From an uncultured Bacteroidales bacterium (lineage in GTDB: Bacteria; Bacteroidota; Bacteroidia; Bacteroidales; Paludibacteraceae): 64,000 nt of DNA. Below, in pieces: positions 1 through 64,000 of the stretch. Each line of letters starts with the position of its first letter. Position 1 is the first letter of the stretch. The stretch lies in NCBI GenBank assembly GCA_902762355.1, contig CACWNR010000001.1, positions 1-64,000 on the forward strand. Reading direction: 5' to 3'. The notes beneath the pieces were generated by a model. That model saw only the letters and a list, made by a program, of their open reading frames with translations. It was not told the DNA's origin and made no database searches. The position numbers and the translations under genes were made by a program.

Positions 1-266
1 TCAAAATCATCGCGTAACGCCCCTATCTGATAGTCGATTACCGGAGCCTCGGTTACGACATCGCCAATCTTGGCGAAGTGATCCGCATAGACCATGGTGG
101 CCTGCGTCATTTCGAGCACTTGTATCATTCGTTCCTGTCCCAGATAGACCCATTCGATATCGGGTTTGAGACAGATCATCGTGTACGGTTCAGTCGCTTT
201 CTGTGCGATCTCACGAATCGCCTTCGTCGGGCACACGCGTCCCGGTAAATAAAAAGTATCTATCAT
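1..266 (-). CDS. Glycosyltransferase-like protein, N-terminal part (runs off the left edge)
   Basis: Only the first 88 codons are present; the rest lies beyond base 1. The protein starts MIDTFYLPGR and contains the stretches MVYADHF and APVIDYQIGALRDDF. I recognise this combination from Bacteroidales proteins annotated as family 2 glycosyltransferases; that is recall, not a search. The start ATG (264-266) overlaps the stop of the upstream kinase-like gene in the pattern ATGA, so the two are almost certainly co-transcribed and translationally coupled. Sharing an operon with an amino-sugar kinase fits a role in sugar or envelope metabolism, but the acceptor and donor cannot be told from this fragment. 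Confidence 0.6.
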   Translation of the reverse strand, partial: MIDTFYLPGRVCPTKAIREIAQKATEPYTMICLKPDIEWVYLGQERMIQVLEMTQATMVYADHFAKIGDVVTEAPVIDYQIGALRDDF

Positions 267-1144
267 GTCGTCGGAATAATTGCTTCTTTATGAAATTCTT
301 TCAGTCCCTCGATAGGATCCTTGAGGATCGTGCCCAGCGGCAGTCCCTCCGCCCGCATGGCCTCTTCCAAAACAGGCTTGTAGAAGTACGCGATCGAACC
401 CACGAAGCCGACAGCTGAATTCTGAAGGCTGAATTCTGAATGCTTAAAATACTGCACCAGATTGCGGCGGATGAACTGCACGAAATGGTCATACACGAGG
501 GCGTGGATACGTTCGTCCTCGATATGATCCGCACAGAACTTGGATAGCTTGGCGAGGAAACGATTCGGGAAGGGTTGACGATATACTTTTTCGATGATAT
601 CCGCCATACTCGTCTCGTACTCCTTAAAGAATGCGTCCTTCAGATCGTCGCCCAACTGATTCTTCAGCAGGTCACCCACCAATCGTTTGCCGAGCACCGC
701 AGCCGAACCCTCATCGCCCAGGATATAACCCAGCGACGGCACACACCATTCGATCGTCTCGCCGTTGTAGAAACAACTGCCGCTACCCGTGCCGAGGATA
801 CAAGCCACCCCTGCGTTATGCCCCAACAGACCGCGTGCTGCACCGAGCATGTCGGACTCTACATGCACTTCGGCTTTCTTGAAAACAGCCTCCAGCGCGC
901 GTTGAACGAACACTTTTTTCTCCGGCGTACATCCCGCTCCGTAGAAGAAGACATGCGTCAGCGTACCTGCCCAGAGTAGGGGCGCAATCTGCGGTAATAA
1001 CTGGTTACTGATGCTGTTTTGCATCGCAATCGTGGTCTGAAAAAGCGGGTTGATACCATCGGTGAAAACGTCCGAACATTGTCCGCTCGCCGTGACGAGA
1101 CACCAGTGCACTTTGGTACTACCACTATCGGCTAAAAGAATCAT
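263..1144 (-). CDS. BadF/BadG-type ATPase, N-acetylglucosamine kinase-like
   Basis: A 293-residue sugar-kinase-fold protein of the BadF/BadG/BcrA/BcrD family, which includes N-acetylglucosamine kinases that phosphorylate GlcNAc with ATP in the cytoplasm. The N-terminal phosphate-binding loop reads ADSGSTKVHW (residues about 5-14) and a second glycine-rich loop GTGSGS is near residue 118. I chose the ATG at 1144 rather than an in-frame ATG at 1192 because the promoter lies between them and the protein then begins at the conserved MILLADSGSTK. A 7-bp repeat tract at 415-442 encodes the insert HSEFSLQNSA near the C-terminus. Substrate is inferred from family; glucosamine or another amino sugar is possible. 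Confidence 0.8.
   Translation of the reverse strand: MILLADSGSTKVHWCLVTASGQCSDVFTDGINPLFQTTIAMQNSISNQLLPQIAPLLWAGTLTHVFFYGAGCTPEKKVFVQRALEAVFKKAEVHVESDMLGAARGLLGHNAGVACILGTGSGSCFYNGETIEWCVPSLGYILGDEGSAAVLGKRLVGDLLKNQLGDDLKDAFFKEYETSMADIIEKVYRQPFPNRFLAKLSKFCADHIEDERIHALVYDHFVQFIRRNLVQYFKHSEFSLQNSAVGFVGSIAYFYKPVLEEAMRAEGLPLGTILKDPIEGLKEFHKEAIIPTT
413..443. repeat. 7-bp repeat tract in the kinase gene (unit CTGAATT, 4 copies)
   Basis: Four degenerate copies of CTGAATT at 415-421, 422-428, 429-435 and 436-442. The tract is in-frame coding sequence of the kinase-like gene and is read as HSEFSLQNSA. Confidence 0.8.
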
Positions 1145-1161
1145 AGTATTAAAATTTTTCG

Positions 1162-1192
1162 CAAAATTACAAAAAAAATTGCATATATGCAA
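1162..1192 (-). promoter_or_regulatory. Promoter of the kinase/glycosyltransferase pair
   Basis: On the minus strand TTG (1192-1190), a 20-nt spacer and TAATTTTG (1169-1162) match the Bacteroidota primary-sigma consensus TTG-N20-TAnnTTTG. The -33 region is the 14-bp palindrome TTGCATATATGCAA (1179-1192), which also contains the sulP-like start codon at 1187. Confidence 0.75.
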
Positions 1193-2932
1193 AAAAAATC
1201 GTACCCGATAAAAGAGGTTTTTTCGCCGAAGTTATTTCAGACCATACGAAACTATAACGGCAAGGCATTGGCGCAGGATTCGCTGGCGGGTATCATCGTC
1301 GGCATCGTGGCGATACCCTTGGCGATCGCGTTCGGTATATCGTCGGGTGTAGGTCCGACGGAGGGTCTGGTGACGGCTATCATCGCTGGCTTGCTGATAT
1401 CGGTATTCGGTGGTAGCAAGGTGCAGATAGGCGGCCCTACGGGTGCGTTCATCGTCATCATCTACGGCATCATTCAGCAGTTCGGTTTGACGGGCTTGAT
1501 GATCGCGACGGTGATGGCAGGAATCTTGCTGATCGCGATGGGTTTTGCCCGGTTGGGTTCGGTGATCAAGTTCGTGCCGTACCCGGTGATCGTGGGTTTC
1601 ACGGCTGGTATCGCGCTGACGATATTCAGCACGCAGATGAATGATTTCTTCGGGTTGGGGCTGACGAACGTGCCGGCTAACTTCGTAGATAAATGGATCT
1701 TCTACGCGCAGCATTTCACGGTCAACTGGTGGGCACTCGCGATAGGTGTTTTCTCGCTCTTGGTTTGCATTTTTATGCCGAAGGTCACGAAGCGCATTCC
1801 TGGCAGTTTGGCGGCTATCATCTTCGCGACCTTGGTGGTGTGGCTCCTGAAGGAGTTTGCTCCCGCGGCATGGGGTGTGGCTTCGATCCAGACGATCGGT
1901 GACCTCTATGCGTTACCGCACGGTATCCCGGCGCCGCACGTGCCGAATATCGAGTTGGCGGAAGGACAGACGATGCTGTCGTTGATACGTGAACTCTTCC
2001 CGTCGGCGTTCACGATCGCGATGCTCGGAGCCATCGAATCGTTACTGAGCGCGATGGTGGCAGACGGTGTGATCGGCGATCGGCATAACTCGAACACGGA
2101 GTTGATCGCGCAAGGCGTAGCGAACATAGTAGTGCCGTTCTTCGGCGGTATCCCGGCGACGGGCGCGATCGCGCGCACGATGACGAACATCAATAACGGC
2201 GGACGTACGCCGGTGGCAGGTGTCGTGCATGCGGTGGTGCTGCTGCTCGTGCTGCTGTTCTTGGGTCAACTCGTGGGAATGATTCCGATGTCGTGTCTGG
2301 CAGCCGTGCTGATCATGGTAGCGTACTCGATGAGCGGCTGGAAGACGATTGTCGGTTTGTTCAAGCACCGCAACCGCGATTTCTGGGTGCTGGTGATCAC
2401 ATTCCTGCTGACGGTAATCTTCGATTTGACGATCGCTATCGAAGTGGGCTTGCTGCTGGCGATGGTGCTCTTCCTGATGCGTACGAACGAGCAGACGCAT
2501 ATACGTACGCTCCATAAGGAGATCGACCCGAACGAGGATAGCGAGAGCAACCTCAACCTCGAGCACCTGACCATTCCTGAGGGTGTGGAGGTGTATGAGA
2601 TCGATGGCCCGTATTTCTTCGGTATCGCGAACCGTTTCGACGAGATCATGCTGCACGTGAGCGGTAAGGACTATCCGGTGCGTATCATCCGCATGCGTAA
2701 GGTACCGTTCGTCGATTCGACGGCGATGCATAATCTGAGTATGCTGATTCAGCGCTCGCACAAAGAGGGCATCACGATCATCCTCTCGGGCGTGAATGAC
2801 CACGTGCATAAGCAGTTGATGCAAGGCGGTATAGAGCAGCAGATGGATCCGCATAATATCTGCGCGAACATACATTTCGCTCTTCGTAGAGCTTCCGATA
2901 TTATGGAACAAAGAGCAATGAACAAAGACTAA
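1187..2932 (+). CDS. SulP family inorganic anion transporter with STAS domain
   Basis: A 581-residue inner-membrane permease of the SulP family, which move sulfate, bicarbonate or similar anions. About eleven hydrophobic segments span residues 30-430, with the family signatures [12 protein letters not shown] and [12 protein letters not shown]-terminal STAS domain follows (about 450-570), including [10 protein letters not shown]. The ATG at 1187 keeps the whole family N-terminus; no other in-frame ATG is available before the first membrane segment. The last residues EQRAMNKD and the stop are encoded by a 7-bp repeat tract (2906-2933). I found no convincing promoter upstream of 1187. The ion transported cannot be decided from sequence. 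Confidence 0.9.
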
Positions 2933-2933
2933 A
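2906..2933. repeat. 7-bp repeat tract at the end of the SulP gene (unit GAACAAA, 4 copies)
   Basis: GAACAAA, GAGCAAT, GAACAAA and GACTAAA in exact 7-bp phase. The last copy supplies the TAA stop codon (2930-2932) of the SulP gene. Confidence 0.75.
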
Positions 2934-2969
2934 GATAACTTTTTATTAACCCTTAAAAAAATTAACACT

Positions 2970-3518
2970 ATGGCAAAGAAATTTATCTGCCCGATTTGTG
3001 GTTATGTACACGAGGGCACAGAGGCTCCGGAGCGTTGTCCGCAATGCAAACAAATCGTTGAGTGGAAGGTAGCTTCCGACGACAAGTTGAACTTCGCATG
3101 CGAGCATGTACTGGGCGTAGCAAAGAACGAGATGGATCCGATCATCCACGATGGTCTGCGTGCACACTTCATCGGTGAGTGCACCGAGGTAGGTCAGTAC
3201 CTGGCCATGGCTCGTCAAGCTGATCGCGAGGGCTATCCGGAGGTAGCAGAGGCTTTCCGTCGTTATGCATACGAAGAGGCAGATCATGCTTCGCGTTTTG
3301 CTGAACTGCTCGGTGAGATCGTTTGGGACACCAAGACGAACTTGGAGAAACGTATGTTGGCAGAGTCGGGTGCTTGCGAAGATAAACTCAATATCGCTAA
3401 ACGTGCGAAAGAGTTGAACCTTGACCCGATCCACGACACGGTACACGAGATGGCTCGCGACGAGGCTCGTCACGGAAAAGGCTTTGAAGGCTTATTCAAT
3501 CGCTATTTTAAAAAATAA
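2970..3518 (+). CDS. Rubrerythrin with N-terminal rubredoxin domain (reverse rubrerythrin)
   Basis: A 182-residue cytoplasmic non-haem iron protein, likely an NADH-linked peroxidase that protects an anaerobe from hydrogen peroxide. The rubredoxin iron site is at the N-terminus: CPIC (Cys7, Cys10) and CPQC (Cys23, Cys26). The ferritin-like diiron domain follows, with the helix motifs [13 protein letters not shown] and [10 protein letters not shown] and a late DEARH. Classical rubrerythrins carry the rubredoxin domain at the C-terminus; this order is the reverse form known from clostridia and Bacteroidota. It lies 37 bp after the SulP gene in the same direction. Its 3' end converges on mnmA with 16 bp between the stop codons. 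Confidence 0.9.
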
Positions 3519-3519
3519 A

Positions 3520-3551
3520 TAGGATCCTAGGAACCTAGGAGCCTAGGATGA
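3520..3551. repeat. 8-bp repeat tract at the end of mnmA (unit TAGGAACC, 4 copies)
   Basis: TAGGATCC, TAGGAACC, TAGGAGCC and TAGGATGA in 8-bp phase. On the minus strand the tract encodes the last residues of mnmA (ILGS) and its TAG stop (3535-3537). Confidence 0.75.
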
Positions 3552-4659
3552 TGCCTCCGCCGACCACGAGGTCGTCTGAATAGATGACGACGGATTGACC
3601 GGGGGTGATACCCCAGACGGGAGTTGCAAATGAGATGCAATTCCCGTCTATCTTTTTGACGGGAACCGCTGCGCTTCGATAACGAACTTTGGCGGTAAGA
3701 TCGGCTGCGCCTGTAAGACCGCTGCGCTGTAAGACCGCTGCGCTGTAAGACCGCTGCGCTGTAGGAGTAAAGCGTAGTTCGGTGGCATACATGTCATCGT
3801 TGGTGCCGAGGGTGATGCGGTTGGTGGCAGCATCGATGCGGGTGATATAAGCAGGATGACCGAGGGCGATGCCAAGTCCTTTGCGTTGCCCGATGGTATA
3901 GTTGACGTAACCTTCGTGGTGACCGAGAACCTTACCGTTCGCGTCGATATACTCGCCCGCGTGTACGCGTTCGTTATAATCAGGCACGTTCGCGCGCAGG
4001 AAAGTGCGGTAGTCATCGTCGGGGATGAAGCAAATCTCCTGGCTCTCGCGCTTGACGGCGAGTTTCTCATAACCGTGCTGACGAGCTATCTCACGCACCT
4101 GCTCTTTGGTATAGTCTCCCAGCGGGAAGATGGTTCGTTGGAGTTGTTCCTCGGTCAGCATCCAAAGGAAATAGGTCTGGTCTTTCTTGGTATCCGCTGC
4201 GGTGCGCAGATAGACATGCCCGTCGCGCTCGGCGATGCGGGCGTAATGACCGGTGGCGATAAAGTCGCACCCCATCTCGTCTGCCAGATGCAACATCTCA
4301 CCCCATTTGATAGTGGCGTTACAGAGCACGCAGGGGTTGGGTGTTCGGCCTGCCATGTATTCGTCAATGAAGTTCTGTATGACGCAACGTTTGAAAGTCT
4401 CCCGGAAGTCCACTATGTGGTGCTCAAAACCCATCCGCTCCGCATTATGCTTGGCTTCCATGATCGAGTCGATGGTGCAGCAGCCTTTTTCTTTGGCGAT
4501 GCAGGACTCTTTGATCGAGTCATAAGTACGGAAAGTGACGCCGACTACTTCGTAGCCTTGCTCCAACAGCAACATCGCACTCACCGTGGAGTCAATGCCG
4601 CCGGACATCCCTAGAAGCACGCGGTGCTTATTGGTCATTTGTGATTGGTCATTGGTCAT
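3535..4659 (-). CDS. mnmA: tRNA-specific 2-thiouridylase MnmA
   Basis: Installs sulfur at position 2 of the wobble uridine in tRNAs for Lys, Glu and Gln, using ATP and a persulfide. The 374-residue protein shows the PP-loop SGGIDST near residue 19, the first catalytic cysteine in TPNPCVLCN, and the second in RESQEICFIPDDD. A C-terminal beta-barrel domain follows. The start is uncertain: ATGs at 4659 and 4638 are both inside a 7-bp repeat tract that encodes MTNDQSQMTNK, and residues before VLLGMSGG are non-conserved. The barrel domain carries an unusual insertion encoded by a 16-bp tandem repeat (3695-3765). The gene follows the ABC exporter directly (TAAATG), as the last gene of that operon. 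Confidence 0.93.
   Translation of the reverse strand: MTNDQSQMTNKHRVLLGMSGGIDSTVSAMLLLEQGYEVVGVTFRTYDSIKESCIAKEKGCCTIDSIMEAKHNAERMGFEHHIVDFRETFKRCVIQNFIDEYMAGRTPNPCVLCNATIKWGEMLHLADEMGCDFIATGHYARIAERDGHVYLRTAADTKKDQTYFLWMLTEEQLQRTIFPLGDYTKEQVREIARQHGYEKLAVKRESQEICFIPDDDYRTFLRANVPDYNERVHAGEYIDANGKVLGHHEGYVNYTIGQRKGLGIALGHPAYITRIDAATNRITLGTNDDMYATELRFTPTAQRSYSAAVLQRSGLTGAADLTAKVRYRSAAVPVKKIDGNCISFATPVWGITPGQSVVIYSDDLVVGGGIILGS
3695..3765. repeat. 16-bp tandem repeat inside mnmA (three perfect copies)
   Basis: Unit GTAAGACCGCTGCGCT is repeated exactly at 3713-3728, 3729-3744 and 3745-3760, preceded by a diverged copy at 3695-3712. Three units make 48 bp, so the reading frame is kept. It encodes a region rich in R, S and A in the C-terminal domain of MnmA that typical family members lack. 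Confidence 0.85.
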
Positions 4660-4660
4660 T
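4630..4660. repeat. 7-bp repeat tract at the start of mnmA (unit ATTGGTC, 4 copies)
   Basis: ATTGGTC, ATTTGTG, ATTGGTC, ATTGGTC then ATT in exact 7-bp phase. Read on the minus strand it gives both candidate start codons of mnmA and the peptide MTNDQSQMTN. Confidence 0.85.
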
Positions 4661-6525
4661 TATTTCTGCATGTCCACTAATTTCGTGTAGTATCCACCGA
4701 GGGCATAGAGGTCTTTGTGCGTGCCGCGCTCCACAATCTGTCCTTCGTGCATGACGCAGATGAGATCCGCGTGCTTGATAGTAGAGAGTCGGTGGGCTAC
4801 GACGAGGGTGGTGCGCTCTTTCATCAGGTGCTCCAGGGCTTCCTGAACCAGTCGTTCGGACTCGGTGTCAAGTGCCGAAGTAGCCTCATCGAGGATGAGT
4901 ATCGGCGGGTTTTTGAGGATAGCACGTGCGATAGACAGACGTTGACGTTGACCACCGGAGAGGCGACTGCCGCGATCACCGATATTAGTCTCATAACCTT
5001 CGGGCATCTGCGAGATGAACTCGTGTGCATTGGCGATACGTGCCGCTTGCTCCACCGCTTCAGGCCATGTGAGACCGTTGGGTGCAGGTTGGGTAGTATC
5101 GACACCGAAGGTGATGTTATTATAGACCGTGTCATTGAAGAGCACGGGTTCCTGACAAACGATACCCATGAGCGAACGCAGGTCGTGGGTAGAGAAAGAC
5201 CGAATGTCGGTGCCGTCAAGCGTGATAGAACCTTGGTCGGGGTCATAGAAGCGCGGCACCAGATCGGTCATGGTGGTCTTACCGGATCCGGACTGTCCGA
5301 CGAGTGCGACCGTCTTGCCCTTCGGGATTGAGAGACAGATATCCGTCAGCACCTCCCGTTCCGGTTGGTAACTGAAGTGGACATGCTCGAAGGCGAGGCC
5401 TTGGTGGAAAGAGTCCAATGTCAGTGGTGCAGGGTGTTCGGGTTCGGGTATGTTCGACTGCGTGTTGAGGATCTTATCGATACGCTCCAGCGACGCCATG
5501 CCTCGGCGAATGCCGTATGATGCCCGGCTGAGGTCTTTGGAGGGGTTGATGATCGAGTAGAAGATGACGAGGTAATAGATGAACGTGGAGGCATCTATCG
5601 TCGCATGATCGGAGAGGATCAGCAGACCACCGAACCAGAGGATGATGGCTATCAACGCCGTGCCCAAGAACTCCGAGAGCGGGTGGGCAAGGTAATACCG
5701 GCGGTTGATGCGGTTGAAGGTCGCGCGGGTGGCATTGATGAGGGTGTTGAAGCGCTCGCGTAACTTATGCTGCGCATTAAAACCCTTCACGACACGCAGG
5801 CCGAGCAGTGTCTCATCGATGGAGGAGAGTATCTCGGCGTTCTGCTCCTGTCCTTTGGTGGACGCGCGCTTGAGACTGCGGCCGATGCGACCGATAAAGA
5901 AGATCGCGACAGGCATGAGTAGCAGCACGAAAAGCGTCAGTTGCCACGAGATGACAAAGAGGGTGATGAGATAGACGAGTATCATCACGGGGTCTTTGAA
6001 GAGGATATCGAGTGCCGACATGATGGAACCCTCCACTTCGCCGACGTCGTTAGTCATGCGGGAGATGACATCGCCGCGACGCGCCTCAGTGAAGTATCCC
6101 ATCGGGAGGGAGAGCACTTTGTCGTAGAGTTGTTGTCTGAGGTCACGGAGTACGCCGGTGCGGATAGGCACCATGTAGTAGTTCGCCAACCATGCCGCCC
6201 CGCATTTGAGTCCGGTCATGATGACAAGGAAGAGTCCAAGTTGCATCAGGATAAAACTCGAGCCGTGGATGGCTATCTGCTCGTTGAGCAGGTAGTAGAG
6301 ATTGGAGCGGAGTGCCGCCATCGTCTCTTGGATCCCGTTCACGCTCGCCAAGTCGATATGTTGCGCCTCAACGGCGGTCAGACCGAAGAGAATACGCAGC
6401 ACGGGAATGATGGCGGCGAAGGAGAACAACGACAGGATCGTTGAGAGCAGGTTGAAGATGATGTTGAGTGCCATCAAGCCTTTGTAGGGCGGCACGAAAC
6501 GTTTTATGAGGGTTATAAACGGCAT
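4660..6525 (-). CDS. ABC exporter, MsbA-like (fused membrane and ATPase domains)
   Basis: A 621-residue half-transporter that should work as a homodimer in the inner membrane. Six hydrophobic segments lie in residues 15-330. The ATPase domain shows Walker A GQSGSGKTT, the ABC signature LSGGQRQR, Walker B ILILDEATSALD and an H-loop in VVAHRLST. Between lpxK and mnmA, next to envelope genes, a lipid A flippase role like MsbA is the likeliest reading, because LpxK makes the lipid A precursor. Other multidrug or lipid exporters of the same fold cannot be excluded. It lies 2 bp downstream of lpxK. Confidence 0.85.
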   Translation of the reverse strand: MPFITLIKRFVPPYKGLMALNIIFNLLSTILSLFSFAAIIPVLRILFGLTAVEAQHIDLASVNGIQETMAALRSNLYYLLNEQIAIHGSSFILMQLGLFLVIMTGLKCGAAWLANYYMVPIRTGVLRDLRQQLYDKVLSLPMGYFTEARRGDVISRMTNDVGEVEGSIMSALDILFKDPVMILVYLITLFVISWQLTLFVLLLMPVAIFFIGRIGRSLKRASTKGQEQNAEILSSIDETLLGLRVVKGFNAQHKLRERFNTLINATRATFNRINRRYYLAHPLSEFLGTALIAIILWFGGLLILSDHATIDASTFIYYLVIFYSIINPSKDLSRASYGIRRGMASLERIDKILNTQSNIPEPEHPAPLTLDSFHQGLAFEHVHFSYQPEREVLTDICLSIPKGKTVALVGQSGSGKTTMTDLVPRFYDPDQGSITLDGTDIRSFSTHDLRSLMGIVCQEPVLFNDTVYNNITFGVDTTQPAPNGLTWPEAVEQAARIANAHEFISQMPEGYETNIGDRGSRLSGGQRQRLSIARAILKNPPILILDEATSALDTESERLVQEALEHLMKERTTLVVAHRLSTIKHADLICVMHEGQIVERGTHKDLYALGGYYTKLVDMQK

Positions 6526-6527
6526 GG

Positions 6528-7550
6528 CTAACGTTGATTTTCGTGAACGTATTGAAGTATTTGTTTGTCGAAATATTCTTTTGGGGTGCAGAACCGCATC
6601 CGGATAGGCAGGGCGATGAGGGCTTTGCCTTGTGCATCGAGTTGTTCGGCCAGGGTGGAGGACTGTAGACGCTGCAGATCTTTCTCCGTAGTGAGCACGA
6701 ACTCAAAGGGTTTGGCTTTCGCGAGGATGGTCTCTATATCCTCCGGCGTAAAACTGTGATGATCGGGGTAGGCAAGTAACTCTGCCTGCGGATAGAGGGA
6801 GCGTACATGCTCGTACATATACTCGGGTCGCGCGATGCCGGTGAGCACAAGAGGTGTGCCTTTTTGCGTGAGCGGTGCGTACTCGATACCCGCGAAATGG
6901 AGTTGCTGATAGGTCGGCAGATGAAGGCGGTTATCGATGACGCGCATGTCGATCGGACGGATGGTGTCCGGACACTTGGTGACGACTATCGTGTCGGCTT
7001 TGAGTGCCCGCGACGGTAGGTCGCGGAGTGTCCCCCAAGGCAACATATGGTCGTCGATATAGAGCCGGTCATAGGGCGTGAGCAGCACCGTGAATCCGCA
7101 ACGGATGGAGCGATGCTGCATCGCGTCGTCGAGTACAATCACGTCCAGGCCTTCTACCTGTCGCTTGAGTTGGTACACGCCCCGCACACGGCTCTCGCAG
7201 ACCGCGATAGGCAGGTCAGGGAAGGTGCGGTGCATCTGCATCGCCTCGTCGCCCAGAGTCTCCGCCGTCGATTGGCTGTCCGCCATGACAAACCCGCGCG
7301 TCGTACGTTTGTACCCCCGCGAGAGAATAGCGGGATGGTAGCCGTGATCGAGCAGAAGTTGGACAATATACGCCGTCATGGGTGTCTTGCCCGTTCCGCC
7401 GACGGCGATGTTACCCACGCAGATAGTGGGGATATCCACACGGAACGAGGGCAGCAGACGCTGGTCGAAGAGCATATGCCGGATGGCTACACCCAAGGCG
7501 TAGAGCCAACTCAGCGGGATGAGCAATATGTTAACGAATGATGATCTCAT
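6528..7550 (-). CDS. lpxK: Tetraacyldisaccharide 4'-kinase LpxK
   Basis: Transfers phosphate from ATP to the 4' position of the lipid A disaccharide at the inner membrane. The 340-residue protein has one N-terminal membrane anchor (ILLIPLSWLYALGVAIRHML) followed by the conserved PTICVGNIAVGGTGKTP containing the P-loop, and the later DDAMQHR and TTEKDLQRL motifs. The start overlaps the end of sppA by 20 bp, which is common for this gene pair in Bacteroidales. The MsbA-like exporter directly downstream would move the product across the membrane. Confidence 0.94.
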   Translation of the reverse strand: MRSSFVNILLIPLSWLYALGVAIRHMLFDQRLLPSFRVDIPTICVGNIAVGGTGKTPMTAYIVQLLLDHGYHPAILSRGYKRTTRGFVMADSQSTAETLGDEAMQMHRTFPDLPIAVCESRVRGVYQLKRQVEGLDVIVLDDAMQHRSIRCGFTVLLTPYDRLYIDDHMLPWGTLRDLPSRALKADTIVVTKCPDTIRPIDMRVIDNRLHLPTYQQLHFAGIEYAPLTQKGTPLVLTGIARPEYMYEHVRSLYPQAELLAYPDHHSFTPEDIETILAKAKPFEFVLTTEKDLQRLQSSTLAEQLDAQGKALIALPIRMRFCTPKEYFDKQILQYVHENQR

Positions 7551-9303
7551 CCATACGTGCCATGATACGCGGCTTCGAACAGAACGCTTTCACTTTGAGG
7601 ATCAGTTTCTCTTCGTCGGTCGTGTTGTCAAACATCTTCAGGATCTCTTCGTACGGATCCACTACATCGGGGTAGTAGCATAACTGATAGTCCTCGAGAC
7701 CCGCCAACTCAACGGCCTTAGCGATAGCATTGTCGATATTACCCATCTCGTCCACGAGGCCTATCTCTTTGGCTTTAGCACCCAACCAAACACGTCCTTC
7801 GCCCACCGATTTGATGTAATCTTGACTCACGTGACGACCCTCAGCACAACGGCTGGTGAACAGGTCATAGCCGCGCTCGATCATGGCCTGCATCATCGCG
7901 CGCTCCTCGGTGTTCATGCCTTTGTAGATCATGTTTGCCTCCAAGTCGGAGTGTTGGTTGGTGGAGACACCGTCTATATCGAGGCCGATCTTATCACGCA
8001 GTTTGCCTACGTTGGGGATGGTACCGAAGATACCGATCGAGCCGGTGAGGGTGATTGGCTCGGCATAGATATAATCCGCACCACAGGAGATATAATAGCC
8101 ACCCGAAGCAGCCAGACCACCCATCGAAACGACAACGGGGATACTATCGGCCTTGATCTTCTGGATAGCATGCCAGATCTGCTCGCTGGCATCTGCTGAA
8201 CCACCCGGGCTGTTAACGCGCAGCACGAGAGCTTTGATATCATCGTCTTTAGCGATCTTCTTGAAGGTCTTCAGTACGTCTTGGCTCACGATACCGTCTT
8301 GGCCGTCTTCGGAGATCTCGCCTTCCAGGTAGAGGACAGCCACTTTATCTTTGACTTTCGACTCCGGACGCTTGACCGCTGCCAGTTTGGAAGTGGTGAG
8401 GGTCTTGAAGTCTTTCGTGCCGCAGTAGATACGCAACAGCGAGTCCATGTCCTGTCCATAAACGAGGGTATCCACGAGTCCCTCTTTGACCTGCTCCTTC
8501 GCACTCTGCAGCCCCATGTAACGGTCTGCGAGGGCCTCGAGTTGGGTGTCGGTCAGGTGACGCGATGCACCTACGGCTGCTTTGTACTCACCCCATATGC
8601 CATCGAGGAATTGCTTGCTCTGCTCGCGGTCGGCATCAGACATCGAGGTGCGGAAGAAAGGCTCCACGGCGGACTTGAAGGTACCGACTTTGAGGATCTG
8701 CATCTCTACGCCTATCTTCTCCATGACGCGGGTGTAGTACATCTTCGTGACGGTCAGTCCGTTCCACTCGACCGCACCCGTCGGGTCGAGACATATGCGG
8801 TCGGCTACAGAAGCGATATAGTAGTTAGATGCCCCGTAGTTCTTTGCTGATGCCAGGATCCATTTGCCGCTGGTCTTGAAGTCGAGCAACGCATCACGGA
8901 TGGCTTTCGCTCCGGCAGGAGTCATTGACAAACGACCGCCGTCCAACCAGATACCGAGTATTTTGTCATCGTTCTTGGCGAGACGGATATTCGCAAGGAT
9001 ATCGTCCAGACCGACATTGTCCGTGTTGGTGTAGTTGCTGTAGGGCACAGAACTGAGTACCGAAACGAAGGGGTTCTCCTCCTGCGCCTGCTCTACGAGC
9101 GTACCTTTGAGTTGGAGACGATAAACGGTCTTGTCCTCCAGCGTCACGGACGAGGTGGAGAACATGTCGCCCATGATCCAACCGAGGATAGCGCTGCAAA
9201 TGAAATACACGGCGAAGAAAATAAGACATCCGCCTAAACAACCGATTCTGCGACGGGGACGAGGCTGTCCGTCCGGCGTCTGGGTGTTGGAAATAAAAAT
9301 CAT
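7531..9303 (-). CDS. sppA: Signal peptide peptidase SppA, 67-kDa type
   Basis: Membrane-bound serine protease that degrades signal peptides left after secretion. The 590-residue protein has one N-terminal membrane helix (about residues 24-46) after a basic segment (RPRRR). It has the tandem S49 peptidase repeats of the long form: the first carries the catalytic lysine in SAKNYGASNYYIAS, and the second the nucleophile in SMGGLAASGGYYIS followed by TGSIGIFG. The lysine-serine dyad is therefore intact. It lies 34 bp after rnhB and overlaps lpxK. Confidence 0.93.
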   Translation of the reverse strand: MIFISNTQTPDGQPRPRRRIGCLGGCLIFFAVYFICSAILGWIMGDMFSTSSVTLEDKTVYRLQLKGTLVEQAQEENPFVSVLSSVPYSNYTNTDNVGLDDILANIRLAKNDDKILGIWLDGGRLSMTPAGAKAIRDALLDFKTSGKWILASAKNYGASNYYIASVADRICLDPTGAVEWNGLTVTKMYYTRVMEKIGVEMQILKVGTFKSAVEPFFRTSMSDADREQSKQFLDGIWGEYKAAVGASRHLTDTQLEALADRYMGLQSAKEQVKEGLVDTLVYGQDMDSLLRIYCGTKDFKTLTTSKLAAVKRPESKVKDKVAVLYLEGEISEDGQDGIVSQDVLKTFKKIAKDDDIKALVLRVNSPGGSADASEQIWHAIQKIKADSIPVVVSMGGLAASGGYYISCGADYIYAEPITLTGSIGIFGTIPNVGKLRDKIGLDIDGVSTNQHSDLEANMIYKGMNTEERAMMQAMIERGYDLFTSRCAEGRHVSQDYIKSVGEGRVWLGAKAKEIGLVDEMGNIDNAIAKAVELAGLEDYQLCYYPDVVDPYEEILKMFDNTTDEEKLILKVKAFCSKPRIMARMDEIIIR

Positions 9304-9321
9304 TTTTTTAGCAATTTATAG

Positions 9322-9356
9322 TTTCAAATTTCAAGTTTCAAATTTCAAGTTTCAAA
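9322..9356. repeat. 7-bp repeat tract at the rnhB-sppA junction (units TTTCAAA/TTTCAAG, 5 copies)
   Basis: Five exact-phase copies alternating TTTCAAA and TTTCAAG. Read on the minus strand the tract encodes the last residues of rnhB (NLKLEI), its TGA stop (9338-9340) and most of the spacer to sppA. Confidence 0.88.
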
Positions 9357-9940
9357 TTGAACGTTTTGCGGTGGTACGGCGTTATGCCGTATTTCTTGAT
9401 CGCTTCATAGTGCGCGGCAGTGGGGTAGCCTTTGTTGGCATCCCAGCCGTACTGGGGATATTCGGCATGGAGGCGCAGCATGTATTCGTCCCGATAGGTC
9501 TTGGCGAGCACACTTGCTGCGGCTATTGACATATACGTGGCGTCACCATGCACCACCGTGTCTGCGGGTATCTCGAGCAGTTCGCCTTCCGGCACGTATG
9601 GCTTCCATTTATTGCCATCAACGAGTATATGTTGCGGTCGGACGGTCAGTTTGTCTAATGCCCGCTGCATTCCTAAGATCGAGCACTGCAGGATGTTACG
9701 TTCATCTATCTCCTGCGCCGTCACCTCGACCACTGCCCAACTGACTGCCTCGCGCTCGATGACCGGCCGTAGGGCTTCGCGTTGTTTCTCCGTCAATTGC
9801 TTGGAGTCATTGAGCCATGCGAACTCAGGTATGTCTTTGACCCGCTCGGGATCTAAGATGACTGCCGCGCAGAACACACTCCCCGCCAAAGGTCCGCGAC
9901 CCGCTTCGTCACACCCGGCCTCGATGAGGCCTTTTATCAT
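9338..9940 (-). CDS. rnhB: Ribonuclease HII
   Basis: Cuts the RNA strand of RNA-DNA hybrids and single ribonucleotides in DNA. The 200-residue protein begins MIKGLIEAGCDEAGRGPLAG, which contains the Asp-Glu pair of the active site. A third acidic site is in LVDGN and a fourth in YIDYMS-like position as DATYMSIAAASVLAKTYRD. I chose the ATG at 9940, which starts right before the conserved motif. A further ATG at 9955 lies inside the upstream 7-bp repeat tract and would add five residues. The C-terminal NLKLEI is encoded by another repeat tract. Confidence 0.93.
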   Translation of the reverse strand: MIKGLIEAGCDEAGRGPLAGSVFCAAVILDPERVKDIPEFAWLNDSKQLTEKQREALRPVIEREAVSWAVVEVTAQEIDERNILQCSILGMQRALDKLTVRPQHILVDGNKWKPYVPEGELLEIPADTVVHGDATYMSIAAASVLAKTYRDEYMLRLHAEYPQYGWDANKGYPTAAHYEAIKKYGITPYHRKTFNLKLEI

Positions 9941-9943
9941 GCA

Positions 9944-9978
9944 AGTTTTCAGCATTCAGTTTTCAGTGTTCAGTTTTA
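9944..9978. repeat. 7-bp repeat tract between the BamA-like gene and rnhB (unit AGTTTTC, 5 copies)
   Basis: AGTTTTC, AGCATTC, AGTTTTC, AGTGTTC and AGTTTTA in exact phase. It fills the whole spacer, provides the TAA stop of the BamA-like gene (9976-9978) and contains an alternative rnhB start (9953-9955). Confidence 0.85.
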
Positions 9979-12132
9979 GAACGGGTATCCTATGGCGAAA
10001 TGGAAGGTCATGTCGTCTTTCCATCCCAGACCGTTATGGGCTGTGCGCCATTGTTTACCTTCCGCGATGCGACTCGGGTCATGAAGTTTGACACCGAAAT
10101 CGACACGGAAGATGAAGATCGAGAAGTCGAACCGGATACCGACGCCGTAACTCCATGCGATCTGTTTGTAGAACTGATCCCAGAGGAAGACGCCGCCCGG
10201 TTGAGAGTCGTAGGTGCGAATAGTCCATATGTTTCCTGCATCCAGGAAGGCCGCCAACTCAAGGAATCGCAGCACTTTATAGCGATACTCGATGTTCATG
10301 TCCAGTTTGATATCACCCACCTGTAGATCGTACGCATATGCCCCGCCGACGCTCTTGAACGAACCGGGTCCAAGGGTACGTGACTGCCATCCGCGGATAC
10401 CGTTGGCACCGCCGCCGAAATAGCGTTTCTCGAACGGCAGTACATCTGCATTGAGGTAGGGAACCGCGACACCCAACCCGAGGTGACCCACCAGATGATG
10501 CTTGGGGGTGATGATACCGTGGTAGGTGAAGTTGATATCGCCTTTGGCATACTGCGCAAACGGAATACGCCAAAGCATGTAATGTCCAGTCTCATCCTTG
10601 GGCAGGGTCGCCATGTAACTAAGCAGATAGAGTGCGTTGCCGGCCGTCTCTGCGCGCATACCTAACTGCAGATACGAGCGGTGGGGATAACGCTGATCGA
10701 AAGTAGTGAAGGTGGCTAAGTAGTTCCAGTCGACAATGAAATGATCGTTGTAACTCGCCGCCAGAACCGACGAGCGGTTGAGGAATCGATTGTGGAACTC
10801 ATCCGACATCCAGGGCACGTAGATATAGTTGATATCGATCAGACCGAACTGATGCGTCCAGCGACTGCCGGGTTTGTGGTACGTATAACCCAAACCCGCA
10901 TTAGCGATAGTACGTGTATATTCGCTCGGACGCTGCTGGTAGTTGTAGGCGATGCTGACTTTGACGTTGGAGGGGAAGAGAAGTCCGATCTCGCCTTTGG
11001 CCTCGATAGCGCGTCCTCCGTCCGAACGCCATTCGTACGATGCCCGCGCACCGATGGACAGCACTTCGGCACCCTTGAAAATATTCTTATTGCTGTAGTT
11101 GACACCCGCCGCTACACCCCAATCTCCGGCGCTGTAGGTACCTTCGACCTCGGCGGAGATGGAGTTGAGTCGTCCCTTGGAGACGGTGATGGCGCAGTCG
11201 AGCAGACTATCGCCAACGGGTGTGAACGCGATATCGACGTACTTGACAGGCGCGAGAGCGTTCATCCGCGCGTACGTGCGTTCAACGCGCCACTCGGCGT
11301 AACGTTCACCCGCGCGGATGCGACAGGCGCGACGCAAGGCGCTCTTTCGCAGGAACGGTTTATCCATTTTGAAGGTCACCTCGTTGATATAGAAACGGGT
11401 GCGCAGCCGTTGTAGTGCCGCGGAGTCAAGATGCATCACGTAAGGTGCCGCGTGGATACGGACGTCCACCTGATGCGTGCCGAGCGCACTGTCCGCCGTG
11501 AACTCTAACATCGATTTCTCGAAATAGAAATAGCCCCTGTTTCGCATGACTGTAGCGATGCGCTCGCGCTCTTCGTCCAGTTGTTTCGTGGAGAACTGCT
11601 CACCGGGTTTGATGACGCAGCGATCGCTCGATGCGATGATGCGGATCGTGTCGTTGGGGATATCGACCGTATAGTTGCGCACGTAATACGGCTCATTGGC
11701 AGTCACGAGATAGGTAAGGTTCACTTTGCGGTTCTTGACCTTCTTGACCGTGTCCACTTTGGCATTGAAATAACCCAGGTTATTCATCTGCTGCCGCAGT
11801 TGCTGCATGCTGATGGCGGTCAACTCCTCGTCGTAGATCACCGGTGCCTCACCCATCTTGAACGCGTTATGCGCCAGACGTTTCTTCGATTTGGTCGTTG
11901 TGTCCGTGGGAGCAGTGTTGTAGATATCGAGCTGCAGTTTCCAGAAGCCTAAGATCTCTGTGTTCTGACGCTGACGAAGGTAGTTGCGCAAGTCACTCGT
12001 AGCCACCGACTTATCGTCTGTACACTTGACATTTGCTTTGTTCAACAGATACTTATCCTGCGGCACGAATTTCGTCGTGTTGCAGGCGCAGAAAAGCACC
12101 GCCAGAAGCAATATATAGACCTTATTCCGCAT
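9976..12132 (-). CDS. BamA/TamA-family outer membrane protein (lipoprotein signal)
   Basis: A 718-residue outer-membrane protein of the Omp85 superfamily, related to the translocation and assembly module. The chosen start (ATG at 12132) gives a signal ending in the lipobox-like LLAVLFCAC; the longer reading from 12261 crosses the promoter and is rejected. The N-terminal third (about 25-330) looks like POTRA repeats with features such as NLGYFNAKVDT. The C-terminal half is a beta-barrel ending in HFAIGYPF, an aromatic terminus typical of barrel insertion, and contains the family motif FGGGANGIRGWQSRTLGPG. It is the first gene of the operon that continues through rnhB, sppA, lpxK, the ABC exporter and mnmA. 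Confidence 0.85.
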   Translation of the reverse strand: MRNKVYILLLAVLFCACNTTKFVPQDKYLLNKANVKCTDDKSVATSDLRNYLRQRQNTEILGFWKLQLDIYNTAPTDTTTKSKKRLAHNAFKMGEAPVIYDEELTAISMQQLRQQMNNLGYFNAKVDTVKKVKNRKVNLTYLVTANEPYYVRNYTVDIPNDTIRIIASSDRCVIKPGEQFSTKQLDEERERIATVMRNRGYFYFEKSMLEFTADSALGTHQVDVRIHAAPYVMHLDSAALQRLRTRFYINEVTFKMDKPFLRKSALRRACRIRAGERYAEWRVERTYARMNALAPVKYVDIAFTPVGDSLLDCAITVSKGRLNSISAEVEGTYSAGDWGVAAGVNYSNKNIFKGAEVLSIGARASYEWRSDGGRAIEAKGEIGLLFPSNVKVSIAYNYQQRPSEYTRTIANAGLGYTYHKPGSRWTHQFGLIDINYIYVPWMSDEFHNRFLNRSSVLAASYNDHFIVDWNYLATFTTFDQRYPHRSYLQLGMRAETAGNALYLLSYMATLPKDETGHYMLWRIPFAQYAKGDINFTYHGIITPKHHLVGHLGLGVAVPYLNADVLPFEKRYFGGGANGIRGWQSRTLGPGSFKSVGGAYAYDLQVGDIKLDMNIEYRYKVLRFLELAAFLDAGNIWTIRTYDSQPGGVFLWDQFYKQIAWSYGVGIRFDFSIFIFRVDFGVKLHDPSRIAEGKQWRTAHNGLGWKDDMTFHFAIGYPF

Positions 12133-12142
12133 AATTAGCGTG

Positions 12143-12190
12143 CAAAAGTAGTAAAAAATTTGCATATATGCAAGTTTTTTTATAATTTTG
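12143..12190. promoter_or_regulatory. Symmetric divergent promoter pair sharing one palindromic -33 region
   Basis: The palindrome TTGCATATATGCAA (12160-12173) is the -33 region for both directions. Minus: TTG (12173-12171), 20-nt spacer, TACTTTTG (12150-12143), reading into the BamA-like operon. Plus: TTG (12160-12162), 20-nt spacer, TAATTTTG (12183-12190), reading into the RNA methyltransferase gene. Both halves match the Bacteroidota consensus with identical spacing. Confidence 0.85.
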
Positions 12191-12210
12191 TCGCCGATTT
12201 CAAGATAATT

Positions 12211-12936
12211 ATGGAGAAAATCAGCAAAGCACAGGTCAAACTTGTAAAAAGTTTGCAGCAAAAGAAGTTCCGTGACGAATTAGGTCTGTTTGTGGCAGAG
12301 GGAGATAAATGCGTGTCCGAATTGCGCAAATCGTTCGAACTCATTCATCTCTACCGCGAGGGCGAGAACGCTACGCGTACGGAGATCGAGCAGATGTCGG
12401 GTCTCAAGGCCCCACAGGGTGTCATCGGAGTCTTCCGCAAATCACCAATCACCAATCACCAATCTTCAATTACCAATTACCAATTACCAATTACCAATCT
12501 AACGCTTGCATTAGACGCTATCCAAGATCCGGGCAATCTGGGCACGATCATCCGCACCTGTGACTGGTTTGGTGTCCATGATATTTTCTGTTCGCTCGAC
12601 ACGGCGGACTGCTATAGTCCCAAGGTCGTTCAGGCGACGATGGGTGCGTTGGCAAGAGTGCGGGTACATTATGTGGATCTGCCGAAATGGCTGAAGGAGC
12701 AAAAATGCCCGATCATAGGAACGCTCCTCGAAGGTCGCGATATGTACGAAAAACCGCTTCCGAAAGAAGGAATCATCGTCATGGGCAATGAGGGAAACGG
12801 GATCTCGCAGGAGGTACGAGCTCTTGTTACTAACCCGATAAGGATTCCGAGTTATCCAAAAAACGCTGAGACTTCGGAAAGCCTCAACGTTTCTATTGCA
12901 ACTGCGATTGTTCTGGCAGAATTCAGAAGAGTTTAG
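12211..12936 (+). CDS. SpoU/TrmH-family RNA 2'-O-methyltransferase
   Basis: A 241-residue SPOUT methyltransferase that should methylate a ribose in rRNA or tRNA using S-adenosylmethionine. The N-terminal substrate-binding part contains [18 protein letters not shown]. The knotted catalytic domain has [20 protein letters not shown] (motif 1), GNEGNGIS (motif 2) and [20 protein letters not shown] (motif 3). The ATG at 12211 is 20 bp after the -7 element and begins [10 protein letters not shown], the usual family start; an earlier in-frame ATG at 12160-12170 is inside the promoter. A 7-bp repeat tract inserts [17 protein letters not shown] between the two domains. The 3' end overlaps the convergent thrS by 4 bp. 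Confidence 0.9.
12441..12499. repeat. 7-bp repeat tract inside the RNA methyltransferase gene (units ATCACCA/ATTACCA, 8 copies)
   Basis: Eight copies in exact 7-bp phase: three ATCACCA, one ATCTTCA, four ATTACCA. It is the longest such tract in the window. The translation has a 7-residue period ([17 protein letters not shown]) and lies at the hinge between substrate-binding and catalytic domains. Confidence 0.92.
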
Positions 12937-14762
12937 AACTCGCTCATCTGTTTCTTTACGTTGTCGTTGATGAAGTCAGCGAACTGTTGGATGGTCATTG
13001 AGCCGTCTCCTTCGGGCGCGGGTTGACCGCTGGCTTCGCCGCCTTGACGACGCACGCTCACCTTACCTTCTTCGGCCTCTTTCTCGCCGACAATCAGCAT
13101 GTAAGGGATACGCTTGAGTTCGTTGTCGCGGATCTTACGTCCGAGCTTCTCATTACGGTCATCTACGATGACACGTACATCCTGTGCCTCGAGCATCTCT
13201 TTCACCTTCCACGCATAGTCGTTGCTCTTCTCGGAGATCGGCAGCACGACAGCCTGATCCGGCGTCAGCCAGAGCGGGAACTTACCCGCAGTATGCTCGA
13301 TCAGCACCGCTACGAAACGCTCCATCGAACCAAACGGCGCGCGGTGGATCATGACGGGACGGTGTTTCTGGTTGTCCTCACCCGTATATTCGAGTTCGAA
13401 ACGTTCCGGCAGGTTGTAGTCCACCTGGATGGTTCCGAGTTGCCAACGACGGCCGAGTGCGTCCTTGACCATGAAGTCGAGTTTCGGTCCGTAGAAAGCG
13501 GCCTCACCGGTCTCTTCGCGTGCCGGCAGATTCATCTCCTTACATGCCTCGCGGATAGCATTCTCTGCATGCTCCCAGATCTCGTCTGAACCCACGTATT
13601 TCTCGTGGTTATTGGGGTCGCGGAGCGAGATCTGTGCCTCGTAGTTCTCGAAGTTGAGGGCCTTGAAGATGATGTTAATGATCTCCATCACGCGGATGAA
13701 CTCCTGCTTTACTTGGTCTTGACGGCAGAAAATGTGGGCGTCATCCTGCGTGAACGAACGTACACGCGTTAGACCGTGCAGCTCGCCGCTCTGCTCGTAA
13801 CGATAGACGGTACCGAACTCCGCGCAGCGGAACGGCAGGTCTTTGTACGAACGCGGGCTGTTCTTGTAGATCGCGCAGTGGTGCGGGCAGTTCATCGGCT
13901 TGAGCAGATAGACCTCGCCTTCCTCCGGCGTGGTGATCGGCTGGAAGGAATCCTTGCCGTAGTGATCCCAGTGACCCGAAGTCATATACAGCTGCTTGCT
14001 TCCGATATGCGGCGTGATGACCTGCTGGTAGCCATATCGCTTCTGGATCTTCTTGAGGAAGTCCTCGAGACGCAGACGCAGGGCAGTGCCTTTCGGCAGC
14101 CAGATAGGCAGACCTTTGCCCACCATGTCGCTGAACATAAACAGTTCGAGATCCTTACCGATCTTGCGGTGGTCACGTTTCTTGGCTTCCTCTAAGAGCG
14201 CCAGGTACTCATCGAGCATCGAGCGTTTGGGGAACGAGATAGCGTAGATACGCGTCATCATCGGACGTTTCTCATCGCCGCGCCAGTAAGCCGCCGAGCA
14301 GCTGAGCACTTTGACTGCCTTGATGTCACCCGTTGAGAGCAAGTGCGGACCCTTACAGAGATCGGTGAAGTTACCTTGCGTATAGGTGGTGATCGAACCG
14401 TCCTCCAGCTCCGAGATCAACTCGCATTTATAACTCTGACCCTTGTCGCCGAAGGCCTTCATCGCATCGGCTTTGCTGATCTCTGCGCGAACAACCGATT
14501 CTTTCTTCGCGCGCAACTCCATCATCTTGTTCTCGATGGCCTCAAAACACTCGTCGTTGATCACCACTCCCTCGGGGGGCATTACGTCATAGTAAAAACC
14601 GTTCTCGATAGAGGGACCGATACCGAATTGGATACCCGGATACAACTCCTGCAAGGCTTCTGCCATGAGGTGCGAACTCGTATGCCAGAAGGCATGTTTC
14701 GCTTGCTCGTCTTCCCACTCAAAAGCCTGAATACTTCCGTCTTGATATTGAACTTTTATCAT
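12933..14762 (-). CDS. thrS: Threonyl-tRNA synthetase lacking the TGS domain
   Basis: Charges tRNA-Thr with threonine. The 609-residue protein keeps the N2 editing domain ([11 protein letters not shown] and [11 protein letters not shown]), the class II catalytic core (motif 2 [13 protein letters not shown], the zinc-site MNCPHH, motif 3 near [12 protein letters not shown]) and the anticodon-binding domain at the C-terminus. It is about 35 residues shorter than usual: after [10 protein letters not shown] only a dozen residues precede [10 protein letters not shown], where other bacterial enzymes have a TGS domain of about 60 residues. The promoter at 14793-14823 lies just upstream, so the short start is real, not a mis-called start. 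Residues [14 protein letters not shown] near the end form a small extra loop. Confidence 0.94.
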
Positions 14763-14792
14763 ATCTGTGTGTTATTTTTTGCAAATCGGCTG

Positions 14793-14823
14793 CAAAGGTA
14801 CAACAAAAAATTGATATATACAA
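14793..14823 (-). promoter_or_regulatory. thrS: Promoter of thrS
   Basis: Minus strand: TTG (14823-14821), 20-nt spacer, TACCTTTG (14800-14793). The match to TTG-N20-TAnnTTTG is exact and the start codon is about 30 bp downstream. Confidence 0.8.
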
Positions 14824-14850
14824 GAAAATGTAACATTTGTGTCAAAAAAT

Positions 14851-14881
14851 TTGGAAATATGAAAAAAAAGTATTATCTTTG
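14851..14881 (+). promoter_or_regulatory. Promoter reading into a gene-free stretch
   Basis: Plus strand: TTG (14851-14853), 20-nt spacer, TATCTTTG (14874-14881), a full match to the Bacteroidota consensus. No protein gene follows on this strand before 15146, where the next gene is antisense. Confidence 0.7.
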
Positions 14882-14887
14882 CAACGG

Positions 14888-15064
14888 ATTTTGGAAGAGT
14901 CTCCAAAATAACAAATTTCGTTGAAACGATATAGGCACTACAGAGGGGTGACAATGGGTGAAGCAACCATTGAGCACCCATTCAGCATCCATTGAGCATC
15001 CATTGGGAGAAGGTGGAAACCATGTGGCGGGTCGGGATGCGGCTCTGTTACGAGTCGCATTTTC
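14888..15064 (+). ncRNA. Candidate small RNA between thrS and the BspA-like gene
   Basis: A strong promoter (14851-14881) is followed by a stretch with no convincing reading frame and then a hairpin with a 9-bp stem (15037-15045 with 15052-15060, loop TGTTAC) ending in TTTT. The predicted RNA is about 175 nt. Its 5' end can form a short stem (TTTTGG with CCAAAA near 14887-14908). The middle carries an 11-bp repeat (14968-15007). One short reading frame (ATG at 14954, 13 codons) exists but has no support. The stretch 15065-15145 holds only AT-rich inverted repeats, including a perfect 10-bp palindrome at 15076-15096. Confidence 0.4.
14968..15007. repeat. 11-bp repeat tract (unit CATTGAGCATC, 3.6 copies)
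   Basis: CATTGAGCACC, CATTCAGCATC, CATTGAGCATC and a partial CATTGGG in 11-bp phase, within the candidate small RNA. Confidence 0.75.
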
Positions 15065-15145
15065 AAAATCACGGGATATATACTATTAGTATATATGATA
15101 TATGGTATGATACGTGATTAGTCCGATGTACATAGGACATGCCTT

Positions 15146-18100
15146 TTACCTTACCTCTTGGCCGGTCACCGTATATACCTTCTCACCGCGGAGGATGTAG
15201 ATCTGGCCGTTACGGAGGATTTTAGAGGACTTCTCAGTTGTCATAACGTCTTCTATACCTTCTGGATCCTCTTCTCCTTCGCCATTCGTTCTAAACGCAA
15301 CGGTTTGTTCGTCGAGCGTCTCACCATTACCGTCCTTCGCAGTAAGGGTCAAGTTGTACGACTTTCCTTCCTCAAGACCGGTAACGGTAAAGGAGAAACC
15401 TGCAGAATGTTCACGAGCCGGTGCTCCAAATGCAATTTGGGTTAATTGACCATTCGCATTAAAGATAAGTGTACATACTACTTCGCCATTCTTATCTTTA
15501 ATCACAAGCTCGTATGTTTCCGCTCCAGGAACAACCGGCCATATTACGTCTGCTGTGGTCTCTGCAGGTGTGACTACGACCTCCGTTGTTGAGGTACTCG
15601 TTGCACCGATAGCCTCTACAAAGTAAAAATCCTTCCAATCAGATCCGACTGACTTGTACATGTCTACAGACCCAGCAAGAACATAAAGCGTACAATTAAA
15701 ATAATCTACTCCATCAAATGTATTCTCTCCTAATTTCGCTGGACGTTCGCGATAATTGAATATGGAAGTCAATGCAGAACAACCGGCAAAAGCATCATCG
15801 CCATAAGAGGTTACATTTTCGTTCAAAATAAGTGAATCCAATTTTGAGCAACCCTTAAATGCAGCTCTACCAATCTCGGTTGTATTAAGAGGGATCTCAA
15901 TACTTGTAACCTTTTTCATATCGTGACACAACTGAGCAGGAACACGAGTTACATTTTTCCCAAAGGTAAACTCTGTAATATTATCCGTACTTCTATAGAA
16001 CGGGCATGCTAATCGTCCATCCAAAGGACGAGTAGAGCACCAGATACTTGACCCACTTGATGAGGATGGAGTATAAATTGTAGAAGTTGTCACATCTGTA
16101 ATATCGGATGTTTGATCCGATCCGTTATTCCATATTATATTTACGGTTGTATACGTAGAAGAGAATGCGTATGTATATCGTCCGTTATCATCTTTGGTCA
16201 AAGCGCGACCAGGCCATGCTCCGCATATGCTATTTCCATTTTTATCCCACGCATAGAGATATACGTTATTCCAATCTATGGTTGAGACATCCAAGCTAAC
16301 AGTAATACAATTATTATCTTCGAAAATTTCATAGTCTTCTTGAGCCTCAACATCCCAACGCACTTTGGTCAACGGACAATCAGCAAAAGATCTTCCACCA
16401 ACAGTTTCGACTGTATTGGGAATATTAACCTCTCTAATATTAGTTCCATAGAAGGCATCTTTTCCTATATAATACACAGAAGATGGGATTGATAAAGTAT
16501 GAACTGCTTTTATACCCCAGCACAAATTAGCCGGAATTCTCCATATGTTATCATCAATAACAAAAGAATCGATAGCAAGTCGCGAATAGTAGAACGGAGA
16601 GTACTCCATATCTTCACACGAGAGCGCATTCCATTCAACATACGAAAGGTTTGTCAGATGATCAAAGACATTTTCCGGTACTACTGACACATCTTCTCCT
16701 ATATAGATATTTTGTATACTTATATTATCTTCAGAGAACGGAATTTTTGTGGGTTTTGTCAGGCTGATCGGGTTATAGTAGAGAGACTGTATAGTATTAC
16801 ATCTATCGAATGCACAAGGCATATATTTGAGAGTTGTCGGAAGTATGACACATGTGAGATCTTCTCTGTTGTAGAACGCACCCGCAGCCATTTCTGTAAC
16901 ACTATAGTTTTGTCCTTTGTAGGATACGTACGCCGGTATATCCAGCGTATCCGTATTTTCTGCGTAATACAATTTTAGTTCATCCGGATTGTCCAATCTG
17001 TGTCCATAGTATAATATACTATCCGGCGTAAAGAGCGGGTTCGCACTATGGAACACAAGTCTTCCTTGCGTCGCTTCAGGAGTAGTTCCTTTGAAATTTT
17101 GCACTTTACTGGAAATTACTACTGAATCGCCCACATGTAGCTGATTGCTACTAGTAAATTGCGTACTATGATAATCGTATATGCGGTAGCATAAGAATGT
17201 GCTCTTTCCATCAGTAATGTTAAATGTAGCATTGCCATAAGAGGTATTCACTTCGGTGATAGAAGAGATAACGCCTGTGAAGAGATAATAGTCTGATGAA
17301 GTTACACCAGAACCAAGTTGGGAAGTAAGTGCGCGTATTGTCGTCACCGAAAGAATAGATGGTTCGCCATTTAACATCAATGCTCCCCAAGGTGCGCCTG
17401 AGGCAGAACCAGTATAGTTGACATTTTGTACCCCGAGAAAAGCCTCTTCTCCTATACTAATAACACTCTCCGGGACATCGACGGATGTCAAGCCCGCGCA
17501 ATTATAGAAAGCCCCTTCTCCAATGCTTGTAACGCTATTTGGAATTTCAACGGAGGCCAAACTAGTGCAGGAAGAGAAGGCAAAATTTCCAACATTAGTG
17601 ACGCTATTCGGGATTTCAATCGCGGTTAAACTAGAACAATAAAAGAAAGCATAATCTTCTATACTTGTAACACTATTAGGAATAGTCGCTGATGTTAAAT
17701 CGTAACAACCCGAAAAAGCTCTTTCTCCTATATTTGTGACAGTATTAGGAATGGAGACTGATATTAAATCATAACAACTAGAAAAAGCACGGTCTCCAAT
17801 CCATTTTGTCCCGTCCACAATAGAACAAGAAGATACTGTTTTATCCACAACTTCGACAAGATACGTGTCGGCATAGCGGACATTGTCAATTACCGGTAAA
17901 CTCGTGCAATTAGAAAAGGCGCCACTACCAATGCTTGTAACGCTATTGGGAATTTCAATTGAGGCTAAACTCGTGCAATTAGAAAAAGCGCCACTACCAA
18001 TGCTTGTAACGCTATTGGGAATTTCAACGGAGGCCAAACTCGTGCAATTAGAAAAAGCGCCACTACCAATGCCTGTAACGCTATTGGGAATGATGACAGA

Positions 18101-19405
18101 TGTTAAATTACTGCAATATTGGAAAGCATTAACGCCAATACTTGTAACACTATTAGGAATAGTCACTGAGGTTAATCCGTTGCAACCGTAGAAAGCAAAG
18201 TCTCCAATTGACATTACACTATTACCAATGATGTATTCATTCACCTGCCTGCCGAATATTGTGGATAAATTGGAATTACTATAATACACCTTGCTTACTA
18301 TTGAATCTGAGTTTATGGATACAGACGTCAAACCTGTGCAACCAGAGAAAGCGCTACTACCAATATTTGTAACGCTATTGGGAATTTCAATTGAGGCTAA
18401 ACTCGTGCAATCATAGAAAGCATAGTCTCCAATCCATTTTGTTCCTTCCACAATAGAACAAGAAGATACTGTTTTATCCACAACTTCGACAAGATACGTG
18501 TCGGCATAGCGGACATTGTCAATTACCGGTAAACTCGTGCAACCAGAGAATGGATTACCATTAATGTATGTAACACTATTAGGAATATTCACAGTTGTTA
18601 AGTTATAGCAATTGTAGAAAGCTTGATTTCCAATACTTGCGACGCCAGTACCAATCGTTGCTGAGATTAAATTGTGACATTCAGAAAATGCTGACGTTCC
18701 AATGCTTGTAACGCTATTTGGAATTTCAATTGAGGCCAAACTCGTACACTTATAGAAAGCGCAATAGCCAATACTGGTAACGTTGTCACCCAAAGCCACA
18801 TCAGTCAAGCCCGCGCAATTATAAAAAGCCCCTTCTCCAATGCTTATTGTGTTATAGGGTATTCCAATGAAGGTCAAATTGGTGCAGCCAGAGAAGGCGT
18901 AACTTCCAATCCATTTTGTTCCGTCATTAATAACATATGTAGTTAGAGTCTTATCTACGGCTTCTATTAAATAGTTATCTGCATATCGAATATTATCATA
19001 GACAGGGAGACTTGTACAACCATCGAAGGCATAGTTTCCGACACTTGTGACGCTATAAGGAATAGTCACGGAGGTCAAACCGCTGCAACCATAGAAAGCA
19101 TTATTTCCAATGCTGGTGACGCTATTGGGAATCGTCACAGAGGTCAAACCGCTGCAACCTTCGAAAGCATAACTTCCAATGCTTGTGATGCCGCTATCAA
19201 TGACAACGCTTGTGATGTTTTGTCTATAATTGTACCACGGAGCATGAATATACATCTGATAAGTGTTCATCGAACCAGTGCCGGAAATTGTAAGTACACC
19301 GTTAGTCAATCTCCATGTAAGATTGTCACCGCATGTGCCGCTCTGAGCATATGTTCCTACGCTCGTTGCAAGAACTAGTAAAAATGTAAATAGTTTGTGT
19401 TTCAT
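15146..19405 (-). CDS. Large BspA-like leucine-rich-repeat surface protein with starch-binding-like domain
   Basis: A 1419-residue exported protein. The start at 19405 gives a signal peptide MKHKLFTFLLVLATSVGTYAQ; the longer reading frame to 19474 lies inside the leader. From residue 60 to about 680 there are more than twenty LRR_5 repeats of about 23 residues (pattern IPNSVTSIGxxAFxxC). Around 690-790 there is an OB-fold-like domain (FTGVISSITEVN and KVQNFKGTTPEATQG). More LRRs follow, then a region near 1030-1110 resembling starch-binding module 26 (VYLYAWD, GAWPGRALTKDDNGRYTY, VNIIWNNGSDQTSDI), then LRRs, a fibronectin-III-like domain near 1270-1375 and a C-terminal tail (NGQIYILRGEKVYTVTGQEV). 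BspA-like proteins are surface adhesins; the ligand here is unknown, possibly glucan. Confidence 0.85.
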   Translation of the reverse strand: MKHKLFTFLLVLATSVGTYAQSGTCGDNLTWRLTNGVLTISGTGSMNTYQMYIHAPWYNYRQNITSVVIDSGITSIGSYAFEGCSGLTSVTIPNSVTSIGNNAFYGCSGLTSVTIPYSVTSVGNYAFDGCTSLPVYDNIRYADNYLIEAVDKTLTTYVINDGTKWIGSYAFSGCTNLTFIGIPYNTISIGEGAFYNCAGLTDVALGDNVTSIGYCAFYKCTSLASIEIPNSVTSIGTSAFSECHNLISATIGTGVASIGNQAFYNCYNLTTVNIPNSVTYINGNPFSGCTSLPVIDNVRYADTYLVEVVDKTVSSCSIVEGTKWIGDYAFYDCTSLASIEIPNSVTNIGSSAFSGCTGLTSVSINSDSIVSKVYYSNSNLSTIFGRQVNEYIIGNSVMSIGDFAFYGCNGLTSVTIPNSVTSIGVNAFQYCSNLTSVIIPNSVTGIGSGAFSNCTSLASVEIPNSVTSIGSGAFSNCTSLASIEIPNSVTSIGSGAFSNCTSLPVIDNVRYADTYLVEVVDKTVSSCSIVDGTKWIGDRAFSSCYDLISVSIPNTVTNIGERAFSGCYDLTSATIPNSVTSIEDYAFFYCSSLTAIEIPNSVTNVGNFAFSSCTSLASVEIPNSVTSIGEGAFYNCAGLTSVDVPESVISIGEEAFLGVQNVNYTGSASGAPWGALMLNGEPSILSVTTIRALTSQLGSGVTSSDYYLFTGVISSITEVNTSYGNATFNITDGKSTFLCYRIYDYHSTQFTSSNQLHVGDSVVISSKVQNFKGTTPEATQGRLVFHSANPLFTPDSILYYGHRLDNPDELKLYYAENTDTLDIPAYVSYKGQNYSVTEMAAGAFYNREDLTCVILPTTLKYMPCAFDRCNTIQSLYYNPISLTKPTKIPFSEDNISIQNIYIGEDVSVVPENVFDHLTNLSYVEWNALSCEDMEYSPFYYSRLAIDSFVIDDNIWRIPANLCWGIKAVHTLSIPSSVYYIGKDAFYGTNIREVNIPNTVETVGGRSFADCPLTKVRWDVEAQEDYEIFEDNNCITVSLDVSTIDWNNVYLYAWDKNGNSICGAWPGRALTKDDNGRYTYAFSSTYTTVNIIWNNGSDQTSDITDVTTSTIYTPSSSSGSSIWCSTRPLDGRLACPFYRSTDNITEFTFGKNVTRVPAQLCHDMKKVTSIEIPLNTTEIGRAAFKGCSKLDSLILNENVTSYGDDAFAGCSALTSIFNYRERPAKLGENTFDGVDYFNCTLYVLAGSVDMYKSVGSDWKDFYFVEAIGATSTSTTEVVVTPAETTADVIWPVVPGAETYELVIKDKNGEVVCTLIFNANGQLTQIAFGAPAREHSAGFSFTVTGLEEGKSYNLTLTAKDGNGETLDEQTVAFRTNGEGEEDPEGIEDVMTTEKSSKILRNGQIYILRGEKVYTVTGQEVR
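17792..18542. repeat. Internal duplications within the BspA-like gene
   Basis: A block of about 118 bp at 17792-17909 recurs almost unchanged at 18425-18542, an offset of 633 bp (211 codons). Between them, around 17900-18110, a 69-bp LRR unit is repeated three times with few differences (protein SGAFSNCTSLASVEIPNSVT and near copies). Confidence 0.85.
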
Positions 19406-19791
19406 AATAAAATCCCTAATTTGTGTCGGGCGCAACTTTAAAAAGGTTAATATTTTGTTTTTCAAATAGTACAAAATTAAAAGCGGGACTGCAATGTTGC
19501 TGTTCCGCTATTCGAGGCTCTGGTATTGCCCAACTTGTAAAACAAACAACACTGAAGCCACGCCGTATGTACATATACACGAAAAACGTGTACTGAAATA
19601 CACACTTGGGGCATCTTGTGCCGCAATGCTTTGACAAGTTATAGAAATTTACCAGATTTCGAATAGCCAAAACAAGCGTCAATAAACGCCTTTTAATATG
19701 TCCTTCCTGTTTAACGTCGGGAAGCGACGATGGGTACAATCGCCCAAGATTGGTCGATACACTATCGAGCAGGCGGGCGATAAAACCTTTG
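19406..19791 (-). promoter_or_regulatory. Long 5' leader of the BspA-like gene with predicted hairpins
   Basis: About 386 nt separate the promoter at 19798-19828 from the start codon, with no convincing protein gene. On the minus strand I see an 8-bp hairpin right at the RNA 5' end (ACCTTTGC with GCAAAGGT), a TACACG/CGTGTA hairpin with a T5 loop near 19570, and a longer imperfect stem where GGCTTCAGTGTTG faces CAATACCAGAGCC (about 19510-19560). A second -7-like box TAATTTTG is at 19479-19472 without a good -33 partner. A regulatory leader is an inference from length and structure. Confidence 0.4.
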
Positions 19792-19797
19792 CGGGTG

Positions 19798-19828
19798 CAA
19801 AGGTACGAAGAATTTTTGATATATGCAA
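19798..19828 (-). promoter_or_regulatory. Promoter of the BspA-like gene
   Basis: Minus strand: TTG (19828-19826), 20-nt spacer, TACCTTTG (19805-19798). The -33 region reads TTGCATATATC, like other promoters in the window. Confidence 0.75.
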
Positions 19829-19913
19829 GAGAATGAGGATTTTTCTGTGAAAAATGTTGGATATTATCCAACCTAATAGACATAGATAGAAAAGCGGCAG
19901 ATATAATCCGCCT

Positions 19914-20135
19914 GCAAGGAACGAACAGAGGCGAGTACGCAGCACGAATCCACCGGAGGAGAACAACCCCAAGAGAGGGAACGGCGTGGGGCTTGCGGAG
20001 CGGGCAGGGCGATATTGTCTATCCGCCAAGCTTGGACGGATACGAGAGACAATATCGGACGCTCCGCAAGCCAAAAACGTCCGCACGAAGAGGGCGGACA
20101 GCGAGGGGCTAATCTGCCTATGCCCGAGCCAGAAA
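19914..20135 (-). repeat. Dispersed structured repeat, copy A
   Basis: About 222 bp that match 45284-45508 (copy B) when read on the minus strand. The core 19991-20071 is a nested hairpin: a 12-bp outer stem (19991-20002 with 20060-20071), an 11-bp middle stem (20010-20020 with 20047-20057) and a 5-bp inner stem closing on CCAAGCTTGG. A separate 6-bp hairpin (GTCCGC with GCGGAC) lies at about 20078-20099. No reading frame is shared by the two copies, so I read it as non-coding. Confidence 0.8.
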
Positions 20136-20168
20136 CAAGCAAAGAATAAGAAAAATACGGACAAATAT

Positions 20169-20199
20169 TTGCATATGTCAGGAAAAAGCATTACCTTTG
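20169..20199 (+). promoter_or_regulatory. Promoter of the glucosaminidase-mutS2 operon
   Basis: TTG (20169-20171), 20-nt spacer, TACCTTTG (20192-20199). The -33 region is TTGCATATGTC. The start codon of the first gene is at 20252, leaving a leader of about 45 nt that begins with an 8-bp hairpin. Confidence 0.8.
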
Positions 20200-20251
20200 C
20201 ACCCGCAAAGGTTTTGGTGAAGGAACAAAGCGAAGCAATATAAAGCGAATT

Positions 20252-21322
20252 ATGAAAAAGACAATACTATTTTTTGTCGCTATAGGCCTGTCGATGGGGC
20301 TGGTGGCGCAGAATCAGAATGCGACGTACTTGGCGTACATCGAGCAGTGGAAAGACATGGCCATTCAGGAGCAAATCGACTATGGCGTTCCGGCGGCAAT
20401 CACGATGGCACAGGCGCTGTTGGAGTCGTCTGCCGGGCAGAGCGAGTTGGCGGTGAATGCGAAAAACCATTTCGGCATCAAGTGCACCAAAGACTGGTTC
20501 GGTGCAGTGTATTACTACGATGATGACAGTGCGGGTGAGTGTTTCCGCCAATACGGTGATGCAGCGGAGAGTTTTAAGGATCACTCGCTGTTTTTGAAGC
20601 GTCCGCGTTACACGACCTGTTTTGAGATCGCGGTGCAAGACTACGAAGCGTGGGCTTACCGTTTGCGTGACTGCGGGTATGCCACCGACTATATGTATGC
20701 TCCGAAGCTGGTTAAGATCATCGAGACCTACCATCTGGATACATTGACGGTGCGCGCGCTTAAAGCGAATGAATCCGCGCCGCAGGAAGTAGCAGCGGCT
20801 CCGGATACCGCGCAAACTGCAGCTCCGCAGCAACCGAGAGCGAAGCGTCCGTTGAAGGCAGAGGTGGTGCATCGCACCGATCCGATCATGGTCATTCATA
20901 ATGATCCCGAACCGGAGTATGTAGTGCCGCTGACGGCGCGTGAGGAGCGCGACAGCTTCCTGCTGATGCACCCGAAGAAACGCTGTAATGGCGTGATGTA
21001 CGTAGTGGCTCGTGAGGGTGACACGTACGCGAACGTGGCTTTCCGTTTGAATGTGCGCGAGCGTGATCTGCGTGAGGACAACGATGCCCTCGGACGCGAG
21101 TTGGCGGTGGGTGACCGTATCTACTTGGCGGCGAAGAAAAAAATCGGCGACAAGGATTTCGTTTGGACGCATACCGGACAGTCTTTGTGGCAGTTATGTC
21201 AAGAAGAGGGCGTGTCGATGACGGCCATTCAGGAGCTGAACGAGTTGGATCCCCAGATCCGTACTTTCCGTACGCGCCAAAAGATCTACCTGCGCAAAGT
21301 GAAAGAGGACACGAAAAGGTGA
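20252..21322 (+). CDS. Exported glucosaminidase (GH73) with two LysM-like domains
   Basis: A 356-residue cell-wall hydrolase. A signal peptide (about residues 1-19, ending GLVAQ) is followed by a GH73/FlgJ-type N-acetylglucosaminidase domain (20-165) with the motifs YGVPAAITMAQALLESSAGQ, which contains the catalytic glutamate, and NHFGIKC. A Pro/Ala-rich linker leads to two C-terminal LysM-like modules (about 245-295, YVVAREGDTYANVAF; 305-350, VWTHTGQSLWQLCQ) that bind peptidoglycan. It cuts glycan strands during growth or division. Its stop TGA (21320-21322) lies inside a 7-bp repeat tract shared with the next gene. First gene of a five-gene plus-strand operon. Confidence 0.9.
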   Translation: MKKTILFFVAIGLSMGLVAQNQNATYLAYIEQWKDMAIQEQIDYGVPAAITMAQALLESSAGQSELAVNAKNHFGIKCTKDWFGAVYYYDDDSAGECFRQYGDAAESFKDHSLFLKRPRYTTCFEIAVQDYEAWAYRLRDCGYATDYMYAPKLVKIIETYHLDTLTVRALKANESAPQEVAAAPDTAQTAAPQQPRAKRPLKAEVVHRTDPIMVIHNDPEPEYVVPLTAREERDSFLLMHPKKRCNGVMYVVAREGDTYANVAFRLNVRERDLREDNDALGRELAVGDRIYLAAKKKIGDKDFVWTHTGQSLWQLCQEEGVSMTAIQELNELDPQIRTFRTRQKIYLRKVKEDTKR

Positions 21323-21345
21323 TTGGTGATTGGTCAATGGAGATC
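21318..21345. repeat. 7-bp repeat tract forming a gene junction (unit GGTGATT, 4 copies)
   Basis: GGTGATT, GGTGATT, GGTCAAT and GGAGATC in exact phase. It contains the stop codon of the glucosaminidase gene and the start codon (21337) of the DUF721 gene. Confidence 0.8.
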
Positions 21346-21612
21346 GGAGACGCTATTATCCAATACCTGCGCGAGAACGGGTTAGAACAGTCTGTGCTGG
21401 ACGTACAGATCGAGGAGGTGTGGCCGCAGGTGATGGGCGATGTGGTGAACCGACTGACGCGGAGCGTAGAGGTGCGCGACGGGGTGTTGTACGTGCGCGT
21501 TAACTCCGCAGCGCTGAAGACGCAGTTGTTTGAGAACCGCTTTGAGTTGGTGCGCAAACTGAATGAAGCCGTTGGGGCGAAGGCCATTAGAGATTGCAGA
21601 ATTCTGGGGTGA
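21337..21612 (+). CDS. DUF721 (DciA-like) small protein
   Basis: A 91-residue protein MEIGDAIIQYLRENGLEQSV with the DUF721 core VWPQVMGDVV and the later DGVLYVRVNSAALKTQL and LVRKLNEAVGAKAIRDCRI. DUF721 includes DciA, the replicative-helicase loader of many bacteria, but Bacteroidota members are short and their role is less clear. I chose the ATG at 21337; the longer frame from 21163 overlaps the glucosaminidase gene by 160 bp and is not plausible. Its stop overlaps the mutS2 start in the pattern GTGA. Confidence 0.8.
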   Translation: MEIGDAIIQYLRENGLEQSVLDVQIEEVWPQVMGDVVNRLTRSVEVRDGVLYVRVNSAALKTQLFENRFELVRKLNEAVGAKAIRDCRILG

Positions 21613-23864
21613 TTTATCCGAATAACATAGAGCAGAAGATCGACTTCACGGTGATCCGTGAGGAGTTGAATCGTCGTTGTTCGTCGCCTTTGGGCCGCGA
21701 GCGGGTGGAGGCGATGCAGATGGAGACGGATTACGAGACCGTACAACATCTGTTAGGGCTGACCGATCAAATGCGCTTGGCGGAGAGTGACCCTATGTTG
21801 ACTTTCCCGCGCGGCGATATCCATGATGTCCGCGAAGCGATCGCCCGCATTCGTATCGAGGGCTTGTTCTTGGACGAGGCCGAACTGGACGCGCTGCGTC
21901 ACTCGCTGTCGTATGCAGCGGAGTTGGAGCGGTTCTTTGCGGGGCTGGATGAGCTGCGTTATCCGCTGCTCAAGGAGTTACGGGTTACGGGTTACGGGTT
22001 ACAGGAAATAGTCAAGTCGATTGATGCCGTACTGGATCGTTACGGTCAGTTGGCGGATCATGCCTCGCCGGAGTTGGGGCGCATACGACGGGAGATAACG
22101 AACTTGCAGGGGAGCGTAGGACGTACGTTGGCTTCTATTTTGAGGCAGGCGAAGACGGACGGTTTTGTGGAAGCAGATGCCGCTCCGACGCTACGTGAGG
22201 GAAGACTGGTGATCCCTGTCTCGCCGGCCTTCAAACGCAAGGTGGGTGGTATCGTGCATGACGAGTCCGCGACCGGTAAAACGGTGTATATAGAGCCACA
22301 GCAGGTGGTGGACGCAAACAATCATATCCGTGAGTTGGAAGGGGCAGAACGCCGTGAACGGGTGCGTATCCTGACAGCCGTGACGGATGGGCTGAGACCG
22401 AACACCGAAGTGATCTTAGATAGTCAGCGGATGTTGGCTGAGGTGGATTTCTTGAAAGCCAAAGTGTCGTTGGCGCAGACGCTACACGCTATCCGTCCGG
22501 AGTTGGTGAATGAACCGCTGTTGGAATGGAGCGATGCCCGTCATCCGGTGTTGTGGTTGCATTACGCCCCGCAGGGAAAGACGGTGGTACCGCTCTCGAT
22601 ACGACTCAATAAAGAGAAGAACCGCATGCTTGTCATCAGCGGTCCGAATGCCGGTGGTAAGTCGGTGTGTCTGAAGACGGTGGCGCTGCTGCAGTACATG
22701 ACGCAGTGCGGTCTGCTGGTGCCGGTGGCAGAGCAGAGTAGGGCGGGTTTGTTCGACCAACTGATGATCGATATCGGCGACGAGCAGTCCATTCAGGACG
22801 AGCTCTCGACCTATTCGAGTCACCTGCGTAACATGCGGGCGTTCTTGCGGCAAGCTGACGAGCGTACGTTGATCTTGATCGATGAGATGGGAACGGGAAC
22901 CGAACCGTTACTCGGCGGAGCGATCGCTGAGGCTATCCTGCGGGAGTTGGTGCAGCGAAACGTATTCGGCATCATCACGACCCACTATACGAACCTCAAA
23001 CATTTCGCCGAACAGACGGAAGGTGTCGTCAACGGCGCGATGCTATACGACCGCGGCGAGATGCGTCCGCTGTTCCAGTTATCCATTGGCCAGGCCGGCA
23101 GTTCATTCGCTATCGAGATAGCCCGCCAGACGGGTTTGGGCGAGTCGATCATTCAGTACGCGACGGACTTGGTAGGTGAGGAACATATCGAATACGACAA
23201 GCAACTCCAGGATATCGCCCGCGATAAGCGCTATTGGGAACGCAAAAGGCAGTCGGTGCGCCTCAAAGAGAAAGAGTTGGAGGCGAAGGTGGCCGAGTAT
23301 GAAGCGCGTCTGTCGGGTGTTAAGCAGCAGAAGAAAGAGATCCTTGAGCAGGCGCGCCAAGAGGCGGCGGAGTTGTTGCAGCAGTCCAATGCGACTATCG
23401 AACGCACCATCCGTGAGATCAAGGAGGCGAAGGCAGATAAAGAAAAGACCAAAGAGGCGCGGGCGAAAGTGGAACAGATGAAAGAGAAAGTGGGTGTGCC
23501 GCAACGTATCCGCGATTTTAAGGACTTGAAGATATTGAAAAACTCTGTTCCGGTTGCGCCTTCGGCGACGTCTAATATCGTTCGGCAGCGTACATTGTCA
23601 TTCTCCCGCACACTGGACATCCGCGGCTATCGGGCTGACGAGGCCTTGGAAAAACTGATCGCGTACATGGACGATGCGCAGATGGTAGGTGCCGGCGAGG
23701 TGACGATCTTGCATGGTACGGGAACGGGTGCGTTGAAGCAGTTGACCCGCGACTACCTCAACGACCTCAACCGCCAACGCCGCAAGAGAGGCATGGTGGC
23801 GCTTGAGTTTGGCGACGGCGATGTCAACCACGGCGGAGCGGGGTTGACGGTTGTCAAATTGTAG
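21609..23864 (+). CDS. mutS2: Endonuclease MutS2
   Basis: A 751-residue MutS-family protein of the MutS2 type, linked to recombination suppression or to rescue of collided ribosomes. It has the coiled-coil lever region, then the ATPase with Walker A GPNAGGKS (near residue 344), Walker B LILIDEMGTGTEP and the THYTNLKHFA motif, a long coiled coil (about 510-630) and a C-terminal Smr nuclease domain with LDIRGYRADEAL and HGTGTGAL. I prefer the GTG at 21609 (GTGA overlap with the previous gene, protein start IYPNNIEQKIDF) over the TTG at 21594. A 7-bp repeat tract at 21977-22004 inserts RVTGYG after LLKEL. The stop codon lies in another repeat tract. Confidence 0.93.
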   Translation: MIYPNNIEQKIDFTVIREELNRRCSSPLGRERVEAMQMETDYETVQHLLGLTDQMRLAESDPMLTFPRGDIHDVREAIARIRIEGLFLDEAELDALRHSLSYAAELERFFAGLDELRYPLLKELRVTGYGLQEIVKSIDAVLDRYGQLADHASPELGRIRREITNLQGSVGRTLASILRQAKTDGFVEADAAPTLREGRLVIPVSPAFKRKVGGIVHDESATGKTVYIEPQQVVDANNHIRELEGAERRERVRILTAVTDGLRPNTEVILDSQRMLAEVDFLKAKVSLAQTLHAIRPELVNEPLLEWSDARHPVLWLHYAPQGKTVVPLSIRLNKEKNRMLVISGPNAGGKSVCLKTVALLQYMTQCGLLVPVAEQSRAGLFDQLMIDIGDEQSIQDELSTYSSHLRNMRAFLRQADERTLILIDEMGTGTEPLLGGAIAEAILRELVQRNVFGIITTHYTNLKHFAEQTEGVVNGAMLYDRGEMRPLFQLSIGQAGSSFAIEIARQTGLGESIIQYATDLVGEEHIEYDKQLQDIARDKRYWERKRQSVRLKEKELEAKVAEYEARLSGVKQQKKEILEQARQEAAELLQQSNATIERTIREIKEAKADKEKTKEARAKVEQMKEKVGVPQRIRDFKDLKILKNSVPVAPSATSNIVRQRTLSFSRTLDIRGYRADEALEKLIAYMDDAQMVGAGEVTILHGTGTGALKQLTRDYLNDLNRQRRKRGMVALEFGDGDVNHGGAGLTVVKL
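21977..22004. repeat. 7-bp repeat tract inside mutS2 (unit GTTACGG, 4 copies)
   Basis: GTTACGG three times and GTTACAG once, in exact phase. It is translated as LRVTGYGLQ. The same word occurs in the ABC-F gene at 34151-34171. Confidence 0.88.
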
Positions 23865-23886
23865 ATTGTAGATTTTAGATTTGAGA
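23859..23886. repeat. 7-bp repeat tract at the mutS2 end (unit TTGTAGA, 4 copies)
   Basis: TTGTAGA, TTGTAGA, TTTTAGA and TTTGAGA in exact phase. It supplies the mutS2 TAG stop (23862-23864) and the entire spacer to the next start codon at 23888. Confidence 0.85.
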
Positions 23887-23887
23887 T

Positions 23888-24631
23888 ATGAAAAACAAAA
23901 TCTTTCTTTTATTAGCCTTTGTGATGGCGATGCCGGTGATGGCGAAGGAGTATATCTCCCTCGATGGCGGGCATAACCTGCGGGGCTTCGGTGAAGAGCG
24001 CTATAGTGTCTCCTTCGCCGCGGAGTACGCCTATAACCGGACGTGGGAACATATGGGCAATTTCGATATCTACGCCCACATGCCGGTGGTAAAAAATGTG
24101 CAAATCGACGCGCGTGTGCAGTTACAGACGGCGAATGTGTATACGGGTGCGGTAGTATTGCGTCCGACCTTTGACCTGCCGGTGGGACAGTTGTTCGCCG
24201 AGACAGAGGTGCTCTACAAAGCCGTGGCTCGCAATCGAATGAGTGACCTGTGTGCAGCCTTGTCCGTGGGTTGGCGCTTTGACTACGTGTCGGTTCAGAT
24301 TGGTGCCTTCGCACGCGTGATGGATAGTTGGGACCGTAGTTGGCATTCGGAAGACAAGTACCAAGTAGAACCGTTCAACCTGCTGTACCGTCTGGAGGTG
24401 TTCGCTCGTCCGCAGATCAATAACTGGAATATATCCGTGGCGCTGAGTAATATCGACGACTGGCAGATGGAGCGTATGTGGCAGCCGCTGTTCCAGTTGG
24501 GCGGACGCTATGATATCGACGAGCACTGGCGGGTAAGCCTGGACGGCGAACTGAAGATAACGGGAATGTTTCACTTGAATGCAACCTTCTACGCAGCCTA
24601 TCTGCGCGCAGGGTTCAGTTATCGATTCTAA
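23888..24631 (+). CDS. Predicted outer membrane beta-barrel protein, function unknown
   Basis: A 247-residue exported protein with a signal peptide (MKNKIFLLLAFVMAMPVMA). The rest alternates hydrophobic and polar residues with many aromatic residues and glycines, as in small outer-membrane barrels, and ends in GFSYRF with a terminal phenylalanine, the usual barrel-assembly signal. I do not recognise the family. It sits 23 bp after mutS2 and 5 bp before a metallophosphoesterase gene, so it may be co-expressed with that enzyme. Confidence 0.6.
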   Translation: MKNKIFLLLAFVMAMPVMAKEYISLDGGHNLRGFGEERYSVSFAAEYAYNRTWEHMGNFDIYAHMPVVKNVQIDARVQLQTANVYTGAVVLRPTFDLPVGQLFAETEVLYKAVARNRMSDLCAALSVGWRFDYVSVQIGAFARVMDSWDRSWHSEDKYQVEPFNLLYRLEVFARPQINNWNISVALSNIDDWQMERMWQPLFQLGGRYDIDEHWRVSLDGELKITGMFHLNATFYAAYLRAGFSYRF

Positions 24632-24636
24632 TAAGT

Positions 24637-25536
24637 ATGAATGCACGTAAATACATCTATACCGCCCTGTTGAGTGTTGTATGCGGGGCATGTAACCCGA
24701 ACTACGACATGATGGGTATGTTCAACGGCACGAGTCCGGAGATAGCAGAACGTTTTGCTGACTCCCGTCGATTCAGCGAAGCTGCGGGTGTGGTACATAT
24801 GCAGATGCCGGCGGACTACCGTTTGTTCATCTGCACCGACAGTCATATCGATTCCACCCATTACGGTTTGGAGAAATTCATTCATCTTTACAAGGCCGAC
24901 CCCTATCCGCATATGTGTCTTTTCTTGGGAGACCTTATTAACGCGCAGGCGCATTTCGCGCACGCGGACAGTATTCTGCATCTGGATGGCGTGATGACGA
25001 ACCGTAACGACACGGTCTTTATGACCTGCGGCAACCACGATATCTATTTTAACCAATGGCATGTTTGGCAGAAACTCTATGGCAGTTCAACCTATTGGTT
25101 CGACACCTACACCGGTGCGACTTACGAGACGGGTAAGAAACTCGACCTGTATATCTGCCTCGACACGGCGGAAGGTACGCTCGGAACGGCGCAGTTGAAA
25201 TGGCTCAAGGATTTGCTGAACGCCAAGAAGAATGCCGGTTATCGGCATATTATCGTGTTCACCCATACGCATCTCTTTAAGCAGGATAACTCGCAGGGAC
25301 ACACGTCTAACCTCTCGATGGAAGAAACGTACGAGTTGACTTATCTGCTGAGCGAGGCAGGTGTGGAACTCTACTTATGCGGTCACGACCACAGCCGCGA
25401 GGTGACGAGTTACGGCGGGGTGAAGTACATCACCGTCGATTCGAGCACCGATGCGGAGCCCGAACCGTATTATATGGTGATGGAGGTGGGACAGCAGATC
25501 AACTACGAGTTCATCAGTCTGCTGCCGATCAAGTAA
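24637..25536 (+). CDS. Exported metallophosphoesterase (calcineurin-like)
   Basis: A 299-residue protein with an N-terminal signal ending SVVCGAC, probably a lipoprotein signal though the lipobox is atypical (CGAC). The metal-binding motifs of the calcineurin-like superfamily are complete and in order: TDSH, LGDLIN, CGNHD, FTHTH and GHDH. The enzyme should therefore be an active phosphoesterase at the cell envelope; the substrate is unknown. Last gene of its operon. Its TAA stop (25534-25536) directly abuts the TGA stop of the convergent BspA-like gene, with no base between and no visible terminator. Confidence 0.85.
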   Translation: MNARKYIYTALLSVVCGACNPNYDMMGMFNGTSPEIAERFADSRRFSEAAGVVHMQMPADYRLFICTDSHIDSTHYGLEKFIHLYKADPYPHMCLFLGDLINAQAHFAHADSILHLDGVMTNRNDTVFMTCGNHDIYFNQWHVWQKLYGSSTYWFDTYTGATYETGKKLDLYICLDTAEGTLGTAQLKWLKDLLNAKKNAGYRHIIVFTHTHLFKQDNSQGHTSNLSMEETYELTYLLSEAGVELYLCGHDHSREVTSYGGVKYITVDSSTDAEPEPYYMVMEVGQQINYEFISLLPIK

Positions 25537-27252
25537 TCACGGTTTACAACCCTTGAAGGCATTCTTGCCGACTTCTACTGCGGGCGCCAGAACAGGCGTC
25601 CGTAAGTATTTGCAGTCCATGAACGCTTCCGCTCCGATGGTCTGGAGACTATCGTTCCATTGTACCTCACGCAGACTGCGGCAGTTATAGAACGCTCCGT
25701 CCTCAATCTGCTTGAGGCGCTCGTTGAGGATCACTTTCTGCAGGTTGATACAATGCGAGAATGCACCGCGTTGAAGGGTCAGCAGCGATGCAGGCAGTTG
25801 GACTTCTTCAAGCATCTTGCACTCGAGGAAAGCTCCTTCTTCGATCATGTGAATGTGATCCACGAGTGCGATGCCGCGTAACTGCTGGCAGTTATGGAAC
25901 GCACGAACGCCGATGCGGAAAGTCGATTTGGGAATATTGATCTTCTCCAAAGCCAGACAGCCGTCGAGCGCTTCGTCACCGATGGCGTAGAGTCCGTCCG
26001 GCAAATCGATACGGTAGAGCCGTGTACAAGCCTGGAAAGCCCGCTTGGGCAAGGAGTTGATGCCTGCGGGAATAACGACCTTACGCAGCGTAGCACAACC
26101 CGCAAAAGCCTGTTCGCCGAGGAAAATGAGGGTCTGCGGCAGTTCGATGGCTTCTATATTGGAGCAGCCGGCAAAACAACCGTCGCCTAAGCGGCGTAGG
26201 TGGGCAGGAAGGGTGATCGCCTTCAGTCCGCGGCAGGTGTAGAACGTAGCGGATTCGAGAATCTCGATTTTATCGCTAAGGATCTGCTCCTTGAGGTTGA
26301 CACAACCATAGAAAGCACCGGCACCCAGGGATTCCAACTCGCGGGGCAAGAGTGCGTTCTTGAGCAGTGCACAACCGTAGAAAGCGAAATTACCAACCGA
26401 CTTTACGGTGCTCGGGATGATGACGTCCACTAAGCTTTCACAACCCAAGAAAGCCGCCGTCGGAATGGCCGTGACGGTCTCGGGGATCGTGACCGATTTG
26501 AGGTTCTTGCGGTTGGCAAAAGCCCGCTCGGCGATGAGGCGGATAGGGATTTTATTCTTAAAGATATATTTGGCCGGCAGATCATTGTTGGTCGCAATCA
26601 AACAGTCGTCAATGATGAGCGCCCCTTTCTTCCATTTCTTGTCGTTCAGGTAGATGCCGCAACCCGTAAAGGCCTCTTCTCCGATGGAAGTGATAGTAGT
26701 CGGAATGACCACTTTCTGGAGGTTCTTGCAGTCACGGAAAGTCTCATGGTCGATACGCGTGATGCAAGTCGGCAGTTCAACGCGTTGGATGGTCTTGTTG
26801 CCTTGGAAAGCCCCGGCGGCAATAAGTCGGGTTCCTTCGGGAACGATGTAACGGGGTTTGATGGTCTTGTCCGTCGCGATGAGGATCGAGTCGATCCAGA
26901 GGCAACCCTCTGACCAATTGGCTTTGTTAAGGAGAATACCCGTTCCATCGAAAGCAGAACGATAAACGCGCTCGATAGTTTTAGGCAGCACGATAGCCGT
27001 GAGGTTCTTACAACCCTTGAACGCTTTGTCACCGATGGCGGTGACGGTATAGGTGTTCTGCCCCACGACGATGGTCTCGGGGATCAATAACTCACCCGCA
27101 GCCCGCGGGTTAAGCGTTACTTCGGCCGTCAGATGATCGGCATCGATCGTGTAATGGACATCCTGATACTGTGCGTTCTCGGCGTTAACGCTTAATACGG
27201 CGACCAGTAACATCATACACAGCGTCGCCTGCTTGAATAAATAATTGACCAT
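25537..27252 (-). CDS. BspA-like leucine-rich-repeat protein
   Basis: A 571-residue exported protein made of about twenty LRR_5 repeats (typical unit IPKTIERVYRSAF, LPRELESLGAGAFYGC) from residue 60 to the end. The signal peptide is MVNYLFKQATLCMMLLVAVL followed by SVNA. The first 68 bp overlap the end of the upstream beta-helix gene in another frame. Unlike the larger BspA-like protein in the window it has no CBM, Fn3 or C-terminal tail, ending KNAFKGCKP. Such proteins are usually cell-surface or secreted adhesins; ligand unknown. It is the last gene of a 13-gene minus-strand run. Confidence 0.82.
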   Translation of the reverse strand: MVNYLFKQATLCMMLLVAVLSVNAENAQYQDVHYTIDADHLTAEVTLNPRAAGELLIPETIVVGQNTYTVTAIGDKAFKGCKNLTAIVLPKTIERVYRSAFDGTGILLNKANWSEGCLWIDSILIATDKTIKPRYIVPEGTRLIAAGAFQGNKTIQRVELPTCITRIDHETFRDCKNLQKVVIPTTITSIGEEAFTGCGIYLNDKKWKKGALIIDDCLIATNNDLPAKYIFKNKIPIRLIAERAFANRKNLKSVTIPETVTAIPTAAFLGCESLVDVIIPSTVKSVGNFAFYGCALLKNALLPRELESLGAGAFYGCVNLKEQILSDKIEILESATFYTCRGLKAITLPAHLRRLGDGCFAGCSNIEAIELPQTLIFLGEQAFAGCATLRKVVIPAGINSLPKRAFQACTRLYRIDLPDGLYAIGDEALDGCLALEKINIPKSTFRIGVRAFHNCQQLRGIALVDHIHMIEEGAFLECKMLEEVQLPASLLTLQRGAFSHCINLQKVILNERLKQIEDGAFYNCRSLREVQWNDSLQTIGAEAFMDCKYLRTPVLAPAVEVGKNAFKGCKP

Positions 27253-29284
27253 TATTTATAAATTTTTGATTTTTGATTTGTGATTGGTGATTTTCGATTG
27301 CTTCGGGCATGGAGATGCCGAGTTGGAGCAGGATAGCGTTCTCGATGAGGCGTTTGGCATCGTCGGTGAGATAAGCGGTGGAGTACTCGCTGACGCCGAT
27401 CATGATGAAATCATCTCTGATAGCAACGGTACTGTACGTGGGTTGCGATACAGGTGAAGCGAGAGTAGTAAAACCTGTCTCTGTCCAATCGCTGATAGCC
27501 GTCACTGCCTTTTGTTCATTACACTGCGTGAAGAGTTGGATCTGACCATTCGTGATAGTGAGCCCCTCAAAAAGCGGATGACTCGCATCGCTGACCGTCA
27601 CGCTGAGGTCTTGGGTGTTAATCGCCGTTCCCCAACCCCACACACCTGGTTTGAGCAGAAAAGGCTTGAGTAATACCATCGGTTTAGCGTAGCCTTTGAG
27701 TGCCGCAAAACCCGCCGCACTGCTATTGGGTTTCGGCCCCAGCACAATCACCTCGTATTCGCTGTAGTCCACGGTGGCATCCGCCGCTTCGGTCTCTACG
27801 ATCCACAGGCTGTCGTTCTGCCGCAGGTAATGGAGTAAAGCCTTGTCTTCGGTACAACCCGGGATGGTCACAAATGCAACAGTATGGGTGCCTTCGGGTT
27901 GAACGGTCGGGATCGTGTCGTCCGGAATAGGGTCATGATGCTCACCCGGGCTCTCGTAGCATCCGAGATCCGGTGCGTTGCCGTTATAACCGAGGTTGAT
28001 ATCGATACCGGCATCAATGAGTGTCGAACCTTCTGCCAGACGCATGAAGTCATTGTCCGGCAGGTCACCGTTGCCGTTACGTGGTGCCAGAATGAGGGTG
28101 GTGTCCAGCGACTGAAAATCCGAAGCAGCGACGGAGAAACCGTTGTTCCAGGTATTGTGGTCATTGGCTACGTTTGTCTGTGCCCTGTAGGAATCACTGT
28201 TCTGCGAGGCCAGACTGATACAGTTCTGGATCGTGTTCGTGCCGTAGGCGGTGGTGAAACCGTAGTTATAGGCATTGTCATAAGCGGAGTTGTTATAGAG
28301 CCACATCGTGCCGCCGTTATTGTTCTGGTCAAACCCACGAGCGTAGTTGCCGACCGCCAGACAGTGATGAATAAGGATCTTATGATCCGTGTACTGCCCT
28401 CCCATCTTAAAGCCGTTGCCGTTTCCCTGACAGGGGTATTTGGCGAGTGTGACGGTAATGGTATTTCCGTATCGGTCGGTCATCTGTGTACCTAGTTTGG
28501 AATCAAACCACGCCTTGTCTACGCCTGCGGCGCGGGGGTGATTGCGCATGTCATAGTAGGGGCAGCCGTTCTGATAGCAAACGCAGTTTTCGATGATTGT
28601 GTTGGATGTACTGACGCGCTGGAAGAAATCCCATCCATCGTCGGAGTTGTTCCATGCCCGGCATCCGATGTAATGATTGCCTGTACCGGTGAACTGTTTG
28701 TCTGCAAAACCGTCTGCGTTCCCGCCGAAGTTAGCAGTAGAACCGCTCATCGTCTTATAGTCGAAGTTATCATGGCTATCCACATTCTTAATGATGTTGT
28801 TTCCTCCCTCTTTCATTTGACATCCCGTGTCGGCAGAACCGTATATATCCAAGTTCTCGAAAAGACAATAACTGCCGTAGTTAATCAGGTTGTTCTTCCC
28901 CGAATAGCGGAGTGTCATGTTTTTGAGATGCAGGTAGGTGCAGGTGTTTTTGACCCGAATACCGCGGTCACCGTATGCCGTCTGACGGAAGTCCAGTATC
29001 GCCGCATATTTCCCGCTGCGGTTGATGCCTTCGTAACCGGAGATGACGATGCGCTTGGATGCCGTACCGTTGAGATTGTTGATGTCAGTTGTCATTAGAT
29101 CGTACTGACCGCTGAACAGATACAGCGTATCGCCCGGGTTGTGGAGTTTTCCCAAGCCCGCGGTGAAGGAACAGGGATTATTATACGAACCGTCTCCGCT
29201 TCCATTTGGGGAGGCGTAGTAGGTTGCTGCGTTGAGGCTGATGGTGAGCAGCATCACCGTAAGGAGAGTGAGTATTCGTTTCAT
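27185..29284 (-). CDS. Right-handed beta-helix protein, pectate lyase (PL9)-like, with C-terminal sorting-like tail
   Basis: A 699-residue exported protein. The signal peptide (MKRILTLLTVMLLTISLNA) is followed by ATYYASPNGSGDGSYNNPC, a start typical of PL9-like parallel beta-helix proteins, then repeated short turns with N, G and H (about 40-430). Residues 470-640 form a second domain that I do not recognise, containing VIVLGPKP. The end, NGQLFIQAGDAVYDVTGRR, resembles the tail of the large BspA-like protein (NGQIYILRGEKVYTVTGQ) and may be a shortened secretion-sorting signal. A 7-bp repeat tract encodes NHQSQIKNQK before the tail. Catalytic lyase residues were not verified, so activity is uncertain. 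Confidence 0.65.
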   Translation of the reverse strand: MKRILTLLTVMLLTISLNAATYYASPNGSGDGSYNNPCSFTAGLGKLHNPGDTLYLFSGQYDLMTTDINNLNGTASKRIVISGYEGINRSGKYAAILDFRQTAYGDRGIRVKNTCTYLHLKNMTLRYSGKNNLINYGSYCLFENLDIYGSADTGCQMKEGGNNIIKNVDSHDNFDYKTMSGSTANFGGNADGFADKQFTGTGNHYIGCRAWNNSDDGWDFFQRVSTSNTIIENCVCYQNGCPYYDMRNHPRAAGVDKAWFDSKLGTQMTDRYGNTITVTLAKYPCQGNGNGFKMGGQYTDHKILIHHCLAVGNYARGFDQNNNGGTMWLYNNSAYDNAYNYGFTTAYGTNTIQNCISLASQNSDSYRAQTNVANDHNTWNNGFSVAASDFQSLDTTLILAPRNGNGDLPDNDFMRLAEGSTLIDAGIDINLGYNGNAPDLGCYESPGEHHDPIPDDTIPTVQPEGTHTVAFVTIPGCTEDKALLHYLRQNDSLWIVETEAADATVDYSEYEVIVLGPKPNSSAAGFAALKGYAKPMVLLKPFLLKPGVWGWGTAINTQDLSVTVSDASHPLFEGLTITNGQIQLFTQCNEQKAVTAISDWTETGFTTLASPVSQPTYSTVAIRDDFIMIGVSEYSTAYLTDDAKRLIENAILLQLGISMPEAIENHQSQIKNQKFINNGQLFIQAGDAVYDVTGRRIKR
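27263..27299. repeat. 7-bp repeat tract near the end of the beta-helix gene (unit TTTTTGA, 5 copies)
   Basis: TTTTTGA, TTTTTGA, TTTGTGA, TTGGTGA and TTTTCGA in exact phase. On the minus strand it is read in frame as the linker before the C-terminal tail. Confidence 0.85.
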
Positions 29285-30417
29285 TGTTCAAAAATAGTTT
29301 GGTATATAATTCGCGCGGAGCGCTCGTCGCTATACGATGCGTTCAATTGTTCCAAACGCCGGTTGAGCGCCTGATGATCCATCGGTTGTTCAAAAAGGGA
29401 CGTACATAACTGTACCAACTGTTCCTCGTCCGAACCGGTATGACATAAATCTGCCAATTCCGTTCCTTCTGTCATCGGCGGGTTAACGATCACGTGTCCT
29501 TCCGTAAAGAGCACATTGAGCAGTTTGAGTTTGATGCCTGTGCCTTGGAATGTAATTAACAGATGAATACGGGCGTTTCGGATGAGCCGTTGCATGGTCT
29601 CTTCGTCCGGACTATCCACCAGCGTTATCTTCGGAGCACCTTGTACTGCTCTCCGTAGTTCGTCCGAAGGATGAAGACCTGCAATGACCACCGGATAGGG
29701 TATCTTCGGGGCTATTTGCCGGACAATATACATCGCCGCTTTATGGTTCTCCGCCACGGACAGGTTCCCGTGATAGAGTATATACGGCTGAGGCTCTCCT
29801 ATCGGCGGCAGGATGGCCGTGTGCCCGTGAAAACAAGGGAAATAAATATTGGGAACCCTAGGATACGTCTTCTTGAAATACGCCTCGTCCTGATGTGCAA
29901 GCGTGAAAATAGCACTTGCATTCCTAACCGTCCTTTCGAACCACCGCAGGCGTTCAGCTTCAATATGCAGATAGAGTTTTTTCCACAGGCTTTTAGTTGC
30001 CCGACCGAGGGCATGGTAGTAGTCATGTTCTACGTTGCATTCCCTGAAATACTTGGCTCTATTACGCAGCGCAGGATGACTCATTAGGGCACAACTGACC
30101 AAGCCTTCAAAGAAGATAGGTGCATCGTCCTGTAATAAGTCATGTAGTAACTCATCGCTATCCCGGCTTGCGACACCATAGGGTCGGAAACTCAGTTGTT
30201 GCAGGAAGGAAGTCTTGCGGGGATAGTAATACACCTTTTCGCAAAGTGCTTCCAGCGGTTCAGTCTCTCCTTTGACCCCTTTGTAAAAGCAGTGCAGAAT
30301 AACCCGTACACCCAACTTATTCAGCGCTTTGATGCGGTAGAAAACAGGGATGACTCCTCCGTAAGAAGGCGGGAACGGAATATCAAAGCAGATGATATGT
30401 AGTCTCTTTACAGGCAT
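29281..30417 (-). CDS. GT-B type glycosyltransferase
   Basis: A 378-residue cytoplasmic glycosyltransferase of the GT4/GT1-like fold. The N-terminal domain starts KRLHIICFDIPFPPSYGGV, with the glycine-rich entry loop of these enzymes; the C-terminal donor-binding domain contains ILYHGNLSVAENHKAA and later FQGTGIKLKLLNVL, the usual nucleotide-sugar site. It overlaps the next gene in the pattern ATGA and the previous gene by 10 bp, inside a surface-polysaccharide gene group. Probably adds a sugar to a lipid-linked surface glycan; donor and acceptor unknown. Confidence 0.8.
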   Translation of the reverse strand: MPVKRLHIICFDIPFPPSYGGVIPVFYRIKALNKLGVRVILHCFYKGVKGETEPLEALCEKVYYYPRKTSFLQQLSFRPYGVASRDSDELLHDLLQDDAPIFFEGLVSCALMSHPALRNRAKYFRECNVEHDYYHALGRATKSLWKKLYLHIEAERLRWFERTVRNASAIFTLAHQDEAYFKKTYPRVPNIYFPCFHGHTAILPPIGEPQPYILYHGNLSVAENHKAAMYIVRQIAPKIPYPVVIAGLHPSDELRRAVQGAPKITLVDSPDEETMQRLIRNARIHLLITFQGTGIKLKLLNVLFTEGHVIVNPPMTEGTELADLCHTGSDEEQLVQLCTSLFEQPMDHQALNRRLEQLNASYSDERSARIIYQTIFEQ

Positions 30418-31511
30418 TTAATCAATTGTTCTATTTTTTGAGTTTGGTATGCGCGGCTGAACTCTTCGCGATGTTGCGTCTGCTGGTGGGTGAAGCCGTT
30501 CTGCAGCCAGGTGTTGTATTGTGCCGTGATGAATTGTTTTATTTGTTCAACGTCGTCTGTGGCGATACCTGCATTCGTATAGGCTATCAGTTCGGCTAAT
30601 GAACCATTGTCGGACGGTACGCACAAGACAGGTTTCTCGCAGCCGAGTGCTTCGTAGAACTTGGTGGTTAGCATGCCGTGCGTATGCTCGTTCGTCAGCA
30701 CCAGGACGATACTGCTGCGTCGTACGGCATCACCCATCTTGTCATGCGGAACCGGGTTCTGTTTCGGTGTGTGAATATCCAGCACGATATCCGGTTGCCG
30801 GAGCTCCTCAATAACCTGTTTGATTTTCTCTAATGCCGGTTTTTGCCAGTCATGCAAGGTACCGATATACGATACCGTAAAATGTTCATTCCGGATATTT
30901 ACCGGGTAGAACTGCTTATCGTCAAAGCCGTTGTATACTACGTGTACATTCGGATTAAACTGCTTGATAAACTCCGCGTGCCAGGGTGATACGGTCGTGA
31001 TGGCATTGGCGGCACGAAGCACGTTGTTGCGTCGGCGACGGTGGATAATCCGGTAGATATGACGGAAAGGCATCAGCCAGCGACTCTTGTGGCGGTACTG
31101 GTAGAACGAATGCTCCACCTGTTCTTCCATGTCACGTATGTCGCAGATCAAAGGAATATGTAATTTTCGAGCGATACGCAGTCCTGCACCCAAGGGAAAA
31201 TCACTGAAGACGGTACAAATGACGGCATCAAAGTCATTTGGAAGGACGAACAAGGCCTTGCGTGCAAACGCTCTGTTATGCCAATCACTGACGAGTGTCC
31301 AAATCGTCTTAACGAACCAGTCAAACGTCGTGCCGCTGTACATGTGGATGGCATGTATCGGATAGGTATGCGCGAAGGTCAAAGGCTTGTCCTCTTCGGT
31401 CAATAGGGTTACGTCATACCCTTTCTGCACGAAATAATCGCACAAAAACCGTACCCGCGGTGAGAATCCCGGAGGGGCAAGCGGATCAGATACAACTAAT
31501 AACTTTTTCAT
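30408..31511 (-). CDS. GT-B type glycosyltransferase (GT4-like)
   Basis: A 367-residue glycosyltransferase. The start at 31511 gives KKLLVVSDPLAPPGFSPRVR; the longer frame to 31598 is inside the deacetylase-like gene and lacks conservation. The middle shows HNRAFARKAL and the C-terminal half YIGTLHDWQKPALEKI, then FYEALGCEKPVLCVPS, the donor-site motif of GT4 enzymes. It overlaps the upstream gene by 26 bp. The two adjacent glycosyltransferases, the WecA-like and the CapD-like genes form a likely surface glycan pathway. Confidence 0.8.
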   Translation of the reverse strand: MKKLLVVSDPLAPPGFSPRVRFLCDYFVQKGYDVTLLTEEDKPLTFAHTYPIHAIHMYSGTTFDWFVKTIWTLVSDWHNRAFARKALFVLPNDFDAVICTVFSDFPLGAGLRIARKLHIPLICDIRDMEEQVEHSFYQYRHKSRWLMPFRHIYRIIHRRRRNNVLRAANAITTVSPWHAEFIKQFNPNVHVVYNGFDDKQFYPVNIRNEHFTVSYIGTLHDWQKPALEKIKQVIEELRQPDIVLDIHTPKQNPVPHDKMGDAVRRSSIVLVLTNEHTHGMLTTKFYEALGCEKPVLCVPSDNGSLAELIAYTNAGIATDDVEQIKQFITAQYNTWLQNGFTHQQTQHREEFSRAYQTQKIEQLIKCL

Positions 31512-32628
31512 ACAACGAACGATGGTATGTGTAGTCGTTGATGCTGCTATTATGCCACAACAGGCAGAGGTCGCCGTGATGCAACCGCACCTTATCAATC
31601 AGACGCTCGCAGAGGAAGTACGCTTCATCCTCGGTGAGGTTCATATAGTTCTCATTGCTCAGCGTACAGTCCATAATGATAAGCGGATGGAGCGTTAGGT
31701 TCGTTAACTGCATGGTTTTGGGGTTGATCCACCGTACGGCGCGGCTGGTCTGCAGACGGAAACCGACTGAGTCGGCAAAACCCATCGTGAAGTCATCCGT
31801 ATATCCGGCATCCGCCAAACCTTGCATCCAATCGATGTCGCCGCGTAAATAGTGCGCGCGGAACATCTTGCTGTATTGAATCTTCGGAATTTCGCCGTAA
31901 TAACTGCCGTGAACGCCCAGATACACGTTGTTATGCCGTAACATGTGTTTGAGTTGCTTGAAATCCCGTCCATGTAGACAGTACTGCGGGTAGTCGTAGC
32001 CCTTGCCCTGTGTGCGTTTGACGAAATAGATGCTCTCGGCCTTCGGCACGCGCTTATCTTGCTCCAACAACCACGGGAAGGTGTACAACGGATCATTATG
32101 AATATCGCGCCAGGAAGCCAGAACGGCTTTGGCCTCACCCCGCTTGAACCCACCTATTGCCCCTCGGAGGGAACGATACTGACTGATGGCATCGATATCG
32201 TGGGTGAGGTAGATATGTCCGAAACCGGGTTCAGGTAAGGGCAGATCGAGTTGTTTGAGTACCAATCGTGCATACTCATCCAGCCGCGGAATCTGCAAAC
32301 GACTCTTGTACGACAACGCCGAGAACCGCGCAGCAAAACGACCGTGTTCATCGCGCTTGAGGTTAATCAGCTCTTCCGCACGGGAGGTGAAAAAGAATGT
32401 CGCATAGACGATGTCGGTGCGAATGATGGACTTTCCTTTCGCCGGTTGCTCCACTACGGGTTTCTTCAGTTCGGGTAGAACCAACTCTTTTCCTAACTGT
32501 CCACACGGAATGATGATCACGTCGTGATCTTCCAATGCCTTCTCATCAGCCGTGTACGCCACGCGTTTGGCGGCCTCTTCATCCCCGTAACAAAGCCAGG
32601 TGAGGATGTAATCGATAATCTCTTTCAT
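31486..32628 (-). CDS. Polysaccharide deacetylase-like protein (Bacteroidota type)
   Basis: A 380-residue protein without a signal peptide. The central motif IYLTHDIDAI resembles the metal-binding Asp-Asp of carbohydrate esterase 4 enzymes, and GVHGSYYG and LLWHNSS may give the histidine sites. The N-terminal ~120 residues match a domain commonly seen before this fold in Bacteroidota polysaccharide loci. The substrate is probably a lipid-linked or nascent glycan, inferred from the neighbouring glycosyltransferases. Its start codon lies in an 8-bp repeat tract. Confidence 0.65.
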   Translation of the reverse strand: MKEIIDYILTWLCYGDEEAAKRVAYTADEKALEDHDVIIIPCGQLGKELVLPELKKPVVEQPAKGKSIIRTDIVYATFFFTSRAEELINLKRDEHGRFAARFSALSYKSRLQIPRLDEYARLVLKQLDLPLPEPGFGHIYLTHDIDAISQYRSLRGAIGGFKRGEAKAVLASWRDIHNDPLYTFPWLLEQDKRVPKAESIYFVKRTQGKGYDYPQYCLHGRDFKQLKHMLRHNNVYLGVHGSYYGEIPKIQYSKMFRAHYLRGDIDWMQGLADAGYTDDFTMGFADSVGFRLQTSRAVRWINPKTMQLTNLTLHPLIIMDCTLSNENYMNLTEDEAYFLCERLIDKVRLHHGDLCLLWHNSSINDYTYHRSLYEKVISCI

Positions 32629-32655
32629 TCCTTCATTCGTTCACTCGTTCAACAA
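32624..32655. repeat. 8-bp repeat tract at the deacetylase/ABC-F junction (unit TTCATTCG, 4 copies)
   Basis: TTCATTCC, TTCATTCG, TTCACTCG and TTCAACAA in 8-bp phase. It contains the start codon of the deacetylase-like gene (32626-32628), the spacer, and the stop of the ABC-F gene (32641-32643). Confidence 0.75.
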
Positions 32656-34446
32656 TTCCCATTCGTATAGTTTCTGTTCGATCTGGTGTTTGACAGATTC
32701 GTATTTCTGAAACTGTTCTTGTGTCTGGTTCTCGGGCAGCGACAATAACTGCTCCAGTTGAGCTTGTTGCTCTTCCAATGCCGCAATCGATGCTTCCACT
32801 TCGGCAATCTGTTTCTCTTTCTTGCGTTTCTCTGCGGCTGCTGCTTTCTGGGCTGCATAGTCGAGTTTCGCGGAACTCTGAGAATCAGTACTCTCCACTT
32901 TTGCCTTTCCACTTTCCACTTTTCGCTCCAGTTCCTGCAAACTATCGATCTTCTTCGCCCGCAGAAAATCGTATATGCCGCCCAGATGCTCTTTGACGTG
33001 TCCGCCGCCGAATTCATACACCTTGCTCACGAGTCCGTTGAGGAAATCGCGGTCGTGGCTCACGCAGATGAGGGTGCCGTTGAAATCCTGCAAGGCCGCT
33101 TTGAGTACGTCCTTGGACTGCATATCGAGGTGGTTGGTCGGCTCATCGAGAATGAGCAGGTTACAGGGTTCGAGTAGCAGTCTAATCATCGCCAGACGAC
33201 TGCGCTCACCACCGCTCAGCACCTTCACTTTCTTATCGCTCGCTTCACCGCCGAACATGAATGCTCCGAGGATATCGCGTATCTTGGTGCGTATATCGCC
33301 CACAGCCACGTAGTCGATGGTCTCAAAGACGGTGAGGTTCTCGTCCAGCAGCGCCGCCTGGTTCTGCGCGAAATAACCGATCTTGACGTTATGCCCTATC
33401 TTGAGGTTGCCCAAGTAGTCCAGTTGTCCCATGATGCACTTGACCAGCGTCGTTTTGCCTTCACCGTTCTTGCCCACAAACGCTACTTTCTCGCCCCGTT
33501 TGATGGTGAAGGTCACGTCATGGAATATAGTATGCTCCCCGAAATCCTTCCGCAGATCTTCGACGATGATGGGGTAGTCACCGCTCCGCGGAGCAGGCGG
33601 GAAACGCAGGTTGAGACGCGAAGTATCCTCCAGATCCACTTCCAACCGATCGAGTTTCTCGAGTTGTTTGATGCGACTCTGCACTTGTACGGCTTTGGTG
33701 GCTTTATACCGGAAACGCTCGATGAACTCTTCGGTATCGGCGATCATCTTCTGTTGATTCTGATAGGCGCGTACCTGTTGCTCGTGGCGCTCCTTACGCA
33801 ATTCAACGAAATGGCTATAATTGACGTTATAATCGTAGATGCGCCCTAAGGTGATCTCTATCGTTCGGCCGCACACGTTGTCGATGAACGCGCGGTCGTG
33901 GCTCACCATCAAAACGGCCGAAGGACTGGTCTTTAGGAAATCCTCGAGCCATTGAATGGACTCGATATCGAGGTGGTTAGTGGGCTCATCGAGTAGCAGC
34001 AGATCAGGATGTCTCAAGAGGATCTTTGCTAACTCGATACGCATACGCCAACCGCCGGAGAACTCGCTACACGGTCTGTCGAAATCCTTGCGCTCAAAGC
34101 CCAAACCGATGACTGTTCGATCCATCTCAGCGATGAAACGGGCTTCGTCCCCGTAACCTGTAACCCGTAACCCTTCATCCTTCACGGTCATCACCTCTTC
34201 CTTCAGCGTTCGGTCGTCTTGAAAGAGCATCACCTGCGGCAGGTAGCCGATGGTCATGTCCGCCTCTCGGGCAATACGTCCGGTAGTCGGTTGATACTCA
34301 CCGGCAATCAAGCGCAGCAGGGTTGTCTTTCCCGCTCCGTTCTTACCCACCAACGCGATGCGTTCCTTGCGGTTGATAAGGAAAGTGATGTCGTCCAATA
34401 CAGGTTTGGACGAAAACTCCATGGATATGTGGTCAACGGTTAGCAT
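32641..34446 (-). CDS. ABC-F family ATPase
   Basis: A 601-residue cytoplasmic protein with two ABC ATPase domains and no membrane segments, as in ABC-F proteins that act on the ribosome. First domain: Walker A GKNGAGKTT, signature FSGGWRMRIELAKILL, Walker B LLLLDEPTNHLD. Second: GKNGEGKTT, LSGGERSRLAMIRLLL, LLILDEPTNHLD. The Arg-rich interdomain linker lies around 215-285, and a coiled-coil C-terminal extension from about 500. Two 7-bp repeat tracts insert peptides: LRVTGYGDEA in the first ATPase domain (34151-34185) and KVESGKAKVEST before the C-terminal coil (32891-32925). Uup or an antibiotic-resistance-type ABC-F are both possible. Confidence 0.9.
   Translation of the reverse strand: MLTVDHISMEFSSKPVLDDITFLINRKERIALVGKNGAGKTTLLRLIAGEYQPTTGRIAREADMTIGYLPQVMLFQDDRTLKEEVMTVKDEGLRVTGYGDEARFIAEMDRTVIGLGFERKDFDRPCSEFSGGWRMRIELAKILLRHPDLLLLDEPTNHLDIESIQWLEDFLKTSPSAVLMVSHDRAFIDNVCGRTIEITLGRIYDYNVNYSHFVELRKERHEQQVRAYQNQQKMIADTEEFIERFRYKATKAVQVQSRIKQLEKLDRLEVDLEDTSRLNLRFPPAPRSGDYPIIVEDLRKDFGEHTIFHDVTFTIKRGEKVAFVGKNGEGKTTLVKCIMGQLDYLGNLKIGHNVKIGYFAQNQAALLDENLTVFETIDYVAVGDIRTKIRDILGAFMFGGEASDKKVKVLSGGERSRLAMIRLLLEPCNLLILDEPTNHLDMQSKDVLKAALQDFNGTLICVSHDRDFLNGLVSKVYEFGGGHVKEHLGGIYDFLRAKKIDSLQELERKVESGKAKVESTDSQSSAKLDYAAQKAAAAEKRKKEKQIAEVEASIAALEEQQAQLEQLLSLPENQTQEQFQKYESVKHQIEQKLYEWELLNE
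32891..32925. repeat. 7-bp repeat tract inside the ABC-F gene (unit CTTTCCA, 5 copies)
   Basis: CTCTCCA, CTTTTGC, CTTTCCA, CTTTCCA and CTTTTCG in exact phase. Read on the minus strand as KVESGKAKVES in the linker before the C-terminal coiled coil. Confidence 0.82.
34151..34185. repeat. 7-bp repeat tract inside the ABC-F gene (unit CCGTAAC, 3 copies plus two CCTTCAx)
   Basis: CCGTAAC, CTGTAAC, CCGTAAC, CCTTCAT and CCTTCAC in phase. The minus strand reads GTTACGG-type units, the same word as in mutS2, and both genes translate it as RVTGYG. Confidence 0.85.
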
Positions 34447-35521
34447 TCGATTGTTGGGCCATTTGTTTGTTGATAACGCGCCAAAGGATGAGGGTCAGGC
34501 ATGTTGCTAAGGCAAAATCCGCAATCAGCAGTACCCACATGTTCCAGTTTCGTCCGAGGATAGCGAGTCCGATAAACAGCACGCTCACGCTCAGCAGCAC
34601 GCAGGTTGTCTGTATATGGTTGAGTCCCGTGCGCAGCAGCAGGTGGTGAATGTGGTTCTTATCCGGATTGAAAGGACTGCGGTGCTGTTTGATACGCGTG
34701 AGACTCACACGGATGGTATCGAAAATAGGTACGGTCAGTACGCATATCGCTACAGCCGGCGCCGCACTCATATGCAGCGCTTCGGGCACCTGATGGTAGG
34801 CATTCACTTCGCAGAAATGGAACACACAGGCTGTCAGCAAGTACCCGAGTAGCAGACTGCCCGAGTCGCCCATGAAGATCTTCTCGCGGTTTCCGAATAC
34901 GTTATAGATAAAGAACACAGCGAGCGAACCGATCATGCAGATGGCCAGAACCGACCAACTGACATCGCCTGCCAACCAATAATACACCGCGAAGAAAAGG
35001 CAGTATAATATACCCAACCCGCTGGCCAGACCGTCGATGCCGTCGATGAGGTTGATGGCATTGATGATGGCAATCAGCACAAACAGCGAAATCAGATAAC
35101 TCGGGATGGTACCAATCTCCGTGATGCCGAACAAACCATGCAGATGGGTGATACGAAGATCTGCAAAACCGATTAGCGCGATGCCGGCCAAGGTCTCGCC
35201 AAGCAGCTTCGCCATCGGCGTCAGAATCAGTACATCGTCAATGAAACCCACCGCCATAATAGCGAACAGGCCGATAAGGAAAAACTGACTTTGACTGAGT
35301 TGGTCGTACTCAAAGAACAGATAGGTCAGCATAAAGCTGAAACATATATTCAGTCCGCCTACGTTTGGTACTTCGCCGGTGTGACTCATTCGTTTATTGG
35401 GGCGCACCACAAAACCCTTCGCTTTCGCGATACGGATGATAACCGGCATACCCATCAGACCCAAGGTAAAACTGATAAAGCCGATCAGATAACTGTGTTG
35501 TAGAAAGAAATCTTGTATCAT
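34433..35521 (-). CDS. Undecaprenyl-phosphate sugar-1-phosphate transferase, WecA/MraY-like
   Basis: A 362-residue polytopic membrane enzyme with about ten hydrophobic segments that starts lipid-linked glycan synthesis by moving a sugar-1-phosphate from a UDP-sugar onto undecaprenyl phosphate. Motifs: RMSHTGEVPNVGGLNI, AINLIDGIDGLASG, MGDSGSLLLGYLL and the HIHH loop (NPDKNHIHHLLL). These match the WecA group rather than MraY. It overlaps the ABC-F start by 14 bp and the CapD-like gene by 4 bp (ATGA). The sugar is likely N-acetylglucosamine or a derivative made by the neighbouring dehydratase. Confidence 0.88.
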   Translation of the reverse strand: MIQDFFLQHSYLIGFISFTLGLMGMPVIIRIAKAKGFVVRPNKRMSHTGEVPNVGGLNICFSFMLTYLFFEYDQLSQSQFFLIGLFAIMAVGFIDDVLILTPMAKLLGETLAGIALIGFADLRITHLHGLFGITEIGTIPSYLISLFVLIAIINAINLIDGIDGLASGLGILYCLFFAVYYWLAGDVSWSVLAICMIGSLAVFFIYNVFGNREKIFMGDSGSLLLGYLLTACVFHFCEVNAYHQVPEALHMSAAPAVAICVLTVPIFDTIRVSLTRIKQHRSPFNPDKNHIHHLLLRTGLNHIQTTCVLLSVSVLFIGLAILGRNWNMWVLLIADFALATCLTLILWRVINKQMAQQSNANR

Positions 35522-37473
35522 TGCGGGTCTAACTGCTCGTAAACGGAATTGTTACTGATATATTCGGGCACTAACTGCTTCATCAACTTAACGGTCGTGA
35601 AGGGCTTCGACTGTTGACTGGTCTTAATGAGTTGATCCACCTCTTCGCTCACCTTATCGAACTCAAACTCGCGTACGCGCGCCACCATGATCTTCTCATT
35701 GGCGGTCGGAAGGGTTGTCTCTTTCTGGTTCAACAACTCCTCGTAGAGCTTCTCGCCCGGACGAAGTCCCGTGAACACGATTTGGATATCTTTCTCCGGC
35801 GAATAACCGGCCAAGCGAATCATGTTTCGTGCCAGATCGAGTATCTTCACCGGCTTACCCATGTCAAAGACGAAGATCTCGCCGCCGTTACCGAGTGTGC
35901 TGGCTTCCATCACGAGACAACAAGCCTCAGGAATAGTCATGAAATAGCGGATGATATCCGGATGGGTGACGGTGATAGGACCGCCGGCTGCGATCTGTTT
36001 GCGGAAATACGGAATGACTGAACCGTTACTGCCCAGCACATTGCCGAAACGGGTGGTGATGAACTTGGTGCAATCCGGGTTCTTGGCGCTCAGTTTACGG
36101 AAGAGCGACTGCACGTAGATCTCTGCGATACGCTTGCTGGCACCCATGATATTGGTCGGGTTGACGGCCTTGTCCGTGGAGATCATCACAAAGCGTTGTA
36201 CACCGTACTTAACAGCTATATCGGCCATGTTTTTTGTACCCAGCACATTGGCCTGGATCGCTTCGTTCGGGAAACTCTCCATCAGCGGCACGTGCTTATA
36301 AGCTGCGGCGTGATACACAACGTCCGGACGCATCTCGCTGAAGATCTGCTCGATGCGGGCGCGATTGCGTACATCCGCAATGACGGGAATGAAACGCGCC
36401 TGGGGGAACTGGTTGTGCAGCTCCAAAACCAAGTCATGTAAAGGCGACTCCGCCATCTCCAGAAGAATCGTCACCTGCGGGGAGAATTGCTGGATCTGCC
36501 GAACCAACTCACTACCGATACTACCTGCTGCACCGCTCACTAACACCACGCGGTTCTGAATGATCTGGCGTACGTTGTCCGTGTTCATCTCTATTTGCGG
36601 ACGCTCCAGCAGATCCTCGATCTTAATGGCATCAATACGACCGATACGGGCGGCATCGATAGCATCGACATTGTCGAATTTCGTGAAGTACGGCGTGGTC
36701 AGGATACGGATGTTATGGTCGATGAAAACCTGCAGGTCTTTCGATGGGTTGATCTGCTTCATTTTCAGCGGAGAAATGATCACATGGTTGACGTTGTGTA
36801 TCGCCATCCAGTCAAATAGTTTCTCATTCAGCGGACGCACCCGCAGACCGGCTAGGTCATATCCTATCCGTTCATTCGGTTCGGCAATAAAACCGATCGG
36901 TCGATACGGCGCGTTACCTGCCGAGCGAAGCATCTTCGCGATCGCGATACCGGCGGCTTGTGTGCCGTAGATCAGCACGCGCGGGTTGTTCTGGTTGCGC
37001 TCCAGCGCCTCACTGATCGTCTTTACACCCACACGCAGCGAGAAGAGCAGCACGAACGATGTCGGTACATACATCATCAACACCGTATTCAAGAGCGGAT
37101 GCCAACCTTCGGTGTGATCCATGATGAGGTTGAACAGGATCAACACCGCACCGGTGCTGATATTGGACAGCAGAATCTTGGTCGTGTCGATGAACGTGGA
37201 GTAGCGCAAGATACCCGAATAGGTATGGAACGCCCAGAAGGCTACTACCTGCACTGCCATCACAATGAGATACTGCATACCGGTTGAGATAGGTAACTCG
37301 TCCAGATGGGGGTAATCGAAGAATCCGCTCCCAACCCAAACACTGAACCAAAAGGCGATCGTACAAAGTACAATATCCATCATCAAAACGCCCCAGCGGG
37401 GTAGGTAACTCATCTGCGGCATGCGGGTGAAGATATCCGAATGACGCAATTCTTTTAAACTAGCGTATTTCAT
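35518..37473 (-). CDS. Membrane-anchored UDP-sugar 4,6-dehydratase/epimerase, CapD/PglF-like
   Basis: A 651-residue inner-membrane enzyme. Four membrane helices (about residues 25-155) lead into a nucleotide-binding domain (RVLIYGTQAAGIAIAKML) and then the catalytic SDR domain with VLVSGAAGSIGSELVRQI (NAD-binding), AAAYKHVPLME and MISTDKAVNPTNIMGASKR. In this family the usual Tyr of the YxxxK triad is replaced by Met, as here. It converts UDP-N-acetylglucosamine to a 4-keto-6-deoxy sugar, the first step to bacillosamine- or FucNAc-type sugars. It overlaps uvrA and the WecA-like gene by 4 bp each. Confidence 0.9.
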   Translation of the reverse strand: MKYASLKELRHSDIFTRMPQMSYLPRWGVLMMDIVLCTIAFWFSVWVGSGFFDYPHLDELPISTGMQYLIVMAVQVVAFWAFHTYSGILRYSTFIDTTKILLSNISTGAVLILFNLIMDHTEGWHPLLNTVLMMYVPTSFVLLFSLRVGVKTISEALERNQNNPRVLIYGTQAAGIAIAKMLRSAGNAPYRPIGFIAEPNERIGYDLAGLRVRPLNEKLFDWMAIHNVNHVIISPLKMKQINPSKDLQVFIDHNIRILTTPYFTKFDNVDAIDAARIGRIDAIKIEDLLERPQIEMNTDNVRQIIQNRVVLVSGAAGSIGSELVRQIQQFSPQVTILLEMAESPLHDLVLELHNQFPQARFIPVIADVRNRARIEQIFSEMRPDVVYHAAAYKHVPLMESFPNEAIQANVLGTKNMADIAVKYGVQRFVMISTDKAVNPTNIMGASKRIAEIYVQSLFRKLSAKNPDCTKFITTRFGNVLGSNGSVIPYFRKQIAAGGPITVTHPDIIRYFMTIPEACCLVMEASTLGNGGEIFVFDMGKPVKILDLARNMIRLAGYSPEKDIQIVFTGLRPGEKLYEELLNQKETTLPTANEKIMVARVREFEFDKVSEEVDQLIKTSQQSKPFTTVKLMKQLVPEYISNNSVYEQLDPQ

Positions 37474-40223
37474 AGAGTAGTTGATTTTTCTGTATTAGCT
37501 ATTATTTGTGCCAGGTATTGGCCTGTATAACTGTCCGGACACTGCGCAACTTCTTCCGGCGTACCGGCGCAAACGATGTGTCCGCCTTCTTTACCGCCTT
37601 CTTTACCCAAGTCGATCACATGATCGGCGGCTAAGATGACTGCCGGGTTGTGCTCGATAATAATGACGGTATGTCCTTTACTGATGAGTCGGTTCAGCGC
37701 CGCTAACAGCACCTCGACATCCTTGTGATGCAAGCCGGTCGTGGGTTCGTCGAACACAAAGATCGTAGGTGTGTTATCTTCCTGCGCAAGGAACGACGCC
37801 AATTTCACGCGTTGACTCTCGCCGCCGGAAAGGGTACTGCTGCTTTGACCCAACTGAATATATCCGATACCTACATCCTGCAGCGGTTTGAGACGCTTGA
37901 CGATCTTCGCGCAGGCGGGATCCTGGCTAAAGAACTCCAAGGCCTGATTAACCGTCATGCCTAAGATATCATAGATCGACTTGTCGCGGTAATGAACGTC
38001 CAGTACATCTTGCTTGAAGCGCCGGCCGTGACACTGCTCGCATTCCAGAATCAGATCGGCCATGAACTGCATCTCGATCGTGATCGTTCCTTCGCCCTGA
38101 CAAGCCTCGCAGCGACCGCCCGGGGTGTTGAACGAGAAATGCGCCGGGGTGAAACCCAACTGGTTAGACAAGGGCTGCTCGGCGTACAGACGACGTATCT
38201 CGTCGTAAGCCTTCAGGTAAGTCACCGGATTGCTGCGACTCGAACGACTGAGTGGGTTCTGATCCACATACTCAATATCGCGCATTAACTGCAGACTGCC
38301 GCGTAAGTGACCGAAATCACCGGTGTGTTCGGCAAACTGCCCACCGTAATGTTTCTTCAACGCTGGGTAGAGCACTTTGCTCACCAGACTCGATTTGCCG
38401 CTACCACTCACGCCCGTCACCACCGTCATCACATGCAGCGGGAAACGTACGGTCAGGTTCTTGAGGTTGTTCTCACACGCGCCTTCTACCTCGATATAAT
38501 TGCTCCAATGCCGGCGCTGCTGGGGGATCTGATAGGTGAATAACTCCGGCCGCGGACGACCTTCGTACACTACCTCACCGCCGTTCCTACCCGCCATCGG
38601 ACCGATCTCTATCACGTGATCCGCGGCGGCGATGATATCCTCATCGTGCTCCACCACCACGATCGTGTTACCCAAGTCGCGCAGTTGTTTGAGCACCCGT
38701 ATCAGGCGCTCCGTATCGCGCGGGTGCAGACCAATCGACGGTTCATCCAGTACGTACAACGACCCCACCAGGCTACTTCCGAGCGATTTGGCCAGACTGA
38801 TACGCTGACTCTCACCACCGGAGAGGGTGGTGCTCTGACGATTCAGCGTCAGATAACTCAACCCCACATCTTTCATGAACTGCAACCGACTGCGTATCTC
38901 CGCAAGCACGATCTCGATGGTCTGCATCTCGATCTCACGCAACTGCAAATGCTCAAACCACTCGTCCAATTCCGAGATCGGCATCGCGCATAACTGCTGG
39001 ATCGACTTGCCGTTAACCAGCACATACTCCGCCTCTTTGCGCAGGTGAAAACCGTTGCAAACCGGACAAGTCGTTTTACCCTTATACCGCGCTAACAGCA
39101 CTTTGTACAGCATCTTCGAGTACTGCTCTTTCTCCAGCATTTTGAAGAACTCGTGCAGGCCTCGGAAATACGCATTACCTTGCCACAGCAGTTGTTTCTG
39201 CTCTTGGCTCAAGGCATAGAATGGTGTGTGAATAGGAAAATCGAACTTTGCGGCGTTATACACTAACGCATCGTTCCATTCGCGCATTTTCTCGCTCTGC
39301 CAGCAAGCGATCGCACCCTCGTAAATGGTCTTCGATTTATCGGGTACCACCAGATCCGGATCAATACCCATTACCGAACCAACGCCTTTGCATTCCTCAC
39401 ATGCCCCTACCGGACTGTTGAAATCAAACAGGTGTTCGCTCGGCTCGATGAACTGAATACCGTCCGCCTCAAAGCGCTCAGAGAACACTTTCTCGTGCTT
39501 ATCCACCCATACATGGCACTCACCGTTGCCCTCGAAGAATGCCGTCTGCACACTGTCTGCAAAACGGTTACTTGTGGCCGGTTCGTGATCCACGATGATA
39601 CGATCTACCAGCAGATACGACTCGTGACCTTGCGCTTGATCCCACGTCGTGTCATCCAACCGTACCGTGTCGCCGTCAATGAGCAGACGACTGAAACCCT
39701 GACTCTGCCAGAGTGCCAGCTGCTCTTTGAGCGAACGACCTTCCGGCAGCACGATCGGACTCAGCAGATACAGACGCGTCCCCTTCGGCTGTGCCTCCAT
39801 GTACTGCACCACATCGCGTATCGTGTTCTTGCGTACCTCTTCTCCGCTCACGGGCGAATACGTGTGGCCTACGCGCGCGTACAAAAGTTTTAGGTAGTCG
39901 TATATCTCTGTTACCGTCCCCACGGTCGAACGCGGGTTACGGCTCGTCACTTTCTGCTGAATAGCGATAGCCGGCGGGATACCTTCGATCTTATCCACCT
40001 CCGGTTTCTGCATACGCCCCATGAACTGGCGCGCATACGCACTCAGGCTCTCCACATAGCGTCGCTGACCTTCGGCATACAATGTGTCGAAAGCCAGCGA
40101 ACTCTTTCCGCTGCCGCTAACACCCGTTACCACCACCAACTTGTTGCGGGGTATATCAACCGATATGTGTTTCAGGTTATGGGTGTCTGCGCCTTCTATG
40201 TGAATGAACTCTTCGCTCTTCAC
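37470..40223 (-). CDS. uvrA: Excinuclease ABC subunit A
   Basis: The damage-sensing ATPase of nucleotide excision repair, acting with UvrB and UvrC. The 917-residue protein has both ABC ATPase modules: Walker [13 protein letters not shown] and [12 protein letters not shown], signatures [12 protein letters not shown] and [12 protein letters not shown], and zinc sites such as [16 protein letters not shown] and CEACQGEG. The start is a GTG (40223-40221) lying inside a 7-bp repeat tract. Only 9 bp separate it from the HU-LysM gene, and it overlaps the CapD-like gene by 4 bp, so DNA repair and surface-glycan genes appear to share a transcript. Confidence 0.95.
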
Positions 40224-40236
40224 TCTTTACTCTTAC
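40209..40236. repeat. 7-bp repeat tract at the uvrA start (unit CTCTTCA, 4 copies)
   Basis: CTCTTCG, CTCTTCA, CTCTTTA and CTCTTAC in exact phase. It contains the uvrA GTG start (40221-40223), the spacer and the TAA stop of the HU-LysM gene (40233-40235). Confidence 0.82.
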
Positions 40237-41387
40237 CTTTTGCAGGCTGCTTCAGCTTCTTGTTTGAGCTGTAAAAACGCTGTGGATGTCGTATCCATCT
40301 GCGCCTTCGTCAGTTTCGGTACGCGCAACGGTGTACCGGTATCGATATTATTCGGATTGTCGATCACGTCGCGGTTGGCGTCGTACAGATACGGCCAATA
40401 CACCTTCTTGCCGTAGAAACGCTTCGACATCCACGTCAAACGACTACCTTCGTGCATCGCCTCTACCGTGATCAGGTTCGGGTACTCTGCTGTACCGGTG
40501 ACCGTCTCACCCGAAGCAGCCAGGAACTCCGCCAGAATCTGCTCTTGCGGAATCTTACCTTTCGGAATCTTTGCCGTCTCTGCAGACTCTGCTGCCGGCG
40601 CAGACTCTGCGGCCGGCTCTTCTGCTGCTGGCTCTTCTACTACTGCCGGTTCTTCTACCATCAGCACAGGCTCGCCTACGATTACTTCTTCGGTCTCAGC
40701 CGGAGCCATGAATGAACGGATGATATCACTCAACTCCTGACGCAGGAAGAAATATCCGCCTGCCAACAACAGCAGCAAGATGATGACGCAGATCAAGGTG
40801 TCGCGCCAGAAATGACTCTTCTTTTTCTCCTCCTTCGGCCGTTGCACAATAATCTCCGGCTCGGGCTCAACAACAGGAGTTGGCTCCGGAATAAACACAG
40901 GTTCGGGTTCCGGTGCTGGTTCTTCTATTACAGGCTTGGGCTCTTCTACTACCGGTTCCGGCTCTGCTACAGGCTCTTCCTTCGGACTTTGTCCGAGGTC
41001 ACCGAGGATATCTACGATCTCCTCCGCCTGTGCCCCGAGTTTCTGGATCGGGTCAATGGCCGGTGAACTTTCCACGTTCGACTCTTCACTTTCCACTTTC
41101 GAGGACTCGACGAGTTCCCGTACACCTGCTTCCGGTGTGAACGCCAGTTTATTGTATCCCTCGATCAGAATCTCCTCGCCGGTCGTGACGTTCACGCTCT
41201 TACGCGGCGCCACAGCTTGTACCTTGAAGGTTCCCAAACCGTTGATCTTCACTTGTTTATCGGTTTTCAGCGCTTCCAATAACTGCGCCTGAACGGCATT
41301 CAGAAATGCTCCTGCCGTTTTCTCACTCACGCCTGCACGCTTAGCTAATGCGCGGCGTAACTCTGTCCAACTCAGTTTCTCAGCCAT
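40233..41387 (-). CDS. Membrane-anchored HU-family DNA-binding protein with periplasmic LysM-like domain
   Basis: A 384-residue protein with an unusual domain order. Residues 1-90 are an HU/IHF fold (KINGLGTFKVQAVAPRKSVN). Residues 95-195 are a Pro/Glu-rich linker. A basic stretch (RPKEEKKKSHFWRD) precedes one membrane helix (about 197-215, LICVIILLLLLAGGYFFL). A second Glu/Pro/Ala-rich linker follows, and a C-terminal LysM-like domain (about 310-365, GSRLTWMSKRFYGKKVYWPY and TGTPLRVPKL). The topology places HU in the cytoplasm and LysM in the periplasm, so it could tie the chromosome to the cell wall; this is inference. A free HU gene is directly upstream. HU fused to envelope domains has been noted in Bacteroidota before. 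Confidence 0.8.
   Translation of the reverse strand: MAEKLSWTELRRALAKRAGVSEKTAGAFLNAVQAQLLEALKTDKQVKINGLGTFKVQAVAPRKSVNVTTGEEILIEGYNKLAFTPEAGVRELVESSKVESEESNVESSPAIDPIQKLGAQAEEIVDILGDLGQSPKEEPVAEPEPVVEEPKPVIEEPAPEPEPVFIPEPTPVVEPEPEIIVQRPKEEKKKSHFWRDTLICVIILLLLLAGGYFFLRQELSDIIRSFMAPAETEEVIVGEPVLMVEEPAVVEEPAAEEPAAESAPAAESAETAKIPKGKIPQEQILAEFLAASGETVTGTAEYPNLITVEAMHEGSRLTWMSKRFYGKKVYWPYLYDANRDVIDNPNNIDTGTPLRVPKLTKAQMDTTSTAFLQLKQEAEAACKR
41068..41102. repeat. 7-bp repeat tract in the HU-LysM gene (unit CTTTCCA, 5 copies)
   Basis: CTTTCCA, CGTTCGA, CTCTTCA, CTTTCCA and CTTTCGA in exact phase. Minus-strand translation is SSKVESEESNVESS, at the border of the HU domain and linker. Confidence 0.82.
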
Positions 41388-41389
41388 AA

Positions 41390-41668
41390 TCAGATCTTGT
41401 TAAGTTCATCTTTGATGGTTGCAACCGGTCTGAATACCAGTTGGTTCTTACTCGGAACAACACTCCGTTCACCGGTACGCGGATGCACGATCACGCGCTC
41501 CTTACGCTCTTTGATCTCGAACGCACCCAGCCCCTGTAATTGGATGGCTTTGCCGTCCATCAGGTTCTCACGAACGATGGCGTTCATCGTCGTCAGCAAG
41601 TGCTCCGTTTCTTTCTTGCTTAGCCCCGACTCATTCGACACTAAGCCGATAAATTCTTTTGTTAGCAT
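41390..41668 (-). CDS. HU-family DNA-binding protein
   Basis: A 92-residue single-domain HU/IHF protein (LTKEFIGLVSNESGLSKKET, then QLQGLGAFEIKERKERV, HPRTGER and PSKNQLVFRP, where the conserved DNA-binding arm and proline are found). It shapes the nucleoid. The gene sits 2 bp upstream of the HU-LysM fusion and 6 bp downstream of rimO. Confidence 0.88.
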   Translation of the reverse strand: MLTKEFIGLVSNESGLSKKETEHLLTTMNAIVRENLMDGKAIQLQGLGAFEIKERKERVIVHPRTGERSVVPSKNQLVFRPVATIKDELNKI

Positions 41669-41674
41669 GGTATA

Positions 41675-43003
41675 TTATTGTATTATTTCTCCGTATAAAT
41701 CAAATTCTTCTGCCCTGGTAATCTTCACATTATAGAAATTTCCAATTTCCAATTTCCAATTTCCAATGTTCTCAACGAGAACCTCGCAATCCACCTCCGG
41801 GCTGTCGTACTGCGTTCTGCCTACCCAATAATCGCCATCTTGTCGGTCGATGATCACCTTCTGCGTCGTTCCCACTTTCTGCGCCATCAACTCGCCGCTG
41901 ATCTCCTGCTGGATCGCCATCAACTCCGATGCCCGCGCTTCCTTCACTTCCTGCGGGATATCATCTTTATAGTGTTTGTTCGCGTACGTTCCTTCTTCGT
42001 CCGAGTACGCGAAACAACCCATCCGATCAAACCGCATCGCTCTCACCCACGCTTTCAGTGCCTCGAAGTCCTCTTCGGTCTCACCCGGGTGTCCCACCAA
42101 CAGGGTCGTTCGTATACAAATGCCCGGCACTTTTGCCCGTATCTTTTGAATCAACGCATCTTGTTCGGCTTGCGTGATATGTCGCCGCATCATACCCAAC
42201 ATGTGATCCGTACAATGCTGCAGCGCGATATCCAGGTACTTGCACACATTCGCGTGTTTCGCCATCACGTCCAACAACTCCTCAGGAAAATCCGTCGGGT
42301 AGGCGTAATGCAATCGTATCCATTCCACACCCTCTATCTGCGCCATCTCATCGATGAGTTCCGGCAGCATATGCCGTTTCTCCAGGTCGAGACCGTAACT
42401 GCTCAAATCCTGTGCAATAACATTCAATTCCTTCACGCCCTGACTAACCAGCCATCTCACCTCATCCAGTATCTCCTCTTTCGGCCGACTCGTATGCCGT
42501 CCCGTGATCAACGGAATGGCACAATACGAACACATGCGGTTACATCCCTCTGATATCTTCAAATACGCATAATGCTTCGGTGTAGTGAGGTGTCGTTCAT
42601 AAGACTTGCATCCCTGTAGGCGCTCTGCGCCGTCCTGTAGCGAAGCGTCCTTCAGCCTCTCAACCATTCCTTCAAAATCGAACTTCCCGTAATACGCATC
42701 CACCTCCGGCAGTTCCTCTTCCAACTCCGCCCGATAGCGCTCGCTCAGACACCCCATCACGATCAGCGTCTTCAACTTCCCCTTCTTCTTCCGCTCCGCC
42801 ATCTGCAGGATCATGTTAATGCTCTCCTCTTTGGCGTCGCCGATGAACCCGCAGGTGTTGATCACGCACACTTCCCCTCTCGGCTCCTCCGGATCGTGTA
42901 CACACGTCCATCCTGCCGCCTCCAACTGCCGCATCACCCGCTCTGCATCCACCAAGTTCTTCGAACACCCGAGCGTTATGAAATCGATTGTGCCTTTTTG
43001 CAT
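41675..43003 (-). CDS. rimO: Ribosomal protein S12 methylthiotransferase RimO
   Basis: Radical-SAM enzyme that adds a methylthio group to an aspartate of ribosomal protein S12. The 442-residue protein has the N-terminal UPF0004 domain (DFITLGCSKNLVDAE, VINTCGFIGDAKEE), the radical-SAM cluster motif EGCNRMCSYCAIP and a C-terminal TRAM domain. A 7-bp repeat tract at 41737-41771 inserts IGNWKLEIGN in the TRAM domain. A second insert near residue 115 (DASLQDGAERLQGC) is encoded by a GC-rich imperfect repeat at about 42608-42650. The start overlaps the recQ stop by one base (TGATG). Confidence 0.93.
   Translation of the reverse strand: MQKGTIDFITLGCSKNLVDAERVMRQLEAAGWTCVHDPEEPRGEVCVINTCGFIGDAKEESINMILQMAERKKKGKLKTLIVMGCLSERYRAELEEELPEVDAYYGKFDFEGMVERLKDASLQDGAERLQGCKSYERHLTTPKHYAYLKISEGCNRMCSYCAIPLITGRHTSRPKEEILDEVRWLVSQGVKELNVIAQDLSSYGLDLEKRHMLPELIDEMAQIEGVEWIRLHYAYPTDFPEELLDVMAKHANVCKYLDIALQHCTDHMLGMMRRHITQAEQDALIQKIRAKVPGICIRTTLLVGHPGETEEDFEALKAWVRAMRFDRMGCFAYSDEEGTYANKHYKDDIPQEVKEARASELMAIQQEISGELMAQKVGTTQKVIIDRQDGDYWVGRTQYDSPEVDCEVLVENIGNWKLEIGNFYNVKITRAEEFDLYGEIIQ
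41737..41771. repeat. 7-bp repeat tract in rimO (unit AATTTCC, 5 copies)
   Basis: AATTTCC four times followed by AATGTTC, in exact phase; read on the minus strand as IGNWKLEIGN within the TRAM domain. Confidence 0.88.
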
Positions 43004-45186
43004 CAGTTGCCTAAATCGCAGTGGAACTTGAGCCGCACGAGCCGCACATGCATCTCGTCGTAGTAATCCTCCCCGAGCTCCTCCATCGCCTTCTTGATGT
43101 TATCGTCGTCAGCATTCTTGAAGTAGTCGTATATCTCCTCCTCTTCGTCCGGATCCACTACTTCCTTGATGAAGTAATTGATGTTGATCTTCGTACCGCT
43201 GAACACAATCGCCTCCAACTCGTCCATCATCTCCTCCATCGACATACCGTTGCTCTCGGCAAGGTCGTCCAAGTCCACACGCCGGTCAATTGCCTGAATG
43301 ATCTGTTTCTTACGCGTCGATTTCTTGGCCACCGTACGGATACGTAAGTCCTCCGGACGAATGATCTCGTTCTCATCCACGTACTCCTTGATGATCTTCA
43401 AGAACTCATCGCCGTATCGTTTGGCTTTCGCTACGCCTACGCCTGGGATAGTAAGGAGTTCCTCCATCGTGATGGGGTAGGTGGTCGCCATCGCCTCCAG
43501 ACTCGGGTCTTGGAAGATCACAAACGGCGGAACGTCGTTTTTCTTCGCTACCTTACGGCGGATATCCTTCAGGATCGCAAACAGCACTTCATCTGCGGCC
43601 GCACACGTAGCGCCTGCGCCATCCATCAGATCCTCGTCTTCGTCCTGAATCTCGATCGGTACTTCAAACTTACCGGCTTTGCGAATGAACTTAAGGCCGT
43701 CTTTGGTCAGTTTTAAATCACCGTACGTATCGACGTCTTTCTTGATCATGCCCACTACCAGCGCCTGGCGGAGAATAGCATGCAGCGTACTCTCTTCTTC
43801 GTCACTCGCCGCACCGAAATTCTCCAACTCATCGTGGTGATAACTCATCACCTCCGCCGTCTGGTTACCATGCAAGATATCTACGATATGTTCGGCTTTG
43901 TGATGCTCGTTCACTTGTTGGATGGTCTCCAGAGCCAACTGCAGCAACTCACTCGCATCCACCATCTTGTACGTCTTCCGGCAGTTGTCGCAGTTACCGC
44001 ATTTATCCTCCGTGTATTCCTCGCCGAAATAGTGCAACAGCAACTTGCGCCTACAGATCGTGCTCTCCGCATAACTCTGTGTCTCGAACAGCAACTGGTT
44101 GCCGATACCGATCTCCTTCGGAGTCTTACCCTGCTGGAAACGTCTCAAACGCTCGATATCATCCGGACTGTAGAAACAGATACACTGTCCTTCGCCGCCG
44201 TCTCGACCCGCGCGACCGGTCTCCTGATAGTAACCCTCCAAACTCTTGGGGATGTCGTAATGCACCACAAAACGTACGTCCGGTTTGTCGATACCCATAC
44301 CGAAAGCAATCGTCGCAACGATCACCTGACACTCCTCCATCAGGAACGCGTCTTGGTTCTCAGAACGTGTCTGGGCATCCATACCCGCGTGATACGGACG
44401 CGCCGAGATACCGTTCACTTTCAGTACCTCTGCCAAGTCCTCCACTTCCTTACGTGCCAAGCAATACACGATACCGCTCTTGCCTTCCATGCCGCGGATA
44501 TAACGCACCAGATCCTTATCCACATCTGCCGTCTTCGGACGTACTTCGTAATACAGGTTAGGACGGTTGAAACTGCTCTTGAAAACCGTCGCGTCCGGCA
44601 TGCCGAGGTTCTTCTGGATATCTTTCTGTACCTTCGGTGTCGCCGTCGCCGTCAACGCAATGATCGGCGCCTTGCCGATACGCTGAACCATACTTCGGAT
44701 CTGACTGTACTCCGGACGGAAATCATGACCCCATTCCGAGATACAATGCGCCTCATCCACCGCGTAAAACGAGATCTTCACGCCCTTTAAGAAATCCACG
44801 TTCTCGTTCTTCTGCAAACTCTCCGGCGCCAGATACAGCAATTTCGTCCGTCCTGCCAATACATCCTCTTTGACGGCATTGATCTCACCCCTGCTCAAAC
44901 TTGAGTTAATGAAATGCGCTACACCCTCAACCTCCGAATAGTTCCGCATGGCATCCACCTGGTTCTTCATCAGTGCAATCAGCGGTGAGATAACAATCGC
45001 CACTCCGTCCATCAACAAGGACGGCAACTGATAGCAAAGACTCTTACCGCCACCCGTCGGCATCAACACGAACGTGTCATTGCCCCCCATCACATTGCGG
45101 ATAATGGCCTCTTGATTGCCCTTGAACGTGTCATAACCAAAATAGGTCTGCAGCGCTTGTACTAACTGTTCATGTGTTACTTCCAT
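43003..45186 (-). CDS. recQ: ATP-dependent DNA helicase RecQ
   Basis: A 727-residue 3'-5' helicase of DNA repair and recombination. Motifs in order: GGGKSLCYQLPSLL (Walker A), VDEAHCISEWGHDFRPEY (motif II and the aromatic loop), TATATPKVQKDI, YYQETGRAGRDG; then the zinc-binding RQC region (CRRKLLLHYFGE, CGNCDNC), an HRDC domain (IFQDPSLEAMATTYP) and a C-terminal helix-turn-helix-like acidic extension. I chose the ATG at 45186 because the earlier in-frame ATG (45231) falls inside the promoter. First gene of the 13-gene minus-strand run. Confidence 0.94.
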   Translation of the reverse strand: MEVTHEQLVQALQTYFGYDTFKGNQEAIIRNVMGGNDTFVLMPTGGGKSLCYQLPSLLMDGVAIVISPLIALMKNQVDAMRNYSEVEGVAHFINSSLSRGEINAVKEDVLAGRTKLLYLAPESLQKNENVDFLKGVKISFYAVDEAHCISEWGHDFRPEYSQIRSMVQRIGKAPIIALTATATPKVQKDIQKNLGMPDATVFKSSFNRPNLYYEVRPKTADVDKDLVRYIRGMEGKSGIVYCLARKEVEDLAEVLKVNGISARPYHAGMDAQTRSENQDAFLMEECQVIVATIAFGMGIDKPDVRFVVHYDIPKSLEGYYQETGRAGRDGGEGQCICFYSPDDIERLRRFQQGKTPKEIGIGNQLLFETQSYAESTICRRKLLLHYFGEEYTEDKCGNCDNCRKTYKMVDASELLQLALETIQQVNEHHKAEHIVDILHGNQTAEVMSYHHDELENFGAASDEEESTLHAILRQALVVGMIKKDVDTYGDLKLTKDGLKFIRKAGKFEVPIEIQDEDEDLMDGAGATCAAADEVLFAILKDIRRKVAKKNDVPPFVIFQDPSLEAMATTYPITMEELLTIPGVGVAKAKRYGDEFLKIIKEYVDENEIIRPEDLRIRTVAKKSTRKKQIIQAIDRRVDLDDLAESNGMSMEEMMDELEAIVFSGTKININYFIKEVVDPDEEEEIYDYFKNADDDNIKKAMEELGEDYYDEMHVRLVRLKFHCDLGN

Positions 45187-45208
45187 AACAAAAAATCCAA
45201 TTTGGGTG

Positions 45209-45239
45209 CAAATGTACAAATTATTTTTCATATGTGCAA
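45209..45239 (-). promoter_or_regulatory. recQ: Promoter of recQ and the downstream gene run
   Basis: Minus strand: TTG (45239-45237), 20-nt spacer, TACATTTG (45216-45209), an exact consensus match 23 bp before the recQ start. Confidence 0.8.
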
Positions 45240-45283
45240 GAATCCACGTGATTTTTTTTTCTTTTTTATTTGCTCTCTGCTCT

Positions 45284-45508
45284 TTTCTGGCTCGGGCATA
45301 GGCAGATTAGCCCATCGCCGGTCGCTCTCTGCGAGCGGCCGATTCTAGCTTGCGGAGCGTCCGGTATTGTCTCTTGCATCCGTCCAATCTTGGCGGATAG
45401 ACAATACCGCCCTGCCCGCTCCGCAAGCCCCCCGCGCTGGTATCCTCTCTTTGGGGCGCTTAACTCCAGTGGGTTCGTGCGGCGGTACCCGCCTCTGTTC
45501 GTCCCTTG
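45284..45508 (+). repeat. Dispersed structured repeat, copy B
   Basis: About 225 bp matching the reverse complement of 19914-20135. The outer stem (45348-45359 with 45417-45428) is identical to copy A. The middle stem reads CGGTATTGTCT/AGACAATACCG where copy A has CGATATTGTCT/AGACAATATCG, so one base pair changes as a pair. The small hairpin before it also differs in paired fashion (GGTCGC with GCGGCC). The copy ends where promoter P1 begins. Confidence 0.8.
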
Positions 45509-45534
45509 CTGTCTGACCGGTTTTTTGTACTTTT
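45505..45534 (+). promoter_or_regulatory. Upstream promoter P1 in the leader of the sugar transporter gene
   Basis: TTG (45505-45507), 19-nt spacer, TACTTTTG (45527-45534), directly after the end of repeat copy B. The spacer is one base shorter than at the other promoters in the window. Confidence 0.5.
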
Positions 45535-45562
45535 GCGCCCGTTTTTATAAAAGGTACTTAAA

Positions 45563-45750
45563 CCCTATGTTTACCCTATGTTTTACCTATGTTTTACGTT
45601 ATCTGAATTATGAAAGTCATTTTATCAAATATGTGTACATCCCTCGTCGGGATGCTTAATCCGGAGCTCGGATATCATCTGGAGCATCGCAAAAACGGAG
45701 TGAACGTATGTTTAACCTATGTTTAACCTATGTTTGACGTATGTTTTACC
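45563..45750. repeat. Two 11-bp repeat tracts in the intergenic leader (unit CCTATGTTTAA)
   Basis: First tract 45563-45596 (CCCTATGTTTA and two near copies, one 12 bp long). Second tract 45705-45748 (CGTATGTTTAA, CCTATGTTTAA, CCTATGTTTGA, CGTATGTTTTA). Between them are two small hairpins (CATCCC with GGGATG; ATCCG with CGGAT). No protein gene is visible in 45240-45898. Confidence 0.75.
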
Positions 45751-45822
45751 TGTCAACCCTATTTTTTTAGTGCATGAATTTTGAAAAAATTAACACAAAA
45801 TGAGAAAAAATACACAAAACTC

Positions 45823-45853
45823 TTGCATATGTCGTAAAAAAGCAGTACTTTTG
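45823..45853 (+). promoter_or_regulatory. Promoter P2 of the sugar transporter and SusCDE-like operon
   Basis: TTG (45823-45825), 20-nt spacer, TACTTTTG (45846-45853); the -33 region is TTGCATATGTC. The short leader then holds two perfect palindromes, 45857-45874 (18 bp) and AGCTTAAGCT (45876-45885), before the start codon at 45899. The palindromes could bind a regulator or fold in the RNA. Confidence 0.8.
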
Positions 45854-45898
45854 TAGCCGATTTAATTAAATCGGAGCTTAAGCTAATAGAAAAACACT

Positions 45899-47242
45899 AT
45901 GCAAAAACGGAATTTGTCCTTTACACAACTCTTTAATTTGAGTTTTGGTTTCTTCGGGGTTCAAATCGCTTATGCGCTGCAAAGCGCCAACATTTCACGC
46001 ATTTTTGCTACTTTGGGTGCTGACCCGCACACGCTGAGTTTCTTCTGGATTCTCCCGCCGTTGATGGGTATGATTGTACAGCCGCTCGTAGGTAAGTACA
46101 GTGACAAGACGTGGACGCGTCTCGGTCGTCGTAAACCTTATCTGCTCGTGGGAGCGCTCATTGCAGTCGCGGTAATGCTTCTCCTTCCGAATGCCGGAGA
46201 CTTTACTTTCGCGCAGTCCGCTTTCCTCGGACTCAACGCAGCCATGTGGTTCGGACTCTTCAGTCTGATGTTTCTCGATACCTCGATTAACATCGCTATG
46301 CAGCCGTTCAAGATGATGGTCGGCGATATGGTCAACGAAGAGCAAAAGGGTACGGCATATGCTATCCAATCGGCTCTCTGTAACGCCGGTTCGGTGGTAG
46401 GTTACCTCTTCCCGATCTTCTTCACATGGGTTGGTATTGCCAACACGGCTCCCGAGGGCGTCATCCCTGATTCGGTTAAGTGGTCGTTCTATGCCGGCGC
46501 AGCTATCCTCATCCTATGCTCCCTCTATACCTTTGCTACGGTCAAGGAACTGAATCCGGAGGAATATGCGGCGTTCCATGGTATTGACACCAAAAAGAAA
46601 GAGGAGAAAGAAGAAGAGAAAGGCTTCATCCAATTGCTCAAAGAAGCACCGTCCGCTTTCTGGACAGTCGGCCTCGTGCAGTTCTTCTGCTGGGCAGCCT
46701 TCATGTATATGTGGACGTACTCCAACGGTGCGATCGCTATCAACTGCTTCGGTTGGGATGGCGTTTCGGCTGCTGATGCAGCCTTCCAGGATGCAGGCGG
46801 TTGGGTAGGCGTGGTCTTCTGCGTACAAGCAGTCGGCTCGCTCCTATGGGCAGCTTTCCTGCCGAAACTCGAGCATTGGTTCGGTAACAAGGGTGCGTAT
46901 GCCATCTCCCTCGTGGTAGGTGCTATCGGCTTCATCTCTATATGGTTTGTAACCAACCAATACGTGCTCTGGATCAGTTACCTCATCATCGGCGCTGCGT
47001 GGGCTGCTATGCTCGCCCTGCCGTTCACCATCGTGACTAACGCTATCAAGGGAGGAAACATGGGTTACTACCTCGGTCTCTTCAACTGCACGATCTGTAT
47101 CCCGCAAATCGTTGCAGCACTCTGCGGTGGTTTACTCCTTAGATATATATGCGCGCACGTACAAGCCGGTATGCTCGTCGTAGCCGGAGTCCTTCTCCTC
47201 CTCGGTGCTGTATCCGTCTTCGCAATCAAAGAGAAAGATTAA
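45899..47242 (+). CDS. MFS sugar transporter
   Basis: A 447-residue inner-membrane major facilitator with about twelve hydrophobic segments. The N-terminus LSFTQLFNLSFGFFGVQIAY and the loop DKTWTRLGRRKPYLLVGAL match the sucrose/maltose-type (GPH/SLC45-like) transporters of Bacteroidota. It is the first gene of an operon with SusC-, SusD- and SusE-like genes, so it probably takes up the disaccharide or oligosaccharide that this outer-membrane system delivers to the periplasm. An acidic/basic cytoplasmic loop (TKKKEEKEEEKGF) lies in the middle. Confidence 0.88.
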   Translation: MQKRNLSFTQLFNLSFGFFGVQIAYALQSANISRIFATLGADPHTLSFFWILPPLMGMIVQPLVGKYSDKTWTRLGRRKPYLLVGALIAVAVMLLLPNAGDFTFAQSAFLGLNAAMWFGLFSLMFLDTSINIAMQPFKMMVGDMVNEEQKGTAYAIQSALCNAGSVVGYLFPIFFTWVGIANTAPEGVIPDSVKWSFYAGAAILILCSLYTFATVKELNPEEYAAFHGIDTKKKEEKEEEKGFIQLLKEAPSAFWTVGLVQFFCWAAFMYMWTYSNGAIAINCFGWDGVSAADAAFQDAGGWVGVVFCVQAVGSLLWAAFLPKLEHWFGNKGAYAISLVVGAIGFISIWFVTNQYVLWISYLIIGAAWAAMLALPFTIVTNAIKGGNMGYYLGLFNCTICIPQIVAALCGGLLLRYICAHVQAGMLVVAGVLLLLGAVSVFAIKEKD

Positions 47243-47267
47243 AAACAAACAATAACTAACAATCATT

Positions 47268-50249
47268 ATGAAAAACAAAACACTCTCTCTCAGTCTCGTA
47301 GCCATGATGCTGATGTTCGGTATGGCTATGCAGGCGCAGATCAAGGGTACTGTATTGGAGCCTACCGGTGATCCGGCTATCGGCGCAAGTATTCTCCAAG
47401 TAGGTACTACGGTTGGTGTGATCACGGATTTCGACGGTAACTTCGAACTGAATGTTCCTGAAGGCGCTGAACTCCAGATCAGCTACATGGGATTTGCTAC
47501 GCAGACCTTACCTGCTAAGAACGGTATGGTTGTCAATCTCGTGGAAGACTCCCACCAACTCCAAGAAGTCGTAGCTATCGGTTACGGTTCCCAGAAAAAG
47601 AAAGAAGTAACGGGTTCTGTCGCTTCTGTAAAAGCAGAGGACTTCAACGCCGGTGTACACACCAGCCCCGCAGGTTTGCTACAAGGTAAAGTAGCTGGTT
47701 TGAACATTATCAACAACTCTAGCGACCCGACTTCCGGCGGTTACACAGTTCAGATTCGTGGTTTCTCGACCCTCGATAAGGGTGCTGGTACAACCCCGTT
47801 GTATATCGTTGACGGTGTGCCCGTTTCGTCAATTGACAACATCGCTCCTGAAGAAATCGCTTCGATGGACGTCCTCAAGGATGGTTCGGCTGCAGCTATC
47901 TACGGTACCCGTGGTACCAACGGTGTCATCTTGATCACCACCAAGCGCGGCGAAGGCTTCTCTGACCAACCGACCACAAACGTAGAGTATAGCGGCTACA
48001 TGAGTGTAGGATGGGTAAATAGCAAGACAGGTATGGCTACTCCCGAAGAGTTCCTCAACCTCGAGTCCATCTCTGGTGGTAAAGTGGTTCCGACAATCTA
48101 TAAAGACGAAAATGGTAATGTGACGCTGACCGATTGGATGGCGCAACTCACCCGCAAAGCTGCTATCACCCACAATCATAATGTAGCTATCACAGGCTCG
48201 CATAAGAAATTCAACTACCGTGCTTCTGTTGCTTTCAAGAATGCACAAGGTATCGCAAAGAACAATAACCGAATGGAAATCTTGGCGAAGTTAGCTGCAC
48301 AGCAAAAAGCGCTCGACGGTTGGCTCGACCTCCAGTATGATTTCTCGTACATGCACTACCGCAATGACTATTTCTGCGGTGACTTTACGCAAGCCGCTAT
48401 CGCGAACCCGACCTATCCGATTTATGACCCCAAATCTCCTTCGGGCTATTTTGCTCCGCAAGGTACCGGTCAGTCTAACCCGGTCGAGGCAATGAACAAT
48501 AAGGAGTCTTATCAAGATGGTAACTACTTCCGTGGTTCTATCAAGGCTACTGTGAACATCAAGGCTGTAGAAGGTTTGAAGATTAGTGGTTTTGCTGCTA
48601 TCGAAGAGGGTGACAACCGCGATTACTGGTACAATAAGACCCTTGCCAATGACGAGGCAGGTTCCGGTAAGGCTGGCCGTAAGAACTCGATGAACCTCAG
48701 CCAACTCTATGAGGCTACTGTTGACTACGCGCATAACTTTGATGGTGGCCATACTTTGGTAGCTGTCGCTGGTTTCTCTTATCAGAAGTTTATGTACGAT
48801 GGTTCGGAGATGTCCAATAAGGGCTTCCCGACAGACGATGCGAAGTACTACCAGATTGGTAATGGTGATGCAAGCAAGAAATATCTCAATGTATCTTCCT
48901 ATCGTAACTCTAACGTACTCGCAGCAGCATTCGCTCGTATCAACTATAACTACAAAGAGAGATACCTCATCTCCGCTTCTATCCGTGCTGAGGGTTCCAG
49001 CCGTTTCGGTAAGAACAATAAGTGGGGTTGGTTCCCTGCAGTCAGCGCCGGTTGGCGTATCAAGGGTGAGGACTTCATGAGAGACCAAGACTGGTGCGAT
49101 GAGTTGAAACTCCGTCTCGGTTTCGGTATCACCGGTAACAACCTGGGTTCGGACCTTAAGTCTGTAGCTATGTTGTCCAATGGCGGTACTTTCTGGTATA
49201 ACGGTGCATGGGTGTACACCTATGGTGTAAGCCAGAACGTCAACCCGGATCTCCGTTGGGAGCGTAAGTTCGAGTACAACCTCGGTATCGATTTCGCATT
49301 CTTGCAGAACCGCCTCTATGGTAGCTTGGATGCTTACATCCGTGAAACCAAAGACCTGCTTTGGGACTACGAAGTACCGACTCCTCCGTACCAATACGCT
49401 ACTTTGTTGGCAAACGCAGGTCAAATGCGTAGCTACGGTGTCGAGTTGGCCATCAGCGGTGTACCTGTTAAGACGAAAGATTGGACGTGGACAACTACGC
49501 CGACCTTCGCTTTCAACCGTAACTATATCACCAAACTTTCAGATCCTTCCAAGGGCTTTAACTACACCCAGACTACTTCCGGTGGTGTAGGTGAGAATGG
49601 TATCCAGAATACCAATACGCAAATCCTCGTCGAGGGACAACCGGTAGGTGCTTTCTACGGATATAATTTTGCCGGTTTCAAGTCGGATGGCACCTGGATG
49701 TATAATACGCCGACTGGCGGTTATACGTCTGATCCGAACGAAGGACACCGTATGTTGATTGGTAGTGCACAACCTGTGATTACCTTTGCTTGGAATAACG
49801 TCATCAAATGGCGTGACCTTGATATTACCATCTTCTTCCGTGGCGTAGCTGGCAATAAGATCCTCAACGTAACCCGTTGGGCATATGGTCCGCAGGCTTC
49901 GCAGTCCATGAACGTATTCATGTATGACATTACCCATAATCCGAAAAACAACCCCAATGGTGTAACATATACCAACAAGGCTGCCTTCTCGGACTACTAT
50001 CTTGAGGATGGTTCATACCTGAAGTTGGATAACATCACGGTGGGTTATACCTTCCGTTTCGCAGAGAACAAATACATTAAGTCGCTCCGTCTCTACGGTA
50101 CAGCGCAGAACTTGTTCACCATCACCGGTTACTCCGGTCAGGATCCTGAGGTTAATACGGCCAGCGTTTGGAATGCAGGTATCGACTATACCAGCTTCTA
50201 TCCGCGCGTAGGTTCCTTCCAAATTGGTGTTAATCTGAACTTGTTATAA
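47268..50249 (+). CDS. SusC/RagA-family TonB-dependent outer membrane transporter
   Basis: A 993-residue outer-membrane transporter. Signal peptide (residues 1-23, ending MAMQAQ), a carboxypeptidase-regulatory-like domain (about 24-100, IKGTVLEPTGDPAIGAS), a TonB-box and plug region (about 105-235, VVAIGYGSQKKKEVTGS, IRGFSTLDKG, DGSAAAIYGTRGTNGVI) and a 22-strand barrel to the end. It forms the pore that the SusD-like lipoprotein covers and draws energy from TonB. It lies 25 bp after the transporter gene. Codons favour GGT and GCT compared with neighbours, suggesting high expression. Confidence 0.94.
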   Translation: MKNKTLSLSLVAMMLMFGMAMQAQIKGTVLEPTGDPAIGASILQVGTTVGVITDFDGNFELNVPEGAELQISYMGFATQTLPAKNGMVVNLVEDSHQLQEVVAIGYGSQKKKEVTGSVASVKAEDFNAGVHTSPAGLLQGKVAGLNIINNSSDPTSGGYTVQIRGFSTLDKGAGTTPLYIVDGVPVSSIDNIAPEEIASMDVLKDGSAAAIYGTRGTNGVILITTKRGEGFSDQPTTNVEYSGYMSVGWVNSKTGMATPEEFLNLESISGGKVVPTIYKDENGNVTLTDWMAQLTRKAAITHNHNVAITGSHKKFNYRASVAFKNAQGIAKNNNRMEILAKLAAQQKALDGWLDLQYDFSYMHYRNDYFCGDFTQAAIANPTYPIYDPKSPSGYFAPQGTGQSNPVEAMNNKESYQDGNYFRGSIKATVNIKAVEGLKISGFAAIEEGDNRDYWYNKTLANDEAGSGKAGRKNSMNLSQLYEATVDYAHNFDGGHTLVAVAGFSYQKFMYDGSEMSNKGFPTDDAKYYQIGNGDASKKYLNVSSYRNSNVLAAAFARINYNYKERYLISASIRAEGSSRFGKNNKWGWFPAVSAGWRIKGEDFMRDQDWCDELKLRLGFGITGNNLGSDLKSVAMLSNGGTFWYNGAWVYTYGVSQNVNPDLRWERKFEYNLGIDFAFLQNRLYGSLDAYIRETKDLLWDYEVPTPPYQYATLLANAGQMRSYGVELAISGVPVKTKDWTWTTTPTFAFNRNYITKLSDPSKGFNYTQTTSGGVGENGIQNTNTQILVEGQPVGAFYGYNFAGFKSDGTWMYNTPTGGYTSDPNEGHRMLIGSAQPVITFAWNNVIKWRDLDITIFFRGVAGNKILNVTRWAYGPQASQSMNVFMYDITHNPKNNPNGVTYTNKAAFSDYYLEDGSYLKLDNITVGYTFRFAENKYIKSLRLYGTAQNLFTITGYSGQDPEVNTASVWNAGIDYTSFYPRVGSFQIGVNLNLL

Positions 50250-50260
50250 TACCTTAAATA

Positions 50261-52012
50261 ATGAGAAATATGAAAAAGATTATAATGTCTGCGCTTTTAT
50301 GCGCGATGATGGCGCCCCTCTTCGTATCATGCCATATGCTGGATGAAGAGAATTATGGAAACCCGACTTCCGAAGACATGTTGGCAAAAGAGGAAAACGT
50401 GGTACTTTTGGTAGGTCAGGCTTATGCCGATGTCAAGTGGTTGCACGATCACTGGGGATATTGGGGAGTTGCTTCTTTGACGGCTGACGAGTGTATCTGT
50501 CCGGTACGTGTTCCTGGTGAACACTGGTCAGATGGTGGCTATTGGAAAAATCTCAATACACACAAATGGAACGAATTCGGTGATGCATTCAAAAACATCT
50601 GGAACACCACTATTCAAGGTGCTGTGCTCTGTAATAAGTTGTTGGATGCGCTAGAGGCGAACAAGGCTAATATGTCTGTTGAGTTTTATAACCAATATAC
50701 GGCTGAGTTGAAAGTGCTCCGTTCCTATTATTACTACATGCTCTTTGACTGCTTCGGTCGTATTCCTTATCTGGAGGCTTATATAGATGTAACGGAACCG
50801 CTGATGGAGCCGCAAGCTGTGTGGGCACACCTCGTAACATGCTTGGAATTGAATGCACCGAACTTGCCGATCGTTAATGATGCGAATCGTGCATCCTTCT
50901 ATGGCCGTTGCTCGCAAGGTATGGCATATGCTCTTTTGGCTCGTATGTATCTGAATGCTGAGTCATTTGGATGTACTCCGGAGAACGTGAATGCGGTTAA
51001 ACGTGCAAAAGATGCAGAGAAATCCTTACTCGAAGAGGCAGGTATTAATATCTCTGCACCGACAGATTTCTACACCAACGCTGTTCGTTGTTGCGACAAG
51101 GTCATCGATTCCGGCTCTTATACCATCGAGTCCGATTTCTTCTCCAACTTCCTTATCAAGAACGAGAATTCGAAAGAGAATATCTTTGTGATTGTAGAGG
51201 ATGGTAACGCGGATTTCGACTATCGTGACTATGCTGGTTCAATGGCGAATAAACTCCGTGTTACGATGTTGACTCTCCACTATTGCCACCAGAAGACGTG
51301 GAACCTCATCGAGAAACCATGGAATGGATTCTGTGCGCGTCCTAAGTTCTTGGAGCGCTACAACCTGCGCGATGTTCGTGGACCTGGTGATGAAGGTCTC
51401 GGCACGAAGAATACAAAACGTTGGGGATGGTTCGTCGGTCCAATTTACGATGAAAAGGGTGAGAAATTACTCAAGGATGAAAATGATTCCTTGGCTATCA
51501 TCCGTCCGGAGATAGAGTCTCTTGATGAAGCTACTTGGAATGATGGTGCGCGTATGCTGAAGTATGAGGTAGATAAGACCAAAACATATAAGTACTGCGA
51601 AAATGACTTCGTTCTCTTACGTTATGCTGATGTCCTTTGGATGAAAGAGGAAGCAATCATGCGTGGTGGTACGGGTATTAGTGGTATCTCTTCTACTGAT
51701 TTCCAGAAGATGCTTACACGTACCTTCGCTTATGAGGCTGATCCGAAAGCCGCTTATCTCGCTGCTTATGGTGATCCCTCTGGTTGGACTTTGGATATGA
51801 TTCTGGACGAGCGTGGTCGCGAGTTTGCATGGGAGAACATCCGTCGTCGTGACTTGATTCGCTTCGATAAGTACAGTGACCCGACTTATGTACAATATGT
51901 GGCTGCTCGCGAGCCGTTCCGCAAATGGTTCCCGATCCCGTACTCTGTATTGGAGAAAGGTAAACGCGATGAGAACGGTAAACCGATCTGGACGCAAAAC
52001 GAAGGCTATTAA
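50261..52012 (+). CDS. SusD/RagB-family outer membrane lipoprotein
   Basis: A 583-residue glycan-binding lipoprotein anchored at the outer leaflet. The lipoprotein signal ends LFVSC; a second possible start is the ATG at 50270 (MKKIIMSALL). The helical TPR-like N-terminal half contains ELKVLRSYYYYMLFDCFGRI, a SusD hallmark, and the C-terminal half ends in ILDERGREFAWENIRRRDLIRF, also typical. It pairs with the SusC-like protein 11 bp upstream to capture an oligosaccharide. Specificity is not predictable, though the neighbouring SusE-like protein suggests an alpha-glucan. Confidence 0.94.
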   Translation: MRNMKKIIMSALLCAMMAPLFVSCHMLDEENYGNPTSEDMLAKEENVVLLVGQAYADVKWLHDHWGYWGVASLTADECICPVRVPGEHWSDGGYWKNLNTHKWNEFGDAFKNIWNTTIQGAVLCNKLLDALEANKANMSVEFYNQYTAELKVLRSYYYYMLFDCFGRIPYLEAYIDVTEPLMEPQAVWAHLVTCLELNAPNLPIVNDANRASFYGRCSQGMAYALLARMYLNAESFGCTPENVNAVKRAKDAEKSLLEEAGINISAPTDFYTNAVRCCDKVIDSGSYTIESDFFSNFLIKNENSKENIFVIVEDGNADFDYRDYAGSMANKLRVTMLTLHYCHQKTWNLIEKPWNGFCARPKFLERYNLRDVRGPGDEGLGTKNTKRWGWFVGPIYDEKGEKLLKDENDSLAIIRPEIESLDEATWNDGARMLKYEVDKTKTYKYCENDFVLLRYADVLWMKEEAIMRGGTGISGISSTDFQKMLTRTFAYEADPKAAYLAAYGDPSGWTLDMILDERGREFAWENIRRRDLIRFDKYSDPTYVQYVAAREPFRKWFPIPYSVLEKGKRDENGKPIWTQNEGY

Positions 52013-52086
52013 TTGAAAGAAATTCGTTAGATAGAACGAATCTAAAATTCATAACTAATTAACTTACTAATTAAAAAACAAAAATC

Positions 52087-53550
52087 ATGAAAAAATTTGG
52101 AATTTTTGTGATGAGCATTGCAGCAGCTGCTATGATGTTCACAGCATGTAAGAAGGACAAACAGCAAGACCTCGACAATGTAGTTGAAGAGGGTTTCTAT
52201 GTAATTGGTGAAGCTTCCGCTGTCGCTAGTTTGCAGGACGCTGATGCTCCCAAAGCTAAAATGTCTGCTGGAACTAACGAGGTTGACAAAAAGAAACGTG
52301 ATGGTATGTACGAGAAGTACATCGCTCTTGAGGGAAATAAAGAGTTCGAGCTGGTTCTGCTTGAGGGTGGAGAGGAAATCCATTACGGTGCTAACTTGGT
52401 TCTCTCTGACACTTTGGAAGGAGACAATGTACCGCAGATCCGCGTTTATGAAGGCGTGATGGCTCAAAACGTAAAGATGAAAGTTGAGAAAGACGGTTTG
52501 TATCACATCATCCTTGACCTTAACAAGGCTGGTGACTTGGAGAACAAACTGATCATGGTCGTTCCTGTAGAGTGGGGTGTTCGTGGTGCTATGAATAGCT
52601 GGGGATATTCCGCAATGACGACCCCGGCATTCAACAAGACTTCGATGACGTTCGTTATTGAGGATCAACTTGTTAAAGAGGCTGGTACATTCAAGTTTGC
52701 TCACAGCAACGGTTGGAAATTCCAATTGGACAAAGCTGGTAACGTAAAGGCTGAGAACAACCTCGGTTCGAACGCTGAGGCAGATGGTGGCGCTTATACT
52801 TCCCTGCTTCCTGGTGGTAAGAACCTGCCGATCGAGCGTGGTTACTGGAAATTAGAGCTCAAATGGACTCTCAATGGTGGCCAGTTGGAGGAGAGCTTTA
52901 CCTACACTCCGACCAAAACTCAAGACTACACTCCGGCTTACGAGCATCTCTACATGATCGGTACTGACTTCGGTAACTGGAACTGGGAAAGTGATGGCGT
53001 TGTTGAGCTGACTGCTGTTAACCAAGGTGATGCTGGTAATGGTGAAGGTCAATTCTGGTGCGTTCGCTACTTCAAGGCAGATAACGGATTCAAATTTGCA
53101 ACTGAGAAAGATTGGGGCGTTGCATTTGCTATTCGTGGTGACTTGTCCGAAGAGGCTGCTGCTATTACAACGGATGGTGATGGCAATATTCATGTACCGG
53201 CTGATGGTTTCTACATGGTTCACATTGACCTTCTGAACAACAAGATGACTGTTGAGGAAGCTAAGGTTTACGGTATCGGTGATGCATTTGGTGCTTGGGA
53301 TAAGGAAATGGATGCTGCTAAGTTTGTGGCTAACGGCGAAGCAATGGAAGTAACTACTTCTGCTGCTGGCAACCTCCGTATCTATGCTACTTCATCGATT
53401 GTTAACACCGACTGGTGGACTCGTGAGTTCAATATCTTCGATGGCAAGATCGAGTATCGTGGCACTGGTGGTGATCAAGCTGCTGTTCCTGTAAATGCAG
53501 GTCAGAAGGTATCGCTCAACTTCAACGCAGGTACTGGTTCTATCCAATAA
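52087..53550 (+). CDS. SusE/SusF-like outer membrane starch-binding lipoprotein
   Basis: A 487-residue surface lipoprotein: lipobox AMMFTACKKD, then about three beta-sandwich modules with paired tryptophans, seen in VRGAMNSWGYSAM (near 160), MIGTDFGNWNWESD (near 290) and YGIGDAFGAWDKEM (near 395). SusE and SusF of the starch system bind alpha-glucan through similar modules but have no enzyme activity. Downstream a strong terminator closes the operon. No glycoside hydrolase or regulator gene is in the locus, so enzymes must be encoded elsewhere or the substrate is already short. Confidence 0.82.
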   Translation: MKKFGIFVMSIAAAAMMFTACKKDKQQDLDNVVEEGFYVIGEASAVASLQDADAPKAKMSAGTNEVDKKKRDGMYEKYIALEGNKEFELVLLEGGEEIHYGANLVLSDTLEGDNVPQIRVYEGVMAQNVKMKVEKDGLYHIILDLNKAGDLENKLIMVVPVEWGVRGAMNSWGYSAMTTPAFNKTSMTFVIEDQLVKEAGTFKFAHSNGWKFQLDKAGNVKAENNLGSNAEADGGAYTSLLPGGKNLPIERGYWKLELKWTLNGGQLEESFTYTPTKTQDYTPAYEHLYMIGTDFGNWNWESDGVVELTAVNQGDAGNGEGQFWCVRYFKADNGFKFATEKDWGVAFAIRGDLSEEAAAITTDGDGNIHVPADGFYMVHIDLLNNKMTVEEAKVYGIGDAFGAWDKEMDAAKFVANGEAMEVTTSAAGNLRIYATSSIVNTDWWTREFNIFDGKIEYRGTGGDQAAVPVNAGQKVSLNFNAGTGSIQ

Positions 53551-53573
53551 TCCTTGTGATTGATTTTTTAATC

Positions 53574-53603
53574 AAGCGGCTGGGCAACCCCAGCCGCTTT
53601 TTT
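53574..53603 (+). terminator. Rho-independent terminator of the SusCDE-like operon
   Basis: An 11-bp perfect stem (53574-53584 with 53589-53599), loop CAAC, followed by a run of T. It begins 24 bp after the SusE-like stop codon. Confidence 0.92.
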
Positions 53604-53654
53604 ACGCCCTCCTACCGAAATTTCCATAAAAATGTTAAAAAATGCATTTTTTAT

Positions 53655-53685
53655 TTGCGTATTTAAAATATTTGTTGTATCTTTG
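53655..53685 (+). promoter_or_regulatory. Promoter of the membrane-protein gene at 53733
   Basis: TTG (53655-53657), 20-nt spacer, TATCTTTG (53678-53685); exact consensus match with a leader of about 40 nt. Confidence 0.78.
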
Positions 53686-53732
53686 CAGCAAGTTATAGTA
53701 TGGCTTAATATAACCTTTAAATCAATACGCAT

Positions 53733-54479
53733 ATGAGACTGGAAATTTTACTCTATTCGTTATTGTTCATCCTTATTGGATTAGTGCTGGTTTCTCTCTT
53801 CCTCGTTTGGAAGTGGTTTGATGCCCGTGAGCGGCTCAAAGTAGTACGTGAGGTAACGCGTGAGCAGACGATTCATGCTATCCGCCACGCACATAACAAA
53901 TGCCGTATTTTGCTTTACATCAGCTTGTTGCTGGCGTTGGCATATGTTCCGATTCCCTTTATTCTCCAGGATTTCTTTGGCACATTAGCTTATCCGGGCG
54001 TTGTCATTATCGCCGATTTGTTGATGCTCTTTGGCCTGCGTGCGCGTGCTAAAGCGTATCTGGGAATGATTGATGACTATGTAAATGAGAATGAGGAGCA
54101 CGTGCGTGAAGCAGCCGCTGAGCGCGAAAGAGTACGTGAGCAGTGGAGACATGATGCGCCGACCTTGAACCCCCAAGCACAGGCGTTCATCAAAGAGAAC
54201 CTTGGCGATGACTACGAGGTTTGGTATCAGCACGATATCCTCGTCGGACGTAATGTGCTGGCTAACAAAGAACTCGGTCTGCTCTATGCACAAGGAATCC
54301 TGATTCCGTTCTCCGAGATCATGGAGGTACGCTATGGCCGCAAGGACCTCAAGCTCGTTACGTCCAATAGTACCTATCCGTTTATTACCATTGACTTCGG
54401 CGCCCTGCCGATCAACCCAGAGACGGGTAATAAGTACATGGACGAGCTCGCGGAGAAAATCCAAGCACTCATCCCATAA
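53733..54479 (+). CDS. Membrane protein of unknown function
   Basis: A 248-residue protein with an N-terminal membrane helix (about 5-27), two further hydrophobic segments (60-78 and 86-103), a charged coiled-coil-like stretch (about 110-145, NENEEHVREAAAERERVREQ) and a soluble C-terminal domain with the motif ILIPFSEIMEVRYGRKDLKL that resembles a PH/YcxB-like fold. I do not recognise the family with certainty. It stands alone, with its own promoter and a hairpin terminator downstream. Confidence 0.6.
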   Translation: MRLEILLYSLLFILIGLVLVSLFLVWKWFDARERLKVVREVTREQTIHAIRHAHNKCRILLYISLLLALAYVPIPFILQDFFGTLAYPGVVIIADLLMLFGLRARAKAYLGMIDDYVNENEEHVREAAAERERVREQWRHDAPTLNPQAQAFIKENLGDDYEVWYQHDILVGRNVLANKELGLLYAQGILIPFSEIMEVRYGRKDLKLVTSNSTYPFITIDFGALPINPETGNKYMDELAEKIQALIP

Positions 54480-54557
54480 TAGAGAAAGACGAAGAAATTT
54501 TATCTATGTTTATCTCTGATTTATAATTTTATCTCGTAGAGGTAAGGATTATTTGAT

Positions 54558-54592
54558 AAAGGGCTCCGTAAATTTACTTACGAGAGCCCTTT
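54558..54592. terminator. Hairpin terminator between convergent genes
   Basis: AAAGGGCTC (54558-54566) pairs with GAGCCCTTT (54584-54592), with an inner CGTAA/TTACG stem. It lies between the convergent membrane-protein gene and panB. The T-run is short on both strands, so efficiency is uncertain. The rest of 54480-54664 shows nothing else. Confidence 0.65.
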
Positions 54593-54664
54593 AGTTAAAT
54601 AAAACTTATAGTACGAAGTACTTAAAATTATAAATCAGTGTTTTATCTGTTTTTTTATTTACTA

Positions 54665-55480
54665 TCAATAGCTTTCCTCTTCGTTAGGGAAACTGCTGTC
54701 TTTTACCGCGGATACATATTCGCCCACCGCGCCTTTGACAACCTCCGCCAACTTTGCAAAATGCCGGAGGAACTTCGGTTTGAAGCCTTGGTTCAGTCCT
54801 AACATATCGTGCAGTACCAGCACTTGACCGTCGCATTGGTTGCCCGCACCGATTCCGATCACCGGACAACTAACTGCCTTCGTCACTCTCGCTGCCAGCG
54901 CCGCAGGAATCTTCTCCAATACAATCGAGAAGCAGCCCGCCTCGTCCAATAACTTCGCGTCATGCAGCAGTTTCTCTGCTTCCGCATCTTCCTTAGCCCG
55001 CAAGCCATAACCTCCGAATTGGTTCACGCTCTGCGGGGTCAGACCCAAGTGCCCCATCACCGGTACACCCGCCTGAATCATATGCTTGATCGACGGCAGA
55101 ATCTCTTCGCCTCCCTCTAACTTAACGGCATCGCAACCGCTCTCTTTGAGGATCTTAATGGCATTACGCACCGCCTCCTCTTCGCTTACCTGATAACTGC
55201 CAAACGGCATGTCGCATACCACCAGCGCGTGCTCGGCCGCACGAACAACTCCCTTTGTCAGGAAAATCATCTCGTCCACCCTGATGGGTAGCGTCGTTTG
55301 GTTGCCGCAAACGACATTGCTTGCGCTGTCTCCCACCAGCAGAATATCAATTCCTGCTTCATCTACCAGACTCGCCAGCGTAAAATCATAACTCGTTAAC
55401 ATGGCGATCTTCTCGCCGTTCGCCTTCATCTGACGTAACTTGGTCGTCGTCATTCGACTATTTTGTACATGTACAGACAT
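54665..55480 (-). CDS. panB: Ketopantoate hydroxymethyltransferase PanB
   Basis: First committed enzyme of pantothenate synthesis: it makes ketopantoate from 2-ketoisovalerate and methylene-tetrahydrofolate. The 271-residue protein is full length, with IAMLTSYDFTLASLVDEAGI, LLVGDSASNVVCG, PVMGHLGLTPQSVNQFGGYG and CPVIGIGAGNQCDGQVLVLHD. It lies 2 bp after a FecCD-type permease gene, an unexpected partner for vitamin synthesis. Confidence 0.95.
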   Translation of the reverse strand: MSVHVQNSRMTTTKLRQMKANGEKIAMLTSYDFTLASLVDEAGIDILLVGDSASNVVCGNQTTLPIRVDEMIFLTKGVVRAAEHALVVCDMPFGSYQVSEEEAVRNAIKILKESGCDAVKLEGGEEILPSIKHMIQAGVPVMGHLGLTPQSVNQFGGYGLRAKEDAEAEKLLHDAKLLDEAGCFSIVLEKIPAALAARVTKAVSCPVIGIGAGNQCDGQVLVLHDMLGLNQGFKPKFLRHFAKLAEVVKGAVGEYVSAVKDSSFPNEEESY

Positions 55481-55482
55481 TA

Positions 55483-56430
55483 TTATTTATTTTTAAGTAT
55501 TATCCATATGATTACCGGCGCACCGAACAACGCACTCACCGTACTGATCGGCAGCGGATAAATGGCCAGCGAACAGAGTACGTCGCATACCAGCAACAAA
55601 CACGCTCCAATCAACACACATGCCGGAATAGTCACTCGATGATTCGATGTCCGAAAGATCCCGCGCGCGATATGCGGTACAGCAATACCGATAAAAGCAA
55701 TAGGTCCACAGAATGCTGTGACACCGCCCGCTAATAATCCTGTCGCCAGCACGATAAACAAGCGCGTTCGTCTCACGTTGATTCCCAAACCGCGCGCGTA
55801 GTCTTCGCCTAACATCAAACCGTTCAGTGGTTTCAGACTCAATAGCACAAACAGCGCTCCTACCGCTAAGATCGGTACCATCAACTGCATATCGCTCCAA
55901 CCGACACTACTCAGCGAACCTAACGTCCACACGATAAACAACTTCAGCGCATCCGGATTAGCGAAGTTCTGCAGCAGACTCACCAACGCACCCGCAATGC
56001 TTCCAAACATCATACCCACGATCAGCAAACTCACATTACTCGTCACCTTCCTGCTCACCGCCAATACCAGCAGCAACACCAGTGTTGCGCCAATACAAGC
56101 CGCAATCGGTAACATCAGTACCCGAGTCGCCGAACACATTGTGAGAAATGCCACACCGAGGCTCGCTCCACTCGATACACCTAACGTATAGGGACCTGCC
56201 AGGGGATTACGAAATAGCGTCTGCATAATAAGTCCCGAAACCGACAAGGCTGCACCCGCCAGAATAGCTGTGATGGCCTTCGGCAAACGGATCGCGTGTA
56301 AGATATTCTGCTCCATCACACTCAAGTCTCCCCACGGCCACAACCACATACTCCCGCTACATACATCCAAGCAGAAAAGCAGCGCTAACAGCGCTGTCAA
56401 AGCTACAAATATGTATGTGTTTCGTTGCAT
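55483..56430 (-). CDS. FecCD-family ABC transporter permease (iron/cobalamin type)
   Basis: A 315-residue inner-membrane permease with about nine hydrophobic segments, of the BtuC/FecD type that imports siderophores, haem or vitamin B12. Motifs: LRLPKAITAILAGAALSVSGLIMQTLFRNPLAGPYTLG region (LAGAALSVSGLIMQ and NPLAGPYTLGVSSGA) and GPIAFIGIAVPHIAR. I chose the ATG at 56430; the longer frame to 56478 crosses the promoter. The usual ATPase and substrate-binding genes are not adjacent, which is unusual, since they normally form an operon. Confidence 0.88.
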   Translation of the reverse strand: MQRNTYIFVALTALLALLFCLDVCSGSMWLWPWGDLSVMEQNILHAIRLPKAITAILAGAALSVSGLIMQTLFRNPLAGPYTLGVSSGASLGVAFLTMCSATRVLMLPIAACIGATLVLLLVLAVSRKVTSNVSLLIVGMMFGSIAGALVSLLQNFANPDALKLFIVWTLGSLSSVGWSDMQLMVPILAVGALFVLLSLKPLNGLMLGEDYARGLGINVRRTRLFIVLATGLLAGGVTAFCGPIAFIGIAVPHIARGIFRTSNHRVTIPACVLIGACLLLVCDVLCSLAIYPLPISTVSALFGAPVIIWIILKNK

Positions 56431-56447
56431 CGTTTCAAAAAACGCTG

Positions 56448-56478
56448 CAAAATTACTACAAAAAAATTGAATGTGCAA
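56448..56478 (-). promoter_or_regulatory. Promoter of the FecCD permease-panB operon
   Basis: Minus strand: TTG (56478-56476), 20-nt spacer, TAATTTTG (56455-56448), exact consensus. Confidence 0.78.
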
Positions 56479-56479
56479 G

Positions 56480-56660
56480 AATATAGCGCAAAAAATCTAA
56501 TATGCTTGCGTATAGTTAGAGGTTTTGCGCTATATTATTGTCGTTCGCTAGTTATAGCGAACGTAATTTCGGGCTGGTGAAGAAGCCAATTGACTTTTGG
56601 CTTCGAAAGGGAAGGCTGTCGGGGAGACCAAGCCGACCGAGAATAATTAGCAAGGCGGAG
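56480..56660 (-). other. Hairpin-rich intergenic region downstream of clpB
   Basis: Several strong inverted repeats: a 14-bp perfect stem (56480-56493 with 56523-56536) whose loop can pair again, a 9-bp stem (56542-56550 with 56555-56563, loop GTTA), and a 7-bp stem (56582-56588 with 56598-56604). It lies after the clpB stop and before the FecCD promoter. The structures may end clpB transcription or form a small RNA or a repeat element; I see no reading frame. Confidence 0.5.
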
Positions 56661-56680
56661 TCCGAAGTTACTGTATTCTG

Positions 56681-58738
56681 TTAATTGCGGAATTTCAACT
56701 CTCCGTCTCTTAGTTCGACAATCACCGGTTTGTTCTGATCTACCTTGCCGGCAATGATCGACTTACTCAGTTCATTGAGTACCAGTCGTTGCAATGCCCG
56801 CTTAACCGGTCTCGCACCGAACTGCGGATCGTAGCCTTCTTTCGCAATATAACCGATCGCATCATCCGTCACACGCAGGTCAATACCTTGTGCCTCCAGC
56901 ATCTTATGGATGCGGCTTACTTGCAGACCTACAACCGCCTTGATATCGCTCTCAGTCAACTCACTGAAATGAATGATCTCATCGATACGGTTGATGAACT
57001 CCGGTCGTACACTTGCGCGTAACTGCTCTTCCGTCAAGTTACTCGTCATGATGATCAAGGTGTTCTTGAAGTTCACTACACGACCTTTGTTATCTGTCAG
57101 ACGTCCGTCGTCCAGCACTTGCAGCAACACATTGAAGACATCCGGATGCGCTTTCTCGATCTCATCGAACAGCACGACAGAGTAGGGTTTTCTTCGGATG
57201 GCTTCCGTCAGCTGACCACCCTCATCGTATCCCACGTATCCCGGAGGCGCACCGATCAGCCGGGTCGCACTGAACTTTTCCTGGTACTCACTCATATCAA
57301 TACGCGTGATCATATTTTCGTCATCGAACAGGTAGTCCGCGAGTGCCTTAGCCAACTCCGTCTTACCGACACCGGTTGTACCCAGGAAGATGAAACTACC
57401 AATTGGTCGTTTGGGGTCTTGCAGACCTGCTCTCGATCTACGGATCGCATCACTAACCGCCTCAATAGCCGCGTCTTGACCGATAATACGCTTGTGCAGC
57501 TCCTCCTCCAGATGGAGCAACTTATCGCGTTCCGATTGCATCATCTTCGCTACCGGAATACCCGTCCAGCGAGCAACTACTTCGGCGATATCGTCTTCAT
57601 CGACTTCCTCTTTAATCAAGGCCTCATTACTGATCGCGTGCAGCGAGTCTTGTGCGCTCTTGATATTAGCTTCTGCGGCAGGAATTTGACTATAGCGAAT
57701 CTCCGCTACTTTACCATAATCACCTTCGCGCTCTGCTACCTCCGCTTGATGCTTCAGCGTCTCGATACGGGCTTTCTCATTCTGGATAGTCGCCACGTAG
57801 CCTTTCTCCTTATTCCACCGCGCGTTTAACTCTTCACTCTTCGCTTTTAACTCGGAGAGTTGTTCTTCGATCACTTTCAGCTTGGCATCGTCCTTATCGC
57901 GTTTGATGGCCTCGCGCTCGATCTCCAACTGCTTGATCTGACGATCCAGCGTATCAATCTCTTCCGGTTTGGAGTCCACCTCCAGACGTAACTTAGCAGC
58001 AGCCTCGTCCACCAGGTCGATGGCTTTATCCGGTAAGAAACGATCGGTGATATAACGCGCACTAAGCGTCACAGCCGCAATGATCGCGTCATCTTTGATA
58101 CGTACCTTATGATGGGTCTCATAGCGCTCCTTTAGACCACGCAGAATAGATATCGTAGCCGCCTCATCCGGTTCGTCCACCATTACTTTCTGGAATCGTC
58201 TCTCCAGTGCCTTATCGGTCTCGAAATATTTCTGATACTCATCCAATGTCGTTGCACCGATAGCGCGCAGATCACCACGAGCCAACGCTGGCTTCAATAT
58301 ATTCGCTGCGTCCATGGCTCCGCTACTCTTTCCGGCTCCTACCAGCGTGTGGATCTCATCGATAAACAGGATGATCTCACCCGCTGCGGCTACGACTTCG
58401 TTTACTACGCCTTTCAGACGCTCCTCAAACTCGCCCTGGTATTTCGCACCCGCAATGAGCGCACCCATATCGAGGGAGTAGATCTGTTTCTTCTTCAGGT
58501 TCTCGGGTACGTCACCACGCACGATACGATGGGCAAGACCTTCTGCAATAGCCGTCTTACCTACACCCGGTTCACCGATCAAAATAGGGTTATTCTTCGT
58601 TCTACGACTCAGAATCTGTAAAACACGTCTGATCTCGTCATCTCTACCGATCACGGGATCCAATTTGCCCTCGCGAGCCCGCTCGCATAGGTTGATCGCA
58701 AATTTCTGTAAATTTTCGTTTTGATTGTTGGTATTCAT
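56681..58738 (-). CDS. clpB: ATP-dependent chaperone ClpB lacking the N-terminal domain
   Basis: Hexameric disaggregase that works with DnaK. The 685-residue protein has both AAA+ domains (Walker [15 protein letters not shown] and [14 protein letters not shown]; Walker [10 protein letters not shown] and [11 protein letters not shown]) and the coiled-coil middle domain between them (about 270-370). The usual N-terminal domain of about 150 residues is missing: the protein starts [13 protein letters not shown] just before the first AAA+ domain ([13 protein letters not shown]). A loop near [20 protein letters not shown] is also shorter than usual. Upstream DNA (58739-58805) has no room for the missing domain, so this is the full gene. 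Confidence 0.9.
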
Positions 58739-58805
58739 AGTTGTAAATCGTTTAGTTAATAATCAAATCTCACTAAACAATCTACAAACTACGTTCCAAA
58801 CGTAA

Positions 58806-60119
58806 CTATACTGACAAAATGGCAGTCAAGTGTTGCAGAAGAGCTTTCATGTCGGGCAGTACTACATCCGCGCCTGCGGCGGCAAGATCCGCATCGGATA
58901 GAATACCCGTATTAACAGCCACCGTGTATAGTCCCGCGGCTTTACCAGCGCGTACACCGAGCGGTGCGTTTTCTACTACCATGCACTCGTTCTTGGCAAA
59001 ACCGCTCCGCTCCCATGCCTTCAGATACGGCTCTGGATCGGGTTTGCCACGCGTGACATCGAAAGCGCAGATGATGCCCGAGAATACATGATCGAATGTG
59101 TCATTCAGACTATTAATCAGATTGCGTTGACCGGAACCGGTCACTACCCAACACTGTACACCGTGTTCGTGCAACATATGCAGTACATCCTTAATGCCCG
59201 GTATCACTTCCGGCAGTTGACCTCGGGTCAGACGAATGAAATGATTCGACTTCGCGCTATAGACGGCTTCTATCACCTCCTGTGGTGCCTCTACACCGTG
59301 TACCAAACGATAGGCCTCATTGATAACCGACGCACCTGTACGACCTTCATTTTTATACGTTTGGTTCTTGGTGAACGGCAATCCGTTCTCGTTCATTGCC
59401 AACTCCCATGACTGCGCGTGGTACGGCATCGAATTGAAAAGAACACCGTCCTGATCAAAGAAAACCGCTTTCAATTTTCGTGAATAATTCCGCTCGCCGA
59501 AGATAGTACTTCCTATACGCACCATCGTACTGCCGCATTCAATAGCAATCCGGTAGTCATCGCTCATGCCCATGGACAAAGTGGAAAGTGGAGAGTGGAA
59601 AGTGGAAAGACACGCTTGCGCTGTTTGAAAACACCGCCGTATCTCTGCTTCATCCTCCGTATTCGTGGCCATGGCCATTAATCCGTGGATGCGGACATTG
59701 GACATTGGATATTGGACATTGGAGATTTCTTCAGGACTGAAGCCGGTTTTCGTCTCTTCTTTCGCTACATGTACCTCCAGCAGAACGTCTTGTACAATCC
59801 CTTGCTTGGCGGCTTCGTCGTTAATGGTCTGTAGCAATCGCTCAGAGTCCACAGACTGAATGAGATACGGGCGTAACTTCAGCAGGTCACGCACTTTATT
59901 GGTTTGCAAATGTCCGATGAAATGCCAGTGGATATCGGATGGCAGCGCCGCTACTTTCTGCTTTAATTCCTGCACACGACTCTCCCCGAAATGACGCTCA
60001 CCGGCTTCGTACGCCTCGCGTATCGCCTCTATCGGCTGAAACTTACTGACACATACCAGCGTCACGTGCGCGGGTATATGTGCGCGAACCTTATTTATTT
60101 GTTCTGCGACTCCTGCCAT
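58806..60119 (-). CDS. Fusion: YggS-type PLP homeostasis protein plus HAD-family phosphatase
   Basis: A 437-residue fusion. Residues 1-212 are a YggS/PLPBP protein with the PLP-binding lysine in VCVSKFQP (Lys26), then FIGHLQTNKV, GLMAMAT, SMGMSDDY and IECGSTMVRIGSTIFGER. Residues 215-437 are a HAD hydrolase of the beta-phosphoglucomutase-like type: KAVFFDQDGVLFNSMPYH (nucleophile Asp222), VVTGSGQR (motif II), GKPDPEPYLKA (motif III lysine) and VVENAPLGVRAGKAAG (motif IV). The join is direct (NYSRKLKAVFF), with no linker. Two 7-bp repeat tracts insert SNVQYPMSNV and STFHSPLSTL in the YggS half. PLP homeostasis coupled to a phosphatase is a plausible but unproven role. Confidence 0.85.
   Translation of the reverse strand: MAGVAEQINKVRAHIPAHVTLVCVSKFQPIEAIREAYEAGERHFGESRVQELKQKVAALPSDIHWHFIGHLQTNKVRDLLKLRPYLIQSVDSERLLQTINDEAAKQGIVQDVLLEVHVAKEETKTGFSPEEISNVQYPMSNVRIHGLMAMATNTEDEAEIRRCFQTAQACLSTFHSPLSTLSMGMSDDYRIAIECGSTMVRIGSTIFGERNYSRKLKAVFFDQDGVLFNSMPYHAQSWELAMNENGLPFTKNQTYKNEGRTGASVINEAYRLVHGVEAPQEVIEAVYSAKSNHFIRLTRGQLPEVIPGIKDVLHMLHEHGVQCWVVTGSGQRNLINSLNDTFDHVFSGIICAFDVTRGKPDPEPYLKAWERSGFAKNECMVVENAPLGVRAGKAAGLYTVAVNTGILSDADLAAAGADVVLPDMKALLQHLTAILSV
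59581..59608. repeat. 7-bp repeat tract in the YggS-HAD gene (unit GTGGAAA, 4 copies)
   Basis: GTGGAAA, GTGGAGA, GTGGAAA and GTGGAAA in exact phase; read on the minus strand as STFHSPLSTL. Confidence 0.88.
59693..59727. repeat. 7-bp repeat tract in the YggS-HAD gene (unit GGACATT, 5 copies)
   Basis: GGACATT, GGACATT, GGATATT, GGACATT and GGAGATT in exact phase; read on the minus strand as ISNVQYPMSNV. Confidence 0.88.
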
Positions 60120-61030
60120 TGGATATAAGGCGTGATATAGCGCTCTTTCTTTTCCGGATAAACGGTTTCCAGATCCACCATAATACCTGTCTCGTACACA
60201 TTCGCTAACTCATCATTGATAGCGTTGCCGAAGAACATCAGGTCGTTCGTCAGGTTGAGGTAAGCGGAGAACATAGGCGGAATGACCGTCCCTTGTTCCC
60301 GTACGGCGCGCTGGAGAATGTGGTAGTTCTCCTGTTTGTCTTCGCCCTCAAACGGCGTATCTATCGGACGTAGCGGCAGAAGGTTATACGGTTCAAACAA
60401 TCCCTTTTCGCCTCGATGATAGCGATCCAAATATGCGTAGATCAGTTCACGTGCGGTCTCGTTATAGTCCGGATAGATAGTCACCTTACCAATCATCCAG
60501 CGGATATCGGGGTTGTTATGCATGATAGCACCGATACCATCCCATATATTATCCAGCGCAAAGAGTGCCTTCACACCCATCTCACGCTTCTGGTACATCG
60601 GCTGTACGAACGCGCGACCGAACTCAATCGTGTGGGGCAGGTATTCGCTAATAAAACGCTCCGAGTAATGGAACAGGTGCGCCGACGTGATGAACGGTTG
60701 TCCGTCGCGTATCTCGGCTTCGTGACCTAACAGATAGCGGTAACCGCCGACAATCTGCTTATTCTCCGGATCCCACACAATAAGTTGATGATACGGCTTC
60801 GCCATCGTATCCATCTCGTCGATGTCCATCTCTTTGCCTGTTGCTCCACCTCCGTCACGGTAACTGATCTCACGCAGACGCGCTATCTCACGCATCACGT
60901 TCGGACACTCGTGTGCCGTGATGTCATAAATCAGGTTGTCCGCTTTATTCGACGGACGAAGCAAATGACCTTCTAACTCTTTCAATAGAAGCGATGTTTC
61001 AACTGCCGGAATGATTGCTTGCATAAACAA
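60095..61030 (-). CDS. glsB: GNAT-fold N-acyltransferase, glycine lipid synthase GlsB-like
   Basis: A 311-residue acyltransferase of the OlsB/GlsB type. In Bacteroides, GlsB joins a hydroxy fatty acid to glycine and GlsA then adds the second acyl chain. Motifs: LREISYRDGGGATGKEMDID and EFGRAFVQPMYQKREMGVKA. It is followed by the YggS-HAD gene (25-bp overlap) and preceded by a GlsA-like gene (32-bp overlap); the adjacent pair is what marks the pathway. The start could also be the ATG two codons later (MQAIIPAV). Assignment rests on family and neighbour, not on a search. Confidence 0.75.
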   Translation of the reverse strand: MFMQAIIPAVETSLLLKELEGHLLRPSNKADNLIYDITAHECPNVMREIARLREISYRDGGGATGKEMDIDEMDTMAKPYHQLIVWDPENKQIVGGYRYLLGHEAEIRDGQPFITSAHLFHYSERFISEYLPHTIEFGRAFVQPMYQKREMGVKALFALDNIWDGIGAIMHNNPDIRWMIGKVTIYPDYNETARELIYAYLDRYHRGEKGLFEPYNLLPLRPIDTPFEGEDKQENYHILQRAVREQGTVIPPMFSAYLNLTNDLMFFGNAINDELANVYETGIMVDLETVYPEKKERYITPYIQWQESQNK

Positions 61031-61838
61031 TTGATTTTATGGTTTGTGCCCATTGTTTGGGTGATTTACTGGTATCTAAAGTGGTGTAGGGGATAGGCGG
61101 CAACACGTGCACCTTGAAGTGCTTTCCGTGTGCACCATACATCTCGTCCACCAGGTATAACATCTCAATATTAAGCTTGATATGCAACCATTTGCGTATC
61201 AAAGCCAGGGTATAAAAGAACGTACTGTTCTTGCCTTCAAAATAGATCGGAATGATATCCCGCTTGTACTCGCGGGCGCGCTGAACGAAGTTCTTCTGCC
61301 ATTCCAGATCCTGTATCTGCCAATGGCCGTTGATCCGTTGAAGCCTGCTGCAAGCGCCGGCCGGAAAAGTCAATACATCGGTCTGTGATTCCCACATCCT
61401 TTGTTGCTCCGCGGCCTGCTCTTTGCTCAGCATCTTGGTCTTGCTCACCGGTGCCCACAACGAATTGATCGGCTCCATGTACATCAGCAGCTCATTGACG
61501 ATCACCTTCAACTCGCGACTGTCGTGACGGCTCTCGTGAATCATCTGTGCGATGATCATCCCGTCCAACCCACCGAGCGGGTGGTTGCTCACAAAGATAA
61601 CAGGTCGACCGTCCGTAGGTATATTCTCCGTTCCGACAATAGAGGCCGTACACCCCAACTCTTCATGAATGACACGGTCGATGAATTCGTAGCCTTTCAT
61701 ATCCGGATACTTACGCAGAAAAGCGTTCATCTGCTCGACATGCACGATGCGCTCCAGATACCGGATAACGAAATTCGGTACCTTCGCCTTCGGAGCTTTG
61801 CTCTTCAGGATCGCTCGTATGTCAAACTGCAGCGGCAT
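60999..61838 (-). CDS. glsA: 1-acylglycerophosphate-type O-acyltransferase, GlsA-like
   Basis: A 279-residue acyltransferase of the PlsC superfamily with the catalytic HX4D motif in VSNHPLGGLDGMI and a later FPAGACSRL substrate site. In Bacteroides the GlsA enzyme adds a fatty acid to the hydroxyl of N-acyl glycine to complete the glycine lipid of the outer envelope. The 32-bp overlap with the GlsB-like gene supports coupled expression. A one-base overlap (TAATG) joins it to the DUF4494 gene. Confidence 0.75.
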   Translation of the reverse strand: MPLQFDIRAILKSKAPKAKVPNFVIRYLERIVHVEQMNAFLRKYPDMKGYEFIDRVIHEELGCTASIVGTENIPTDGRPVIFVSNHPLGGLDGMIIAQMIHESRHDSRELKVIVNELLMYMEPINSLWAPVSKTKMLSKEQAAEQQRMWESQTDVLTFPAGACSRLQRINGHWQIQDLEWQKNFVQRAREYKRDIIPIYFEGKNSTFFYTLALIRKWLHIKLNIEMLYLVDEMYGAHGKHFKVHVLPPIPYTTLDTSKSPKQWAQTIKSIVYASNHSGS

Positions 61839-62254
61839 TATTGAACGGCATGCAGGATATCCATGATCGGCGTCTTGGCAATCGAGATGATCTCGCAGTC
61901 ATACGACTTGAGTGCCTCTTTGAGGGCGAAGACTGCATCGTCCAGCATGTTCGCCTGAACCAGGAACGCTACGTTCTTACGGGTCTCTTTGTCGCCGTCA
62001 ATAGTGATCATCTCAACGCGGGCTTTGTACCAGAACGCTCCGCCTTCGTTCGGGAAGACATCGAAGAACTGACTGCGTTTGCAGTTCTGTACCTCGCAGT
62101 CACCGAAAATGAACGGTTTGATCTCGTCCATCAGACAGTTCTCTGCGTCTGCAAAACTCACTGCACCATCAATCAGGTAAATTTCTTTTACCTTACCCGG
62201 GTTGTCCTCACCCGTCTGACGGTCGTACTTAACTTTAATCTCGTGAAATATCAT
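61838..62254 (-). CDS. DUF4494 family protein
   Basis: A 138-residue cytoplasmic protein beginning MIFHEIKVKYDRQTGEDNPG. I recognise it as DUF4494, a Bacteroidota-specific family of unknown function that is often near yggS, as here. I chose the ATG at 62254 because residues before it in the longer frame (from 62347) are non-conserved and overlap the upstream gene. Conserved-looking parts include KVKEIYLIDGAVSFADAE and FWYKARVEMITID. Confidence 0.75.
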   Translation of the reverse strand: MIFHEIKVKYDRQTGEDNPGKVKEIYLIDGAVSFADAENCLMDEIKPFIFGDCEVQNCKRSQFFDVFPNEGGAFWYKARVEMITIDGDKETRKNVAFLVQANMLDDAVFALKEALKSYDCEIISIAKTPIMDILHAVQ

Positions 62255-62271
62255 TTTATAATGTTTTATGT

Positions 62272-63735
62272 TTAATGAAATATCAAATCGGCAACGTCTG
62301 TTGCAGTTAATTGATTCTGCGGCATCGGACGAATTGTTCCGCTCCAAAGTAAGAGAGGCGAAACGGGATTGTCGTCCACCACCTTATCGATGCGTTTGTT
62401 CTCGTTCTCCATCAGTCGCCAACCCGGTTGGAGCATAAACACCACATCGCCTGTATGACGCTTGCAAAGCGAAGCACCCAACATCGGATAGCGCATCGCT
62501 TCGTAGTTCGGCATGGCGATCTGTATGCCCTCAAAATCCATTAGGAAATTAGCTACTTGCCTTTGGATGGTCTCTAAGTTGAGTCGTTTCTGCTCGATGA
62601 GGGTACGGTTGAGGTATAGCGATTGTCCGTAGGCACCGTCCACCCAACGCTCGTGACCGTACAAGGCCATCAGATACGTACCCGTCAGCGCGGCTGCCCG
62701 ATCGGCATTGAAGTCCTGAACCGGCATGTGGATATCCGCCAAAGTCTGCGGATCAGTGCCCGTCATAGGACGACCCACTACCAGAATCTGATAGTTCGTG
62801 CGACCGATACGTTTATCGAGTTGCTCCATCAAGAAACCCATGTCTTGATTAAGCCACAGGTACATGTCCTCGTGTTCGGCACTGGCAATGCGGTCTGACT
62901 GCGCAGCGGGACTAAGGGTGTTGAGTTGAAGCATCAACACGTCCGGTATAGCATCCATGCCTAAGCGCTCCGCTTTCTGGATGGCCAAGGCCAGTTCGAT
63001 AACCAAGGTATTCGCCTGCGGGGAATGCAACAGGACGTCTGCTACGTTATACGTAAAACCTTTCTTCTGCTCTTGTGCGGTGGGTGCCGTATAGGTAGGG
63101 ATATCCATGCGTGGTGTCCATTGACGGGCTGCCAAGGTGGCAATCTTTCCTGACTTGTTCTGCTCGTACGCCGCCGAAGGCAGTCCCTCAGTATAGGCGG
63201 CGGTCGCTACCCATTGTTGGGACTCCGCATCAATCCAACAGCAGGCATTCGCCGCATGTCCGGCCAGCAGTACACTCGTCTCCGGCTGCAGTCCGATGGC
63301 GTAGATCTTTGCCTCGGGATACATCAATCGCATGCGATCGGTGAGCGTCTGCGCCAGCAAGTTCTTCGCTGAGATCTGCAAACCCGTACCGATACCGCGA
63401 ACGGATTTATCCTCCAGCATCGCATGCGTCCTACGGTCGCGGCGCGCGAAATAAGCGTCCATGCTAAACCCATGCCTATCCGGCGTGACACCGGTCATCA
63501 AGGTTGCTGTTGTCTCATTACCGCCATACACCAGATGTGGGTATGCCACGGTCGTCTGGAAAGCCTCTTCGCTCAACGTTCGGAAACCGCCCTGCAACCA
63601 ATAAGGACGCAATGTGGCGAGGTTCTCAGCTGTCAAACCGTCCACTACCGCTACCACCGTCAGACGCGGCGCAGCATTCAGGCATGCAGCCAGAAAGCAG
63701 AGTATCAACGTATAATATAGATTAGTCTTGCACAT
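62272..63735 (-). CDS. Alkaline-phosphatase-superfamily protein with altered metal sites
   Basis: A 487-residue exported protein (signal MCKTNLYYTLILCFLAACLN) of the PafA-like alkaline phosphatase group. The first metal aspartate (VVAVVDGL) and a threonine at the nucleophile site (NETTATLMTG) are present. The later ligands are not: where PafA has the STDYxGH and DHG motifs this protein has NTLSPAAQ and GRPMTG, and the C-terminal histidine motif near YDTHxP is replaced by DDNPVSP. The fold is therefore probably kept while phosphatase chemistry is lost; a binding role is inferred. Start chosen at the signal peptide (63735). Confidence 0.75.
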   Translation of the reverse strand: MCKTNLYYTLILCFLAACLNAAPRLTVVAVVDGLTAENLATLRPYWLQGGFRTLSEEAFQTTVAYPHLVYGGNETTATLMTGVTPDRHGFSMDAYFARRDRRTHAMLEDKSVRGIGTGLQISAKNLLAQTLTDRMRLMYPEAKIYAIGLQPETSVLLAGHAANACCWIDAESQQWVATAAYTEGLPSAAYEQNKSGKIATLAARQWTPRMDIPTYTAPTAQEQKKGFTYNVADVLLHSPQANTLVIELALAIQKAERLGMDAIPDVLMLQLNTLSPAAQSDRIASAEHEDMYLWLNQDMGFLMEQLDKRIGRTNYQILVVGRPMTGTDPQTLADIHMPVQDFNADRAAALTGTYLMALYGHERWVDGAYGQSLYLNRTLIEQKRLNLETIQRQVANFLMDFEGIQIAMPNYEAMRYPMLGASLCKRHTGDVVFMLQPGWRLMENENKRIDKVVDDNPVSPLLLWSGTIRPMPQNQLTATDVADLIFH

Positions 63736-64000
63736 AAATGGGTCAAAGGAATGATCAATAGTCTCCAACCGAAACCGACGAGCGGATGGCAGGAGAAGAA
63801 AGTCAAAAAAGTAACAATAATGATAAGCAGCAGGTACGGGATACCGGCTACCAACTCTACCCACCATGACCATCTTTGACGCTTGCGGTCATAGAGGCTG
63901 ATGAGGCAGATAAACACAAAATAAAGCACCAAGCCCAGGTACCAGGTCTTGTACCAAGGTACGGCTTGTACTGCAAATGGCGCGATGCGTTCGCTACTAA
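63705..64000 (-). CDS. C-terminal part of a multi-pass membrane protein (DUF4105/Lnb-like)
   Basis: The frame is open to the right edge of the window, so the gene starts beyond base 64000. The visible 98 residues include PWYKTWYLGLVLYFVFICL followed by more hydrophobic segments (GIPYLLLIIIVTFLTFF and LLIIPLTHLCARL). I recall such tails in Bacteroidota proteins with an N-terminal DUF4105 (Lnb-type periplasmic) domain; with the N-terminal part missing this cannot be confirmed. It overlaps the phosphatase-like gene by 31 bp. Confidence 0.5.
   Translation of the reverse strand, partial: SSERIAPFAVQAVPWYKTWYLGLVLYFVFICLISLYDRKRQRWSWWVELVAGIPYLLLIIIVTFLTFFSCHPLVGFGWRLLIIPLTHLCARLIYIIR

Follow-up and report, generated by a model that had tools for sequence, protein, structure and literature searches.

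Short tandem arrays with a 7-bp unit recur throughout the genome of this uncultured Bacteroidales bacterium (here G000). They are best read as a genus-wide feature of these Bacteroidales resembling STRR, the heptanucleotide repeats of cyanobacteria such as Calothrix and Nostoc. We analyzed a 64,000-nt stretch of the genome (the window), further samples of the same genome and its congeners. Heptamer repeats are already known elsewhere; the form found here is an unusual one, with many words, species-specific dialects and residence even in housekeeping genes. We found no description of heptamer dialects in Bacteroidales among the open-licence PMC papers searched. That the arrays spread by copying of ready-made arrays, surviving where proteins tolerate them, is a reading to which we give an even chance.

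A 7-bp period in excess of chance

At a score of 30, TRF reported period-7 rows at 18 places in the window, including all six example tracts named in a preliminary description of this DNA, along with the 8-, 11- and 16-bp arrays said to accompany them. Exact lag-7 runs of at least 9 numbered 11 (10 dinucleotide shuffles averaged 0.0), and there were 2, 0 and 3 such runs at lags 6, 8 and 9. With the tract score used later (match +1, mismatch -2, minimum 12), the window held 11 lag-7 tracts, against a mean of 1.2 in 20 synonymous-codon shuffles of predicted genes. Across 464,000 bases of G000 (the window and another 20 stretches, each of 20 kb, out of 1.94 Mb), we counted 47 lag-7 tracts and no more than nine at any other non-harmonic lag: nine at lag 11, five each at 15 and 22, four each at 8 and 16, and at most three at every remaining lag between 3 and 30, with harmonics at lags 14 (33 tracts) and 21 (8 tracts). 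The asserted 7-bp excess is thus borne out by lag scan and shuffles, and in this 464,000-base sample lag 7 stands clear of lags 6, 8 and 9. With a 7-bp unit, at least three tandem copies and above-chance frequency, these tracts are heptanucleotide SSRs.

When related Bacteroidales were compared, the excess proved genus-wide (eight of nine sampled congeners), and 14 further families of the order had next to none of it (2 tracts in 301,938 bases, or 302 kb, from 14 genomes). The lag-7 tract excess is real and not due to chance. It is hardly credible that chance, codon usage, protein-level repeats or an assembly artefact produces it: the genus genomes analyzed are fragmented, which would speak for an artefact, but the excess is repeated in eight of nine congener samples and one word class also occurs in named cyanobacterial isolates; a 7-bp period is not divisible by 3; and dinucleotide and synonymous shuffles strip nearly all of the signal. 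These controls rule out chance or codon usage as the main cause, although single weak tracts may be chance.

Residence in genes, gene ends and spacers

Several window tracts were characterized by TRF, unit layout and gene position. These are a CTGAANN-class tract at residues 234-244 (SEFSLQNSA) of an ORF (414..444, minus strand), another of this class in the tamL-rnhB spacer (9944..9977, minus), a GGTCATT (TTGGTCA) tract at the start of mnmA, read MTNDQSQMTN (4630..4660, minus), an 8-bp array, TAGGAACC, at the stop codon of mnmA (3520..3548, unstranded) and two 11-bp, AACCTATGTTT-type arrays that lie upstream of an MFS gene (45562..45751, plus). TRF and word matching delineated a 16-bp array, GTAAGACCGCTGCGCT, within mnmA (identified by NCBIfam; 3695..3763, minus), whose words also occur at two unlinked loci of the same genome. 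Word matching also picked out a single GGACGCTTCGCTACA word in rimO (42629..42651, minus), with two more copies in an ORF of ~3.5 kb on another contig.

By TRF and gene position, a TTTCAAA/TTTCAAG tract ends rnhB (RNase HII) and supplies its C-terminal NLKLEI (9320..9358, minus), an ACTTTCC-type tract lies in an HU/LysM-like protein (SSKVESEESNVESS; 41067..41100, minus), and a GGTGATT doublet overlaps a stop codon (21318..21334, plus). The same evidence gives four unstranded features: an 11-bp array, AGCATCCATTG, in a spacer (14962..15005), an 8-bp array, TTCATTCG, at a gene boundary (32624..32651), a weak TAATGTT tract at a stop codon (62259..62277) and a CATCGAG doublet in thrS (14210..14224), the weakest TRF row, which may be chance. 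An AATCACC/AATTACC tract (GGTNATT class), found by TRF, lag scan and gene position, places eight units between MRM3-like substrate-binding and SpoU methylase domains (12440..12499, plus).

Lag scan combined with congener comparison identified a GGTTACR tract in a mutS2 loop that varies between species (ELRVTGYGLQE; 21977..22005, plus), an ATTGTAG-type tract spanning the mutS2 stop and the next start (23858..23891, plus), an ATTTTTG/ATTTGTG/ATTGGTG tract close to the C-terminus of a 699-aa ORF (27262..27299, minus) and an ACTCTTC tract where two genes meet (40208..40234, minus), where the congener G014 has GTGAAAG units. Two further tracts of this kind lie in yggS, one of GGAAAGT (CLSTFHSPLSTLS; 59578..59609, minus) and one of GGACATT (ISNVQYPMSNVR; 59693..59727, minus), the latter at an address where G005 carries a different word. 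In the ABC-F gene, an ACTTTCC tract occupies the C-terminal linker (32890..32922, minus; TRF and congener comparison), at which congeners have other 7- or 11-bp words, and a GGTTACR tract (DEGLRVTGYGDE; 34149..34173, minus; congener comparison) is common to G005 and missing from G014 by exactly 21 bp. Four GGAAATT units in a C-terminal loop of rimO (IGNWKLEIGN; 41737..41767, minus; lag scan and ortholog comparison) form a four-residue insertion relative to T. maritima RimO.

The named host genes of the window tracts are housekeeping genes, whereas phase-variation repeats change in copy number between cells or strains and switch surface genes. For the genes compared the tracts do lie at linkers, as had been proposed, and at gene ends. 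Results on location, orientation, synonymous shuffles and stop escape use our own simple gene caller, which missed an ORF at 15146-19474. By these calls, 28 of the 47 G000 tracts are interior to predicted genes. Spacers are enriched without holding a majority: 11/47 tracts in G000, where they make up 12.7% of sequence, and 64/148 in G014 (13.9%). Being mainly intergenic is not a defining trait of heptamer SSRs as such. Rickettsia palindromic elements likewise insert into protein genes while preserving the reading frame; they are longer and palindromic, whereas the tracts here are direct arrays of ~20-60 bp.

Where the word of a genic array contains a stop codon, the in-frame unit, and exactly that unit, departs from the word by one base and so escapes the stop. 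Among GTGAAAG tracts in genes, 12 are sense and 4 antisense, opposite to a simple stop-free rule, because the in-frame unit reads TTA, not TGA. AGCCAAC tracts in genes (19 sense, 3 antisense) probably owe their bias to a hydrophilic versus a hydrophobic reading.

Shared words, dialects and addresses

The preliminary description held that units differ from tract to tract and share only their period. This is wrong in part, as words are common to unlinked genes and species have their own word sets. GGTTACR recurs in mutS2, ABC-F and other genes of G000, and GGTNATT, CTGAANN and GGAAAGT-type words are also recurrent, so that the same words stand at many loci of one genome, as in heptanucleotide SSRs. 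The recurrence of words between unlinked loci exceeds a local-word null ~20-33 times: same-word tract pairs number 21/990 within G000 (null mean 1.1, maximum 4 in 300 draws) and 281/8001 within G014 (null 8.4, maximum 22). Between the two genomes there are 59/5715 (null 5.9, maximum 13), a 10-fold excess that may partly reflect an intrinsic word preference of slippage.

Longer identities also link tracts. Arrays at loci L010 and L016 have an exact 41-bp string in common, and exact 23- and 25-bp strings of L022 recur in mutS2 and ABC-F. On the other side, among 228 repeated exact 20-mer blocks in the G000 sample, only 23 overlap lag-7 tracts, some within a single tract.

Three-unit matches in 26 whole genomes, with patterns picked after inspecting tracts and overlapping matches counting one array repeatedly, outline the dialects. 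AGCYAAN gives 348 matches in G014 and 0-16 elsewhere (backward-pattern control 0-5), ATTGTGM 41 in G020 and 0-3 elsewhere (control 0), GGTTACR 14 in G000 (at 9 places), 19 in G045 and 0-8 in others (control 0-1), and GGTNATT 31 in G000 and 0-12 in others (control 0-5). Dialects seem to turn over fast, because G000 and G014, whose dialects differ, are sisters in a one-gene RimO tree (shown without support values). In the RimO ortholog comparison, 27 of 30 fetched loci passed a motif filter and were displayed; in the tree, the zeros at L177 and L207 mark genomes outside the dialect counts.

Species share addresses, with changing words. Of 22 mapped tracts from five congeners (score at least 10), 12 lie within 80 bp of one of 14 window tracts, compared with a mean of 0.74 and a maximum of 5 under a shift null that treats the whole genome as permissive, although the permissive part is smaller. 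These 12 fall on 7 window tracts; 2 keep the word and 10 have another. Inserts do differ among species. Even so, G000 and G005 have at least one orthologous array in common that matches unit by unit, amid surrounding DNA that is 77% alike.

Unit layout and slippage as a proposed cause

AGCYAAN, the best-sampled class, holds five bases, varies between C and T at one and leaves the seventh nearly free, also within genes, where the seventh base is equally free. In an unselected tally of 32 AGCCAAC tracts, near duplicates included, bases 1, 2, 3, 5 and 6 were 96-100% constant. The polymorphism test, on 27 tracts, gave position-specific counts of [5,0,0,20,1,1,20] (p=0.0002). Among the eight classes tested, ATCAAAA and AATTAAA miss p<0.05, and ATTGGTG and GGTGATT barely reach it, uncorrected for eight tests. 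Part of this position-specific variation arises because genes avoid stops (GTGAAAG base 3; the C of AGCYAAN).

Base 7 of AGCYAAN is the same in 63 of 149 neighboring unit pairs (40 expected), in arrays chosen by requiring constant bases and hence informative at free positions only. Neighboring units are somewhat alike at this base; therefore, local duplication also acts on AGCYAAN arrays. Just outside strict arrays, units vary more at bases 5 and 6 (A51/89 and A44/89 in G014; A22 and A26 of 43 in phages), which we read as partly due to inverted units starting there.

Local polymerase slippage with a preferred 7-nt step has been suggested for heptanucleotide repeats (Mrazek et al. 2007, as cited in excerpts of PMC4679880 and PMC4692102). 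On this account the same words recur since some heptamers slip more readily, and it would fit the leading period of 7 with smaller peaks at 8 and 11, the likeness of neighboring units and the words common to different species. We nonetheless consider it somewhat unlikely as the main process. Dialects differ between RimO-tree sisters; the 41-bp stretch identical at two unlinked places includes a complete 16-bp and a complete 17-bp variant unit; the seventh base of AGCYAAN carries over poorly to the neighbor while five others are held; and +7 steps in genes would shift the frame. A layout with one nearly free base makes slippage unlikely as the sole cause. Loss of mismatch repair, moreover, finds no support: MutS1 is present in 24 of 25 genus members, the sole miss being a 54% complete genome, and MutL in 22 of 25, missing in G011, G015 and G020.

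Proposed copying of ready-made arrays

The process creating or spreading 7-bp repeats that was suggested at the outset is supported; its copying step we infer. Arrays of at least three units would pass as copies from place to place. The simplest route would be template switching or ectopic conversion at short homology while DNA is replicated or repaired, and some local slippage would act alongside. Each lineage would amplify its own words, and selection would purge any copy that shifts the frame, introduces a stop or unfolds the protein; a natural in-frame step would be three units (21 bp, seven codons). Copying would fit the lag-7 excess, the sharing of words between unlinked sites, the dialects, the shared addresses with changed words, the residence of the compared tracts in linkers, gene ends and spacers, the stop escapes and the free seventh base. 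Against it, the compared genomes showed no insertion event or intermediate, and no copying enzyme was found.

Related species with different words at the same addresses constitute a natural experiment that allows comparison between the source word, the old word and the empty site. Genic arrays offer a route from spreading DNA words to protein linkers in conserved enzymes, accompanied by one-base changes that avoid the stop codon within the word itself. In a bolder form that we consider rather improbable, each array unit combines a restricted hexamer with one nearly free base (AGCYAA+N, GGT+N+ATT, ATTGTG+M, GGTTAC+R), and the arrays multiply by copying, replace the words at existing addresses one after another and are traded with phages. 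If true, protein linkers would be written by a spreading nucleotide word and edited just enough for an open frame.

Hairpins and candidate machinery

A palindromic sub-family exists in G014, where five of the inspected loci, judged by eye, carry hairpins of inverted heptamer arms just before an ATG; six such folds score -15.5 to -25.3, compared with about -8 to -10 in mononucleotide shuffles. Phage contigs have heptamer-armed hairpins in many gene gaps, two carrying AGCTAAN-armed ones. These hairpins, the position-specific degeneracy and the array identical in G000 and G005 amid flanks 77% alike would suit selected DNA or RNA elements whose restricted bases are recognized by a protein or by pairing, with a role in regulation or translation. 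We regard this as improbable for the arrays at large: more than half of the G000 tracts are gene-interior, with the seventh base as free there; tract orientation between co-directional genes showed no significant bias, in few cases; and inverted copies near tracts are not enriched (1/47 in G000, control 7%; 8/148 in G014, control 10%), which gives no support to hairpins as a general basis.

Repeated units at unlinked places and the palindromic G014 elements also recall REPINs, which would implicate a dedicated mobile-element enzyme (a RAYT/Y1 transposase or a reverse transcriptase) in moving arrays. This is very unlikely. G000 and G014 tracts overall are not palindromic pairs of short repeats. 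RVT_1 occurs in G014, G002 and G017, but of the 25 genus members only 6 have it, and the incomplete genomes of G000, G020, G021 and G005 gave no match; Y1_Tnp has a weak match in G000 (25.2 bits, cut-off 23) but is above cut-off in only 8 of 26 congeners, with none in the likewise incomplete G014, G002 and G020. Neither a reverse transcriptase (present in G014, not in G000) nor a RAYT finds support as a common factor.

Relation to known heptamer repeats

For the majority of the bacterial genomes studied, heptanucleotides have been called the most abundant category of long simple repeat (Mrazek et al. 2007, as cited in an excerpt of PMC4679880). TAACTGA direct repeats, described there from Beggiatoaceae, cyanobacteria and five Bacteroidetes, are likewise heptamer arrays of a favored word and patchy across phyla; they comprise one word, mostly just upstream of start codons, whereas here there are many words in dialects. 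GGGNATC repeats of Xanthomonas and Nostoc are also dispersed heptamer arrays, tied to the proposed 7-nt slippage, but are G-quadruplex candidates and under-represented in coding regions (excerpt of PMC4692102, which also mentions three Calothrix heptanucleotides). Both the Xanthomonas and the TAACTGA repeats are described as mainly intergenic (excerpts of PMC4692102 and PMC4679880). Geobacter metallireducens has dispersed arrays of 4-5 heptamers, GGGACCG at 49 places and MTYCTGA at 15/16 sites, the former within and between genes and the latter with degenerate positions, as here; in contrast, that single genome has two families, interpreted as putative regulatory elements (excerpt of PMC2700814).

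The proposed likeness to STRR is supported by 7-bp tandem units at many loci with several words per genome. The differences are that over half of the tracts in G000 sit within predicted genes, housekeeping genes included, and that words change between species of one genus. To our knowledge, GGTTACR and AGCYAAN are not among the STRR words. The STRR2 word is TTGGTCA, and GGTCATT (TTGGTCA) arrays occur in both G000 and cyanobacteria; GGTCATT, GGTAATT, GGTGATT and GGTTATT units are found identically in cyanobacterial arrays and in G000. GGNNATT is no universal word, occurring in only part of the genus (0/41 tracts in five smaller congener samples). It accounts for 11/47 tracts in G000 (null 0.8), 20/148 in G014 (null 2.1) and, beside the scan hits, for 15 of the 110 other tracts (null 4.2, maximum 12).

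Seven-base-pair tracts exceed expectation and share their words

TRF placed period-7 arrays at 18 places in the window, along with arrays of 8, 11 and 16 bp. Self-matches at a 7-bp offset (lag 7) formed 11 exact runs of at least 9 in the window, against a mean of 0 in 10 dinucleotide shuffles, and an imperfect-match score gave 11 lag-7 tracts, against a mean of 1.2 in 20 synonymous shuffles of the predicted genes. In the 464 kb sampled from the window's own genome (G000; assembly 1.94 Mb, 75.9% complete), we found 47 lag-7 tracts, while between lags 3 and 30 no count outside 7 and its harmonics rose above 9. The 7-bp-period tracts of the preliminary description are thus confirmed, in excess over both shuffles and other non-harmonic lags.

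That description also held that words, the repeat units, differ from tract to tract and that the period alone is common. This held only in part: tract words are not independent of one another. With near duplicates removed and heptamers from tract flanks as the null, exact words were shared by 21 of 990 tract pairs in G000 (null 1.1), 281 of 8001 in the most deeply sampled congener, G014 (8.4), and 59 of 5715 between the two (5.9). Permuting genome labels over 117 tracts, we found more sharing within genomes (39 of 1547 pairs) than between them (50 of 5239; p about 0.0005).

Species carry heptamer dialects, seen in overlapping three-unit matches across 26 whole genomes with the backward pattern as control. 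AGCYAAN occurs 348 times in G014, 16 in G001, 15 in G002 and 0-4 in the rest (control 0-5); ATTGTGM, 41 times in G020 and 0-3 elsewhere (control 0). GGTTACR is found 19 times in G045, 14 in G000, 8 in G017, 6 in G005, 3 in G021, once in G014 and in none of the other 20 genomes (control 0-1). GGTNATT occurs 31 times in G000, 12 each in G005 and G014, and 0-8 elsewhere (control 0-5), with G002 (8 against 5) no clear case. Because these patterns were picked after viewing the genomes, the contrast, and not its significance, counts as the result. G000 and G014, with their differing words, are sisters in a tree of one gene, RimO, so words seem to turn over quickly.

The tracts are concentrated in one genus

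Lag-7 tracts occur in 8 of 9 sampled congeners, at 5-30 per 100 kb; G003 has none in 20 kb sampled. G014 holds 148 in 524 kb (24 at lag 8, 20 at lag 11). Other families of the order gave 2 in 302 kb from 14 genomes. The window's RimO is 86% identical to those of two uncultured Bacteroidales genomes, RUG13090 and SRR11784295_bin.42, which places the genus in Bacteroidales. A cross-phylum scan for four units of GGNNATT matched at least 117 stretches. Among the 80 listed, 66 are cyanobacterial, as assigned by title or genus name, and the others are Bacteroidota (6), Chloroflexota (3), Gammaproteobacteria (2), Spirochaetaceae (1), WOR-3 (1) and unnamed (1); NN is mixed in 24 of 84 arrays within the listed loci.

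Heptamer repeats are a kind already known: PMC4692102 describes GGGNATC arrays, and PMC2700814 lists dispersed heptanucleotide families in Geobacter, including one with degenerate positions. In searches of open-licence PMC papers, we found no report of dialects, shared addresses and in-gene residence within one genus.

Addresses are shared while words change

Across five congeners (window positions 20-64 kb, tract score at least 10), 12 of 22 mapped congener tracts have a window tract no more than 80 bp away, against a mean of 0.74 and a maximum of 5 for shifted positions. These 12 hit seven window tracts and keep the word in 2 cases. In the RimO C-terminal loop (27 of 30 loci shown), the word is GGAAATT in G000, GGTCATT in G014, CACAATN in G020, CGGAAAT-like in G013 and AAGTTGA in G001, and G003 has a 23-bp repeat instead. 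The G000 tract there amounts to four extra residues relative to the solved T. maritima RimO (4jc0). At the ABC-F linker (32890-32922, reverse strand), congeners have their own 7- or 11-bp words, those of G021, G002 and G020 being 11-bp words of the GACCGTCGGTT type. Separately, a 23-bp string related to such words, ACCGACGGTCAACCGACGGTGAA, is identical in two pieces of G000, L007 and L017.

A second ABC-F tract is common to G000 and G005, and G014 lacks exactly 21 bp there. Arrays at other places can be stable. G000 and G005 both carry a 35-bp GGTNATT array (L363:825-859, L364:880-914) that is identical down to the free bases G, G, C, T and T of its five units, while the surrounding 1765 bp align at 77%; some arrays are therefore better kept than the DNA around them.

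Units within genes escape stop codons singly

Gene interiors, 79% of the G000 sequence, hold 28 of its 47 tracts; 11 lie in spacers (1.8 times expectation), 5 in the last 60 bases of genes and 3 in the first 60. Spacers hold 64 of 148 in G014 (3.1 times). In a SpoU methylase, the 8-unit window array (12440-12499, forward strand) separates the substrate-binding domain from the catalytic one. Within genes, GGTTACG (6 of 6), ATCAAAA (7 of 7) and GGTGATT (9 of 11) read in their stop-free direction. GTGAAAG breaks this rule, with 12 of 16 in the TGA-holding direction, owing to a one-base escape in in-frame units: in nine such tracts, in-frame units have TTA (8 of 8), and out-of-frame units have TGA in 25 of 29 and TTA in 1. 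Similarly, AGCYAAN tracts in genes have CAA in 19 of 19 in-frame units, and CAA in 37 and TAA in 13 of 52 out-of-frame units. The lack of in-frame stops follows from the tract being in an open frame; the informative point is that the word is otherwise retained throughout the array.

Unit layout and dispersal bear on origin

Over 32 AGCYAAN tracts in G014 (137 units), base counts are A131, G137, C136, C85/T50, A134 and A134, with a mixed last base (C55, T41, G21, A20). Among the 80 units of the 20 tracts within genes, 79-80 agree at each of five positions, the fourth is C61/T17 and the last is mixed; stop avoidance explains part of the C/T position, not the free last base. Of 149 pairs of neighbouring units, 63 agree at the last base and 82 at the C/T base, where independence would give 40 and 76. 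Bases 5 and 6 vary more in units bordering the strict arrays, which counts against strict constancy. Of eight classes tested by position, uncorrected, AGCCAAC, GTGAAAG (partly because of stop avoidance) and AGTCGAA in G014 and GGTTACG in G000 (5 tracts) were significant, ATTGGTG and GGTGATT marginal, and AATTAAA and ATCAAAA not significant.

Slippage duplicates whole units and substitution should strike all positions equally, so this six-plus-one layout would need either a constraint on DNA or RNA or the piecemeal copying of a source array that was old and already varied. Slippage with a word preference is a minority reading, though a serious one, and that the arrays are selected elements is improbable. 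We give about even odds to the copying of ready-made arrays to other places, where selection would then act on the copies; other causes take what probability remains.

Identical stretches occur at unlinked places in G000. L022 shares an exact 23-bp string with mutS2 and an exact 25-bp one with ABC-F; L010 and L016 share 41 identical bp that take in two complete variant units, one of 16 bp and one of 17 bp, and an array inside mnmA is built of words from the same family. Lag-7 tracts make up 0.32% of the G000 sample and overlap 23 of its 228 blocks of repeated exact 20-mers, some of the 23 matching within their own tract only. Nine of ten GGTTACR places examined in G000 fall in open frames of 188-851 codons, and in G014 elements with inverted heptamer arms lie intergenically with unrelated flanks. 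MutS1 and MutL are retained in nearly all genus members. Reverse transcriptase and Y1 transposase each occur in part of the genus, and neither was found in all heptamer-rich genomes among the members searched.

Other repeats and hairpins

Two window segments, 19988-20135 and 45284-45432, have exact 24- and 30-bp pieces in common in opposite orientation, and adjoining pieces recur in L006, L010 and L019; the pair is perhaps a degraded mobile element. Two phage-like contigs, IMGVR_UViG_3300021255_003533 (L319, L267, L323, L297) and IMGVR_UViG_3300028833_000521 (L290, L326, L315, L329), carry hairpins in many gene gaps; (TTAGCTN)n and (AGCTAAN)n form the arms, and the loop is GC-rich. Five pieces scanned hold 10, 5, 5, 9 and 2 clusters; the 12 folds shown score -27 to -48, against -12 to -17 in mononucleotide shuffles, and 127 of 212 seventh bases are unpaired. 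The first contig's terminase matches a human-faecal phage scaffold at 68% identity.

At 58806-60119, YggS (TIGR00044) and an NF053653-family HAD phosphatase are fused in one open frame, as in G005. A BspA-type LRR protein of 1442 aa with a CBM26 module is encoded at 15146-19474; its gene contains 69/138-bp DNA repeats, and related repeats lie in L010 near 18 kb.
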